Origin: Halichondria panicea
Taxonomy: Eukaryota; Porifera; Demospongiae; Suberitida; Halichondriidae
NCBI RefSeq assembly: GCF_963675165.1
Contig: NC_087390.1
Span: forward strand, 5,576,750 to 5,640,749
DNA: 64,000 nt
Direction: 5' to 3'
The notes under the pieces were generated by a model. That model made no database searches. It was not told where the DNA came from and saw nothing but the letters and a program-made list of their open reading frames with translations. Positions 1-64,000 of the stretch are shown here, one piece after another. The translations under genes were made by a program, and so were the position numbers. The stretch's first letter is position 1; each line of letters starts with the position of its first letter.

Positions 1-2246
1 CGTGTGTGGGAGGAAGACCCTTCCATGAGCTACCACTTTGGCTGGATAATTAAATGCGCTAAAGACATCCAATTCTTTGATCCACGGAGTTTTCAGATTC
101 TCATTCTGAGGCTAGTGTTCACTTTTTGCCTTGCTCCTTTCGAAGAAATAATCACAAAAAACCCTGCCCTCCAAAAATCTTGCTCTGTATGGAAGAGTGG
201 GATGTGCTGGTGCCACGATAATGAGATTACCGCACACCTCGAACTTTGTAACAACAAGTCTATCGTTCTTAAAATACGATCTAAAGTTCTCACAACTAAG
301 AGCCTAGCCCATCGCTCAGTAATAGTCAATAAAATTCTCGAAACGGTGAAAGACGTTTGTCCCAATATTGTAGTTGTGGAATCACTGATCAATCCAAAGG
401 AAGTTGTCAGTCATCCTCTAGAACCTTCCTTAGAGCTCATGCTGTTTAGTGTTAGACATCTTGCTGCAGCTGTCAGCTCTCAAAACGAATCTGTGGAATC
501 AAATATCCATCACCCTCTTTCGCTAAAATGTCTTCTTCATTTTGAGCCGTACGCTGGTTTGGACCTTAAAACTATACATTGCATTCACAGTAACGAGAAA
601 ATCTTGAAAGAGGACAAAATTTCGAACACCTTCATTTCTCATTTTGCCAGTCAAATTTCTGATCCAAACAGCATTCTCATGTACAAACAAATTCTGGGCC
701 AATCTCAAGCTTCTTCTGATACAAAGGATGTAGTCCAGGCCCTCGAGACGTGGAGGAAAGAGACTGAGGGAACTTACAGCTGTCTGAGGGAGACTCTCAA
801 CAAGTACAGCGTCTTCACTGGGAGAAACCCCCTGGCGAGTTAAACCTAGCTATCTTATCACAATTGAGTGTATGATGAATGTATTCTTCATTTGCTCTCA
901 CATGATTATAATTATATGTATTACTACCTCATTCGCACATGCAGGAGCTAGCTGGTGTGGCTCATGATGATGTTGATCCCTTCGTGTTTAGTGTCAGTGA
1001 TGATGAGCAAAATGTGAGAAGCTGTATTTTTAGCATGCAAACAGTATACCAAAATTCTAGTAGTAGTATGTATACATTGCATGGAATTGACGCGTGAAAT
1101 ATGTATATTGCTTTTCACAGGATCATGATACAGTAAGAGAGAAAGAGTACCCAGTGTCTACGTTAGGTATGTCAATGGGAACAGGACTATATTGTGTATA
1201 TATGAAAGCTATAGCTATAATTAATTTTAGTGTTCTATACCTATAATAACCTATATATAGCTGCACCTGTATCGCTTATTTTAGTAATTTACCAGTTACT
1301 CATTCTGCAAAGAATGAGTAATAGGCAACTAAGATACTTCAGATAATTCACATAATTATTATACCCATGCATATATAGACCTATCTGCCTCAGAGCTTTG
1401 GATACTAATTATGTTTGTACCTTGAACATATCCAACATCAAAATCATGAATGTCAGGTACAATTTCTTGTTTAAGCTGAGCTCTGATAGTTTTCTTTAGA
1501 CAATCTGATGAAGTAATGGTGACCATATCCACGTTGCTCAAAGTTGTATGAGACTTAGATAACATTGACACTACAATGTGGAAGCTGTTTATAGGAGCGC
1601 TTGCAATGCCTTTATTGTTCACGCCACCATAAACATAAATGTATATAGGATCACCCGCTAATCGAGTCACTCTCCAAGAATTAATGAGCCGATATAGTCT
1701 GACTGACGAGCAACTCAACAGTGAAATAGAGGACTTTGATTTTCCTTGCCTTGCCAAAACATTCGATGGTGCAGCGATCTATTCGAGTGCAATGGGACTA
1801 ACTCGTGCTGAACAAACCGATGTGAATATGTTGTACCACAGAGAAGGAACTCAAGCAGCCATAATGAATTGCTTGCAAAGCTGGAAAGAACATAATTCTT
1901 TTCAAGCAACTTACAAAGCTCTACTGGATATCTTACTGAGATTGGGGAAAGGAGACACAGCTGATCAAATCTGTCAGCAATTGACCCAAGGTAAGTATAA
2001 TTATGCACATACGTTACGTGTCGGTGATAGTTAAGCTATAAGCCTTCTACTGAGTAGATATTCTCATTCATAATAATTATGATATAATTCACACCAGATC
2101 CGGATAATAGGCGCATAGAGGCCTGCTCTTTTCCCTATAGGCGCATGCACTTACTAACCAGATTATACAGTATAGATACAGGCTATAGGTGCTCCATAAG
2201 ATCAACAATAAGCACATTTGGAACAAGAAGAGTGTACTGCATGTAA
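1..2246 (+). CDS. Death-domain protein with Roco/COR-like region, 3' part of gene
   Basis: The reading frame is open at the left window edge, so the 5' end is missing. Inferred exons are 1-834, 945-1013, 1121-1166, 1649-1990 and 2098-2246 (stop TAA 2244-2246), and all junction phases agree. The first exon has a region resembling the COR part of Roco/DAPK-type proteins (about residues 1-120), then a death-fold domain ending LETWRKETEGTYSCLRETL. Exon 4 encodes a second, clearer death domain (LTDEQLNSEI ... YKALLDILLRLGKGDTADQI). Death domains act by homotypic binding in apoptosis and immune signalling. Intron 1 seems to use a GC donor (CTG|GCGAGT); otherwise the exon would run into a stop at 841. 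The last exon is the least certain. The COR assignment is tentative; the second death domain is fairly sure. Confidence 0.65.
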
Positions 2247-3929
2247 TATTATAAACATAATGCAATTCACTTTAGCTACACAACTTATAATTATAATTTC
2301 AAGCACATCGGAGTCTACGCACAAAATTTATATCCTCCGACAGAGTTTAATGGGGTACCATTTTCTGTAGAAGAATAAAATTGTCTACTTGACTAAGCAT
2401 GATGCTTTCAAAAGAGGGAGTAAGCTGTATCATGTTGAAAATGTGTTTTCTGAGGATCATCACTTTTTTGTTCTATAGCCACAACTCTCATACGTGCTTT
2501 TCACTGAATATGCTTCGAACAGTAATGCACCACAGGTCATGCTTCACTAATGAATTTTTTTTGACGTCACTGTTCCTATAGCTAAGCAATAAGCGTTTTA
2601 ATGTGTGCACGAGGATGATGCAATAATGCTCGAGGTTACGTAATGCTCGAGTGTATCAACCGAGAGCATTATTGCATCATCCAAGTGCACCAGCGTATTA
2701 AAACACGTTGCCGTGTTGTTATAAAGGTTGTATTGCTGATCACAAAGCTAAAAACCCTGTTCTCAAGCTAGTTTTCAGATTAACCTAGCTTCAAGCTGCA
2801 TTCTTGAGATTGCTAGATGACTTGAATGATGTTATAAAAAGTATGCAATAACAACTTCTTATTGTACACTTAACTGGTACAGTTACATGACTAGATTTGA
2901 TGGATGTCGTGACTGTACGTAGGTAACATGATCAGCAGAGAAGGTATGACAGGTGCAGTGTAGCTCGAGTAATTAGCTTCTGATTTAATACACACTCAGC
3001 AATAACATGTACACACATGCAGGGTGGGCGGATAACTAGCTAGTGTCAATCAGAGACTAATTGGCTAGAGCTACACCGCGCCTGTCGTACCTAATTGATC
3101 CTCTGATAAGTATTAGTTAATCGAAGTATTACATTATATAAGGACCTTACCTAGCTTATACGCACATGCATGCACAGGTAGCTCACTACCTCGTGCTGAG
3201 ATTTCTGCCACTCTTGCTGTATCCCTAGTGCAATCTAAGTAACGTAACTCACTCTGACATCCACTCTCCTCTATATAGACACGAGTAGATGTAACACATC
3301 GACTCCTTTACTACCACCATCCTCACTGCCACTGGACCCAACCAACTCCATTCATTAAAGGACATACAGTGAGTCTTATGCACCTATCAATGATATGCAC
3401 CGCATCACCCCCACACCTGGGGCTATATATATACATATATACTGATGGGGGAAACGTGGGAAAGTGATAATGATCTTTGCCCCCTACATGGAGCGTATAA
3501 GCTTTGTTTATCTTGCCCCCATCTCACCCCATCCCCATTAGTCTGGGGGCATGACCTAATATCTCGGGGGCAAAATCATGCAAGTAGAGTTAGGATTAGG
3601 TCTGGAAACTCTTGCAGCATTTCCGTGTGCTCTAGCGGAATGTGGCAAGAGTCAATGAAATACACATCATATGTCATGTGATTTTAATGAGTGTATTGCC
3701 TCTGTGAAGTATACTTTATTTATAATTATGCAGGCCTAGTGATCTGAGTGCTGGAGTCAGCTGGATCTACGTACTGTAAACATTATATAATGTGTATACA
3801 TGTATAGGACTGCTGAACATTGTTATAATAATTGTGTGTGTGTACTTTTCATGAACCGATAATTTTCAGCAAATGCTTCAATTGTGAGCCGCGGCTAGCT
3901 ATATGCATGCTGTTTAACTCTTGTTGTGT
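2247..3929. other. Intergenic, repeat-rich
   Basis: No convincing exon seen. It holds the hairpin at 2591-2706. A stretch at 3000-3090 (motif GGGCGGATAA) recurs in diverged form at 17100-17200, so part of it is dispersed repeat. ORFs here are short and lack protein-like composition. Confidence 0.5.
2591..2706. repeat. Hairpin / MITE-like inverted repeat
   Basis: Imperfect arms of about 40 bp at 2591-2632 and 2661-2706 share TTTTAATGTG.GCAC and GATGATGCAATAATGCTC as reverse complements, around a short CTCGAG-rich loop. It is probably a small foldback element. No clear target-site duplication was found. Confidence 0.6.
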
Positions 3930-4470
3930 TAAGGATCTTTACCCAAATAATTTTACTGGTTGAACGTGATACGCCACCTGCTTGCTTTGTCAGACAGGGC
4001 CTGTAAAATTGTACTTGACACCACAATGTGTCATCAGCTGTATACCAATCGTTTATGACTGTCCACATCAGAACAATAATTATAAGACACACATTCTGAT
4101 ACGTAAACATGTCACAGTGGATTCAAGACGTAACAAAAGCAAGTGCAGTGTCAGTTAACTATATATAGGTTACTCAGTCTCTACCACTTGTTTTTTGTAT
4201 TCTATACCGAAGGTTGATTCCCAACGTACATATACCGTGTCAGGAGTGCTCCTGACCGTGTGCAGACTAAATCTATCGAATAATTTGTTCTATAATTATT
4301 ATTACAAAATTGATTCCTGAATTGCGGAGATGATGATTATATCATTCGGATATTCATATTATTTATCCTTAATTGGACTGTGTGCAGTAGAAAAAAGTGG
4401 AGATCTCACGAAGTGCTGTGGTTAGCTAGCTGCCAAGATGTCACAGTCAACTGCATGCATATTGCTAGAC
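3930..4470 (+). pseudogene. Relic 5' end of the CARD/4-TM gene (promoter and start codon only)
   Basis: This segment aligns by eye with 21470-21935, the upstream region and first codons of the intact CARD/4-TM gene. Shared stretches include CTGTCCACATCAGAACA, CTCAGTCTCTACCACTTG, CCTTAATTGGACTGTG and the start context CTGCCAAGATGTCACAGTCA. After the ATG at 4438 only about six codons are kept before the frame closes (MSQSTAC, then a stop). It is a truncated duplicate. Its opening TGTTTAACTCTTGTTGTG also recurs at 18560. Confidence 0.75.
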
Positions 4471-4811
4471 TAAACTCGAAGAATTTAACCGACAAGGAAG
4501 AATTTGTTAATTAGCTGGAAGCAACTCCGCATGAGTCACACTAAAACGGAGCAACCTCGAATATCACTATTTTTCCAATTTCTTATAATATTCACTCCCA
4601 AATATCTCCGACGAACAATTCCATTATCTGTACTCATCATCACTGAAAGCATCGGGTACATGTGCTCCAAGGTGTTCCTGCCAGTTGACAACAACTGGGG
4701 GATTTTCTGTAATAGGTACACTAAACATACCGTATATACTCTACCTGTAACCAAGATTTCGTCCATGCACGTATTGCACACTTTAACAGCATGAATAAGT
4801 CAGTGCATGTA

Positions 4812-5102
4812 CAGTAGAACCTCGATTATCCGGAACCTCGATTATCCGGCTTGGCAGTTTTCTTGTTATCAGATCAGAAGTGGGCGTGTCCCTCAAACGC
4901 GTATGCGCGTTGCAGTTGTTACCATGGAGACATGCCTGCTTATCTTCAGCGCATGCGCAGACAACCATGTGGCACTGCTGTTTATCAATAAAGTGGGTGG
5001 ATCAAGGCGTGGTTTATCTATTCGATTATCCGGCATATTAATTCACTTATCCGGCCTGCTTCTGGAACCAAGGTGTCCGGATAACTGATCGAGGTTCTAC
5101 TG
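4812..5102. mobile_element. pogo/Tigger-like MITE with TA target duplication
   Basis: It begins CAGTAGAACCTCGATTATCC and ends with the near reverse complement (GATCGAGGTTCTACTG), flanked on both sides by TA. Length is 291 bp with no transposase. Terminal repeats of this type (CAGT..AACCTCGATTATCCG, TA duplication) are typical of pogo/Tigger elements. Related, less intact copies lie at 27900-28545 and 32862-33093. It sits between the two relics of the CARD/4-TM gene. Confidence 0.8.
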
Positions 5103-5263
5103 TACATGCAGTCACACAACTGGATTTGATGGATATTTAAAATGTACATAACCTATACAGGATTAACAAATATACTTTGTTTGTACCATTCTTTGTTTTT
5201 ACAGATACTGTACTTGATAGGGTGATTGAATATAATTATGCAGAGTCAATTTACACGTTATTA

Positions 5264-6150
5264 AATTAAGATAAGATAGTGCACTTAATTAAAAAGAGAA
5301 CGCACATAATCAAGAAAGTGATGAGACCCAGTACTGCAACAACTAATGACGCCACATGTGTGATAAGAAGGAATATGAAAGTTGAGTAGTGCCAAATAAT
5401 AAATTGACACTAATAGCATCATAATTATACCTGTGTATTTACATCCACGCAAGAAGAATCCTGTAAAAAGATATTAAAGTATACAGTCAATTGCACACTC
5501 AGTACAGGCTATGGTTACCATGATTTAACCAGAACATTGACAATAATTTACGTGTTACTCAAAATTACATGGACTTACTTCTTTGAATCTCCTTGGCAGT
5601 GTAATATCCTTGTTCACCCTGTCGTATGTCATGGGTTTCTTGAACAACCATCCTCTGGAAAGAGAACCAAATAAACTGACTTTATTACTTCTAAGTCAGA
5701 ATTCCCCTCAGGAGTGATTAGCTCAATTTCCTCAGGCATCTCAATGTTAGGTATAGTTGTGTATCAGTCTGGACACCAGTGGCATCATCCAAAAGTAGAT
5801 TCAAAACTGACTGACTGTCACGCTGAAGTTTAGCAACCTCCTAATACTAATAAAAACCTCCTGCTGCATGTAATTGTTCTTTCATGTACTCCAATGATTC
5901 TACTTCTTTCAATAGACTCAAGAATACATCGAAAGCATTGCTGTCTAGCTCTATTCGAGAAACAATAGCAGACATGAAGACTGTAGCTTTTTGATGAGGT
6001 GTAGTATACTCATGCAATTCCAAAGATGAATCCAAATGATTTTCCAATGATCTTCTTGCTCCATGCATGGTTTGGGCAGAAGGGTTTGTATTGAGATTGC
6101 TTGAACTAAGTCAGCATAGAGATTCTGGACTGACATAACACAGTTGACTG
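5264..6150 (-). pseudogene. Inverted, decayed copy of the CARD/4-TM gene
   Basis: Read on the minus strand, pieces of the intact gene at 21915-23506 appear in order. The start region and QNLYADLVQAI lie near 6085-6150. The CARD core FMSAIVSRIELDSNAFDVFL lies in another frame at 5880-5970, so there is a frameshift between them. An EVAKLQR-like stretch follows at 5780-5850. The second exon, with its GTAAGT donor, is at about 5577-5650. The last membrane span (FLLITHVASLVV, ending IKCTI) is at 5264-5390. Membrane spans 1-3 are missing. The frameshift and deletion make it a pseudogene. Confidence 0.8.
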
Positions 6151-6313
6151 TAGCTAGACTTCTGACATCTTGGGAATTATATTTATTCTTTGTTATGGGG
6201 GTCTCCCCCACTTCTGTCTGCCACTGCATTACATCACAACATTCTAAGAGTTCTGCAAGCCAAATTTCAGGGACAAAACATGAAGGTGTGATCCCCGCCG
6301 CCGAAGGAGGCAC

Positions 6314-6996
6314 ATTTTGAGGAATTCAAAATAATATTTAAGCACATGACTCTGATTTTCAATGCAAATTAAGACAACAATTCATGTATCCTGAGCTTAC
6401 TACTTAGCTCACTGCGCATGCTCATAATAATAATGACGTCATTTTTAATTGCTGGTAAACAACTCTGGGTAAAGAAGGGCTATATTAAAGACAAAATCAA
6501 CATTATTACTATTAGCCTCAATTCCAGCCCATCTAATCTGCACAATGCTTTATGTACATGAATATAACAGTTAACCTTTTTAACTATATATAATTTTGCC
6601 ACCCCTGCAAACCTATATTATGCAATCAGATTGCAGACTGCCTACATTACGTAAGCAGTTTGCATTCAGGAATGCATATGCACCAATCAGATTGTATAAC
6701 CCTTACGTAATGCATTTTTGTTGGCTTCCCAGCCCCTCCCCTATCTGCAAGCTGAGCTTTGTGGTTAGAGGCGCGGCTAATATTAATGATATTCATAGTT
6801 AGTACGTGATGCAGCAGAACGAATGCTAGATAGGGCTGCAACCCGTCTCCCCTTTTGGGGCCTCAGGCCTGGCTGATCATAATTATATAACATCATTTAG
6901 CATCTTTTTTACAGGGAGGGTGTGTCCTAGAACGATCTGTAGTTGACTCTGGTAGTTGACTCTGGTAGTTGACCACTCTGGTTGACCACTCTGGTA
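6314..6996. other. Intergenic, no gene seen
   Basis: AT-rich sequence without a supportable exon. A tandem stretch of GTTGACTCTGGTA-like units lies at about 6945-6995, just left of the next transposon. Confidence 0.4.
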
Positions 6997-7938
6997 TAGC
7001 CTCCTTCGCAGCCTCTCCTTTTTCTGTTCTTTGTCACAGAAGAGAAAATTGGAGGAACAAAGAAAGAAAGAAGGAAGCGACAAAGAAAAAGGAGAGCCTG
7101 CCTTGCTAAGTCGCGTGATCCCCTACTGACGTAGACAAATTTTATTAACGAGCATGGGCGAGAGAAAACCTCAATAACTGTCCTCCCACACAGTACTTGG
7201 AGCGCATTTACCAGGAACATAATCTGTTATGAACAGTACAGTACAGTACAGTAGAGTCAGTGTGAGGACATGACCTCACAGGGCATTACTTGATAAGGAA
7301 CTACTGTGGTAAACCACAAGTACTACAGTGATCACTAGTAGAACATGTGTTTTGTTAGTAGAACATTCTAGAACATTTCAGATCATGTGTTTGTTAGTAG
7401 AACATTCTAGAACAGGTTTTAGTATTTAAGTGTTGAGTTTTGGATTTGTTGAAATCATCGAATTGACTGTGTGCAACCGAATCAACGTTATCTCTAAACC
7501 CTGATCCCTCACAGTCAGCCTTCGTGAGACCTTTAGTCAGTAGAGGAAGTATGAAAGACTAGAGTAGAGTAGACTATACTGCTGTAATAATTATATCTAC
7601 TAGTCAAGTGGGTCTGTTCTGAACTCAGGAAAAAAAACTGAGCTAAATTTAGATATAGATCTAGATCTTTAGTCTGTACGCCCTCGTCTACGATGTCTCC
7701 ACGCTTGATTCTGGCTTACTATCTACGATGCTAACAGCTAGAGTTTGCAATGCGCATGCTGTAGCTATTTGCTCTGTCAGGCTCTGCCCAGCTAGTGATT
7801 GCCCACGTTCATTTTCACTCATCTACCACTCGTCTACGACTTAGCAAGGCAGGCTCTCCTTTTTCTTTGTTCCTCCAATTAGTCCCGTAGTTTATCTTAT
7901 TGAACTATGACAAAGAAGAGAGGCTGGGAAGGAGGCTA
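6997..7938. mobile_element. Non-autonomous element with TAGCCTC termini
   Basis: It starts TAGCCTCCTTCGCAGCCTC and ends GAGGCTGGGAAGGAGGCTA. Subterminal inverted repeats (AGGAGAGCCTGCCTTGCTAA at 7088-7110 against TTAGCAAGGCAGGCTCTCC at 7840-7860) strengthen the pairing. No transposase ORF is present. Inside, GTTAGTAGAACATTCTAGAACA occurs twice (7350-7415), and there is a short (CAGTA)n run at 7230. I saw no convincing target-site duplication. Related end fragments occur at 18606-18672, 19085-19150 and 19820-19860. Confidence 0.6.
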
Positions 7939-8296
7939 CACGTTTTTTTGGTCACTTTTAGTTTGCATTTGTAAACCTTTTTTCAAGTGCCCTAATTGAA
8001 CAGTTCAGCAGAACTTCAAGGATAGGGTAATCGCATTCATGACACCATCCATGCAATCTACCACAGAATCAAATATCATGCAACATGCATTGACTAGTTG
8101 ATATATCACGCTCCCTTCCCTAGCTTTTTGTTGTACAATTTACAACAACTTGACCTGTAAAGGGGTAACCATGCACATGCATGCAGACTGCATGGATCCA
8201 TGATAGTATACAATTGCATGCATTTGAATTTTATCCGCTTACTATAATAGTGTGTCGAACAGTGAAATGGTTCACACTTATGATTGAGTTACTTTA

Positions 8297-8655
8297 CAGG
8301 GGCGTAGGGAGGGGGAGGGCTTTGGGGGCTGGAGCCCCCCCTTTCTCTGCAAAAACTACACTAAGAGCCCCACCTTCTCTGATGAGTCTTCAGCCTGGGA
8401 ATTACTGGTATAGATTAGTGGCAGACAAACAGCATGTCCAAGAGCTAGCTATACTATACTAGTAACTTTGATTCTTTAGTGCAACTAGCTACGGCTAGCT
8501 AGCTAGCTAGCTTTAGCAGTATTATTAATTGAAGCAAGGTGTGGCTATTTTCTTGCACATGCGCAATGAGCCATTAATTAGGGGGTGTGGCTTCCGGTCA
8601 CCGGAAAATTTCGGCGCTCAGCCCCCCCTTCCTCAAATTCCTGCCTACGCCCCTG
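8297..8655. mobile_element. hAT-like MITE, CAGGGGCGTAG termini, 5-bp target duplication CTTTA
   Basis: Ends are CAGGGGCGTAGG and CCTACGCCCCTG, flanked on both sides by CTTTA (8292-8296 and 8656-8660). It is 359 bp with no coding capacity. The same termini and 5-bp duplications occur at 28039-28362 and 51766-52369, and similar CAG...CTG ends at 33174-34416. The 5-bp duplication with CAG...CTG ends would fit the hAT5-type branch; that assignment is inference. Confidence 0.8.
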
Positions 8656-9341
8656 CTTTACTGCGCACTTGCATGAATACCATTTTGAACAACTCTGGTA
8701 TACAGTTTGATTTGCGATTTTGATCTGCATTTTGCAGAAACAATTGATAATTAGGTCACTATAAATACGTACGTCCGCCTTTAATAATAAAAATATAGTA
8801 TTAGGAGAATCCTACAACAATTAAGTTCAGCTTATATATACCCATGAAATGTAAAAGGATTTACTCGTGCATGCAGTGATTCACAGAAAAGATAAGATCC
8901 AATTTTATTGTCATTAGCCAAGCCTCCACTTTGCAGCTGTATGGTAACACATTGCATGCATGATTGAATTACACAATCCATAAATTCTGTGGTTTTACTA
9001 CCCATGAAATATGATCCAAGGCCTGTAAATGGGGTGAATCCATGCATGAATTGTTTTCTCAGCCATGCACCTCTAGTGGTTGGATATGGTGGGCCGTTTG
9101 TTTCAAAATTCAAATGTTACATTTTCATTCAAATCACAATACATTCATTCAAGATGTGCAATTTTCATTCAAGAGCATTCAAGATTATTCATTCAAGATT
9201 CAAGATTTTGATGGATGCATAAACATGCATAATTTCAGATGACTTTAGCCACACTTTGTGGTTTTATTGCACGGTGTAGTTGTTTTAATTAACAGGAAAT
9301 GGGGTTCACAATAATCAACTCCCTCCCTCAGTAGTGGTAAG

Positions 9342-10437
9342 TAGCCTCGATCCCAGGCCGAGTTTTCGCTTTTATAACGGTTAGGCGAACAACTGGGCCT
9401 GGTACTAGTTGTCTGCGCATGCGTCAAATTTTCATTGTATATTTGTGGTCGGCAAAAATATTTAATAAATCAATAATCTAAATTTGTACACAGAAAATGC
9501 ACAGAGTGAGTACACAAAAGATGCACATAGGGAGCTGCTTCACAAGGGCCTGGGGAGTTGCCAGTTGTGCTGCAGCACGATTACAGTGACCCAGGGAAAC
9601 TTCAGGATGATTGAATGCCTTCAAATTACGTTTCAAAAAGATTTAGCAGGCTGCTGGACTTCTCTGATTCTAGGCCCCAACTCGTAACTCAGTTAAATTT
9701 TGCTTGAGAAAACGTAGATTCTCTTGATGTCTCTGAGCTACCCAGCAACGCTCGAATGAGCAGGTCATACTCCAGTCCTGTGAGTACAGGACAATATTAA
9801 AAGAAACCAAAGACGGTTAAACCCTTACCTCAAACTGTCCAGTCTCGTCCGTTAGTATAGCCAAGAGGAGCACTGTTGGGATAGCTGGATATTAGCCATT
9901 GCTCCTGTACAGAGAAGTAGACATTCTAAATACGTGTAGATCTATACATATTAAATTTCTCGTGTTATAGTGTCATTGTCGACGAGCTGATGATGGCAGC
10001 ACCAAGTTCTCTAGCTCACACTCTTCACTTGATCCACCATATTAATGATGATACTATATATAGTCTACCTAGATCTTTAATACCAAACATGAACAAGACT
10101 TGATAGCATATAGTCATTAGGGCCCACACAAAAATATCTGACCTTAACAAGCTTGACAAAGCTTTATACCTCTTCCCTTGTTGTTCAGTCTTCAGAATAA
10201 TGTTTTCTAAGCTTCAGAGAAGAGAGAAGCTTCAGCTAAGAGCCATTCCAATAATGATAAAACGGGAACTGACTTCTAGTACACGATAGTACACGAATAT
10301 AAATGTCACGAAAGTGAACGAGAATATCCATTCGTCAGAATCTGACTAACGACTGACGCATGCGCAGACAACTAGTACCAGGCCAGTTGTTCGCCTAACC
10401 GTTATAAAAGCGAAAACTCGGCCTGGGATCGAGGCTA
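9342..10437. mobile_element. 1.1-kb element with ~85-bp terminal inverted repeats and 10-bp target duplication (copy 1)
   Basis: It begins TAGCCTCGATCCCAGGCCGA and ends with the reverse complement. The inverted repeats run about 85 bp (through TTGTCTGCGCATGCGTC). The 10-bp direct duplication TAGTGGTAAG flanks it (9332-9341 and 10438-10447). A near-identical copy in opposite orientation is at 42983-44061, with its own 10-bp duplication. A 67-codon ORF is identical between the copies but looks like a passenger rather than a transposase. Long inverted repeats with 9-11-bp duplications are typical of Mutator-like elements; that assignment is inference. Confidence 0.85.
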
Positions 10438-10863
10438 TAGTGGTAAGGTGATTCCCAAACCAGAAACATGACATTGATTAACGAAAATTAACAAGAGGTC
10501 AGGGGTTCGTTGCCGACCTCCGAGTTTTGAGCATTAAGCAAAAGACATCTCTTAAATGTTGTGTTTTAATGACTGTATATGCATGCATGATATCTTGAAT
10601 AATTATTGTCGACTTGAATGCATTAAAATCTTGAATGACAATTGCAGGTCTTGAATGAATACTGTATATATGCATCTTGAATGAATGTATTGTAATCTGA
10701 ATGAAAATATAACATTTGAATTTTGAAACAAACGGCCCACCATAGTTGGAAGTGTTAATTCCTTCTGGGGATGTATATGGGAGTGTGAATCCATGAAATA
10801 TGATCCAAGGATGAGGTGAATATGTTCTCAGACATGCACTCTAAAGTGGTAGTGTAAACCCTA

Positions 10864-10992
10864 CACTGTAAAAAATGATGTGTGGTTTGACGCAGAGTGT
10901 GTGGCTATTGTGGCAAACGTGCGTTTTTTCTTGCGTTTTTTCCGGATAATTGCAACAATAGTCACACACTTGCATCACAATTTTTTACAGTG
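10864..10992. mobile_element. Short MITE with CACTGTAAAAAAT termini and TA duplication
   Basis: It begins CACTGTAAAAAATGATG and ends CAATTTTTTACAGTG, flanked by TA. The arms also pair internally (TGTGGCTATTGTGGCAA against TTGCAACAATAGTCACACA). Size 129 bp, Tc1/mariner-type MITE. A decayed relative lies at about 55286-55405. Confidence 0.75.
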
Positions 10993-13327
10993 TAGCATAA
11001 AACCACAATGTACTATTGTAGTAAATTGCATGTGGTTACTCAAATGGGAGACCATCTGCAGTGTACTGTAGTGTACTAAAAGTAGGAACCAGGCCCCTAA
11101 CACTGCATGCTTGCTTTTTACCCAAGCTCAATTGAATCAAAGAATCAAGCTTTTTATTGTATGCAAATACACCAATCAATCCTAGAGCATACAAAATTAA
11201 TACATTTTTTAGGGGACTACCCTAAGACCCCCTTGCAGGCGCACTTTATTATGTGTGCACATGCGTATCAGCTCCCCTTCTAAACTTTTTCTATGCTCTC
11301 TATAAGTGATAACTCTCTTCCTACGCCACTGCTGTCACGTACTGCTGTCAATAATCATGTTCACATTTCTCAAATTGCTAGTTATTTTTTCTGTGTGATA
11401 TGAGATAGACCAAGTACACACCTCAGCTCTGGTACACCATTCTCCATCTCACATCTGTGGAGTATTATTATAGGTCTTATTACTGCAACCATGTATACCT
11501 ATACAACTGTAGTTGTTGTGTTAGTATACACTGGCCAATTTTGATTTGATACTGCAAATTAGTAAAGAAACCACTCAAGGATAGCCTGCATGTAGTCCAT
11601 GTTTACATTGTGGGTTTCATTGTGGTTTACCCATTTGTGTGTGTGTGTGTTGCAAAAGTGTTAAAAATGCTGTAATTCCGTCTGAGAATGTATATGGGAG
11701 TGTGAATCCATCTGTGCTTTTACTACACATGAAATATGATCCAATTAAGGCCTGTGCATGGACGAGATGGCATGCGATGTTGTTAATAGCTACAAAGTGG
11801 AGGAATCACTATCATGAGTGATCCAGTGGTGTTACTTTAATTCTATCATATCTTAACAGCTAGGATTCTATCCAGTGTGGGATAGGGGGTTAGGGGGGAG
11901 CTTCTCCCCCAAACACTTTAGCTTCCCACCAGTCTGCACATCGTAAAAACAGTCCATCTTCTGTCACCAATTTTCCACTTCACCACGTCCATGCAGTGTA
12001 TAATTATACTGACTATGTACTATTGTTGATTTGTAACTGCAATGGTGATCATCACCTTAATTTTATCATCCATGGTGAAGGTTACTATAGCAGTCCTTAT
12101 AAGCAACTTTAACTTGTCACTAGTTCACAGTTAACTATAATTCACCATTCAATGTTGTGGTTTGTAGAGGTGCACGATTTGCATGCTTGTAGCTGTGCAC
12201 CGATCTTATTCTAAGAAGCTCCGAATTGCTCCTGTGCATGCATGCATGTGTATATAGTAGTCAGTAAAATTTATCCGTATCCTATGCTACAGGGCTGCAC
12301 AATGACCAGACCAAGGAGAAATGGAACAATATACTTCAATTTTCACTTAATTTGCGCACTAGTTTTTATTGTAGCTATTTTGTACAGTGTACGTCCAATA
12401 ATTAATTACAATCTTTTATTTTATTCATCAACAATTAGCAGTATCGGACAAAACTGTAAATTGACCTTTCACTGACAACTCTCACAGCCTCCTGCCCTTC
12501 AACAGGGGATTGTGAGTGTTAGCTGTAACAGCAATAGGTGTATCCTCAGGCTCTTTAGAATCATCCATAAATAGTACTTTAAGTTCGTCTGACATACAAC
12601 ACTGAAATGTGTGTGCATGTTCCTACTTACATAGTCCCCAATACACATGCATGCATGTGCGTGTTCTGGCCCAGATTAAGTGCCAGGTGTCGTGTAAATG
12701 GGGCTATTAGCCCGACACCTATCCGGGTCGAATCCAGATTTTTTCGAGTAATGGGCACACTAATTGCATTTGCAATACGAGAACACCACTAATTGCATTT
12801 GTGCAAACATTGAATTGGCTGATAGGAAGCTACTTCTATAGGAACACCCACAAACATGTATCTAACGTGCATGCATGTAGTTGACTTCTCAGAATTAGTT
12901 ACTCACAGCTAAACCGGCGGCGCCCGACTACCGTTTTGCATTGCACAAGTCACCAACATGCATGCACTACTTGTACACCTCTATACCTCTAGTTCTGAGC
13001 CACAGCCTATAGAAACACGGAGCAAGAATTGGATTGCATTGTTTCAGGCCTGTTCACATCTGAAAACTGACTGCACATGCAGCTACGTAGTTTCTAAAAA
13101 GCCTATTCTTTTGTATGATGAAATAAGTAGCTTAGACTGCTAGCATATGCTGCAACTCTGGTAGAGGATGCATCATGCACGCGTCATCCACCCACGCACA
13201 ACCGTTTTATGTTGGGGGCTGGGCCATGCATAGTTGCTCGCAACTCGCAAGTACAATAAAAGAATCTGCCACAGCAAGACTAAAGTATAATAATATTGAG
13301 ATCTCGACCTCACCTGGATTTGAAAAA
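10993..13327. other. Intergenic, repeat-rich, no gene seen
   Basis: No supportable exon. Diverged copies of one repeat (GTATATGGGAGTGTGAATCC, CATGAAATATGATCCAA) occur at 9000-9060, 10770-10820 and 11690-11740. A CTACGCCACTG string at 11322 looks like a lone end of the CAG...CTG transposon family. Short GCATGCAT runs are frequent. Confidence 0.4.
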
Positions 13328-15011
13328 ATGGCAACAGGCGGAGAGGAAGACACCCCGGATACTGCAGATGAAAATAGCTTTAGGCGGAAAGAAAGTGACA
13401 CCATTGATTTAGGCACACATGTAGATGATTCAGGCGTCGGTAGATCTATATTGATTTTACCAGACAGTAGTAATTCGATCAGCCCATCTTATTCTATGGT
13501 AACAGGTCTCTCGAAAAAGGTAGATCATCTACAGCTTGTGCCATCAGATACTCCGTCTGTTGCTTCGGAATCAGTGCGTAACAGTGATGCAGTTTTACAA
13601 AATGAAAAATGTTCAAATGATGAAGATATCAGAGCTCTGAATTTTGACGTTGAAAAGCTAAGAAAGGACTATCAACAGCTTAAAGAAGAACTAGAGAATG
13701 TTCAAGAAGCCAATTATGCTGTGATATCGACCCAAAGAGTTACTATAGAGCAATTGCAAAACAAACTTGCTGATCAAGAACGACAAAACGAAAAACTAAC
13801 GCAGCTACTTCACGAAAAAACTAAAGATGTTGATGACATTAAATCAATCTACCTTCAGATGAAAAGTTCGTTAGAAGAATGTACAATGGAGATTAAATTT
13901 CTTAAACAGAAACTGAATGCAGATGCAAGTAAATCTAGCCAAGAATCAAACTCTCTCGAGACCACAAATCACGCTGTAGAGGAAGTGGATGGCTATACTC
14001 AATGTGAAGCTGATTTTAATTCAAGTCATCTAGGAATTGGAAAGGTATACATCTATAGTTATAATAAGCATGCAATTGGTATAATGTAGTGTGATTCTTT
14101 TGTTACAGTCACTGTTTATCTGGGAAAGAGTTTGGGTAGAGGTGGGTTTGGAGAGGTACGCAAAATCAAACTTCCAAAAGGTATTTTTGCTGCTAAATTT
14201 TTTTATGAGCAGAAGATCGAAAACTATCCCAAACACTTGAAGAGAGAAATGGAAATTTTGGAAAAATGCAAACATGCATGATAATGTTGTGAAGTATGTT
14301 GATTCTTGCCAAATTCCGGGGAAATCAGAATATCCTGTATTGATCATGGAACTGATGGACACTAGCTTTGAGAAACACTATATGAATAGCGATCTTACTC
14401 TTGAATGTACAATGCGAATCTTGGAACAAGTTGCTGTAGGGTTAGATTACTTGCACACCGAATGCGATCCAGAGATAATTCATTGGGACCTTAAGGCGAG
14501 CAATGTATTACTAAGTCGTAAAGATGCTTCAAGTGCAGATATCACGGCTAAAATTGCTGATTTTGGTCTTTCTCGATATGTTCGGTTGATATCAGTGGCA
14601 CCTATGACTAGATTATTTGCCACTAAATACTACGCAGCTGAGAAACCTCCCTATGATTGTAAGGTCGACATTTTCTCATATGGTCATCTAACTCTGGTCT
14701 CGTGCACCAAGCAAATAATCGATGAGTTGCCAGACATTCGACAGGGAAGTCGAGCTTTAACTGAAATTCAGAGACGTGAAAAGCATTTAGATAAACTGCA
14801 TGCTCTAATTGTAAAGGAAGGTGATCAGTATGCTGACCTCGAAAACCTTACGAAAAAGTGCCTAGAGTGTAATGAAAAACGACCAGCTGAAATAATTAAG
14901 AGGCTATCACAGATTCTAAATCGTCAGTCGCATGATTCTTCTAGTACAAGTTTCGTAAATTGTCGTTCGATTTTGTCTGGAACTTCAAGCGATTTGTCTG
15001 ATATAAACTAA
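13328..15011 (+). pseudogene. Coiled-coil plus tyrosine-kinase-like (TKL) kinase, frameshifted
   Basis: The start ATG at 13328 has a strong context (AAAATGG); an in-frame ATG also lies at 13175. Exon 1 encodes an acidic N-terminus and a coiled coil (IRALNFDVEKLRKDYQQLKE onward) and ends at 14044|GTATAC. An in-phase 45-bp intron to TAG|14090 is the best join; the better-looking acceptor at 14108 breaks the frame. The kinase then shows a glycine loop GRGGFGEV, the lysine in AAKFF, the alpha-C glutamate in LKREMEIL, HWD in place of HRD (14481-14489), DFG, and AAE where APE is usual. At 14270-14280 CATG has become CATGCATG; the extra 4 bp creates a TGA at 14279 and moves the rest (14274-15011) to another frame. 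The catalytic Asp is kept. Either a recent pseudogene or an assembly error. Confidence 0.75.
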
Positions 15012-15565
15012 AACATGTACATGCATGTAAACTGATAAGCATCACCTACACACACTGTCCGCATGTATTAGCTTCTATTGTGACAACCTTTAGTTTGTTG
15101 GAGCCATAATTATATATAGCTGAAGTATTATTAATTGCACTCTAGTACAATTATAATTATATATAGTACTGTGTAATAATGTTACTCTGGTATAATTATA
15201 TAGTTATTACTACTTAGCTATATGATTCTCTTGTGCAAGTTTATAGCATACACTTAGCTAAAAGGCTTAATTTTGTTTGCTGTAATTTTGTTCAACCTGG
15301 AATGTAGTAGTGATGGTAGCCAGGTGGTCACAGGTGTACGTTGTTTGCATGCCGACAGCATGAATATAATTATACGTACCATGCAAGCAGCTGTCATACA
15401 GACATTCCTAGTGCATGTCTGGTATCCATGGGAACACTGACCACTATATAGTCAGATGTGCCCAAAAAGGTCACTTCTATATCATGTATATCCACTATAC
15501 CCATGCATGCATGCACACACACAAACTATATACAATCATGCGAAGCGCATGATAATGGCTATATA
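15012..15565. other. Intergenic, no gene seen
   Basis: AT-rich sequence with TATAATTATA runs. The segment at 15340-15490 (motif CAGCTGTC, TCTGGTATCCATGG) recurs in diverged form at 17365-17440. Confidence 0.4.
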
Positions 15566-16291
15566 CAGTGCCTTCAGCTTTGAGAGTAAATTTAACCACA
15601 GAGTGAGTAGTTGTACTTAAATGTATCTCAAGATTGAAACATTTCTAAGAAATTGTGCTGATACCATTGTGTAGGTGAATAAATAAGCTACAACCTTATT
15701 TGAAAATATTTCCCCAAAAGTTGTTGTAGTGGGAAATCATTTTAGGTAAAAATGGGGGTGATCGTAAAATATATGTGTAACATGAAATATCTCCGGAACT
15801 AAAGTATTGCTGGACAACTTTTTTGTATCAAAAGATAGAAAATTTATTAACAATTAATGTGCAAAAACAATTAGACCTTAGCCGACAAATTTGCTTGAGT
15901 TCCATCGCTAAGCGAAAAGGCACCTAAAATATCCCATAATTGAGTATTAATCAGTACGTGTACGTATGTAAGCTATACGTAACCATGTATATGTTAGCTA
16001 AACTATTCAGGAATGTTGTGCCAAAGTTCCATACTTTAGCCGAAAACAATTGGTCTTTTCCATCGCTAAGCAATTGTCCACTATAGAAAAATGTTGGTGT
16101 TTTATAAACCACCACATACCCACCACCTTTGGTTGCCATGAAAATATTTTTGGATATGCTTTAGATAATTTGTTCACCAACACAACGGTATCATCGTATT
16201 TTCTTAGAAATGTTCCAATCTCAAAATATTTACATTTATGTACTAACACGTACCAAATTGCGTTTATTTACTCTATAGACTAAAGGCACTG
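15566..16291. mobile_element. 726-bp foldback element, CAGTGCCTT termini, TA duplication
   Basis: Ends are CAGTGCCTTCAGCTTTGAGAG and CTCTATAGACTAAAGGCACTG, flanked by TA. Beyond the termini, about 150 bp at each end pair imperfectly (for example AGTAAATTTAA, TTCTAAGAAAT and AAAATATTTCCCC find diverged complements at 16120-16280). No transposase was seen. The TA duplication and ends suggest a Tc1/mariner-type non-autonomous element. Confidence 0.7.
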
Positions 16292-16398
16292 TATACACTA
16301 GGGAATCAACCAATTAAACCTGTGCACATTATAGATCTATTAAGATTCCATGCACAGTAAGACTGTAAAGTATTAACACAGGTAGTATACAAGTACAT

Positions 16399-16510
16399 GT
16401 AGCTCAAATGGTCCAATGCATAGGATGGCCAGCTCCCAGGTTCATGGCCGTGTCTATATGTCCTGAGGCAGAGCACTGGCGTCACCTGGTGGGGGTGGGG
16501 GAAAGAGTGC
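16399..16510 (-). pseudogene. HADH exon 7 fragment (copy 1)
   Basis: Sequence such as GGATGGCCAGCTCCCAGGTTC, TTCATGGCCGTGTCTATAT and CACCTGGTGGGGGTGGGGGA matches HADH exon 7 and the adjoining end of intron 6 at 24296-24390, with small indels. Because intron sequence is included, it arose from genomic DNA, not from an mRNA copy. No open frame survives. Confidence 0.8.
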
Positions 16511-17659
16511 ATGGGACCATGCACCCTACATGTAGTTCACTAAAAAGTCAACATTGGATACTTTACACATGCAGTATATAATTATATAATTTACCCATGC
16601 ATGTGCATTCACAATAAGGCTCTATATATATATACAACTTGTTTATATATAATTATAGCTTATCTTGCATAGTTGTTCTTAGACTATACGCTAAAGGCCC
16701 GAGATCATCTATTACAAGGGCCTTCACCATATATAAGACGGTCACATCCCGGCACTACAAAAACAAATGGCGTTAAATATTAGGACAAATCAGAAACTGA
16801 TAAGATGCCTATATATATACAGTACTTTTCCAGAACATGATTCTATATTGTTGCCTTTTGACCTCTTTACTTACATGGCATATTGCACTGTGGTCAGTTC
16901 TGCATGTATATATAATGGCATACACTCCTGATGGCATACTGGAAGTTGACCTTTCGGTAAGGCCCTTGTAATGGGCCTAGATAGGCGTTAGGCGTGGTGC
17001 ATGCAGCTCAAGCACATAGTAAAAGTATGGTAAAATACATAGGTCAGAGATTCCAGTGGGATCTTGGTTTAATAACTTAAGCCTCTGCATGATTCTCAGC
17101 AATAACACACAATGTGCATGGGCGGATAATTAGTGCATGTTCAATCAAATGCTAATTGCTTGAGCTGCACCAGTCGTATACCTCTTCTGGGTATAAATCA
17201 GTATAATTATGTGGTCAATATACCTGGATGATATTGACATTATATATCCATACAAGATGCAGACCGATTCAACCTGTAAAACACCATGCATGCATGCCAC
17301 CCACTATACGTACCCTAATATAGTTTATGTATACTGCCTGATTTTAAGCTGTGACTATAATTTATGCAAACAGCTGTCGTACTATAGTGTCTGGTATCCA
17401 TGGAAAACACTGGCCACTTCCGTCAAATGCCCAAATATGTATAAAATGAAACCATTGCATATATATACCCCAAACCATGCATAAAGTGTGGCTACTATGC
17501 ATGGGAATCACCTATCACACACATAAATCATGTTGTTTCAGAATCATGAACAGGACATAATATTATTATTACATCAACTTACTAGAAGTAAGACTGTTTA
17601 TGCAAGAAATCAAATGCGCTGTACTATTGTTCACGTAGAGGCAGTAAAAGTGCATTTAC
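16511..17659. other. Intergenic with an inverted repeat
   Basis: No gene seen. Arms TTACAAGGGCCTTCACC (near 16715) and GGTAAGGCCCTTGTAA (near 16955) form an inverted repeat of about 260 bp. The repeat shared with 3000-3090 lies at 17100-17200. Confidence 0.5.
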
Positions 17660-18190
17660 CTTCGAGGTCTAGGCCAACATAATTATAGCTAGTTCAAATG
17701 GTCCCCATGGGATGGCCATGCAGTTTCAAATTTCATAGCCGTGTCTATACCTTGAGCACTGACGTAATCATTAGGTGAATATAAACTTGTATATACCTAT
17801 ATATAGAAGTCCTTTGTCAAATCATCTACACTGGTTGAATGTACACTACCCCAGCATGACTGCAAGCAGAAGCAATTTGACTGGACGGTATACCTATATA
17901 TGCATGCATGCACATACAAAGATTATATAATTATTATAGGATACCAGCAGCATGTTGAGCAAAGATTGTGGTTGAAGTTAACTTACAATAATTACATAAT
18001 GAAACCAAAGGTATAATTATATAGCTTATCTATAATCATGGCATTCATGGGGCCTATTCAATACACATGCATGCACTATATGTTGTGCAGCTGTCTGATG
18101 CATCCCATAAATGCAACCTCTCGAAGTTATACATGCATGCAGCTATTGAAATGTCAATAATTTCGGTGCATATAACAACATTGATGCATT
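17660..18190 (-). pseudogene. Decayed fragment of the HADH locus (exon 7 plus intron 5 material)
   Basis: 17675-17775 resembles HADH exon 7 (GTTCAAATGGTCC, GGGATGGCCA, AGCCGTGTCTATA, TGAGCACTG). 18085-18190 resembles HADH intron 5 and its flank at 25535-25650 (CAGTC/TCTGATG.ATCCCATAAAT, AGCTATTGAAAT). The two pieces are in the same order and orientation as in the real gene, with the material between mostly lost. This is a second, older duplicate than 16399-16510. Confidence 0.65.
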
Positions 18191-18199
18191 TAAGAAAAG

Positions 18200-20548
18200 T
18201 TAACACTAAAAAGCAAAAACAAAAGTATGCAACTTATGTACATACTCGAGATTAATATAGCGCAACGGTCGTCAGGCTGACACATTTCCAACAGGATACA
18301 TGGTATATATATGCAGTCTGATGCAGAGCAATGCGTTCAACGCACTCAGTCGTCTCGTTACATTTTGACCTCTGAGATCAAAGGAAACAGTGTGTGAATA
18401 TCTGCCACATGGCACAGTTCAGATGGTGAACTGCCAGATATATATATCTGGCATAACGGTTAGATACTGAGCTATAAAAATAAAAATGGAGGATTGACAA
18501 AAACATGAACATTAATTTAGTGCCTCGAAAATTGGCCATATCTGGTATAATACTGTTTAACTCTTGTTGTGTTAAGGATCTTTACCCAAACTATTTTACT
18601 TGGAGAAAGGTAGCCTCGATCCCAGGCCGCACTTCCCGCTAGGGAAAAAGGCCGGTGAAGGAGGCTAGGCACCAGAGAGCCTTTGATGTCAATCCGTGTT
18701 ATGGTTGCTCAACACGCGGGAAACAATGTTTCATGAATTATGATCACTACAAGATATTCAGAGCCCCCCTAAAATGTCATTCTCACGCCCCTAATGGTGA
18801 GCATCAGTTGGAAAAGAAAAAATACATTTTTGACTTTTGTGAAGAGAGCTAGAGGTACAAAACATGCTATGAGATCTTTATGTACCTAGAATGCTTCTAA
18901 TATAGCTAAGACTGTGCAACTCATCGGTGTGCTGTGTCCCATATGGTCTCAAGTGTCAGTTGGAAGTGCAAGTTTTAGTACAAATGCAGTATAATCTAGC
19001 AGACAAGATTTTACCAACGTTAGATACACAGCCTCGATTAAACCCCGGCGTAGCGCGGATATAATTCGAGGTAACTTCCGTTTCCAATCCCTCTCCCCCA
19101 GAGGAGGTAGCCTCTACACAGGCTCTCCTTTTCTGTTCTTTATCACTATCGTTAAATAAGATAAAATACTGTATTATTCGTTCAATGAGATAAACTACGG
19201 TATTAATTGGAGGAATAAAGAAAGAAATAGACGTAGAGTTAGGAAAAAGGACCTGTATTGGGAAGTCGCGTGAGGGTAGAAGGGTGGTAGAAGGGTGAAA
19301 ATGAGCGTGGGCATACTGAGCTAGAGATGTTGGACTGCCCACGCAGAGGTCTACGACTAATAAAACTTTGCCTGCAGCAAGCTGGACATGGACTTGGAAC
19401 TGGAAGTTTGCAAGCACTAAAGCTAGCTACAGTACCTTAGGCTTAGCTAGATGATCTACTAGTCTAGATTGTGTGTTTAGATTCTATCACTATTACCTTT
19501 TCTTGTGTCCTTCTACATGCTATAGTAGAATAGCTTAGTCATCATTATCATATAGCAGGTAGCTACTGCCACCAGAGCTGGCCACGCTGGTTCTCTGATC
19601 TGACTTGCAGCACAGCTTGGTGGTTGTCTCAGTTACTCTGAATGCGTGGGAGAATACCTTACGTCATGATTGTAGGCTACATATCGCCCACGTTCATAAA
19701 AATCCTTGTGGATCACGCGATTTCCCAAACCAGGCCTTACTTTTCTTAACTGTACGCCCATTTCTTTCTTTGCTGCCTCACTATGTCTTTCTTATGTTTA
19801 TGGATGAACAGTGACAACAGCAAGAAAAAGTAAGGCCTGGGAACGAGGTTACAGAGGAGGTACGACATGTAGGAGCAATTTGGAAATTTTTGCTGAGTCA
19901 GCAAATACGTTCAGATACAGAAAACTCAGCGTTTGCAGAGTTCTATGGCTAATAAAAACAACAGGCAGCAATTGCAAGATCACGTACTTCTATGTAGCTA
20001 GCCTGTTAGTTCTCAGGTATAAGGTCACTGTATTGTATATTTGCTGACTCGACATGTAGGGCAATTACTATTACATAACAATCACGTGCTACGAATATTG
20101 TCATGTCAGCAAAATATGTGTAGCTACGTTGATGCTCAATGCAGTGACCTTATACCTGAGAACTAACAGGCTAGCTACATAGAAGTGATCTTGCAATTGC
20201 TGCCTGTTGTTTTTATTAGCCATAGGACTCTGCAAACGCTGAGTTTTCTGTATCTGAACGTATTTACTGACTCAGCAAAAATTGTCAATCTAGGCTAGGA
20301 GAAAGATTGGAACACGTCATTTGACGTCACGTTTTACTATGTTTTGTACGTTGTGTGGGCGAAACCCTTTGAAGTCTACCATAGCAGCCGGTCAGCGTAG
20401 TGTGGCCTTTGACCTGCCCACTAGGCGTTACGCCTTAGGCTGCTAAGCTAAGAACACTTATTTTCGTTTGTACTAGTAACCACAAAAACAAGATCATAAA
20501 GAAAATACCAAGTACAAAGTTGTGCTACTCTTGGAAAGTTGTCTGAAC
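18200..20548. other. Repeat-rich intergenic, element fragments, no clear gene
   Basis: A compact element with TAGCCTCGATCCCAGGCC and GGAGGCTA ends sits at 18606-18672. Fragments of the TAGCCTC family (CAGGCTCTCCTTTTCTGTTC) occur at 19090-19150, with companion ends near 19820-19860. The 153-codon minus-strand ORF at 18956-19417 overlaps these repeats and does not look like a gene. Confidence 0.45.
19886..20283. repeat. Large inverted repeat, ~145-bp arms
   Basis: Arms at 19886-20030 and 20142-20283 are near-perfect reverse complements (for example CAGGCAGCAATTGCAAGATCA against TGATCTTGCAATTGCTGCCTG, and CTAACAGGCTAGCTACATAG) around a spacer of about 110 bp. High arm identity points to a young foldback element. 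No coding sequence. Confidence 0.85.
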
Positions 20549-21406
20549 ATGAAATGTATGTGCTGTGGGCCATTGAAGGTCAGTTTTCCTTTTAAATTTT
20601 GCATATTAATCCCTCTACGAGGCTACTCAAAGCTATCTTGCCTAGCTTCTTTCATGAAATAGACTCTATGTACACTACTTTAACGTATGGTCTTTCCCCT
20701 TTCTTGTTTGCTTTAGAGAAACTCGAGATTTCCATTAAAGTTTAGTCTAAACTGTAAAGGCCGTTATGCTTTCACTTTGATCCCTCTACTCTAACACTGA
20801 TCGATTATTAGCCCTTCTGGCATTCATAGCAAGGGAGAATAGTCTTTACTGTATCGTAATGTATACTTACTTTTAATAGGAATGCTACACGGAAGAAGAT
20901 ATCAGCATTGGAAAAAAGCTGCAAGAGATAGACGGCTGGCTTGGTGTGCCAAAGATGGAAGTGCAAACAAAGTCCTCAAGTGATTCTAATATTACATTGT
21001 GTCCTTTGATAAGTCCTCTGATAATAACTTTTACCGATCATGAACCAACTACAAATGTATGTCTACATCATCATTATTTTTTTCAACCACTTTTTAATAC
21101 AATTATAATATGGAAGTTATACTGTATAGAACTTAAAGCAGTATCTCATTCTAATCCTTTTCATTATCCTGTGAATAGAGACCGTATAGCCATTCCTTTA
21201 TTGAGCTCGAAACTCTTCAGTCTTATCGTGGAAGTGTATTTTCAGTGTATTATTATTCCTGTCAGAAGTTACCAGGTCTAAACAGACTTCTCAGCATTCT
21301 GACTATTTTAGCTTGTCCTTTGATGAGAAGAAGACAAGCTTTGATTCACTGCCACAGCAGCCTCTCTTATTGGCGCCAATCTCGCGAGCAATGTATCCCT
21401 ACATAA
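20549..21406 (+). CDS. Unidentified three-exon candidate gene
   Basis: Candidate exons are 20549-20578 (MKCMCCGPLK, donor GTCAGT), 20880-21056 (ECYTEEDISIGKKLQEIDGW onward, donor GTATGT) and 21179-21406 (RPYSHSFIELETLQSYRGSV onward, stop TAA). All are in phase and would give about 144 residues. Exon 2 has protein-like composition. In exon 3 a second frame after about 21270 (HSDYFSLSFDEKKTSFDSL) looks more protein-like than the annotated one, so a frameshift or missed splice is possible. I do not recognise the family. It lies just upstream of the CARD/4-TM gene on the same strand and could be a relic. Confidence 0.3.
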
Positions 21407-21914
21407 TGATTACATCACCGTAACGCGCCTGGATTTAACCACGCCCATCGTTTCCAATCCCTTTCTCTTCCTTCATCTATGGTTAAATGATACGCCCACC
21501 ACCTGCTTCCTTTGTCAGACCTGTAAAATTGTAGTTGACACATGTCATCAGATGTCATCAGCTGTATAACGTTTATGACTGTCCACATCAGAACATTATA
21601 AGACACATATTATACGTAGATTCAACTTCGGACGTAACAAAAGCAAGTTACTCAGTCTCTACCACTTGTTTTTTTGTCCGAAGGTTTGATTCCTAACGTA
21701 CATAATACCGTGTGTAGACTAATATCGATTAATTTATCGGGAAAAAAATTGTTCTTACAAAATTCAGCCCATAATATTATTGACTTTACTGAGTCATTTC
21801 TTGCAGGGATAATGATAATGATATTTATATTATTTGTCCTTAATTGGACTGTGCTGCAGTAGAAAAGAAGTGAAGATCTCACAAAGTGCTGTGTATAACT
21901 AGATAGCTGCCAAG

Positions 21915-23506
21915 ATGTCACAGTCAACCGCATGTCAGTCCTCCCAGTACAAAGCTATTCAGAACCTCTATGCTGACTTAGTTCAAGCTATCTATCCAGA
22001 ACTGCAAATCATTATGGCCAAAGCATTCAGCAAGAATATAATTGGACAAGAACTATTGGATTTATCCAATGAATCGAGTATTACAACTAATAACAAAGCT
22101 AAAATTTTCATGTCTGCTATTGTTTCTCGAATAAATCTCGACAGTAATGCTTTCGATGTATTCCTGAGTCTGTTGAAAGAAGTGGAATCATTAGGGTACA
22201 TGATTGAACGTTTAAAACAAGAAGTGGCTAACCTTCAGCGTGGTGGTCAGTTAGCTCATAACACTTCTGTCCAGACTACTGCACAAATGCCTAAGCTTGA
22301 TGTCCATGAGGAACCGAACATCAAAACTAATGATGATAAGGATTTAACGGAAGTAAGTTGGATTTCATTTTTCAAAAAATATAATAATGTGATTCAGAAG
22401 TACTTTTGTTTTCCCTTTCCCAGGATGTGGTCAATACTAGATCTAAGCAAGAAGTCCATGACTTGCGGCAGAGAGAACAAGAGACTGCCTTAAAGAGAAG
22501 TAAGTCCAATTTTGAACAGCTGAGTTTATACAGTATATATTGTGCTTATTGTCCACTAACAATCAATATTTCCCATTGAGCACACGATAATTGTGGTTGT
22601 CAACAAAAATTAATGCACTCTTTTAATTTGTTAGTACCTTTATGAAGCAATTACTAACGAGTACAATGATTTGATCTGTTGTTTTATGTATGTACCCCTC
22701 GATCTATACAGGATTCTTCTTGTGTGGGTGTTATTACACAGGTATATAATTATAATTATGTGATGCTATAATTATTGGTGTATATACGATACGATACATT
22801 CATGCAAATATCTATAATTATCCTTTTTATTCTATAATTATAGGCTGACCATGCAATTGTACTATTTTTGTGATCATAATACTGTTAACCTATCATGCAG
22901 TACTTCTACTTACGACTGTTTTTATGAGCGTTGTCGGGGCTGTTGGAATTGGATTAGGTAAGTTGAATTTTGCCATTACGTTGATTTGTTTGTGTATATT
23001 CTTATATAGGAGCACATATGATTGTTGATGGGAATGACTGCACAGTAATGACTCAATTTAATGGACGGCTGGCTGGCAGTTTGGGTTTTCAAGGCAGCGT
23101 ATTTGTGCTAGTAATTGGAATTGCTCTCCAGTTAGGGGCCATGTTTTCAGCTCTACTGACACCTTATTATTGTTGTAGATTGTTTGGAAAGTGTCAACAT
23201 CGAGGATGGAGAGTTCCGTTATGTATTGGTGCTCCGTTGGGAATTTGTGGTTTAATCACTGCTCTCCCTACTTTAGGTTACTCTATTTTTATTGGTGTGT
23301 CTTTTTACCCACTTACACAGCAGGAGTTTGAAGTTGCTGATTGTCTTAGAATTCGTTACTACTCAATTTTTATATTCCTAGTTATCACACATGTCGTGTC
23401 CTTGTGCATTACATTTGCACTTTTTGTCAGTTGCGTTACTTTTTCTATTTACGCTTATATTAAATGCACTATCTTCGGTCCTATATATAGAATAACTCAT
23501 TTTTGA
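21915..23506 (+). CDS. CARD-like death-fold protein with four transmembrane segments
   Basis: Complete gene of four in-phase exons: 21915-22352, 22424-22499, 22901-22957 and 23010-23506 (stop TGA), with GTAAGT donors for introns 1-3. It encodes 355 residues. Residues 13-100 look like a CARD (helical, KAKIFMSAIVSR ... FDVFLSLLKEVESLGYMIERL). A short charged linker (KQEVHDLRQREQETALKR) precedes membrane spans at about 172-194, 219-241, 260-288 and 308-335; the second half has many Cys. CARDs mediate homotypic assembly in immune and apoptotic signalling. CARD joined to a four-span membrane module is unusual, so it may be a membrane-anchored adaptor (inference). Two relics of the same gene lie at 3930-4470 and 5264-6150, so it was recently duplicated. 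Confidence 0.75.
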
Positions 23507-23623
23507 GTTGATTGATTATATTCATGTGACTTGATAGTAACGTTCAATGAAAATACACACCCTATCAAGTACTGCATGTACAAACAAAGCATGATACACT
23601 TCAATATACGGTTCACTAAATTG

Positions 23624-26600
23624 TTAACTCTTTTTGTAAGAATAGAAGCCTTCTCCACTCTTCATGCCAATCTTTCCTGCCTCCACTAGCTGGTTAACAT
23701 GCTCAGTAGGTTTAAACAGCGGGTTGTCAGGGAAACGCTCGGACCATCCTGTATAATAAGAGAGGAAAAAGAATGAATATGAATCATCAATAAAGTCATT
23801 GGTCAAAAATACTTATACATGTTCATGTTCATGCCAGTGGTATGGATTAAGCTAAGGACCCACAATTTCATACACTGCTAAAATCAAACATCAATACGGC
23901 CGGTTATACACTACTTAACACTAGGCCTTGATAAAATTCATAATTTTAGCATAATAGGTGTCGTCCATTTTTGGTAAAGATCATCATTAAGCTATAACGA
24001 TGTTTTCGTGGTAACAAAATGCTGAAGGTGAATACTATGGATCAAATCAAGTTAGAGATAACACTGAGAATCATGATGTCAGTGTGCTGTGTTTATGTTT
24101 ACATATTTTGGGGTTTTTACGAGAAGCACATTTTCAAGAATTAAAGAATAGAATAATGGGTGAAAAAGCATAATTAATTAATCAGGGCCTACTTAACACA
24201 CCCACTGTATTATACCAGGAGCACTGATCTATACTCTTCCTTGTTGGTTACCTTCCAGAATGAACTTTGTGGTGTCCAAGCCGACGTAGTCAAGTAGTTC
24301 AAATGGTCCCATGGGATGGCCAGCTCCCAACTTCATGGCCGTGTCTATGTCCTGAGCACTGGCTTCACCTGGTGGGGGTGGGGGAAAGGGTGCATGGGAT
24401 TTAAGGTATGGGCTCTGAGGTATGGGAAAATAGCAGACAATTTTTAGTAGAAATCTATGTACGTAGACCGCCTGTATGGTACACAAGACATTGGATACAG
24501 AGCATGTGATTTACACACGTGTATACACAACCATATTATGAATGCAAACAAAATCCCCCAATACCTAGTATAGGATTTAGTAGTAACTGGGTACAAGCAA
24601 AATTATGAATAAGCTTGTGTATTATCATCACGCTGCATGGCTGTACACGGTGCATGTACTGTGTTTTGCAAGTTGCTTGCCATTGTGCACAGTAAATGGG
24701 CGTTGTCTATAGTACTACTGAGTCTTGTAGTAAAGTGAATGTGTCTATTCAGCAAAAAAAAAGTTAATTTGCTACCTTAGTTAGCTAAGCTGTTAGTGTG
24801 TATGCACATGCAGTACTCTGTTGACTTGCTATACCTCTGTTGATTTGAGGCAGTATGGCTGTTGTAGAAGTGCACAGTCACTAAAAGAGCAGGTAGATAT
24901 TAGAGGACGTAAACATTCCTGGTAACCACAATAGTACACAGACAACGCCCATTTACTGTGTGCAATGACAAGCACTTGCAAAACACAGTACCAGAGAGCA
25001 TGACTGTGTTTATGCCCTATACACTAATATATAGAGGCTATTTCTTACGTGCATAGTGTACATGCATGTATCATACATTGATGGTTCATACAACTAGAGA
25101 TGGAGGTCACACCACACTCACCTCTCTCTAACAGTCTGACAGCCTCAGCCAGGTAGGGCACCAGCAGTCTGTTCACAATGAAACCAGGGGTGTCCTGTGT
25201 GTATGTGTGGGGTGTGTGTGTGTGTGTGTGTGCGTGTGGGTGGGGGTGTGTGGGGGTATGTGTGTGGGGTAGTGGTGGTTCGCATATCTGATCATGAGAC
25301 CATTTCAAAACGGCATGTTGAAAAAAGAGGAATGCGGAATGGCATAATTATGGAACGACAGATATAAAGAGTACGGATGGTATAGCAATGGTAGAATCTG
25401 AATGGGAGATATAGAACACACACAGAAGTTAATTAGTACAAAGCTCAGTATCTCAGATCTCAAGAAACCTTTGATGTCTTTCATTTGTCATGTTGGAGTT
25501 GTTTACATTCCTCCTTTACAACACACCATGTGATGTACAGTAGTCTGATATATCCCATAAATACTACATGCTCAAACACGGCCCTTCATGCAGGGTTACA
25601 GCTATTGAAATATGCCACGAATGTCAGTGTACGCCATTGTACGATGCAATAAGAACTTGCCTTGCATGAGACGGTGGTCTTTTTCATGGCCTTTCCAAAC
25701 TTCATGAGAGCATCGAATGTAGCATCACTCGTCTCATCAATACGAATCACCTGAGATGGGGGGGGGGGGGGGGGGGGGGTCATAAATATTATTGAGTACA
25801 GAGTACAATTCTAAGCTATCACGAAATCATTAAAAACCGTACATTATAGGATTTAGTAGGTTTGAAAGAGTAACAATAGTTGTAATTATCGTACAGTGCA
25901 ATAATTATGTTCCGGTTTTGCCAGACTAGCACAAAATGGAAACAAGTTACGGTGGCTCAAAAAGTGGAGATTCAGGACTTCAATTATACAGATCAATACA
26001 ATGCACACACTGTGATGTGCACAGGGACTTCATTGTACAGTACAATACAATGCACACACTGTAAATAAGTATGTACGCACAGACTTGCCTCCAGAAGTTT
26101 CATGACTGGTACAGGGTTGAAGAAGTGGAGTCCTCCAAACCTGTCTCTACGGTCGGTGGAGCTGGCTATCTCAGTGATGGAGAGAGAGGATGTGTTGCTT
26201 GTGAAGATGGTGGAGCTGCATGAGAGGTGTGAGGGATGTGAGGGCGTGAGGAGTGTGGGGGCATGAGGAGTGTGAGGGTGTGAGGGGTGTGAAGAGTGTG
26301 AGGAGTGTGAGTGGTGTGAGGGATGTGTGGGGTGTGAGGGGTGTGTGAATAAGTAAACAAAAGAAGTAATAAGTACACTCGACAATTAGTAAAGAAAAGG
26401 TATTTGCAGTTTACAAGTAGCTACAGTGAATGAATGCACTTAGAACATTTGCTCTCGGCAACAAATTCCTTTCCTAGGCTCACCTTGGAGCAGCCTTGTC
26501 TAGTTCCGAGAACAGTTTCTGTTTAACCCCTACGTTCTCCACAATCGCCTCTATCACTAGGTCACATGACTTGGCCGCCTCTACTGCATCAACTGTGAAC

Positions 26601-27432
26601 TGGATTCGGCCCAGAGTGGTTTTGACAAAATCCACGCCAGCCTAGAATACAGATAAGGGGAGACATTCTGTCTACAATCAGATGTACAAGTATAAGAGGG
26701 GCTAGGCCAATGCAAGAAAAAGCCCTATTCTCATACTATTTGCACTGCTGAATAATTGAATAAGTTTATCCACAGGGGAAAGATCACACATAGCCTTACA
26801 AAGGTGCTACCTGAGGGTCTTCAGCGAATTTTTTCTTGGCCACCCTGGCCAGACTGCTCTCAATTCTCTTGCTAGCCACAGAGAGGACATCTTGACTCAC
26901 ATCCACTAGCTGCACACCGTGTCCCGTCTGAGCCGCTACCTGTGAGGGTGGGAGGTGTGTGTGTGGGGGTCATTAATTTTGTGAGGATGAAAGGTGTGTG
27001 TGGTGGGTGTGTGGTGGGGTGATTATGAGGTGATTAAAATCAAGCTATCAAATCTTTTACACAGATCTATGCAGCGGTGTCAACATTAGCTGCCTGCCAC
27101 GCCACGCCCACACATAAGCACACAATACATTCGTACTGATCGATCGTATATATAGTTGAGCCTCGGTTCCTACTACAAAAACTCCAAAAACTCCAAGTGT
27201 AAATCATACTGTACTCTCATCACTCTGCTATATAGCTCATCCAGCCTCACCCACCCACCTGTGCTATCCCAGACCCCATGAGTCCACTGCCAATCACAGT
27301 CACCCTCTCAATGGGAGCCATGGCCACAGCACTCCCGCTGAGTTTCCGGGGACCTCTGACAGAGCCAGCTGCTGAGATGACCTGGGGCTGTCTGGAGAGC
27401 AACCAGCGAGAGCATCTTGTCAGGGGAAACAT
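23624..27432 (-). CDS. HADH: Mitochondrial L-3-hydroxyacyl-CoA dehydrogenase
   Basis: It oxidises L-3-hydroxyacyl-CoA to 3-ketoacyl-CoA with NAD+ in mitochondrial beta-oxidation. Eight in-phase exons (minus strand): 27259-27432, 26811-26939, 26484-26641, 26089-26215, 25661-25750, 25122-25194, 24252-24368 and 23624-23748. They give 330 residues, near the usual 314. The N-terminus is Arg/Ser-rich with no acidic residue before residue 42 (targeting peptide). The NAD loop GSGLMG is at 48-53. The catalytic pair is His184 ([14 protein letters not shown]) and Glu196, spaced as in known HADH. The C-terminal domain has [15 protein letters not shown] and [16 protein letters not shown] and ends [11 protein letters not shown]. 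The start at 27432 has a better context (AAGATG) than the in-frame ATG at 27489. Introns after exons 4 and 5 use GC donors (GAG|GCAAGT and AAG|GCAAGT). Confidence 0.95.
24656..25000. repeat. Inverted repeat in HADH intron 6
   Basis: Arms around 24656-24720 and 24935-25000 share GTACTGTGTTTTGCAAGT, CAGTAAATGGGCGTTGTC and their complements. Probably a MITE that landed in the intron; no target duplication was identified. Confidence 0.65.
25205..25270. repeat. GT-rich microsatellite in HADH intron 5
   Basis: Runs of (GT)n interspersed with GGGG next to the acceptor of exon 6. The complementary CA tract lies upstream of the acceptor on the coding strand. Confidence 0.9.
25758..25779. repeat. Homopolymer of 22 G in HADH intron 4
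   Basis: An uninterrupted G run a few bases from the exon 5 acceptor. On the coding strand it is poly-C and may serve as the pyrimidine tract. Its length is likely polymorphic or poorly sequenced. Confidence 0.9.
26218..26345. repeat. GTGTGAGGG minisatellite in HADH intron 3
   Basis: About 125 bp of imperfect 9-10-bp units (GTGTGAGGG, GTGTGAGGA). It begins next to the exon 4 acceptor. The His/Thr/Pro-rich ORFs here are simple-sequence artefacts. Confidence 0.85.
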
Positions 27433-27899
27433 CTTCTGTCTTGAAACTTGATGTGTACCACGTGGGTGACAATAGTGACGATAAAACATGTAAGGTGGGC
27501 GTATCTGCTTTTGCAGGATTTTCAGCTCCTCCCCCGAAATGAAGGAAGTGAGCTATGAAAATGGAGACACCATGCACGATGATGCAGGAGAGACTGAATA
27601 GACTCACACACAAAGCCATAGGGATAAGAATAAGTACAGTGAGTCTGACTTTCTTGCTAATCTCAATAGCTAGGCTAGTACCTAGTCTAGACTAGCTTTT
27701 TATGTGTGTATGCCACAATATGGCCTGTATGGGGTGCTTGTTTGATACTGTTTTTGCATGCAAGTGCATGCAATAAAAAAAAATGCTGGCTTGTAATGAC
27801 AAGAGTATTTTACAGTTGACACAAGTGTGGAAGTAAAAATAGTAGTGATCGATAATGACATTCTCTAGTAATTGTGGTTGATACAGTCACCTCGATATA

Positions 27900-28545
27900 C
27901 AGTGAAACCTCGATTATCCGAACGCCTTAATTGGTTCCAGATCGGGGCAGGCCGGTTGAATATGTCAGATAATCGAATAGATAAACCTCGCCTTGATCCA
28001 CATTTAATTGATAAACAGCAGTGCCATAATTATATGGTCAGGGGCGTAACTAGCAATGAGGCAGAGGAGGCCCTTGCCTCCTGTAAAATTGAATTTCAAG
28101 TTTCATGTGACTCACCTCACTAGCTTTTAATAGCTCTGGCTAGCTAACTTCTGGATAACTAGTTAACTAAGTATATAGAATGAGCAGAAATGAGCTCTAT
28201 CACTGTCTTGTTGATGAAGAAAAGAGAAGGCTAGAACAGGTAAATAGCAGTTTTCTGCCATTTGCATGCGCTTCTACGCGATAATTAATGGGTGTGGTTT
28301 CCGGGCAAATAATTTGCGGGGGTGGTTGCCTCCTTCCCGTAAATTTTCTAGTTACGCCCCTGATGGTTGTCTGGGCATGCGCAGAAGGTAAGCAGGCCTC
28401 AGCCCCCCGGCCTCTGCCTACGCCACTGGGCCTGTTTCCATAGAACAGCTACAATGCACATACACATTTAAGCGACACGCTCATTTTTGAAAGAGAATTG
28501 CCAAGCCGGTTCCGGGTAATAGAGAGCCGGATAATCGAAGTTCTA
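27900..28545. mobile_element. pogo-like MITE interrupted by a nested element
   Basis: The left end CAGTGAAACCTCGATTATCC is preceded by TA. The right end is decayed (GCCGGATAATCGAAGTTCTA). Its interior shares GTTGTCTGGGCATGCGCAGA with the copies at 4812-5102 (inverted) and 32862-33093. A second element sits inside it at 28039-28362. Confidence 0.7.
28039..28362. mobile_element. hAT-like MITE nested in a pogo-like MITE, 5-bp duplication ATGGT
   Basis: Ends are CAGGGGCGTAACTAG and CTAGTTACGCCCCTG, flanked by ATGGT on both sides. The paralogous site near 32965 reads ATATATGGTTGTCTGGG without the insert, which proves insertion. Inside, 28180-28239 is an open 20-codon stretch from ATG (MSRNELYH...) followed by GTAAAT; it may be a leftover first exon of the parent transposase. 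Confidence 0.85.
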
Positions 28546-28585
28546 TATAATACTGCCAGCCATTTTGTTGGCATTGCTAGCTATG

Positions 28586-29824
28586 ATTAATACTGCATGA
28601 AGTCCCCTAAAATGCGGCCACCTCACCTGTGCCAATTAGGCTCATAAAAATGCTGATTATTTCGTAATTAGAGACAAATTAAAACATAGACATAAACCAG
28701 CACTCATCTGACACAAACTATATATCATGATTCTCAGTGTTATATCTCTTGCTGGCTTAAATTGATCATACATCATATTCACCTTCAGCCATTCTTTTGC
28801 CATGAGAACATTGTTAATGCAAAACTTAAAGTGATGATCTTTACCAAAAATGGACATTGTTGCCCAATTTTACTTATTATGCTAAAAATATTCCGAGCAT
28901 AACTTATGAAGTGCACTGTATAAATTATAGTACGTCTGTACAACCATCTCCAGGACATGTTGCACAGGGTTTCCAAACGACTGCAACCTGGATTAGAAAG
29001 GTGTTTTCTTCAGATACACAATCGCTTTCACGAGGCAGACGACCTCTCAGGCTCTACTACCTAGACAATTTCGCCATCATTAAGTCACTGCTCAGAAACG
29101 TCACAATGCCTCATGGCCACTTTATGAGATGGGCGTGGCTGTGATACGCTGTAGCAGTGAGCAATGTTAAAAATTGCTATATATTAGAGTTGGCCGGGAA
29201 AACCATCAAAATACTTAATAGCGTGGAAAAAATACAGCCAAAAAATTAACTAGAACATGTACATAATTTCTACATGTGAATGACGTTGTAATGGATTTGA
29301 TTTCTTGTTTTCACGTGTTTTTTCTATAGCAACTTTTACATAGCCTCTTTCCCATGTCAAATTTTCTTCTGTTTTTTAGAGAAAATTTTGCCTGGGTAAC
29401 GAGGTTATATATACTTTTCACATTGCACATGCATTTTTCTAGCTGAATAAATGCATTAATTAGGGCAGCATGCAGAAGTTTGTATAATCATAATGTCACT
29501 GATAACAAACTATAAGTACTTTGATTCAGTTTCATCTTAAGAATAGTACATTTGTCCTTAATATAATTATGGTATACAGTTTCTATTGCATTCAATAGAG
29601 AGTTTATTTAAATGTGTTGTTGTTATAACAATAATAAGTACTGTACACTTTTCCCATAATCATTCGATAAACAGTTATGAATGTGTTGTTATAAGAAGAA
29701 GATAAGTATAAGCTCTGCTGGCAATGCACAATTTTCATGGGAAATAACTATCTTTTGGCTAATAGTGTGAGACACGCGTGCTAGTGTGTTATGAATTTTA
29801 TTGAATAGCTGCATAAGAGGGTAA
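28586..29824. other. Intergenic, no gene seen
   Basis: Mostly AT-rich sequence. Material at about 28585-29430 has no counterpart in duplication unit 2 and may be an insertion, but I could not define its ends. The 95-codon ORF at 28857-29144 lacks supporting features. Confidence 0.4.
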
Positions 29825-31013
29825 CTACTGACTTTGATCACCTGACCACAGGAATCCGTATGCTTCGCACTCTGTGATCTCGTATGTCAATTTTCGAATG
29901 TCCGGCAACTCAAATGGGTTTCTCTCCTCTTGAGATGGGCGTTGGTCCCTCGTAGCTGCCTCTTGCTCCTCTTGAGGTGAGCGTTGGTCCTTCTGAGCTG
30001 CTTCTTGCTCTTCTTGAGGTGGGTGTTGGTCCCTTGTAGCTGACTCCTGCTCCTCTTGAGGTGGGCATTGGTCTTTTTGAGCTGCTTTTTGCTCCTCTTG
30101 AGGTGGGCGTTGATCCCTTTGAGCAACCTCTTGCCCCTCTTGAGGTGGGCGTTGATCCTTCTGAGCTGACTCTTGCCCCTCTTGAGGTGGGCGTTGATCC
30201 TTCTGAGCTGACTCTTGCTCCTCTTGAGGTGGGCGTTGGTCCCTTTGAGCTGCCTCTTGCACTGTTATGTTGCATTCAGTCATCTCAGCTGCTTCCACAT
30301 TCATCACATTTGACCTGCATATACACATGTTGTTGTAGTTGATACTGTAGATATCAGGTTTCGAATATGTTTCGTTGGGAATTTTGCGAGGTTTTCCCAC
30401 AGAAATTGCAACCGAAAGAATAAAAGAATACACATGAATTAAGAAAGCCTGTGCGTATAAACTGTAAACATGTTTGTACAGTGTCATTTGCAATTGCTTA
30501 ACTACTCACGCTCGAAACCTGATCTAATTAAGGGAAGTGTTTATAAGTTTTATCACTTTAGAATCAGGAGTTATAAATTATAAGCTTGACTGTTGCTAAG
30601 CTATAGTGCATTTCTAGTAGCCAATATAGTTAGACCATGTGCATGAGGTATCTATGGTTATAGTGTCCCTCATCCCTCGGGATAACACATTAGATATACC
30701 TCATTTAGTGGACCATGGCTAATCCCATTTGAAACATTGCCAATCAGATTGCCTAGAATGTAAATCAAAAGTCCCCTTAACAATGAAAACTTTCATTATT
30801 CTTGTATATGAAATATTATACATGTATAAGCTCTCCGAATTTGCGGTTATCTACTGCCAATTGTTTCTAAACTCACTTTAGTTTAAATATTCGCTGTCTC
30901 CTTCGTTCCCTGACTAGTACCACAATCAATGCTATGGCAACCACGACAAGTATTCCGTCAATGATGGCACCTACGATGGTTGCTACCATGAATCTCTGCA
31001 ATGACTCATCCAT
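29825..31013 (-). CDS. Single-pass membrane protein with a tail of 14-residue repeats (copy A)
   Basis: Two exons on the minus strand, 30877-31013 and 29825-30314 (donor AAA|GTGAGT, acceptor TGCAG, phase 2), encode 208 residues. Exon 1 gives MDESLQRF, a transmembrane helix (about residues 9-33) and a basic stop-transfer stretch RERRRQR. By the positive-inside rule the N-terminus is outside and the long tail inside. The tail carries eight tandem copies of a 14-residue unit with consensus EEQESAQKDQRPPQ, then a conserved end NPFELPDI...LTYEITE. Each unit contains PPQE, SPQE or PSQE, which fits the major TRAF-binding pattern (P/S/A/T)x(Q/E)E. Function is otherwise unknown. Its paralogue in the tandem duplication is at 34697-35424 with six units. 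Confidence 0.7.
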
Positions 31014-31173
31014 TTCACTCAGGGTAGGGTTGATGGTGTTTGGTATAATTATAGAAGGCCAGTCAACAGTAGACTATAATTATATGTGTGTACTTCACTC
31101 AGGGTAGGGTTGATGGTGTTTGGTATAATTATAGAAGGCCAGTCAACAGTAGACTATAATTATATGTGTGTAC
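31014..31173. repeat. Perfect tandem duplication of about 79 bp
   Basis: The segment beginning TTCACTCAGGGTAGGGTTGA and ending TATATGTGTGTAC occurs twice in a row, directly upstream of tail-repeat gene A. Copy B at 35425-35500 has one unit, so this expansion came after the larger duplication. Confidence 0.9.
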
Positions 31174-31790
31174 ATCAGTCATGTAATCATACAGATGGTT
31201 AGATCTTATATACTGAAGAGCTATAATATGTACAGTTCATGCAACTTATCTCGTAACACTGATACCTGTATTCAAAATTAGATCAAGATAACTATACGAT
31301 GTAACTTACTATATACTGGACTCAAGATAGCTATACGCCAGTTGTAACTTACTATGATTCAAACTCATGTATATATTTGGTTGTGATAACTTTATGTTGT
31401 ACTAGCTGTTTGTTTTGCATATGTGGCCTATATGTTGTACACATGCAGATGGACGATACACTGTGTTTACACAAACATGTGCATGTTATTTTATCTGATG
31501 TTGTACCCATTTAGGTAAGTTTATGCAACCAAATAAGTGTGTGTATCTAACATGAATCATAACAGGTGAAACTGCATACTTTTTCTATTGATGATTCGTA
31601 CCAATTGCAAAGCCGTACACCATTAAAGAATGTGGTAATGGTGAGTTCACAAATATCTCAATAATACGTATTACAGTGTTCACTAGATGCTAATGCTATA
31701 CATGAAAGAAAGCATTCAATCAAATCAAGCAATGGTGAACTGGTGGTCTCACTGTCTGACTTGCTTGCTAATCTCACTAGCTATAGTACC

Positions 31791-31997
31791 AAGGGCGTAT
31801 AAAAGAAGAGAGGGCATGCAACTCCACTATCAGTACACGTAGCTAGCAGGGTTCAAACGTGGGCGGAGGAATGTGTGCATTTGCATGAAGTGCTAAAAAT
31901 AGAAATTTCATTTCATGCACAGTCATGCACATTCAACCGCCCACGTTTGAACTCTGTTCATAGGAGTTGCATGCCCTCTCTTCTTTTATACGCCCTT
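31791..31997. mobile_element. Foldback MITE with AAGGGCGTATAAAAGAAGAG ends
   Basis: The inverted arms AAGGGCGTATAAAAGAAGAG and CTCTTCTTTTATACGCCCTT extend inward through GGGCATGCAACTCC and, after a gap, TTCAAACGTGGGCGG. It interrupts the segment that is continuous at 27675-27700 (CTAGTACCTAGTC), so it inserted into duplication unit 2. Confidence 0.8.
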
Positions 31998-32143
31998 GCT
32001 AGTACCTAGTCTAGACTAGCTATTTAGTTATGTGTATGCCACAGTATGGCCTGTATATATGGGGTGTTTGCTTGATACTGTTTTTGCATGCACTTGCATG
32101 CGAATGCTTGCTTGTGGTGACAAGAGTACAGTGCTTTTATGCA

Positions 32144-32758
32144 CAAGCTGGTATCACATAGTAAACCACCACAAATAATAAACATGCAAACCACAGGCTG
32201 CTACAGGCAAGGAGGAATTTGTGATGTTGTCTTGTTGATGAGCTGCTTAAAGGATGTGTTCGATAGAAACTTCAAAATCTAAGGCTTACAGTGAGGACAT
32301 AAGGTGGAGGATGATACACCAGAGGTGTGACCTTGGGTTATCTTACAAAACAATAGCTGAAAATTTCAATGTGAACCCCTCTACTGTATTCAAAACTGTG
32401 GGACTTTTTTAGGAAACTAGTACGGTTGAACATTCAAGGGTACCACAAAACTACTACTAAAAGACTAAGTGCCAGAATGAGATGAAATTGTTCTTCTTAA
32501 AGCTGTTTTAGAAACACCTTAAGATCTAAGAAGGACATAAGGTCACACCTCTGATGTATTATCCTCCATCTTATGTCCTTACTGTAAGCCTTAGATCTTA
32601 AATTTTCTATTGAACACATCCTTTAAGCAGCTCATCAACAAGACAACATCACTATAATTATTTATCAAATTCCAAATTTTATGATAAGGTCGAAGTACAG
32701 CCTGTAGCCTGTGATTTGTATGTTTACTATTTGTGGTTTACAATGTGATACCAGCTTG
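32144..32758. mobile_element. Foldback element whose arm contains a transposase helix-turn-helix
   Basis: Terminal repeats are CAAGCTGGTATCACAT and ATGTGATACCAGCTTG. Within it, 32222-32333 and 32539-32650 form long inverted arms. Reading + from about 32280, the frame gives KAYSEDIRWRMIHQR then CDLGLSYKTIAENFNVNPST, a typical Tc1/IS630-type N-terminal helix-turn-helix, ending in a stop near 32412. The element therefore captured the 5' part of a transposase gene and duplicated it in inverse, so a transcript would fold into a hairpin. It lies in sequence that is continuous near 27780 in duplication unit 1. Confidence 0.75.
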
Positions 32759-32861
32759 TTGCAAAGGTGCATAAAAGCTTTACAGTTGAGTCAAGTGTGG
32801 AAATAGTATAGTGATATTCATTATCTGGTAATTGTGGTTGATACGGTCACTACAGCCTGTG

Positions 32862-33093
32862 CAATCGATTATCCGGACACTTTGATTCCAGATCGAGGAA
32901 GGCCCGCCGGTTGAATATGCCGGATAATCGAATAGATAAACCACGCCTTGAAAAACAACAGTGCCATATATGGTTGTCTGGGCATGCGCAGAAGCTAAAC
33001 ATGCACATTTAAGCGACACGCCCATTTTTTGTGAAAGAGCCAGATAATCAGTTGAGATTGCGGGTAATGGAGAGCCGGATAATCAAGGTTCTA
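32862..33093. mobile_element. pogo-like MITE, third copy (decayed ends)
   Basis: It contains CAATCGATTATCCGGACAC at the left and GAGCCGGATAATCAAGGTTC at the right, plus the internal GTTGTCTGGGCATGCGCAGA. It is the duplication partner of 27900-28545 without the nested hAT-like insert. Confidence 0.7.
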
Positions 33094-33173
33094 TGTACTG
33101 CCAGCCATATTACGTTGTACATGCATTTTTCTATGGATAAATGTAGAAGCTGCATGCAGAAGTTCGTATAATC

Positions 33174-34416
33174 CAGACCCGGATCTAGGGGGTGGGTTTC
33201 AGGGGTTGCAACTCCCCCAAACACTCGCTCAACCTACACTTGTGTTGCTTGTGGCTAAATGAGCAATGTGGTTAACTTACAAGCTGTGAACTATAAAGTA
33301 TTAGTATCTGTTGACATGAGTACAAGTCCAGGACACACTAAGTAGTAACTAGTAAATACACAATAATTTTATTCCACACGTACCGTTCACATGTATTATA
33401 TTTAGACTACATTACATCATCTGTAATTGATCTGATTGGCTAAAAACAGTAGATTACATGGAAGCATAATCTACAGGAAGGTAGTTATTCTACAGGAAAT
33501 GGGCGCATATTCTACAGGAAGTGGACACATATTCTACAGGAAATGGACGTATATTCTACAGGAAGTGACAAATAATTTGCAGGAAGTTCTCAAAAGTTGG
33601 AATGAAATTTTTAGTGAAAAGTGACAAGAAGATGACAAAAACATTATAAAAAACACAGAATGCAATAGTTTTTTCAGTCAATATCCATTCTTTCCATGTC
33701 CACTGTTGCTTTGTATTGCTTTTTCCAGTTGGGCATGGGCAGGGGGGCCAGGAAGCATCAAAAACACTTTAGTAGTCGCTTGACACTTTCTATTGAGGTT
33801 CCATGCCTATCCAGTCTGCTCTATACCCCCTCCACTCCACCACAGTGCTTCATTCTTCTTCTTGTAGTGTTGCAGAGTCAGTTCTAGCATAGTTCTATGT
33901 TCTTTTTACATGTCTGTTCTTTCCAGTATCTTCAGGAAGCGTTTCACAAGCTTTACTAAGTTTTACTGTAGTTTTTCGTTGTTTTGAAGCCGTCTTCTTG
34001 TCTTTTTCTGTCAACTGGTGTCTCTCACAGCTCCAGCTCGTCCAGCTCGCACAAATTCAATTTCTGTTGCTACGCACCAAACCTGGCTTTTTTATAACCA
34101 CGCCTCGCGCATGCGCAATGAAGTCCAAGTTAGATAGACCACACCCACTCGTAGAATATGCGTCTTAGTAACCGCCTTGGTTACGGTTAGATTCCCTCGG
34201 CTTTGCGCCTCGGGCTAACCGCAACCGCGGAGGTTACATAGACGCATATTCTACTCTTAGGTGTAGTCTATCCTATACATACATGACATGGCACCTAACT
34301 GTAGTAGACATTCAATTAAGTGGGCGTTAAAGGGGTCGTGGTCAAACATTTTGCGCGCGCTAACGCACGCTTTTGTTTTATAACCCCCTATAAATGTTTG
34401 GCTGGATCCGCCCCTG
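33174..34416. mobile_element. 1.24-kb element, CAG...CTG termini, 5-bp duplication TAATC
   Basis: It starts CAGACCCGGATCTAG and ends GGCTGGATCCGCCCCTG, flanked by TAATC. The paralogous unfilled site near 29485 reads GTATAATCATAATG. No transposase domain was seen. Inside are tandem units around TATTCTACAGGAAGTGG (33455-33585) and a nested hairpin MITE at 34134-34272. Terminal style and duplication length match the hAT-like MITEs elsewhere in the window. Confidence 0.75.
34134..34272. mobile_element. Hairpin MITE nested in the 33174-34416 element
   Basis: Arms GATAGACCACACCCACTCGT and the complement of CTCTTAGGTGTAGTCTATC, with internal GTAGAATATGCGTC / GACGCATATTCTAC. A related hairpin (CACACCTACTCGGAGGATA) lies at 49986-50113. 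Confidence 0.7.
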
Positions 34417-34696
34417 TAATCGTAATGTCCACAATACTTTGATTCAGTTTCATCTTGGGATATGAATTAATTTTGCTCTTACGGTATACATGCATGCAAA
34501 TCATTCAATAGAGTGAAGTGTTGTTGTAATAATCCTTCAATAAACAGTTTCATGAATAAGAATAGTAATAGGTAAGCTCTGTTGGCAATGCACAGTTTTC
34601 ATGGGAAATAAATCTATCTTTTGGCTAATAGTATGAGACGCGCGTGCTAGTGTGTTACGAATTGTGATTGAATAGCTGCATTACATAAGTGGCTAA

Positions 34697-35424
34697 CTAC
34701 TGACTTTGATCACCTGACCCCAGGAATCCGTATGCTTCGTACTCTGTGATCTCGTATCTCAATTTTAGAATGTCCGGCAACTCAAATGGGTTTCTCTCCT
34801 CTTGAGGTGGGCGTTGATCCCTTGTAGCTGCTTCTTGTTCCTCTTGAGGTGGGCGTTGGTCCCTTGTAGCTGCTTCTTGCTCCTCTTGAGGTGGGTGTTG
34901 GTCCCTCGTAGCTGACTCATGCTGCTCTTGAGGTGGGCGTTGGTCTTTTTGAGCTGCTTTTTGCTCCTCTTGAGGTGGGTGTTGATCCTTCTGAGCTGAC
35001 TCTTGCTCCTCTTGAGGTGGGCGTTGGTCCCTTTGAGCTGCCTCTTGCACTGTTATGTTGCATTCAGTCATCTCAGCTGCTTCCACATTCATTACATTTG
35101 CCCTGCATGTTATTGTAGTTGATACTGTAGATATCAGGTTTCGAATATGTTTCATTGCTAATTCATTTTTGCCCACAATCTAAAGGTGAAAACTTTCAGT
35201 ATTCTTGTATGAAATGCATGCATGTAGATCTATATAGCTCTCCAGATTGTAGTATCTACTGCCAGTTGTTTTTAAACTCACTTTAGTTTAGATATTCGCT
35301 GTCTCCTTCGTTTTCTGACTAGTACCACAACCAATGCTATAGCAACAATGGCAAGTATTCCATTAATTATGATGGCACCTACAATGATGATTGCTACCAC
35401 GAATATCTGCAATGACTCATCCAT
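34697..35424 (-). CDS. Single-pass membrane protein with a tail of 14-residue repeats (copy B)
   Basis: Exons 35282-35424 and 34697-35102 (minus strand, phase 2 junction AA|G) encode 182 residues. N-terminus MDESLQIF, then one transmembrane helix and basic RKRRRQR, then a tail with six 14-residue units (HPPQEEQKAAQKDQ type) and the shared end NPFELPDI...YEITEYEAYGFLGSG. Repeats carry PPQE motifs as in copy A. An upstream in-frame ATG at 35508 would add 28 residues, but copy A supports the start at MDES. It differs from A mainly by loss or gain of whole 42-bp units, as expected for a coding minisatellite. Confidence 0.7.
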
Positions 35425-36343
35425 TTCACTCAGGGTAGGGTTAGTGGTGTTGTTATATAGAAGGCCAGTCAACAGTAGACTATAATTATATGTGTGTACA
35501 TCAGTCATGTAATCATACAGATGGTTAGATCTTATATACTGAAGAGCTATAATACGTACAGTTTATGCAACTTATTTCGTAACACAGATACCTGTATTCA
35601 AAATTAGATTCAAGATAGCTTTACGATGTAACTTACTATATACTGGACTCAAGATAGCTATACGCCAGTTGTAACTTACTATAGACTAAGTGGTTTGTGT
35701 TAACTTTTATGTTGTACTGTTTGTTTTGCATATGTGGCCTATAATAATGTTGTACACATGCAGATGGACGATACACTGTGTTTACACAAACATGTGCATG
35801 TTATTTTATCTGATGTACCCAATTAGGTAAGTTTATGAACCAAACAAGTGTGTGTATCTAACATGAGTCATAACAGGTGAAACTGCATACTTTTTCTATT
35901 GATGATTCGTACCAATTGCAAAGCCGTACACCAAAGAATGTGGTAATGGTGAGTTCACAAATATCTCAATATTAACGTAATACAGTGTTCACTAGATGCT
36001 AATGCTATACATTGAAAGAAAGCCAAATCAAGCAATGGTGAACTGGTGGTCTCATTGTTGAATTAACAAAGAACCAATTTCCGTATCTGCTTCTTCAGAA
36101 TGACCACGCATCATGCAGGTATGAATTGGAGTGCAATAATTCGTTAACACTTTTAATTGCAAAAAACAGAGTAAGCACATGCACTTGATAAAATAGGTGC
36201 CATTACATGATAAATAATTATTATGATGTTTGAAAGCAATAAGAATACATAAGTACAGTGACTTGCGGTGTAGTATGTGAATTGTGCTCATAATTATTAT
36301 TATATATTATTGAAACATTAATTGTTCAGTACCTTGTGTCCGT

Positions 36344-38149
36344 TTAAAGGAGGTTCATTAAAGCAATGATAAGTGTTAGGCAGATCAGCGTCGTGTTGCT
36401 GAGTGTAATAGATGCATCACTATGATAGTTTCGTACTTTGTCAGATACGGACCGTTGTCCTGATTTCAGTTTATTGGTATCGGTTTTGATATTTTCAACG
36501 TCCCGTTCCAAATCCGTTACTTTCTGTTGAGTGTTTGTAGCTTTCCCTCGCAAGTTTTCCAAGCGTGTACTTACTTGATCGATATCTCCGTTCAAATCTG
36601 TTCGCAGTCCCTGTAGCCTAGTGGTATGCATTTCGTTATTGTTATTAACGGTTGCCGTCAGTTGGGTGTGGTTTAGTCTCGCTTCAGCCGTTAAACTTCT
36701 TATCAGTCCATTATTTGCACTATATCGTTCCAAAAGATCGTTATTAACTCCGTGAATTAAATTTAAAAGTGTTTCAAATATAATTGTACCGTTTTCCCTG
36801 AGGGCAATTAGATCTGATTCTGTGTTATCCACTCTCTGTAAAAGTTCAATCTTTACTTGTTGAATGGAATCAATACTGGTGTTGCTCAGAAGGTCAATCA
36901 AATGTTCCACCTTTGTGAAATTATCTTGTGCAGAAAAGGCCAGTTGCCCCAGTTCATTTTTCAGATCTCTTTCTGTGCTGTTCAAGTTGTAAATGAGCAG
37001 CTTTATGCGTTCTTGAGTGGCTGATATACGTTCAGTAAGATTATTGTGAACAGTTTCCAAAGCGAGGTCATTCTGTGTGTCGTGCATCTCGAGTTGATTG
37101 TTTAAGTTGACAATGCTCTCTTGAAGCTCAATACTCAATGCCTGTAGCATACTGTTAACCTCATGGATGCTCTGTACTAGCCTATCCTCAGTGGCATTTA
37201 AAGAATGCTGTGTCTTGTCTAGCTTTAAGAGAAGGTGGTCTCGTAGCTCACTCGTTTCGTTCGCGATAAGTTCCTTAGTTAGAATATCTGTTTCTCTCAG
37301 TGCGGTAATGTTTTCTCGTGTTTCTGTGATGACAAATTCCAAATCAGCTCTCAATTGAACCTCAGTTGAATTGATTAAAGTTTTTAGAGAAGCTGTTTGC
37401 TCAGCAATATTGCTTGCCAAGGAATTTTGCAACGCTGTTAGTTCTGAACTTAATTCAATTACTCTAGCTCCCGTTTCATTAACATCATCTCTTAACTCTT
37501 CTAGATCCATTACTGTCTGAAGTTGCCTTTCTTCTAGTTGATGAACATTTCGGCGTAACTTATCAGTTTGTATCTGTGTCAAATTTTGCTGCTCACTGAG
37601 TTCACTTTTTGTCTCTCTCATTACCTCGTTTAATTGCTCAATCTGTTCTGTGCTGTCGTTGGCCTGAATAGAAAGCTGTGAGATTGCAAAACTTGTCTCG
37701 TTTTGAATTATTTCACTGCTTTCTTGAAAATCTCTGAATTGGGCACGTAGCACTTGAGTTTCCCCGTTTGTCATATTCTGCCGCAATTCTAAATCATCCA
37801 AACGATTGGAAAATGATTCGAGAGTTTTGTTAAATTCATCCAGAGGCAGTGAGAGACCTTCCTGAATACCTCGACTCACCTCAGTAGCGATGAATTTACG
37901 CACCGTAATCCAATCCTTATCAGTCAATGAGCCGTGTTTTGGTTGCGCCATGTTCTTCTGATACAAACTGCAGCTGTACCCGCTCATTGCAATAGCTATT
38001 ACAGCTAGTATGCCAATGATGACTGTGGCCCCCACCTGAAGAATCATGCAATTGCAACGACGATCTTTTCTTTTGCATTCAGTATCGTCCTTCTCATGAC
38101 CTTTATCATCATATTTGTCCTTAATTTCGCTCTCTTTTGATGCAGCCAT
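36344..38149 (-). CDS. Double-anchored coiled-coil membrane protein, 601 residues (cluster member C)
   Basis: Single-exon ORF starting ATGGCTGCATC. A charged cytoplasmic N-terminus of about 34 residues, ending KRKDRRCNC, precedes one transmembrane helix (about 36-57). Residues 70-575 are almost continuous coiled coil (ELSEQQNLTQIQTDKLRRNV type) with many N-glycosylation sequons (NMT, NET, NDS, NLT, NIT, NTS). The C-terminus is hydrophobic (LICLTLIIALMNLL) with no charged tail, which fits a GPI signal or second anchor. Positive charges before the helix place the coiled coil outside. I do not recognise a named family; the layout is like tetherin. A canonical kB site lies 145 bp upstream of the ATG. 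Confidence 0.8.
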   Translation of the reverse strand: MAASKESEIKDKYDDKGHEKDDTECKRKDRRCNCMILQVGATVIIGILAVIAIAMSGYSCSLYQKNMAQPKHGSLTDKDWITVRKFIATEVSRGIQEGLSLPLDEFNKTLESFSNRLDDLELRQNMTNGETQVLRAQFRDFQESSEIIQNETSFAISQLSIQANDSTEQIEQLNEVMRETKSELSEQQNLTQIQTDKLRRNVHQLEERQLQTVMDLEELRDDVNETGARVIELSSELTALQNSLASNIAEQTASLKTLINSTEVQLRADLEFVITETRENITALRETDILTKELIANETSELRDHLLLKLDKTQHSLNATEDRLVQSIHEVNSMLQALSIELQESIVNLNNQLEMHDTQNDLALETVHNNLTERISATQERIKLLIYNLNSTERDLKNELGQLAFSAQDNFTKVEHLIDLLSNTSIDSIQQVKIELLQRVDNTESDLIALRENGTIIFETLLNLIHGVNNDLLERYSANNGLIRSLTAEARLNHTQLTATVNNNNEMHTTRLQGLRTDLNGDIDQVSTRLENLRGKATNTQQKVTDLERDVENIKTDTNKLKSGQRSVSDKVRNYHSDASITLSNTTLICLTLIIALMNLL

Positions 38150-38293
38150 GGTGTTGATTTTCTTGATCTCTATATAGACTAGCCACTAGTTAAAAACTGT
38201 AGACTTTAATAATGATGTGTGCACATTGAGCCTTCACTTTTATATGCAATATGCACTGCATGGCTAGCATACCAAGACTCAAGAGAGTCCCCT

Positions 38294-38305
38294 GGGACTT
38301 TCCCC
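38294..38305. promoter_or_regulatory. Canonical NF-kB site upstream of cluster member C
   Basis: GGGACTTTCCCC contains GGGACTTTCC, the classical kappa-B sequence, 145 bp upstream of the ATG at 38149. An equivalent pair sits 145-168 bp upstream of member D, with shared context (CAGGG/CTGGG and CCCCATTA). Confidence 0.6.
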
Positions 38306-38836
38306 ATTAATTGTTTGTGTTTGATTATTGCTTCATTTCCTTTGAAAGACTTGCGCAATTTTTGTGTGGGTAATTTTTTGGTAACCTTGAGGTGGGGTGA
38401 CCAAATGCTTTGGTAAGCAAGGAGCTGGTCTATAAAATGTTGTTTTAGTATTTCTGACAATAATATCTTAATTATGCACCTATGATTGCGAGTTAAAATA
38501 ATGCATGAGGGTAAATTCACTGGCTTATATATAGCTAAAAGCATGAGCAAATGCATGAGGGTATTTACTAAAAGCAGGAGTACATTAAGAGGATGATCTA
38601 AACCAGTAGGAGCATGCATACCACGTCACTATCAGACCGCATCTTAAATAGGTGCGTAGGTGTAGTACACACGTGTGGTTTGTACCTCCAGCCCACATTT
38701 AATGTTATTCATGGCTAACAGTTTACACAACTACAAGCGTTAGTGACGTGTGCGTGGGAGTTGGATAATCCTCTCCTGCTAAAAGGTTAAGCATAGGGTA
38801 TTTAGAGGGTACAAATGGATGCATGAGGGTTTCATT

Positions 38837-39190
38837 AAAAGCATGAGGGTGTTTACTAACAGCATAAGGGTATTTTATTTACTAAAAGCATGAGGGTATT
38901 TACTAAAAGCATGAGGGTATTAACTAAAAGCATGAGGGTATTTACTAGCATGAGGGTATTAACTAAAAGCATGAGGGTATTAACTAAAAGCATGAGGGTA
39001 TTAACTAAAAGCATGAGGGTATTTACTAAAAGCATGAGGGTATTTACTAGCATGAGGGTATTTACTAAAAGCATGAGGGTATTTACTAGCGTATTTAGGA
39101 GGGTATTATTTTACTAGCATGAGGGTATTTAGGAGGGTATTTATATACTAACAGCATAAGGGTAACTACTAGCTATAGGGTATTTAGCAG
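38837..39190. repeat. Minisatellite, AGCATGAGGGTATTTACTAAA unit
   Basis: About fifteen imperfect units of 15-21 bp (GCATGAGGGTATTTACT with or without AAA). Scattered earlier units lie at 38500-38580 and an inverted one at 39350-39377. The Met-Arg-Val-Phe-Thr repeat ORFs in both strands are by-products. Confidence 0.9.
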
Positions 39191-40038
39191 CAAAAGCATG
39201 GGAAAGCATGCACGAGCCTCTATTCCATGCAGGCTGCATTCGAGGCTAGTAATCAGGAGATTTGTCTTTGATCCTGTGCGACACAGACAGTATATTCTTG
39301 GCATAACTGTATACCCAATCGATAATTACCCTTGCGCTTTCCTTGCATTTAGTAAATACCCTCATGCTTTTAGTACTTGAAGCTAACTTCCCACTACGTA
39401 CAACCCTTAATTCGAGATCAGGTCGTTCATTGGGGAGCGGTTGGTCATGAAGTGTTCGAATGTTTCTAGAACTCTAGGAATTTCATGAACTCTTCGAAGA
39501 TTAACCACAATTGGTCATGAATATGATTATGCTAGAACATTCTACAGAATTACAGAGAAGAAGGCATGCAACTTAGACTCAGCAAACTATTATTAGACAT
39601 TCTGCAGGTTTGACTTTGCCACTAGATCTAAATCCTATCTTGGATGATTACATGCATAAGCCTTGATACTAAGTTCGTGTTTACTATACTCATATTCATG
39701 ATCGATTATGGACGTCCTGTGCTGTTAATTATTGGTCCTTGGACCGAGTTCTACATTGGAAGTTGACATGCAGGACAAGTGTATGAATGGCCTGGCCTCA
39801 AGACTATAGGCTAACCCATCATGATGACTATAATAATTTATCTAGCCCAGCAACTGAGCATGGTCTCAAACAGGCAGCTCTCGAAGAGGTTTTATTACTG
39901 CGGAGTAGCTATAGTACCCTCATTTAAGACATTGTGAATTTGTTTACATGTATTCTTCAACTGCAAGAGCGTGATCTGTTTATTCTGTTTTTAATCATGT
40001 TGTCGTATAAATTTTACAACAAAAAATGCATGGCTGAT
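39191..40038. other. Intergenic, no gene seen
   Basis: Holds one inverted minisatellite unit (39350-39377) and a pair of GGTCATGAA-containing short repeats near 39445 and 39512. No exon supported. Confidence 0.4.
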
Positions 40039-40908
40039 TTACAAGTAGACACACAACACAGTGACTAGTCCCACAACTAGTGAGTATTTGCTCATCAGTA
40101 CGACACCCGATGACAGTTCTAGCTCATGAACACGACTCTCCAGATTACTCAGGTCTGTCTCTACTTGATGCAGTTCTGATTTTGCTAGCGTGGAATTCTC
40201 AATCTCGTCAAACCTGTTTCCAACATCAATTCTGAAATTATCAATATCTGCTCGAATCTTCTCTGTTTGAATTTGCCGTTGTTCTAGTTGTGCTAGCGTG
40301 GAATTCTGAATCTCGTCAATTCTGTTTCCAACATCGTTTCTTAAATTGTCGACGTGTACTCGAATCTGCTCCTCCGTTTGATTTTGCCTTTGTTCTAGCT
40401 CATAGACATTTATAAGTAGCTCATCAATTTGTCTCTTTGTCGAATTTTGCTGTTCCACCATCTCTCTTATTACCTCGTTCAATCGTTCAATCTGTTCCCT
40501 GCTGTTATTTACCTGAATAGATAGCTGTAAAATCACATTCAGTGTGTTATTTTGGCTGCTCTCTCTGAAGTTATCTCGTAGCTCTTCATTGTTGAGTTCT
40601 AATTCAGCCAAACGATTCAATGTGAGATTGTTGTTGTATTCGTTCATGAAAGAGATTTGCTTATCAGGCAATGGGGTATTGTTTTGCTGCTGCCAATTTA
40701 CCACACTCATTACCAAAGCTGCAATGGCGATTAATGCAACAACTGCCACTCCCAGATACTTGAGACAATTTGTACTGCTGCTGCTGCAGCGTCCATGGCT
40801 TTTTTTGATATGCGTATCAGATGTAGATGTCTCTTGGTCGTTTGGTTTCACTTTATCGTAAGTGTCTTCAAAGTCACTCTCTTTAATATGTCCAGCCACA
40901 CCAGCCAT
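40039..40908 (-). CDS. Double-anchored coiled-coil membrane protein, 289 residues (member D)
   Basis: The start MAGVAGHIKE (ATG at 40908, context ACTATGG) is preferred over an in-frame ATG 24 codons upstream. The cytoplasmic segment is acidic, with KKSHGR before the helix. The transmembrane helix is at about 50-71 (LGVAVVALIAIAALVMSVV). The ectodomain is coiled coil with sequons (NNT, NLT, NNS, NST) and two internal repeats of the type NSTLAQLEQRQ / NSTLAKSELHQ. The C-terminus LMSKYSLVVGLVTVLCVYL is hydrophobic after a Ser-Ser-Gly, so it may be a GPI signal. This C-terminus and the 3' flank are nearly identical to those of member E. kB sites lie 145-168 bp upstream. Confidence 0.8.
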   Translation of the reverse strand: MAGVAGHIKESDFEDTYDKVKPNDQETSTSDTHIKKSHGRCSSSSTNCLKYLGVAVVALIAIAALVMSVVNWQQQNNTPLPDKQISFMNEYNNNLTLNRLAELELNNEELRDNFRESSQNNTLNVILQLSIQVNNSREQIERLNEVIREMVEQQNSTKRQIDELLINVYELEQRQNQTEEQIRVHVDNLRNDVGNRIDEIQNSTLAQLEQRQIQTEKIRADIDNFRIDVGNRFDEIENSTLAKSELHQVETDLSNLESRVHELELSSGVVLMSKYSLVVGLVTVLCVYL

Positions 40909-41052
40909 AGTGATAATCGATAATCTTGTTGGTTGAATTTGGAATTTGTATTCACACTGCAGGTATAACTGGTTGGGCAATAGCTTTGTGTTTGGTAGTT
41001 AAAATATGAAACTAGCACACTCTGATCTGGAAACTGCTGAAGCTTCTAGTTG

Positions 41053-41076
41053 GGGAGTTTCCCAGGGAAAGTCCCC
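41053..41076. promoter_or_regulatory. Double NF-kB site upstream of member D
   Basis: GGGAGTTTCC (41053-41062) is followed at once by GGGAAAGTCCCC (41065-41076), which is GGGGACTTTCCC on the other strand. Both fit GGGRNNYYCC. Position relative to the ATG (145-168 bp) matches member C. Confidence 0.6.
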
Positions 41077-41089
41077 ATTATCATCATTA

Positions 41090-42118
41090 TCATGTACTTG
41101 GCATGCAGACTGTGGTGTTGTTTTGAATGCTTAATGGATGTAAACATGTGATGTTGTGTCACTGTGGGTGCATGGATACTGTTACATTAAGTTGACCTCC
41201 ACGACATGAATCTATATCCTTTACTGTCGATCAAAGGGCACAATATGCTACAATTTTGTGGTTCAAAAAGTTTATTTTTTATAGCTCGCCAACTTATTGC
41301 CATCCCCAAAGAAGTGGCCATGGCTTAGATATGGGTGTGGACCAATGCTTGTGCACACATGCACTAACCAGTCGGTTATTCCTTGCTGCTGCCTCGATAC
41401 GGAAGTATGTGTGCCCTAAGCTGCACTAGCTCTAGTGAACTAAGCTGTTTAGCAGCCAATTGCCAGCAAGCATGTAGTGCATGTGTCGACTTATGTAGTG
41501 CTTGTGTAGGAATATAATGGCTAGCTGATATACTAACCATATAGCTGGTCTAACCTTATTCTTTTTTTAAGTGTCCTAATTGAACAGCTCAGAAAAACTT
41601 CAAAGGATAATCGCATTCATCACTTTCCTATGTATCTACCACAGAATTACCATTGAACCACAATTTGCCCAGTATATTGGGATATATGGGCTCCATGCAG
41701 CAATGTGCATTTAGTATAGGTAAGCTCTCAAACTAATTAATCTTAAGGCCAAGATTCTTCACCTTATTAACCCGCCGCAGCATGCACGGGTTATGGTCAG
41801 TCTGTCTGTCTGTCTGCTGTCTGCCGTTCTGTATATTCCGAGTCTGCTCGCCTGGCTGCCATATATCACTGTGTTTGTATGATCGACATGGATAGCCTCA
41901 ACACCACTAGCCTCCTTCACTGGTTCGAGGAGTTTTGCGGCCTGAGGTCGAGGCTACAACATAACTAGCTTTAAATTTGGCAGATTTTCTCAACAAAGCT
42001 TTGTTGTCGAATAAAAGCAAGCAAAAGCTACGAAGCTTGAAGTTGCACGTTGGCATGTGTAGCGATACGCAACTTTGATAAACTATCTAGTCTTATACGC
42101 ATGCGCACTCTACAATCG
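41090..42118. other. Intergenic, no gene seen
   Basis: AT-rich sequence. A short string at 41575-41640 (AAGTGTCCTAATTGAACAG, ACTTCAAAGGATAATCGCAT) also occurs at 7985-8040, so it is dispersed repeat. TAGCCTC-type fragments lie at 41890-41955. Confidence 0.4.
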
Positions 42119-42521
42119 AAGCGTGATACCGACATCGATGAAAACGAGCAGGTCACATTTTGTGTTGCCATTCAGGACGGCTGAGACCACACCCCAGTTA
42201 GGCAGTACACGGTACAAACAATTACTCCTCATACTTTTTATGTCCCTCTGACTGTAGTTCTGTTGTTCTAGTGTACTGTGTCGAATTATGTGGAGGATAG
42301 AATTATCTACTTTGCAGTTGAAGTACATGTATGTGCTTCTTGCTTGATGTATAGATCAGTAAATACATACGAGTTAGTATGAGTGACTATGGTGACCATG
42401 CAATCATGTACAGGTGGCCATTGAGGCCAGTGACAGTGGCACCCCATCACTCAGCTCTCAAATCACCCGTCAACGTTCTGGCCGTCCGACATTAACGACA
42501 ATCTCCCGGAGCGTGAGGTGA
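42119..42521 (+). pseudogene. Cadherin-repeat gene fragment, decayed
   Basis: 42119-42180 reads RDTDIDENEQVTFCVAIQDG before a stop, resembling the start of a cadherin repeat. 42411-42520 begins after CAG and reads VAIEASDSGTPSLSSQIT, the classic A.D.GtPsLss strand. It then continues as VNVLAV in a second frame and DINDNLPERE, the DxNDNxP calcium-binding motif, in a third, before GTGAGG. Two frameshifts within 60 bp and an in-frame stop make this a relic of a cadherin-family adhesion gene. No other cadherin exon was seen in the window. Confidence 0.65.
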
Positions 42522-42982
42522 GGGGAGGGGTTTTGTATATGCAGTCAAATAATTTCATAAACTGCATTGTCTATATCTGCCCTTTGCACTCTTGTCAGTT
42601 CTCCATTCAATAACCATGCATACCCCCTCTCAACATGCATTAGTATTTGGGTGACGATATAGCTAGCATTGTAAGTACGTTGGGACCATAACATGTTTAT
42701 GTCTGTATGGTAGATTAGGCGTGCAATACTGTTTATCGGTCAGTAGATTGTTGTCAAGGCTCGAGATCATTATGTGCTGCAAGGGGTCAATAAAACAGTG
42801 GCGTAAGGACGCAATTTCTCAACAGGGGGCTCTAGTTTTTGAATGGAAAAAAGTACATATAGAGCAGCTTGATAAGTTATCTATAATTTGTCACTGCATA
42901 TACTTTATGTCAAAGGTCAAAAGGTTAACGATGTATGGCAAAATATCTGGACATCATTGCCTGATAGGGCAATATGCAATCC
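42522..42982. other. Intergenic, no gene seen
   Basis: Contains AACAGTGGCGTAAGGACG at 42795, which looks like a lone end of the CAG...CTG transposon family. The 121-codon ORF at 42721-43086 runs into the next element and is not protein-like. Confidence 0.4.
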
Positions 42983-44061
42983 TAGCCTCGATCCCAGGCC
43001 GAGTTTTCGCTTTTATAACGGTTAGGCGAACAACTGGGCCTGGTACTAGTTGTCTGCGCATGCGTCAGTCGTTCGTCAGATTCTGACGAATGGATATTCT
43101 CGTTCACTTTCGTGACATTTATATTCGTGTACTATCGTGTACTAGAAGTCAGTTCCCGTTTTATCATTATTGGAATCGATTGGAATGGCTCTTAGCTGAA
43201 GCTTCTCTCTTCTCTGAAGCTTATTCTGAAGACTGAACAACAAGGGAAGAGGTATAAAGCTTTGTCAAGCTTGTTAAGGTCAGATATTTTTGTGTGGGCC
43301 CTATGGCCGGCTATGCTATCAAGTCTTGTTCATGTTTGGCAAGAATGTAGGTAGACTATAGTTTCATCATTAATATGGTGGATCAAGTGAAGAGTGTGAG
43401 CTAGAGAACTTGGTGCTGCCATCATCAGCTCGTCGACAATGACACTATAACCGAGAAATTTAATATGTATAGATCTACACGTATTTAAAATGTCTACTTC
43501 TCTGTACAGGAGCAATGGCTAATATCCAGCTATCCCAACAGTGCTCCTCTTGGCTATACTAACGGACGAGACTGGACAGTTTGAGGTAAGGGTTTAACCG
43601 TCTTTGGTTTCTTTTAATATTGTCCTATACTCACAGACACAGGACTGGAGTATGACCTGCTCATTCGAGCGTTGCTGGGTAGCTCAGAGACATCAAGAGA
43701 ATCTACGTTTTCTCAAGCAATGAGTTACGAGTTGGGGCCTAGAATCAGAGAAGTCCAGCAGCCTGCTAAATCTTTTTGAAACGTAATTTGAAGGCATTCA
43801 ATCATCCTGAAGTTGCCCTGGGTCACTGTAATTGTGCTGCAGCACAACTGGCAACTCCCCAGGCCTTTGTGAAGCAGCTCCCTATGTGCATCTTTTGTGT
43901 ACTCACTCTGTGCATTTTCTGTGTACAAATTTCGATTATTGATTTATTAAATATTTTTGCCGACCACAAATATACAATGAAAATTTGACGCATGCGCAGA
44001 CAACTAGTACCAGGCCCAGTTGTTCGCCTAACCGCGAAAACTCGGCCTGGGATCGAGGCTA
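42983..44061. mobile_element. 1.1-kb element with long inverted repeats and 10-bp duplication (copy 2)
   Basis: Same element as 9342-10437, inverted. Termini TAGCCTCGATCCCAGGCCGA and complement, flanked by the 10-bp duplication TATGCAATCC (42973-42982 and 44062-44071). The right repeat lacks a few bases (CTAACCGCGAAAACTCGG). The interior is almost identical to copy 1, including the passenger ORF at 43725-43928 (minus), so movement was recent. Confidence 0.85.
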
Positions 44062-44071
44062 TATGCAATCC

Positions 44072-45427
44072 ATGGACTAGTTGCATTTAGAACCAGGATT
44101 ATGAAGTAGCTTATTATCTTACTGCATTGTACATGTAGTTTGATAACAAAGTTAGTTTACAATCTTGGTTGTGAAGACAACTATTCCACAGCGCTTCCTA
44201 ATATTGAAACTTCATGCCAGTTATCTAACAACACCAATAATTATGGTGAGAAAAGGAATGTATAAGACATTTAATTGTGGATATTGTTCCACTGTTGTTG
44301 TATGAACAATCCTACACACTTGTGCTATTCAGTGGCATAGAAAGGGGGAGCAAATCTTTCTATAATTATTAAGTAGATATATTTATTATGGTCAAGGGTG
44401 TATCGACGGCCAAAGGCGGGAGAGAGCATGCAACTCAACATCTAGACAGTGGTGTAGGAAACAATTTATCAATGGGGGGCTCTAAGGGAAAAAAGTACGG
44501 CTATCTACATAGTGTAGCTTGATAAGTCATCTAGCCTAGAAAGAGGGTAGACGGGCGTCGTCGCCCTCCCTGAAGGAGGACGGGAACCAAGCCTATCAAC
44601 AGTTTTGTTCTGGCTGTTACGCAATAGCATTATGAATATCATTATTTTTAAGTGGGTGTTAGCCAATAACGATGAATATCACTTGTGTTGGCCACGCCTC
44701 TCAGTCAATCCAGTGTGTGCAAAATTCACACGTGGTAAAGTTAAGTGGGTGTGATCAAATACTGCAATCTGATTGGAGCCGGTGGAATTCCACCGGCAGA
44801 ACAAAACTGTAGATAAGCTTGGGTCCCGTCCTCCTTCAGGGAGGGCGGCGACGCCCATCTAGAAAGAGGGGGGGCTCCAGCCCCCTGCCCCCCTTTCCTA
44901 GATACGTGTGACACAGACTTTTCCACAGTTTATAGACCCCCGTATTTTGGAATTTAATGTATAGTTATGGATCGTGCTAGTGAGTCTAGGACTTCGAACG
45001 ATGAGATATATATAATTATATATAGAGGAGAGAGAGGACTACGCCATCAAGACGTATGAATTTCGGTGATATCGAGTTGCATGCCATCTTTCCTATATAC
45101 CCCCTTTATATGGCATACAGAAATGGGGAGGGTATATATATCCTCTGCCAGCAGTTCCTCTCACTATACGTTGACTGCAAGACAGCCCCTTCCTCCCGTG
45201 TGGACAGTACAGTGAGCTCTGAGCTGCTGTTAGCCTCGTCCCCACGCCTATATTTTATCTAGTCTATGATCATGAAGGAGGCAAAGCTGCTGTATGTTCA
45301 TATGTTGGTGAAACCGACCAACGCCGAGGGTTCTAATTAGTGCTCTAGTTTTGATATGTTCACACTCCCTCAACATCAAATGCAAATAAATTACGTTACA
45401 AAACTGTACTTTACAAAAAGTGGCTAA
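44072..45427. other. Intergenic with a hairpin element
   Basis: Arms at 44551-44615 and 44797-44862 (GGGCGTCGTCGCCCTCCCTG, GAAGGAGGACGGGA and complements) form an inverted repeat of about 310 bp. Its right flank (GGGGGGGCTCCAGCCCCCTG) suggests nesting in another element. An open stretch at 45056-45262 (LCQQFLSLYVDCKTAPSSRV) has protein-like composition but no recognised domain or clear splice sites, so I do not call it a gene. Confidence 0.5.
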
Positions 45428-46093
45428 TTACAAGTAGACACACAACACAGTGACTAGTCCCACAACTAGTGAGTATTTGCTTATCAGTATGACACCCGAT
45501 GACAGCACGTTATCTATCTCATCAACACGACCCTCCAAATCACTCAGCTTTGTCTCCACGCCAAGCAGCTCCGATTTTGCTAGCGTGGAATTCTCAATAT
45601 CACTGAATCTGTTTGCAACGTCGTTCACAAAGCTGTCGATATTTGCTTGGATCTGTGCAAAATTACCCGAAGCATTGGTTTTCAAAGCGTTCAAATCAGA
45701 CGAAATTCGATTGAACTCAGCAGTCACGTTTTGCCTCAGGATATTCAGAGCGACTTCCACCTCGTGGTTGTTGGTACCGTTGAAAACCTCGATGACAGTA
45801 TTGGATTGTTGTTGAGCTTCTATCTCCACTTCAGCGAGCCTGATGTGGTTGGTAAGGTTACGATAGAGATTGAAGCCTGCTATACCAGCAAGACCGAGCA
45901 CTAGTGCAAACAGTAGCACAATCAGCAGCAGAGGTAGTGAGCACCTACAACACGATCTTTGCTTTAATGGTGGTTCTTCTTCTTCTTGGAATTGGTAGCT
46001 GCTAGGTCGTGCTACTGGTCGTGGTGTACGGCTTATGTCCGTTTTATCAGCTGCTTCATCAGCCATTTGATCAAAGTCATCGTACTCACTCAT
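45428..46093 (-). CDS. Double-anchored coiled-coil membrane protein, 221 residues (member E)
   Basis: Single exon. The acidic then basic cytoplasmic N-terminus (MSEYDDFDQM ... PPLKQRSCCRC) precedes a strong transmembrane helix at about 52-74. The short ectodomain has sequons (NLT, NGT, NVT, NAS, NST) and coiled coil. The C-terminus LISKYSLVVGLVTVLCVYL follows Ser-Ser-Gly and matches member D almost exactly, while its N-terminal half is unlike D. That pattern suggests exchange of 3' ends between members. A partial copy of its N-terminal half lies at 50165-50515. No clear kB site was found upstream. Confidence 0.8.
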   Translation of the reverse strand: MSEYDDFDQMADEAADKTDISRTPRPVARPSSYQFQEEEEPPLKQRSCCRCSLPLLLIVLLFALVLGLAGIAGFNLYRNLTNHIRLAEVEIEAQQQSNTVIEVFNGTNNHEVEVALNILRQNVTAEFNRISSDLNALKTNASGNFAQIQANIDSFVNDVANRFSDIENSTLAKSELLGVETKLSDLEGRVDEIDNVLSSGVILISKYSLVVGLVTVLCVYL

Positions 46094-46484
46094 TGTTGTG
46101 TGGTTTTCGTTTTGTGCTACTTTAGTTGGTCACTATTGTATCTCTTAAGATTTGTTTGTTGGGCGTTGCCCTACACTAGTACAGTTAATGGGTGTGTCAC
46201 ATGTGATAAGCGTATTCACAATAAATCTCTCACTGCATTTCAAGCCTTATTAGGAGGATGTGAATTTTTTTATCATTGACACATGTCAATGCATGTGTGT
46301 ATAATATATTCATTGTGGTCAAGGGAACAAAGATTCCAAACAATAATGACAGACAAGCACGGTATACATAATTGTAATTCCTACTTAGAGATAGACTCTG
46401 TTTCTACTTAATTACTCTTGTCTAACTTCAATGTTTTGGGGGTACGCATGCACATGCATTCATATAACTCTTACTTATTTCTAC
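46094..46484. other. Spacer between members E and F
   Basis: Contains the putative promoter of E. No gene, clear repeat or kB-like site seen by eye. Confidence 0.4.
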
Positions 46485-48665
46485 TCACTTAGTGTAATAT
46501 CTGATCAATGCAAAGCATATAATTAGGAAGACGGCAAGCGCAGCTATAATACTTGCAAATGAAGCAACCGCACCTATTCCTGAGCTTTTTAAAGCATCGA
46601 CTTCATCCTCAAGATTGCTAATACTTGCACTGTGTTGACTCAGCAAGGCTGTCTTCGTATCTTGTGCACTCGCCACTTCATCAATTCTTTTGCTCAGATT
46701 TGTTCTTGCGTTGTTAGGTTCGTTAATGTTGCGAAGGACATCATCTCTAATGACATCCGTCCTCTCCCTCACCTCAGAAATATTTCTCGAAGTATCCACT
46801 CTTAGCTTCTCTATACTTGCACCCTGTAGTTGTACACTTGTATTCACTGCACGCAGCTGTGCCTCTAAAGCTAGTAGCTCACTCTCCGTTACGAATCTAG
46901 TAATGTTAGTTCCGAGGCCATATGCATCTCTTATTGTTGCATTGAGAATATTAATTTGATTTGAGTTTGCAGCAATGGCTTCTTGGGTCATCGCAAACTT
47001 TTGTCCTATGTCCCTGATGCTTGAGTTCAGTCGCTCCTCTTGTTCAGCTACCTTTCCATCCAGTGCAGCAAAACCCTCGGCTGTAGTTTCTTGAATCGTC
47101 TCCAACTTCTGTCCTATGTCTCTGATACTCGAGTTCAGTCGCTCTTCTTGTTTAACTACCTTTCCATCCTGTGCAGCAAAACCCTCGGCTGTAGTTTCTT
47201 GAATCGTCTCCAACTTCTGTTCTATTTCCCTGATGCTCGAGTTCAGTTGCTCCTCTTGTTCAGCTACCTTTCCATCCAGTGCAGCAAAACCCTCGGCTGT
47301 AGTTTCTTGAATCGTCTCCAACTTCTGTCCTATGTCTCTGATACTCGAGTTCAGTCGCTCTTCTTGTTCAGCTACCTTTCCAAAACCCTCGGCTGTAGTT
47401 TCTTGAATCGTCTCCAACTTCTGTCCCATGTCTCTGATACTCGAGTTCAGTCGCTCTTCTTGTTCAGCTACCTTTCCATCCAGTGCAGCAAAACCCTCGG
47501 CTGTAGTTTCTTGAATCGCCTCCAACTTCTGTCCTATGTCTCTGATACTCGAGTTCAGTCGCTCTTCTTGTTCAGCTACCTTTCTATCCAGTGCAGCAAA
47601 ACCCTCGGCTGTAGTTTCTTGAATCGTCTCCAACTTCTGTCCTATGTTCCTGATGCTCGAGTTCAGTCGCTCTTCTTGTTCAGCTACCTTTCCATCCAGT
47701 GTAGCAAAAGCCTCGACAGTAGCTTCTTGAATCATCTCCAACTTCTGTCCTATGTCTCTGATGCTCGAGTTCAGTCGCTCCTCTTGTTCAGCTACCTTTC
47801 CATCTAGTGCAGCGAAACCCTCGGCAGTAGCTTCTTGAATCGTCTCCAACTTCTGTCCTATGTCTCTGATACTCGAGTTCAGTCGCTCCTCTTGTTCAGC
47901 TACCTTTCCATCCAGTGCAGCAAAACCCTTGGCTGTAGTTTCTTGAATCGTCTCCAACTTCTGTCCTATGTCCCTGATGCTCGAGTTCAGTTACTCTTCT
48001 TGTTCAGCTACCTTTCCATCCAGTGCAGCAAAAGCCTCGGCAGTAGCTTCTTGAATCGTCTCCAACTTCTGGCCTGTGTCTCTGATGCTCGAGTTCAGTC
48101 GCTCTTTTTGTTCAGCTACCTTTCTATCCAGTGAAGCGAAACCATCGGCATTGGTTTCTATTTCCTCACGATTCTGCATAGTTTGATTTGCTTGATTAGT
48201 CTGAGAATACTGAAGCTGTGCCTCTTGCTTAGTATAGTTGGTTTGCAATTCTGAAAACCTGTTGTTCAGATCGGAAATGTTTTGTTGTAAAGCCTCCAGT
48301 TGTTGAAATACCTCCACTGCTGTACCCGTGCCTCTTGAATTATTCTCTAGATGTTCAAGCCTTTGATTAAATTTTGTGGCAATTACCACAATTGAAATTC
48401 CAATTCCCACAACAAGCACAACAGCCACAACAGCTACTTTGAAAGTAGTACCCTTCAGCAATTTCTTGCAATCTCCACACCCTGGAGCTTTATTGGGTTT
48501 GCTTACATCCTTTCTTCCAACAGCTTTGTCGGGATCGATACATTCTTTCTCACTTGCTGCAGCTTTATTGGGCTCACTACCTTGGCTATTAGCTGTATTG
48601 TTCGAGGGTACTCCAATTGTACTAGCAAGAGTACTATCCAAAATGTTTATACCATCATTTGACAT
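46485..48665 (-). CDS. Membrane protein with eleven 36-residue coiled-coil repeats, one in-frame stop (member F)
   Basis: One reading frame of 727 codons runs from ATG at 48665 to 46485, broken only by TAA at 47991-47993. Other repeats have CGA or CAA there, so one C-to-T change from CAA is enough. The N-terminus has a hydrophilic tail of about 74 residues and a transmembrane helix at 75-97 (VAVVAVVLVVGIGISIVVIA). The centre has eleven repeats of consensus TAEGFAALDGKVAEQEERLN plus SSIRDIGQKLETIQET. One repeat lacks ALDG-type residues (12 bp deleted). The end has a second hydrophobic helix (FASIIAALAVFLIICFALI) followed by RYYTK, so a true membrane span rather than a GPI signal. It could be a null allele, a young pseudogene or an assembly artefact. 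Confidence 0.7.
47005..48160 (-). repeat. Coding 108-bp tandem repeats of member F
   Basis: Eleven head-to-tail units of 108 bp (36 codons) with high identity; outer units are more diverged. 36 is not a multiple of 7, so the coiled coil must contain a stutter or hendecad. Three related units occur in the broken member at 51180-51450. The opposite-strand ORFs (SYLSIQCSKTLGCSFLNRLQ type) are shadows of this repeat. Confidence 0.9.
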
Positions 48666-49059
48666 GGTTGAATCAATTGTTTAGTTTGCCGTATAGCTGA
48701 CAGTTACTTAGAGTAGTTCTCTGAGTATACTTATGCTTTGGTAGGGTACACAAACACTGATATAATTATATTTATTTGTGCCACATGCTTCAGGATTAGG
48801 CAGTTACTCGTGATTATACTTCACAGGCTGCATCACCATGGTAATTATTACTGTGCAACCTCTCACATTATTAGCCTGGGTCTCTCCAGGTATATATACA
48901 TGTGTACATTCCATTACACAATCAGTATACAACTTCCAATATTGTGATTACTTTTGGTCTATATATGTTTGAGTACATTTCAGTGTGGTAAAAGAAGAAA
49001 TAGGGAACAACTGACAGAAACGAAAACCCCAATTGTTGGGTTTTTACATAACTCCACTT
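48666..49059. other. Spacer upstream of member F
   Basis: Presumed promoter region of F. No kB-like site or gene recognised. Confidence 0.4.
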
Positions 49060-49395
49060 AGAGATCGAACTTGTGTTCTACTTTTTGCTCTTCTATGCAA
49101 AGCATATCTAAGTAACCACTACAAGCAAAGCGAATCCTATAATAGAAGCAACCCGGCGCATTTATCCTAGAGCTTTTAGCATTACAAGCCGTTGTGCTTG
49201 AATTACCATGAAAGCAACTGGATGATAAAGCTGTGAAGAATGTAACGTTACCACTATGGCAACAATCTCAAACAGTTTGCTCTTCAACCATGCATGCAGG
49301 TTTCTGTGGCTTGGCTAGCACCATTGTTGCTACTATTACTATCAGTTGTACTGTCCTTGTCTTCCCCGCACATTTATTTTTCAGGATCCATATCC
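49060..49395 (-). pseudogene. Relic of a member-G-like gene with the middle deleted
   Basis: The minus strand starts ATGGATCCTGAAAAATAA (49395; stop after five codons), then MCGEDKDSTTDSNSSNNG, then KSKLFEIVAIVVT, matching the N-terminal tail and start of the membrane helix of member G. It then jumps to a stretch at 49075-49150 matching G's C-terminal helix (AAAGCTCTAGGATAAATGCG). The entire ectodomain is missing. Confidence 0.7.
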
Positions 49396-49639
49396 ATAAT
49401 CTCCATAGCTATTCTTTTCGTCCTTTTTTCTTACAATTGTGCCAGTCTTCTCTGAGTTTAGCCTTGACTCTTTTTTGTAGTTTATATAATTATACCACAC
49501 TTATGTCACCACAAATTGATCTCATTGGTCAACAGCTATATATCAGGATATATAGAATATTAGCATACAGCCCCAGGCATGCACAGTTTTTCAAGTTGTT
49601 TTTTAGTTTTTTCATTTGTTCAAGAAAGTAAGCAAAGAG

Positions 49640-49860
49640 AAAAGAGCCATGCTTGACGGTACTAAGACTCAAAGCGACGGCAGAAACAGGGAAGGTGCTC
49701 TCCAACAAGATGGCTAAGCTTCCATGGGTCCATGGGCGCGGTTTAGATACATTTTATCCAAGAGCTTGCAACTCCAGTAATAAGGGACGTTGAATGGTCA
49801 ACGCTAATTGGACCAAGGAAGCTCTTGAGCATCTGTAGGAGTCAACATGTTGCTCAACTA
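49640..49860. repeat. Duplicated spacer block (partner at 57897-58090)
   Basis: GAAGCCATGCTTGACGGTA, GACGGCAGAAACA, CTCTCCAACAAGAT and GGTTTAGATACATTTTA occur in the same order at 57897-58090, so upstream DNA was duplicated along with cluster genes. Confidence 0.8.
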
Positions 49861-49985
49861 GCTCTTTGACGGCTGCAAATTTTGGCATAGTCTTGTTCTT
49901 TTTTGCAGTCTGCATCGTGATTGAATTGTTGCTAGGGGGAGGTCCTTTTATAGTGCTGCGGTCACGTGGTATAAGTCAGATATGT

Positions 49986-50113
49986 CACACCTACTCGGAG
50001 GATATGCACCCTATATATCCTCCGCTAGCGTGGTTACATACCCCTTGGCTCCGCCTCGGAGTAACCACGGTAGCGGAGGATATATGGGTGCATATCCTCC
50101 TCTTAGGTGTGGT
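49986..50113. mobile_element. Hairpin MITE related to 34134-34272
   Basis: Arms CACACCTACTCGGAGGATAT and ATATCCTCCTCTTAGGTGTG, with internal CTCCGCTAGCGTGGTTAC / GTAACCACGGTAGCGGAG. It sits between the kB-bearing upstream block and the relic at 49060-49395. Confidence 0.75.
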
Positions 50114-50145
50114 GTACTATTGGTTTGGCTCCCTGATAATAATAG

Positions 50146-50155
50146 GGGGTTTTCC
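50146..50155. promoter_or_regulatory. NF-kB-like site GGGGTTTTCC in a retained upstream block
   Basis: Within AGGGGGTTTTCCCAGGTAC. The same block (GGG..TTCCCAGGT.CA.TCCC) occurs at 52705, 55883 and 58457, and degenerate at 53395, each upstream of a G-type gene or relic on the minus strand. Confidence 0.5.
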
Positions 50156-50164
50156 CAGGTACAT

Positions 50165-50515
50165 TCCAGACGAAGTTCGATTGAACTCAGCTGTCACGTT
50201 TTGCCTCAGGATATTTAGAGCGACTTCCAGTTAGTTGCTGGCACCGTTGAAAACCTCGATGACAGTATTGGATTGTTGTTGAGCTTCTATCTCCACTTCA
50301 GCGAGCCTGATGTGGTTGGTAAGGTTACGATAGAGATTGAAGCCAGCTATACCAGCAAGACCGAGCACTAGTGCAAACAGTAGTACAATCAGTAGCAGAG
50401 GTAGTGAGCATCTACAACACGACCTTTGCTTTAATGGTGGTTCTTCTTCTTCTTGGAACTGGTAGCTGCTAGGTCGTGCTACTGGTCGTGGTGTACGGCT
50501 TATATCCGTTTTATA
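50165..50515 (-). pseudogene. Partial copy of member E
   Basis: Matches 45700-46055 nearly base for base, covering KTDISRTPRPVARPSSYQF, the membrane helix and the start of the ectodomain. It lacks E's first 16 codons and everything after the NGT...NHEVEV region, where an 11-bp deletion shifts the frame. No start codon of its own is credible. Confidence 0.8.
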
Positions 50516-50659
50516 TATGAATCTCATTGACACATTAAATGTGTATGTGGGAACAAGGATTTTAAACAATAATTGACAAACAAGCACCAATTTTTGTGGT
50601 ATACATAATTATGAATCATAACTGTTACTTATAGGGATCGACTCTTAATTGCTCTTGTG

Positions 50660-52535
50660 TCACTTCGAACAGAATATCCAACCAACCACTGCAATAATAA
50701 TGAGCACAGCGAATCCAATAGTAGCAAATGTAACCGCACCTATCCCAAGACTTTTTAAATAAATAGATTCGCTTTCAAGATCGCTAACTTTCGCACTGTG
50801 TTGGCTCAGCAAGGCTGTGTTTGTGTCCTGTTTAGTTTCCACTTCATCTATTCTTCTGTTCAGACTTGTTCTTGCATCGTTAAGTTCGTTAGTGTTGCGA
50901 ATGACATCATCTCCAATGACATCGAGTGAGTCTTGTGTCCTCTCTCTCACCTCAGAAATATTTCTCGAAGTATCCACTCTTAGTTTCTCTATACTTGCAC
51001 CCTGTAGTTGTACACTTGTATTCACTGAACGCAGCTGTGCTTCTAGTAGCTCACTGTTCATTATGAATCTAGTAATGTTAGTTTCGAGGTCGTATGCATC
51101 TCTTATCGTTGCAATGAGGATATTAATTTGATTTGTGTTTGCAGCAATGGCTTCTTGGATCATCTCAAACTGTTGTCCTATGTCCTTGATGCTTGAGTTC
51201 AGTCGCTCTTCTTGTTCAGCTACTGTTCCATGCAGTGCAGCAAAAGCCTCGGCTGTAGCTTCTTGAATCGTCTCAAACTTTTGTGCTGTGTCCCTGATGC
51301 TCGAGTTCACTATCTCCTCTTGTTCAGTTAACTTTCCATCCTGTGCAGCGAAAGCCTCAGCAGTAGCTTCTTGAATCGTTTCAAACTTTTGTGCTGTGTC
51401 CCTGATGCTAGAGTTCACTCTCTCTTCTTGTTCGTCCACCTTCTCATCCAGTGCAGCGAAACCCTCGGCAATCCTTGTTATTTGCTCACGATTCACCACT
51501 ATTTTATTTCCTTGATTCGTTTGAGCAGTTCCAAGAGACTGTAGCTGTGCTTCTTGTATCTTGTCTTTGGCTTGCAATGCTAAAACCTTGCTGCTCAAAT
51601 CAGAAATATTTCGTTGGATAGTCTCCAGCTTTTGAATGTCAATTTTCAATGTTGCACATCTGCAATTTGGGTTATTCTGTAGATTATCAATCCTTTGCAC
51701 TAATTGGTTTGACTTCTGTTCTTGAAGTACTACGAAAGCAGTAACTACACCTATGCATACAGCTACAGTGGCGTAGCCAGAGGGGGGCAGAGGGTTCTCC
51801 AGCACCCCCCTCTGGCCTCAGACTCTGCTCCACAAGTTCATTTTACTAACTAGCTAGCTGATATGAGATCGAGAGTAACTAGAGCTCTATCAACTCAAAA
51901 CTCCACCTCTAACTATCTAGCTCCACCTCCAAATATTCATTCCAGTCAGTGCACATGCGCAAAGCCACGTGCTGAGCAGACCAAGGTCCCCCACAGAGTT
52001 GCAGACTGTTAATGTTCAGCAGCTATCACCATCATCATCATGAGTATTTTTCCGTTGAGCCCAGTTCACAGAGCAGCACTGCAACTGCAAGTGGCTTGCC
52101 ACCCTGTCCTGCTAATTCACAAGCAGAACCTGGTTAGCAGCTGCATGATTTAATTGTCACAACTCAAAACAATGCATTTTATAGGACATCTTCAAATGAA
52201 GATGTGGCTTAACCACCAGTACCCTCAAAGTAGCAGTACCCTCATTTCTTTAGCCAGATTGCGTTAGAATCAATCTCAGAGCATGTAACAACAAAAATTT
52301 TCTGGGGGAGTGCCCCCACCCCCATTGGTAATAAGCACCCCCCTATCTCAAATCCTTGCTACGCCCCTGAGCTATGAACAATAATAATATTATAACCACT
52401 ATGACGACAATCTCAAACCATTTGCTCTTCAACCGGGTTTTTGTAGTTTGGCTACCACCATTGCTACTACGTGTACTACTATCTGCAGCTGTACTGTCCT
52501 CGTCTTCCCCGCACGTTTTTTTTTTCAGAATCCAT
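50660..52535 (-). pseudogene. Coiled-coil membrane protein split by a transposon (member G)
   Basis: Minus strand from ATG 52535 (MDSEK...): a hydrophilic tail (CGEDEDSTAADSS), then KSKWFEIVVIVVIILLLFIA. There a 604-bp element (51766-52369) interrupts the transmembrane helix, which resumes as VCIGVVTAFVVLQEQKSNQ. The ectodomain follows with a CRC motif, NIS sequon, three 36-residue repeats of the F type and a C-terminal helix TFATIGFAVLIIIAVVGWIF before CSK. The A10 run just after the start (52516-52525) also puts the ATG out of frame with the tail by one base. The downstream ORF (to 51805) is otherwise open, so the damage is recent. A GGGGTTTCCC site is 170 bp upstream. Confidence 0.8.
51766..52369. 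mobile_element. hAT-like element inserted in the membrane helix of member G, 5-bp duplication AGCTA
   Basis: Ends CAGTGGCGTAGCCAG and CTTGCTACGCCCCTG, flanked by AGCTA (51761-51765 and 52370-52374). Removing it and one AGCTA restores a continuous hydrophobic helix. Internal sequence near 52035-52130 has a Ser/Thr-rich open stretch that may derive from a transposase first exon. Confidence 0.9.
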
Positions 52536-52704
52536 GTTGGTAGTCTCCATAGCTATTCTTTTCGTCTTTTTTACTTAGAATTGTCAGTGGTTCTGAGTTT
52601 ATATTAGCCTTGACTCTTCTTTGTATAATGTAGTTTATATATGAAGTGCTTAGGTGTAGTGTACTAGTGGTTTGGCTCCTAGTTATAGCTGTTTACAATA
52701 ACAG

Positions 52705-52714
52705 GGGGTTTCCC
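52705..52714. promoter_or_regulatory. NF-kB consensus site GGGGTTTCCC upstream of member G
   Basis: Perfect GGGRNNYYCC match inside CAGGGGGTTTCCCAGGTGTA, 170 bp upstream of the G start codon at 52535. Confidence 0.6.
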
Positions 52715-52859
52715 AGGTGTAGTCCCTTGATGAAGCCCGTACAAGTTGATGTTTTCCCAGGTACAATCCCTGGATTGTTGGCCACAGTGTGGTGTATAGG
52801 TAGGTAGTGCTGTGTACAAATAACAGTGGCCATGCATGCTTTTGCTTTTGCTTTCTTAT

Positions 52860-53147
52860 GTTATTGGCTTGTAATGCTGAAAATTAATGTTGCTCAAGTC
52901 AGATACGTTTCTTTGTAAGTTGTTGAATGTCGATTTTCAACATTGCACATGTGCAATTTGTATATAGATGTTCAATATTTTGCTCTAGTTGGTTTAATTG
53001 ACCTCCGTGCTTGAAAACAATACTATGCATGAAGCTGTAAACACTTACAGTATAGCAACCACACATACATAGAACTGTGACTATGACAATCTTACTCTGA
53101 AACAAGGTTTCTTTGCTACTAGTATCATTATCGTATCCATCGATCAT
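52860..53147 (-). pseudogene. Truncated cluster member (H)
   Basis: MIDGYDNDTSSKETLFQSK is followed by a membrane helix (IVIVTVLCMCGCYTVSV) and CTCAMLKIDIQQL, which matches CRCATLKIDIQKL of member G. The frame then shifts; NVSDLSN is readable in another frame at 52880-52900 before similarity ends. Only the N-terminal quarter remains. Confidence 0.6.
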
Positions 53148-53229
53148 AATTACGAATTCACATCCTCAAACTCCAAGCATATTCTTTTTGTCTGGTTTAT
53201 TTTGACATGGATCAAATATCGGCTAGTTG

Positions 53230-53675
53230 ATAGTTGTCGATCACTTGTCACAGTGTTCTCAGATTTTCTATGAAGTGTGTATCTGGTCAACTTGAGTAGA
53301 TTCATTTGGTTTGGCCTACTAATATTCACGGTGAGGTTAAAGGTCGTGCATTGTGACCTGTACATTCCAGTTGCCTTGTTTACACTAAATAATTGGTTTT
53401 TCCCAGGTACAATCCCTTGTTGCCCAGTGATTGGGCAGATATCAAAGCAATCCAGTGCTCTGTATCTGGCATGTTGCACTGTGCTGGGCAATAACTAAAA
53501 CTTGCAGATTGCTGACTCACTGTAAACACTTCACATTACACAACTACAATTATTATATACTAGGTAGTACTTATACGTACTATGATTGATGCAATATAAG
53601 GTAATCAGACAATGAAAGTTAATAGTCACACTGCAACTTATACACAGCAGACATAAAGTTAATTGGTGCACATAA
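53230..53675. other. Upstream block of H and spacer before member I
   Basis: 53240-53415 resembles 55740-55910 (TTGAGT.GATTCATTTG, TTGCC.TGTTTACA, TTCCCAGGT.CAATCCCTTG). The kB site is degraded here (GGTTTTTCCC). The minus-strand ORF at 53150-53491 lies in this promoter-like DNA and is not a gene. Confidence 0.5.
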
Positions 53676-55031
53676 TTATAAGTCAAAATACTTAGTTAAC
53701 AATAAACAACACGAAGTAAATAATGCAATTATAAAAGTGCTTCCAATGTCTCTAGACCCTGAGGACCGAACACTTTCTAGTAGTCTATTGAATCTTTGGT
53801 CATGTGCATTAGTTTGCTCTGTTAGGGAGACTTGCTTTCCCTCAATCTGTGTTACTTTCCTATCATGATAATCAAGACGCTTACCTTGTGACTCAATTTT
53901 TGCTTTAATTGTTTCGATCTCTCTGTTCTGACTATCAATACTCGTAGCGAAATGTGTGTTCTGTTTATTCAACTTTTCAATTCGATCGTAAATGTCTTTC
54001 GTGTTCTGTTTTGTTCTGCTCACTTTCTTGGAAAGATCATCAATGTTCTTTCTGAGCTCTTTGTCAGTCACTGATTTCTCTGATTTCAATTTGTCTACTC
54101 TTTTGACAATGGCTTCAAGTCGAGCTTCATCATTAGCCATCTGTGTTTTCAGCTCTTGAAGCAAAACACTATTTTCTCGAGTTTTGACTTTCAGTTCTTT
54201 AAAACCAGTCGTAAGCGATTGTATTTTGTCCTTTGCTGAGGTAAGAGTCAGTTCCATTTGTTTGCTTTTAGTGGAGAGTTCGCTGACTTTGGCTTCAGTA
54301 TTATTGTGAGTTTCTGTAAGTTTTTGGTCAAGAGAATCAATTAATTTGTTGATATGCATTGTCAGATTCATCACAGTTGAATTTTGTTGCTGTTTAATCT
54401 CATTTATCAACAGCTCAAACTTCGCATCTGTCTGTTTTTGGATTTTTTCCCCCACTGCGTCAAGAGCCAGCTCCATTTGTTTGGAGAGTTCGCTGACTTT
54501 GGCTCGAGTACTGTTGTGGATTTCTGTAAGTTTTTGGTCAAGAGAATCGATCGATTTGTCAATATGCATTGTCAGATTCATCACAGTTGAGTTTTGTTGC
54601 TGTTTAAGTTTGGTTACCATTAGCAACATTCGCTCATACTTCGCATCAGTCTGCTTTTGGTGTTCTCTCAAATCTATCATTTTAAGCCTCATTGCATCAT
54701 TCTCAATTGCTTGGGTAGCATTTGCTTTCACAATCGTTTCTTTTAAACTATTGTGCGCTTCACGTGACCTGACTTCACTCATCACGAAGAATACTACCAC
54801 AGATACTAGCACAGTTGCTGCAGCTATTCCAGCTATTTCTCTTCGATTAAGATTCTGCAACTTGTTAAAAAATCGCTTCTTGTCCACTGCAAATTTTTTG
54901 CATTGGGTCCACATTGATTTCTGTTCTTTTTGCTCAGATTCCTTGTCTTCCATTACAAAAGTGAGCTCTCCATTGCTAGTGTTCTCCGTGTCAGAGAGTG
55001 TCAGCTTAGTGTAGTCAGTAGCTTGAGTCAT
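53676..55031 (-). CDS. Double-anchored coiled-coil membrane protein, 451 residues, MTQATDYTKL subfamily (member I)
   Basis: Single-exon ORF, the longest intact member of this subfamily. The cytoplasmic tail of about 65 residues (MTQATDYTKL ... KKFAVDKKRFFNK) precedes a membrane helix at about 66-85. The ectodomain is coiled coil with an internal duplication: KQQQNSTVMNLTMHIDKSID occurs twice, each followed by SLDQKLTE(I/T)HN(S/N)T. There are numerous N-glycosylation sequons. The C-terminus STFIIALFTSCCLLL is hydrophobic after SSGSRDIG and ends KYFDL, so it is a second anchor or GPI signal. Function unknown. It is the best template for the broken copies J and K and the short copies L and M. 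Confidence 0.8.
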   Translation of the reverse strand: MTQATDYTKLTLSDTENTSNGELTFVMEDKESEQKEQKSMWTQCKKFAVDKKRFFNKLQNLNRREIAGIAAATVLVSVVVFFVMSEVRSREAHNSLKETIVKANATQAIENDAMRLKMIDLREHQKQTDAKYERMLLMVTKLKQQQNSTVMNLTMHIDKSIDSLDQKLTEIHNSTRAKVSELSKQMELALDAVGEKIQKQTDAKFELLINEIKQQQNSTVMNLTMHINKLIDSLDQKLTETHNNTEAKVSELSTKSKQMELTLTSAKDKIQSLTTGFKELKVKTRENSVLLQELKTQMANDEARLEAIVKRVDKLKSEKSVTDKELRKNIDDLSKKVSRTKQNTKDIYDRIEKLNKQNTHFATSIDSQNREIETIKAKIESQGKRLDYHDRKVTQIEGKQVSLTEQTNAHDQRFNRLLESVRSSGSRDIGSTFIIALFTSCCLLLTKYFDL

Positions 55032-55080
55032 TTTGAGTGGCTATATATATGTTTGCTAGTCAAAAATCACAGTGAATGGT

Positions 55081-55139
55081 TTAATGCAACCTGTTGTAAG
55101 CTTATAAAGCCATTGGATATATTACCCTGAAAATTCCCC
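55081..55139 (-). promoter_or_regulatory. Conserved promoter block of the MTQATDYTKL subfamily (member I)
   Basis: On the minus strand: GGGGAATTTTC, GGGTAATATATCC, then ATGGCTTTATAAGC with a TATA box about 60 bp upstream of the ATG. Equivalent blocks occur upstream of J, K and M, where a single GGGAATATCC precedes the TATA box. Confidence 0.6.
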
Positions 55140-55285
55140 TGAGTGTATTCAATGCTGACAAGCAAAATCATTGCGTGTTGAGCTAAGCTGGTAAAGGTCA
55201 TTAATGGAGTAACTTAAGTTTAAACACATTTTACTCTACATTGTCTAGCACTTAAAAAGGAGTGTCAGTGTTTTATTGTAGTACT

Positions 55286-55405
55286 ACACTGTGTGGTTTT
55301 CACTCAAAGTCCATGAGTGTTGTGGCAAATGTCAGTTTTTTGCCTGATATTTGCCACAATAGTCACGCACTTGCGTGAAAACCAAATATGTGTAGTAGGT
55401 TTTTA
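55286..55405. mobile_element. Decayed MITE related to 10864-10992
   Basis: TACACTGTGTGGTTTTCAC at the left and GTGAAAACCAAATATGTGTA at the right are complementary. The interior has GTTGTGGCAAATGTCAG / TTGCCACAATAGTCACGC, as in the intact copy. Confidence 0.6.
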
Positions 55406-55599
55406 AAACTCACCAACTTAGACAGAAACACAATGTAAATAAAACATAATACAAAGTATTGCATGTATATATTCTCCGCTTTGAGCCAAAGGTCAAATGA
55501 CATACTATGCTAATGCCATCTTATTGGGAATGAACTAATTGTGAGTATTCTGGTAGATTGTCTTGTACTAGATGCTAGTTGTTAGAAGCTTAAGGTTTC

Positions 55600-55700
55600 T
55601 GTGGTTTGGCTACTTTTGCTGTTCGAGTCTTTATATATCCGTATTGTTCTTGTGTCCCTCATAGGTCCACATCTGTAGGCTCCATAATATACTCTCTTAT
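55600..55700 (-). pseudogene. N-terminal relic of a G-type cluster member
   Basis: Minus strand ATGGAGCCTACAGATGTGGA, then AGCAAAAGTAGCCAAACCACA, resembling the first codons of member G and the relic at 49395. A stop follows within a few codons. It lies downstream of the kB-bearing block at 55883. Confidence 0.55.
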
Positions 55701-55882
55701 TTCAGCATTTTAATTTAGAATGATTATAAGAAGGTTAGCATGTCACAGTGTTTTCTGATTTTATATGAAGTGTTTTAAGTACTGTAGGGTATTATACCAG
55801 CTTCAACTAGTTAATTTGAGTTGATTCATTTGACTATGCATTTATGATGACTTCTATTGCCCTGTTTACAATAGCAGTAATA

Positions 55883-55892
55883 GGGACGTTCC
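55883..55892. promoter_or_regulatory. NF-kB consensus site GGGACGTTCC upstream of a G-type relic
   Basis: Perfect GGGRNNYYCC match in AATAGGGACGTTCCCAGGTG, in the same upstream block as 50146, 52705 and 58457. The core changed but stays within consensus. Confidence 0.5.
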
Positions 55893-56161
55893 CAGGTGCA
55901 ATCCCTTGCAGAATGCTGCTGACTGTAAACACTTCCACAAATTAGCTGCACGGCTATACAATCATGTATAGTACATTTCCAGGTATAGCACGTATACAGT
56001 ACATCATTTTTGTAAGGAGAATGTAAGGTCATCAGAGAGGCCATGCACATGCATGCATGCTTTTGTTTTTGTGGCGTTTTGCCAACAACTTAATTGCACA
56101 TGCAACAGCATGCATGCAGACGTACATTTAATTGGTGCACATAATAAAAGCTCTTAATAAG

Positions 56162-57234
56162 TTAATAACCAACACAAAGTAAATAAATTGGTAACGCAAA
56201 CATCATTAGCCAATGTATACTTCCAGTGACTCTAGACCCTGAAGATCTCACACTTTCTATTTGACCTTGTAGTCTATTGAGTCTCCGGTCATGTTCATTA
56301 GTTTTCTCTGTTAGGGAGATTTGCTTTCCATCAATCTGTGTGACTTTCTTGCCTTGCTGATCAAGACGTTTATCTTGCGATTCATATTTGACCTCAATAG
56401 TTTCAATATCGCTGTTTTAACTATCGATTCTCGTAACTAAATTTTCGAGTTCTGTATCGACTCTTTCAAATCGTTTGCGATATTTTTCTGTGTTTTGTTC
56501 TGTTGTGTCCATTCTCTGCGAGAATTCATTGATGTTCTTTCCAACTTCTTCGTCGGTATCTGACTTATCTTGCTTTAATTCGTCAACTCGTTTGACAGTG
56601 TGCTCTAGTAGGGTTGCATTGTTAGCTACCTGTGTTTCCAGCTGATGAAACAAATCACTGGAGATCTTGGAAGCTTTAGTTATGTTTTCTCGAGTGCTGA
56701 CTTCTAGTTCTTTTAAACCTGATTGTATTGTGTCATTCACTGTTGTAAACTGTAGTTCTCTTTTCTTGGTGAGTTCGCTGATGCAAGCTAGAGCTTCTGT
56801 AAGTGACGTATTAAGAGAATCAATTACTTTCGATTGGTAAATAATCAGTGATTGCATTGACTCAAACTTTGCTTCAGTCTGCTGATGATAGTCAATGATT
56901 TTCTCTCTCAAAGCTTCAATTTCAATTGCTTGTGTAGTGTTTGCTTTCTCACTCTTTTCTTCCAAACTAGTATGCACTTCCAAAATATAGACTGCACTTA
57001 CTACGATTATGATTAGCAAGAAAAGTCCTAACACAGTAGCAATTGATCTTCGATTATTATGCACCTGTTAAGAAATTGCTTCATTGCAAATCGCTTGCAT
57101 TGAGTCCACTTTGATTTCTGTTCTTTGCGTTCAGATTCCTTGTCTTCCGTTACAAATGTGACATGCTCCTCTCCATTGCTAGTGTTCTCCCTATCAGAGA
57201 GAGCCAGCTTAGTGTAGTCAGTAGCTTGTGTCAT
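56162..57234 (-). pseudogene. MTQATDYTKL-subfamily member with a frameshift and a nonsense codon (member J)
   Basis: It starts MTQATDYTKLALSDRENTSN. At about 57058-57070 a 1-bp loss (AACAGGTGC for AACAAGGTGC) moves the membrane helix (SIATVLGLFLLIIIVVSAVY) and ectodomain to another frame. TAA at 56417-56419 replaces the CAA of member I (SIDSQNREIETI). Downstream the frame stays readable to TAA at 56162, including KRLDQQGKKVTQIDGKQ and a C-terminal hydrophobic stretch ending LLCVGY. It has one GlnThr-rich block fewer than I. Two lesions and otherwise good conservation point to a young pseudogene. Confidence 0.8.
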
Positions 57235-57300
57235 TTTAAATGGCTATAATTATTCTTGCTAGTCAACTATCACACTGTACAGATGCATGCTGTAGTTTAT

Positions 57301-57318
57301 AAGCCATTGGATATTCCC
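57301..57318 (-). promoter_or_regulatory. Promoter block of member J
   Basis: Minus strand GGGAATATCCAATGGCTTATAA: a kB-like sequence (one mismatch to GGGRNNYYCC) set just upstream of a TATA-like box. Retained although the gene is broken. Confidence 0.55.
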
Positions 57319-57399
57319 TACCCTAGCTCCTAAGTGTATTCAATGGCTGACACATGTGTAATACTTGTTATGTAAGATTAAGCAATTCAATGACTATAA

Positions 57400-58259
57400 C
57401 ATGACATGTGACAACTTCTATATTCATTGCGGAGAGCTAAGCTGGTATAAAGGTCTTAATAAATGGAGCAACTTCAGTTTTAGAATCAGCTAGTATTGCT
57501 TGCTGGTGAAAAACCTTTGCAAATGAGGCAAATCAACTATTGCGTTCTTGCAAGGATAAAATTACCAGTCTCCTAGTTTAGATTTTGTGATTATATTTTT
57601 GCAAAAAGTAGGCAAAGTTCGCATATCTTTAATGCTCAGGTAAAGGATCATTGATGGAGTAAAAATTTAAGCTGGTAAAGGGTCATGGAGTAACTTAAGC
57701 GACCTTGGGTATCATCTTGTATATGGGCCTGTAATAAACGTGTGGTCAATTGACAAGCTATGCTTTTGCTGTCTTATGACTCATGTCTATAATTCATGAA
57801 TCAGTGTACATTTACGTCACCACTATTATTGATAACAGCCGTATATAGAAAAATAACATACATGCAAGCCCAGGCGTGCAGTTTTCATTTCATTTGTTCA
57901 AGAAAGTAAGCAAACAAAAAGAAGCCATGCTTGACGGTATACTATAAAACTCTAAAGTGACGGCAGAAACACAGAAGCTGCTCTCCAACAAGATAAGCCT
58001 CAATGGGACCATGGGCGTGGTTTAGATACATTTTAGCCAAGAAGAGCTTGCAACTGCAGCCGAATGTCCAACGCTTGGACCAAAAAAGCTCCTGAGCATC
58101 TATATGCACGGCGTTTTTCCCCTTTATGACGTCTATAAAACAAGCAGAACTTCAGAACCACGATATATCAGGTGGAGTGAGGATTGAAGACCCTCACATC
58201 AAAATAATCACAAAAAATTAATAAGCACATTGCTGCGTGTTACCCAAAAACTTCTTGCT
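57400..58259. other. Spacer with duplicated upstream blocks
   Basis: GAGCTAAGCTGGTATAAAGGTC at 57436, and again GCTGGTAAAGGGTCATGGAGTAACTTAAG at 57670-57699, match blocks upstream of members I (55183) and M (63815). 57897-58090 duplicates 49640-49860. No gene seen. Confidence 0.6.
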
Positions 58260-58348
58260 TTGATGTTGAGTCTAGCATTCGGTATTACTATTGCAGCTGT
58301 ATTTTTCTCGTCTTTCCCATATGTTTCCTTTTCAGAATTCATCTCCAT
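58260..58348 (-). pseudogene. N-terminal relic of a G-type cluster member
   Basis: Minus strand MEMNSEKETYGKDEKNTAA, resembling the MDSEK...CGEDEDSTAA start of G, before similarity stops and no membrane helix follows. It has an intact GGGGTTTCCC site upstream at 58457. Confidence 0.6.
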
Positions 58349-58456
58349 ATTCAGTTTTTCAGTGTTATATACGAAGTGCTTAGGTATATATTGGTTTAGT
58401 TCATGATTAAAAAGCTACGATTAGTATATAATATAGTTATATATAGTTACAAATAG

Positions 58457-58466
58457 GGGGTTTCCC
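58457..58466. promoter_or_regulatory. NF-kB consensus site GGGGTTTCCC upstream of a G-type relic
   Basis: In AATAGGGGGTTTCCCAGGTA, about 110 bp upstream of the relic start codon at 58348. Same block as upstream of member G. Confidence 0.55.
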
Positions 58467-58688
58467 AGGTACAGTCCCTGTTAAAGTGTGTACATAATCT
58501 ATATCTATACTCCAGCATTGTGATACACAGTGTGTAAGTAGGTTGTACTTCATATTCTGTAGGTAATTTTTCTACGTAGGCTATTTAATAGTGGTCATGC
58601 TTTTTATTTTTTTATTTTATTAGACTCTGTCAAATTCGCACAACAATTAAGCATACAATAACATAATTATATAGACCAACAAAACAAG

Positions 58689-59983
58689 TTAATAACGAAC
58701 ACAAAGTAAATAATGGATGCAAAGCATAATTATTAGCAAAGTTATGCTTCCAGTGTCACTAGACCCTGCATGAGGACCTCACACTTTCTAGTAGTATATT
58801 GACTATCTGGTCATGTACATTAGTTTGCTCTGTTAGGGAGACTTGCTCTCCCTCGATCTGTGTGATTTTATTATCATGATGATCAAGACGTTTACCTTGT
58901 GACTCAATTTTTGCTTTAATTGTTTCAATCTCTCTGTTTTGACTATCAATACTCGTAGCTATGTTTTTATTTAGGTTTTCAACTCGATCGTAAAGGTCTT
59001 TCGTGTTCTGTTTTGTTCTGTCCACTTTCTTCAAAAAATCATTGATGTTCTTTCTGAGCTCTTTGTCAGTCACTGATTTCTCTGATTTCAATTCGTCTAC
59101 TCTTTTGACAATGGCTTCAAGTCGAGCTTCATCATTAACCATCTGTGTTTTCAGCTCTTGAAGCAAATCACTATTTTCTCGAGTTTTGGTTTCCAGTTTT
59201 CTAAAACTAGTCCTAAGCGATTGTATTTTGTCATTTGCTGAGGTAAGAGTCAGTTCCATTTGCTTGCTTTTAGTGGAGAGTTCTCTGACTTTGGCTCGAG
59301 TATTACTGTGAATTTCTGCAAGTTTTTGGTAAAGAGAATCAATCGATTTGTCGATACGCATTGTCAGATTCATCACAGTTGATTTTTGTTGCTGTTTAAC
59401 CAATAGCCTAAACTTTGAATCAGTCTTTTGGATTTTATTCTCCACTGCGGTAACAGTCAGTTCCATTTGCTTGCTTTTAGTAGAGAGTTTGCTGACTTTG
59501 GCTCAAGTATTGCTGTGAATTTCTGCAGGTTTTTGGTAAAGAGAATCAATCGATTTGTCGATATGCATTGTCAGATTTACTGCAGTTGATTTTTGTTGCT
59601 GTTTAAGCTCAGTTAACATTAATACCACTAGCTGATACTTCGCTCTCAAATCTTCCATTTCAAGCCTCGTTGCATCATTATCAATTGCTTGAGTAGCACT
59701 TGCTTTCACAATCGTTTCTTTCAAAGTATCATGCACTTCACGTGACGAGACTAGACTCATTACGATTAGCAAGATTAGCAAGATGATTCCTAATAACACA
59801 GTAGCAATTCCAGCAATTCCAAGATTCTTCTTGTTACAAAAATTGCTTGCATTGGGTCGACTTTGATTTCTGTTTTTTGGGTTTAGTTTTCTTGTCTTCC
59901 ATCACAAGAGTGGTGTACTCTCCATTTCTAGTGTTCTCCATGTCAGAGATTGGCACCTTAGAGTATTTAGTAACTTGAGTCAT
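58689..59983 (-). pseudogene. MTQATDYTKL-subfamily member with three lesions (member K)
   Basis: ATG at 59983 (MTQVTKYSKVPISDMENT). A frameshift near 59840-59850 leads to a stop at CAATTTTTGTAA; the membrane helix (GIATVLLGIILLILLIVM) is in another frame. TGA at 59503-59505 replaces the CGA of NTRAKV. Near the 3' end, at 58768-58772, a 4-bp insertion (CCTCATGCAGGG for CCTCAGGG) shifts the C-terminal hydrophobic anchor (ITLLIIMLCIHYLLC) out of frame; its stop would be TAA at 58689. The rest aligns with member I, including both NLTM blocks. Pseudogene. Confidence 0.8.
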
Positions 59984-60476
59984 TTTGTGTGGCTATGTTT
60001 GCTAGTCAACTATCACAGTCCAAAATTAATGGTTTAATTTAACTGTTGTCTGTCAGCTTATATAAGCCATCGGATATTCCCCCTTGGCTGACACAGCCAA
60101 ATTCCACGCGTATACCTCGCTTGCGCATTCGCACCGAGGCATAATAATTGTTACTCATGCCTGGTACTAGTGCAGACTTCTCCCAGGCCACTTGTGCATG
60201 AATCACATGAACCGATTAGTGGGCCATCGTAGGGCTATATATACATAGGCTGAGCTGTAGCATCATTGTCTGTCAATGTGGAGCCCAAGAGTGCAATGTT
60301 GTGAAATCAATAATCATATTCACAGACAATTTGCACAACTCAACAAACAATAAACAGCTTTTAAACCAATACTAGCACTAATATATTTCCAATCAAACAG
60401 TTTGACTCAGTGACGCATGGTTAGGTTCTAAATGCATATATGCTACGCCTGTACACCATTTTGACCACACATGTGG
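59984..60476. other. Promoter of K and spacer before L
   Basis: The minus strand carries GGGGGAATATCCGATGGCTTATATAAG at 60055-60082 (kB-like sequence then TATA box). No gene in the remainder. Confidence 0.5.
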
Positions 60477-61019
60477 TTATTCGTATAAACTTTCAAGCTC
60501 TGTATCAACTCTTTCAACTCGAAGGTGAGGGTAGTTTGTGTTCTGGTCTGTTGCATTCATTTCTTTAGAGAGATTGTTGATGTTCTTACGCTTTTCGTCT
60601 CCTTTACATTTCAATTCGTCTACTCTTTTGACAGTGTGCTCATTGACAAGCTGAGTTGCATTGTTAGCTCCCTGTGTTTCCAGCTGATGAAACGAATCAC
60701 AGGAAATCTTAGAAGAGATGTTTTGTCGACTCATGCTGACTTCTTGCTGTGAAGAAACCTCAGTTGTATTTGGCTGAAGCTTTGCATTATAGACTGCACT
60801 CACCACAAATAGCAAAAATATTACTACTGTAGCTATTCCAGCTAGCCGATTAAAGTTTTGCACCTTGTTAAGAAATTGCTTCATAGCATCCATTGCAAGT
60901 CGCTTGAATTGGGATATCTGTTCTGATTCCTTGTCTTCCATTACAAGAATGATATGATCCAGCTCTCCATTGCTAGTGTTCTCCCTAGTCAGCTTAGTGT
61001 AGTCAGTAGCTTGAGTCAT
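60477..61019 (-). CDS. Short single-anchor member, MTQATDYTKL subfamily, 180 residues (member L)
   Basis: MTQATDYTKLTRENTSNGEL, then a basic patch, a membrane helix at about 62-79 (AGIATVVIFLLFVVSAVY) and a short glycosylated ectodomain (NTT, NIS, NAT), ending ELESLYE. It lacks the long coiled coil and the C-terminal anchor, so it would be single-anchored. Member M ends at the same point (ELENLYE), so the truncation may be inherited and functional, for instance as a regulator of long forms (inference). Its upstream region lost the GGGAATATCC element kept by I, J, K and M. Confidence 0.6.
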   Translation of the reverse strand: MTQATDYTKLTRENTSNGELDHIILVMEDKESEQISQFKRLAMDAMKQFLNKVQNFNRLAGIATVVIFLLFVVSAVYNAKLQPNTTEVSSQQEVSMSRQNISSKISCDSFHQLETQGANNATQLVNEHTVKRVDELKCKGDEKRKNINNLSKEMNATDQNTNYPHLRVERVDTELESLYE

Positions 61020-62937
61020 TTTGAGTAGCTATCTCTTATTCTATGATGATAATGGTATGGTGTAGGCATGCTGTGGTTGTTGATAATAATTATTATAAGT
61101 ATATTCAATGGCTGACAAAAGCAAAGATTGGGCTGTCTGTAATCAGTGGACTGGACTACTGGACTGGACTGGACTGGACTGGACTTTGACTTGACTATTG
61201 CGACACCAATTACATTCCTTTTCCTCATAACAAGACTACAATGACAAATGATTGTAAAAACTTAACACATGTACATCTAGCTACATTACAAAACACAAAA
61301 AAATGAATGCTTGTCTTTAGGTTTGCATGATGGAAGAGCATGTTTAGCTTTCTGTATAGGAGGACAGGTAACTGGCCTAGCTGGTTGAGACCATAATGCA
61401 TTCTTGCTTAATTACTAGCAATGTACTGCATAACTTATGGGTATATAAATGCCACAATTTATTGTAATACTAAAACAAGTGATTGAGCCCCCAAAAATGT
61501 ATAGCTAGTATCTAACAGCTATGTAGTGCTATTCCCATTCTACTGTTAATAATTATATTCACGACATACAAGTTAATTCCTGTAAATTGGGGTCACATGA
61601 TACTAGCTTAGCTTTCCATTTTTCAAATTCCAAGCGCGAGGGCGGCCTGAGAATTGTCTAGAGCGGGGAAGTACTTGTTTGATTTGTCATGTGATATTCT
61701 ACAAAGCTGGACAACATCACGCGAGCAGAAAACATTGCTGAGTCAGGTAAGTTTTTTTACATGAAGAAGTTATCAATGTATAAAAATACATCGACTAAAT
61801 TACTATAGTTACTGCATGAAATAGGAGTGTTTAGCTTCCCAGTATAACTGCTTCAAGTGGCTTGCCTGCATGCATGTGTTGCTGCAACTGAGCTGCTGAT
61901 ATAGACAGTCGCATTTAGGCTGCATGGATATACAGTTCTGTGACACATAGCTCACAAAACTATGGAATCTCAAGGATATAGCTTCATTCAGCTGTGGTGC
62001 AAAGGCTAATTGCAAAGCCTCTCCCTTCCATTTATTAATAGGTCGATTTTCACCCCCAAATTAGGAGAAAAATTGGTTTGGAATGAGGCAGAATTCAATC
62101 TTGTTACATAACGATTAACGTGACAAGACTTGTGTGAAGTACTTCCCTCATTGTCCAAAGTCCAGTTGATACCATCTTCAAAGGAAGTGCGGCCTGTGGG
62201 TGATCGAGGCTAGCATGTGTAGTACTTTTTTATGAAAGATGAAGGTTTTTTAACGAATGACATGCAATTCCTTCATTATCATGTACAGCTAAGCTGCATG
62301 GTAAAGGCCAATTCATTCATTATCATGTACAGCTAAGCTGCATGGTAAAGGCCTTTAATGGAGCAACTTAAGATTGATGGAGTAACTTAAAATGTTTCTG
62401 CACCTCCTCCTAATAGTATAATTATAGAATGTTCGCTCTAGCTCTTGTCTCTCAGTTGACATTAGGGTTCGTGTTTTAATTGTTAGTTGGCATGCCGTAA
62501 CGCATCAACCTGGACTAGAAACACAATGCAGATAACATAAACAAGTTAGAGTGTACTTCTCGTCTGTGAACTGACAATATAGATCCACAGACATCGTCGT
62601 GTCATGCTTATGCAAATCTTTTGTCCATAATTCAGTGGGGGGACTCAGAGGCTTGAGCACCCCCCCTGGCCTGCATGGCCTCACAGACAACAACCATAAC
62701 TTATTATCAGAACTGGTCTAGCTATAACTGCAGCTCTATATCGTATTCTGTATGCACACTATATACACTTGTAACGCAATGCTGGCTCTAGCCTCATTCC
62801 CAATTCAAGTCAATTTTCTAGAAAGACCCCAGCCTGTCTAAATTGCATTACACAACAACAGACACAAATCAGCAATAAATCTGATAAAACAATCAGTATA
62901 ATGCTAACTACAATTTAATCGTAAAGTTATGGTTCAC
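61020..62937. other. Intergenic with relic upstream blocks
   Basis: (GGACT)n lies at 61150-61186. 62283-62360 is a perfect tandem duplication of TTCATTATCATGTACAGCTA...GGTAAAGGCC, and the following GGAGCAACTTAAG matches distal upstream blocks of I, J and M, so a lost gene copy may have stood here. A fragment with a hAT-like look (GCCTGCATGGCC, GGGGGG) is near 62635-62680. No gene seen. Confidence 0.5.
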
Positions 62938-63104
62938 ATTTCTATTTGACCTAATAGTCCTTGAGTCTATGGCCATGAGCATTAGTTTTCTCTGTTAAGG
63001 TAGACTTGTTTTTCATCTGTTTCAGTTTGATTTTATTATCATGATAATCAAGACGACTCATTTTTTGCTATAAATGTTTCAATTTCTTTGTTTTAACCAT
63101 GTTG
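62938..63104 (-). pseudogene. Decayed 3' part of member M
   Basis: Minus strand KEIETFIAKN, then GATTATCATGATAATAAAAT and GAGAAAACTAATGCTCATGG, corresponding to REIETIKAKIES, DHHDNKITQI and EQTNVHDQ of I and K, in broken frames after the stop of M. Confidence 0.65.
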
Positions 63105-63578
63105 CTATTCGTATAAATTTTCGAGCTCTTTATCGACTCTTTCAAATCGTTTGTGAGGGTATTTTGTGTTCTGGTCTGTTCTGTTCACCTCTTTAGAGAG
63201 ATCCTTACGCTTTTCGTCTGTATTAGATTTCAATTCGTCAACATTTTTGACAGTGTGCTCAAGTCGAGTTGCATTGTTAGCTACCTGTGTTTCCAGCTGA
63301 TGAAACGAACCAATTCCAGTCTGATTATGGTAGTCATTGAATTTCTCTCTCAAAGCAGCTTCAGTGTGCACTTCACTTGAAGAGACTGCACTTATTACTA
63401 ACACAGTTACTAACACCGTTACTGCAGCTATTCCAGCTATTTTTCTTCGATTATTCTGCACCTTGTTACATTCAGATTCCTTGTCTTCCATTACAAGAAT
63501 GACATGCTCCAGCTCTCCATTGCTAGTGTTCTCCCTATCAGAGAGTGTCAGCTTAGTGTAGTCAGTAGCTTGAGTCAT
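63105..63578 (-). CDS. Short single-anchor member, MTQATDYTKL subfamily, 157 residues (member M)
   Basis: MTQATDYTKLTLSDRENTSN, acidic tail, a basic stretch NNRRK, a membrane helix at about 48-66 (IAGIAAVTVLVTVLVISAV), then SFHQLETQVANNATRLEHTV and an end at ELENLYE. Long-form sequence continues as debris after the stop (62938-63104), so M descends from a long member. L ends at the same codon. Coding potential is intact, but it may be a pseudogene whose lesions all lie beyond the stop. Confidence 0.55.
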   Translation of the reverse strand: MTQATDYTKLTLSDRENTSNGELEHVILVMEDKESECNKVQNNRRKIAGIAAVTVLVTVLVISAVSSSEVHTEAALREKFNDYHNQTGIGSFHQLETQVANNATRLEHTVKNVDELKSNTDEKRKDLSKEVNRTDQNTKYPHKRFERVDKELENLYE

Positions 63579-64000
63579 TTTGAGAGGTTGTCACAGCTTA
63601 ATATTCTGCTAGTCAATCATCACATTTATCAATGCAAATACACTGCATGTTATAGCTTTATAAAGTGGTTGGATATTCCCCTTAAATTTACCTGAGTGTA
63701 TTCAACGGCTGAAACAGGCAAAACTTATTGTGTGGTACTTGTGTTATGTAAGACAATGACTTGACAAGACAAATTCATTGCGTAGACAATCATGTGTTAT
63801 GCCCAATTTGAGCTATGTTGGTAAAGGTCATTAATAGAGAAAATGAATTTAAGGATCATTAATGGCTATGGTGATGAGTAACTTAATTAACTGCAGTTTT
63901 AGTGAGGTGCCTTTTCTGGTCTAGAACTTAATTCCAGTCGGTTTAATTTCATGACAACGAGGACTAGAAGCTGGTCAGTTTCTGTACATTGTCATACACA
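63579..64000 (-). promoter_or_regulatory. Upstream region of member M
   Basis: On the minus strand, in order towards the gene: the distal block CTCTATTAATGACCTTTACC (63818-63837), TCAGCCGTTGAATACACTCA (63693-63712), GGGGAATATCC (63671-63681) and CTTTATAAAGC (63656-63666). The same order is seen upstream of I and J. No gene in the rest of the window end. Confidence 0.55.

Follow-up and report, generated by a model that had tools for sequence, protein, structure and literature searches.

Do the tandem membrane-protein genes of the sponge Halichondria panicea considered here encode rods that are anchored at both ends, in the manner of vertebrate tetherin (BST2/CD317), and what would such rods do? 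The genes lie in a 64-kb window of contig NC_087390.1 (positions are counted within this window), where 14 minus-strand loci that are tandem paralogs occupy positions 36344–63578. For 12 of the 14 loci, family membership is backed by sequence comparison (blastp and tblastn), which also divides the cluster into three groups: C/D/F/F′, E/G/53k, and I/J/K/M/N. Both hydrophobic ends within an intact frame are present in only four loci, namely C (601 aa), D (289 aa), F (221 aa), and I (451 aa); the other ten are broken, fragmentary, incomplete, or without a second anchor. A preliminary description of this DNA had counted about fifteen loci and had seen the layout in six of them (C, D, E, F, G, and I). 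The cluster is real, with 14 loci, but the complete layout is intact in C, D, F, and I only, as E is interrupted by a stop codon and G lacks an ATG. Birth-and-death evolution with varied ectodomain lengths, which had also been proposed, agrees with the anatomy of the cluster, in which tandem birth, decay, and unequal ectodomains are seen side by side.

C (36344–38149, minus strand, as are all loci below) consists of a tail (residues 1–34), a transmembrane (TM) helix at about residues 35–57, a coiled-coil ectodomain with 16 sequons and one cysteine, and a hydrophobic C-terminal end. TM-like tblastn matches of its N terminus at 35.4k and 31.0k are other loci and were left out of the count. D (40039–40908) carries a YDKV motif in its tail, a TM at about residues 52–70, and an ectodomain with eight sequons and no cysteine, and it ends in SSG followed by a hydrophobic tail; its start is probably the ATG at 40908, in place of the listed TTG at 40980. 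F (45428–46093) has the same type of end, a YDDF motif in its tail, and a TM at about residues 53–72. Its ectodomain of 124 aa, with five sequons and no cysteine, makes it the member nearest to tetherin in size. F′ (50231–50512) is a fragment of an F-like gene that retains the N-tail, the TM, and the start of the ectodomain and shares 97.8% identity with F across 93 residues.

E (46485–48665) harbors both anchors and an ectodomain of 36-residue units (11 by tblastn, one sequon in each), and finishes in a C-terminal helix followed by RYYTK; the interruption is an in-frame TGA at 47991–47993. G (50660–51817) is an E paralog without an ATG start or an N-tail of the family type. It contains three 36-residue units, and its C-terminal helix ends with CSK. 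A mobile-element origin of the G N terminus is unsupported, the DNA upstream of G having matched the window over 47 nt at 77% only. The 53k fragment (52899–53165) is related to G (60.7% over 28 residues) and includes a hydrophobic stretch. Two further fragments, at 49.2k (49250–49459) and 52.5k (52395–52600), match one another (79% over 217 nt) and are not among the tblastn matches listed for the E and G end modules; the placement of the former in E/G and the family membership of the latter were judged by eye only.

I (53676–55031) carries YTKL in its tail, a TM at about residues 66–85, an ectodomain with seven sequons, no cysteine, and an internal 70-residue duplication, and SSG before a hydrophobic C-terminal end. 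J (56162–57234) and K (58759–59983) are broken I paralogs, each in three open pieces, with frames disrupted by stops or frame changes. J keeps the tail, TM, ectodomain, and hydrophobic C-terminal end, and in K the open frame ends with SSCRV. M (60477–61019, 180 aa) and N (63105–63578, 157 aa) retain an I-type tail, a TM, and a short ectodomain that in both cases ends at “…LYE”; M is without a second anchor and N without one in frame.

An N-terminal hydrophobic helix (19-mer averaging more than 1.2 in KD) occurs in C, D, F, F′, E, G, I, J, K, M, N, and 53k, and the same threshold detects a C-terminal hydrophobic segment in C, D, F, E, G, I, and J. Tails of 34–76 residues precede the hydrophobic 19-mer in C, D, F, E, and I; judged by sequence, these five would share with tetherin a single N-terminal TM behind a cytosolic tail, and a type II orientation is inferred for them. 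Several tails display basic and Cys-containing residues ahead of the first TM. A Tyr-x-x-hydrophobic motif occurs in three of five tail lineages versus 0.56 expected (P = 0.007, for a motif picked after viewing the tails), and SSG directly precedes the C-terminal segment in five of the eight ends examined. The analysis bears out the short charged tail, the N-terminal membrane helix, and the second C-terminal hydrophobic segment of the preliminary description, and its two types of C terminus, GPI-like and charged, are likewise seen. Under a home-made, crude GPI-signal rule in its strict form, C, D, F, and J3 pass out of seven and E, I, and G fail, with 1/5 GPI tails and 2/138 control ORFs passing; the equally crude relaxed form is passed by C, D, F, G, and J3 of the seven and failed by E and I, and it admits 4/5 GPI tails, 1/4 non-GPI tails, and 6/138 control ORFs. 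Simulated neutral drift from E to G kept a 19-mer at a KD of at least 1.6 in 1744 of 5000 replicates and at least 2.65 in 180 of 5000, and drift from J3 to I gave 308 of 5000, which is not discriminating; because the substitution numbers were chosen by the authors, neither simulation is used as support for the anchors.

The segment between the two ends contains 77 sequons versus 19 reversed motifs over 11 segments, an excess that places it in the secretory lumen or outside the cell. By shuffling, the excess is significant (P < 0.05) in 8 of the 11 segments; the exceptions are F (0.06), N (0.10), and K3 (0.96), where sequons are rarer than in the shuffles. The motif count predicts 5 to 16 sites each in C, D, F, and I. 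Cysteines number zero in the ectodomains of D, F, E1, E2, and I, one in C, and two in G. Helical periodicity is detected at P < 0.05 in 187 of 304 overlapping windows from nine segments, and the AlphaFold2 models of D and I are near-continuous helices, although their pTM is low (0.26 and 0.31) and the C-terminal end scores poorly. The sequon counts, the periodicity, and these models agree with the sequon-rich helical ectodomain described earlier. Repeats recur in tandem arrays at a lag of 36 residues in D, E, and G, with a weaker signal in C, and at 70 residues in I; the ectodomains lengthen by these units. The 36- or 70-residue units fit the helical periodicity, and the proteins would form graded rods of ~18–89 nm if fully helical.

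The reading that is favored, with about as much confidence as doubt, is that these proteins are doubly anchored, Cys-poor, glycosylated rods of graded length that bridge membranes or space them; the tandem family is probably lineage-specific. The tail would lie in the cytosol and an uncleaved signal-anchor would span the membrane, while the Cys-poor, N-glycosylated helical ectodomain would assemble into an oligomeric rod. Its far end would be held by the second hydrophobic segment, putatively by way of a GPI anchor in certain copies and a second membrane helix in others, and tandem duplication of the 36- or 70-residue units would alter its length. With one end in each, the rods would most likely bridge two membrane surfaces or set their spacing, and would be tetherin-like by layout, not by sequence.

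Possible, if on the unlikely side, are surface spacers or adhesion fibrils with a PLVAP-like layout, in which both ends sit in the membrane of their own cell or the N-terminal end alone matters, and which form a coat, a pore diaphragm, or a cell–cell spacing layer. Type II coiled-coil glycoproteins of differing rod length would suit this role, the open frames of M and N lack the second anchor, and passages of PMC10617486 describe PLVAP and TMCC(aT) as having tetherin’s layout without a need for it. A simple spacer, however, would not need the C-terminal hydrophobic end that all four intact long members keep, as do E, G, and J, and M and N have the appearance of truncated copies, with decayed I-like DNA found 3′ of N. 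The cluster proteins are predicted type II coiled-coil membrane proteins like PLVAP and TMCC(aT)/CCDC194, but neither is matched among the Pfam hits listed, and intact cluster members as a rule carry the second hydrophobic end; the same source mentions a second hydrophobic region in an avian TMCC(aT) isoform.

The doubly anchored rods of the favored reading resemble tetherin, which keeps budding viruses attached to cells, in their short tail, single TM, predicted N-glycosylated helical coiled-coil ectodomain, and second C-terminal hydrophobic end. Tetherin’s tail carries a Tyr motif, as do the tails of some cluster members, and F is comparable in scale with its 124-residue ectodomain. Unlike tetherin, the cluster proteins are multi-copy, richer in sequons, and only putatively GPI-anchored, and their ectodomains reach ~600 residues. 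Homology to tetherin as a claim of membership is rejected, given no listed sequence match, no CILP2 or PLVAP among the neighbors tested, and ectodomains free of cysteine in D, F, E, and I. The Pfam library includes a BST2 model, but neither BST2 nor PLVAP appears among the Pfam matches listed at E ≤ 1 for the ten proteins searched (the best 25 of 40 for the second half of E and the best 25 of 35 for K3). A C/D/F profile gave no PDB match at 0.1, and F gave four weak matches, none of them tetherin. CILP2 and PLVAP are not among the nine other ORFs tested within the 64 kb, which gave kinase, 3HCDH, and sub-threshold Death matches instead. Known tetherins are themselves described in passages of PMC10617486 as poorly conserved, so the absent sequence match is a weak argument. 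According to passages of PMC3185764, tetherin needs a disulfide-linked dimer formed via ectodomain cysteines, which D, F, E, and I do not possess. The cluster proteins may work like tetherin, yet they are not classed as tetherin.

Passages of PMC3185764 present tetherin’s function as a matter of layout and its double-anchor topology as otherwise described only for one minor isoform of another protein. An artificial tetherin, in which unrelated TM, coiled-coil, and GPI parts are joined in tetherin order, restrains virus, and therefore the layout can be sufficient for the function by itself (passages of PMC3185764 and PMC3715405). That protein is engineered and disulfide-dimeric by its transferrin-receptor part, whereas the cluster proteins are natural and mostly Cys-free. 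It is a doubtful proposal that a non-vertebrate animal has evolved, with no descent from tetherin, a tandem battery of disulfide-free, glycosylated rods, doubly anchored, graded in length, and either GPI- or TM-ended, that traps budding viruses or vesicles at the cell surface. A natural, unrelated, multi-copy family with tetherin’s layout would, if true, test the repeated evolution of that layout, the need for disulfides, and the role of rod length. If the rods tether no particles, they would still, within the reach of the searches, represent a type of surface rod that has not been described before. No sponge or other invertebrate tetherin-like family is among the literature matches listed for “tetherin,” a term that also matches “tethering.”

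The earlier statement that no nameable family fits holds in the Pfam and PDB profile searches, in which known families are absent among the matches listed. Seven Pfam families scored above their curated cut-off on the repeat half of E (e.g., Vps27_GAT-like, DASH_Dad4, and Sec10_N), but six of the seven do so without a single passing stretch, and all seven scores are read as sums over the 36-residue repeats. When the fold of D was compared with the PDB, two matches emerged (E 3.4 and 7.8), which are uninformative. The preliminary description was to fall if the C-terminal segments scored as neither TM nor GPI signals or if a profile placed the proteins in an unrelated family; the segments score as hydrophobic anchors and no Pfam or PDB profile placed the proteins elsewhere, which answers this check in part. 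Residents of the secretory pathway, such as luminal tethers or scaffolds of the Golgi or ER with both ends in organelle membranes, are improbable. Coiled-coil rods with membrane helices, the helix and short basic tail at the ends of E and G, and the Tyr-based sorting motifs would suit them, but dense sequons and lineage duplication with decay seem atypical of a housekeeping scaffold, and no reliable Golgi or ER family is among the Pfam matches listed.

Between the subfamilies, blastp gives modest values (e.g., 2.5e-5 for D–I), and profile comparison does not support a common ancestry of the three (hhalign probabilities of 3.6, 12.0, and 23.8). A viral origin was rejected: viral contigs scanned with I, F, and C yielded no confirmed relative. 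Prokaryote genomes scanned with I likewise yielded none.

The role in defense or allorecognition that had been suggested is possible but unsupported: dN/dS lies below 1 in 17/17 defined comparisons (0.09–0.81; D internal units left out), so diversifying selection is unseen, though many comparisons involve broken copies and the test is low in power. The least probable account, a decaying cluster with little function left whose intact members survive without a specific role, would explain the ten defective loci but is opposed by dN/dS values that all lie below 1, with 0.09 for the tail and TM of F/F′, and by the four long frames in which neither end is damaged.

From 36344 to 63578, the minus strand carries 14 loci that are sorted into three groups: a C-type group (C, D, F, and F′), an E-type group (E, G, and the fragments 53k, 52k, and 49k, named by position), and an I-type group (I, J, K, M, and N). 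Kinship within groups is backed by blastp and tblastn for 12 of the 14 loci; the remaining two, at 49.2k and 52.5k, are fragments that align with one another and were assigned to the E/G group by eye. "Family" is used as a label for the cluster, as common descent is demonstrated within groups only, and profile comparisons lend no support to a single origin of the three groups. Four loci are intact, each a single open frame that encodes both hydrophobic ends: C (601 amino acids), D (289, counted from the ATG at 40908), F (221), and I (451). E has both ends as well, with an in-frame TGA (47991-47993) separating its halves. G keeps both hydrophobic segments, but its frame has neither an initial ATG nor a tail of the family type; J and K are spread over several frames or pieces, and the frames of M and N end ahead of any second anchor; decayed I-like DNA lies 3′ of N. 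The C–D interval contains a tandem array of a 21-nt repeat (38821-39143, about 13 copies), and an inverted repeat pair of 70 nt (44548-44861, 90% complementary, 174-nt spacing) is mobile-element-like.

The dN/dS ratio lies at 0.09–0.81 in 17 of 18 comparisons, several of which overlap or involve broken copies and which were not formally tested against 1; the remaining one is undefined because it contains no synonymous change. Together, the comparisons indicate that the loci are, or were until recently, protein-coding genes. They reveal no diversifying selection, so a role in defence or allorecognition is still a guess.

In 11 ectodomain segments, sequons outnumber reversed motifs 77 to 19, and their count exceeds shuffles at P<0.05 in eight (F, N, and the broken piece K3 fall short), although the segments are mutually related, with 10 E sequons inside its repeat array, and thus not independent. 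Hydrophobic residues recur with a period of 3.5–3.6 (187 of 304 overlapping windows at P<0.05, nine segments). AlphaFold2 models are helical for the most part, with low pTM (D 0.26, I 0.31) and poorly scored C-terminal ends.

In self-comparison, D (z 6.1), the second half of E (31.6), and G (8.7) repeat at a lag of 36 residues, and I (8.1) at one of 70 residues. The 36-residue lag is weaker in C (4.2, equaled or exceeded by lags 148, 18, 130, 14, and 7) and nothing notable in F (1.4). Tandem Repeats Finder counts 2.0, 10.8, and 3.0 copies of a 108-nt unit in D, E, and G, respectively, with one sequon per complete E unit. Thirty-six residues correspond to ten α-helix turns and 70 to ten heptads, so additions preserve the helical face. 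Were they helical throughout, the ectodomains would reach lengths of about 18 nm in F, 29 in D, 48 in G, 51 in I, 77 in C, and 89 in E (halves summed).

Tails of 34–76 residues precede the first helix. A Tyr-x-x-hydrophobic motif, picked post hoc, occurs in three of five tail lineages (D, F, and I; 0.56 expected, P 0.007) and also in the tails of J, K, M, and N. Near the opposite end, D, F, E, I, and the open piece J3 each have a single SSG, located 24 to 33 residues ahead of the C-terminus; C, G, and K3 lack it. C, D, F, and J3 pass our own strict GPI-signal rule, which only one of five reference GPI tails passes; a relaxed rule, passed by four of these five and by one of four reference tail-anchored helices, also accepts G. 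Both rules are weak, and neither accepts E or I. Control ORFs pass in 2 (strict) and 6 (relaxed) of 138 cases. Whether as a GPI anchor or as a second helix, the C-terminal segment would, if retained, give double anchoring.

The anchor-coding ends of D (40039-40116) and F (45428-45505) are 97% identical and adjoin diverged ectodomains. About half of the synonymous sites (15.3 of 31) differ along one stretch of the ectodomain, compared with 0 of 23 in the final 25 codons (Fisher P 4e-5, from rounded counts and a region picked post hoc). Gene conversion across the anchor region is the simplest reading of these sequences. As the N-terminal halves of D and F are unlike, ends and rods have been recombined.

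The layout of the cluster proteins is that of tetherin (BST2). This does not amount to membership in the tetherin family: D, F, E, and I have no ectodomain cysteine for a disulfide-linked dimer, no tetherin relation is among the matches listed in Pfam and PDB profile searches, and a scan of nine other window ORFs turned up neither of the tetherin neighbors, CILP2 and PLVAP. Scans of viral contigs with I, F, and C and of prokaryote genomes with I likewise confirmed no relative. According to PMC3185764, tethering is conferred by tetherin's topology rather than its sequence, and unrelated parts assembled in the same layout also tether. Such action is therefore possible for any doubly anchored rod. 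Tetherin dimers are described as working axially, with one anchor pair per membrane (PMC3715405). As tetherin activity needs at least one disulfide (PMC3185764), its absence in D, F, E, and I counts against identical mechanics.

Elsewhere on the minus strand, a two-copy locus carries 14-residue PPQEEQ-type repeats (29825-30493 and 34697-35176). Upstream of each copy, another reading stretch encodes a TM-like hydrophobic helix (near 30989 and 35391) and, after it, a basic segment; this reading stretch is possibly spliced to the repeat locus. These helices weakly match the N-terminus of C; the loci and their helices are read as separate from the cluster family. The minus strand also holds a partial 3-hydroxyacyl-CoA dehydrogenase (25993-26385, Pfam 5.2e-16). 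On the plus strand, a Death-domain match (1639-2034) scores under the curated Pfam cut-off (20.2 versus 22.6 bits), and a protein kinase domain (14274-15011, Pfam 2.8e-22) is preceded by a coiled-coil-like frame (13175-14089).
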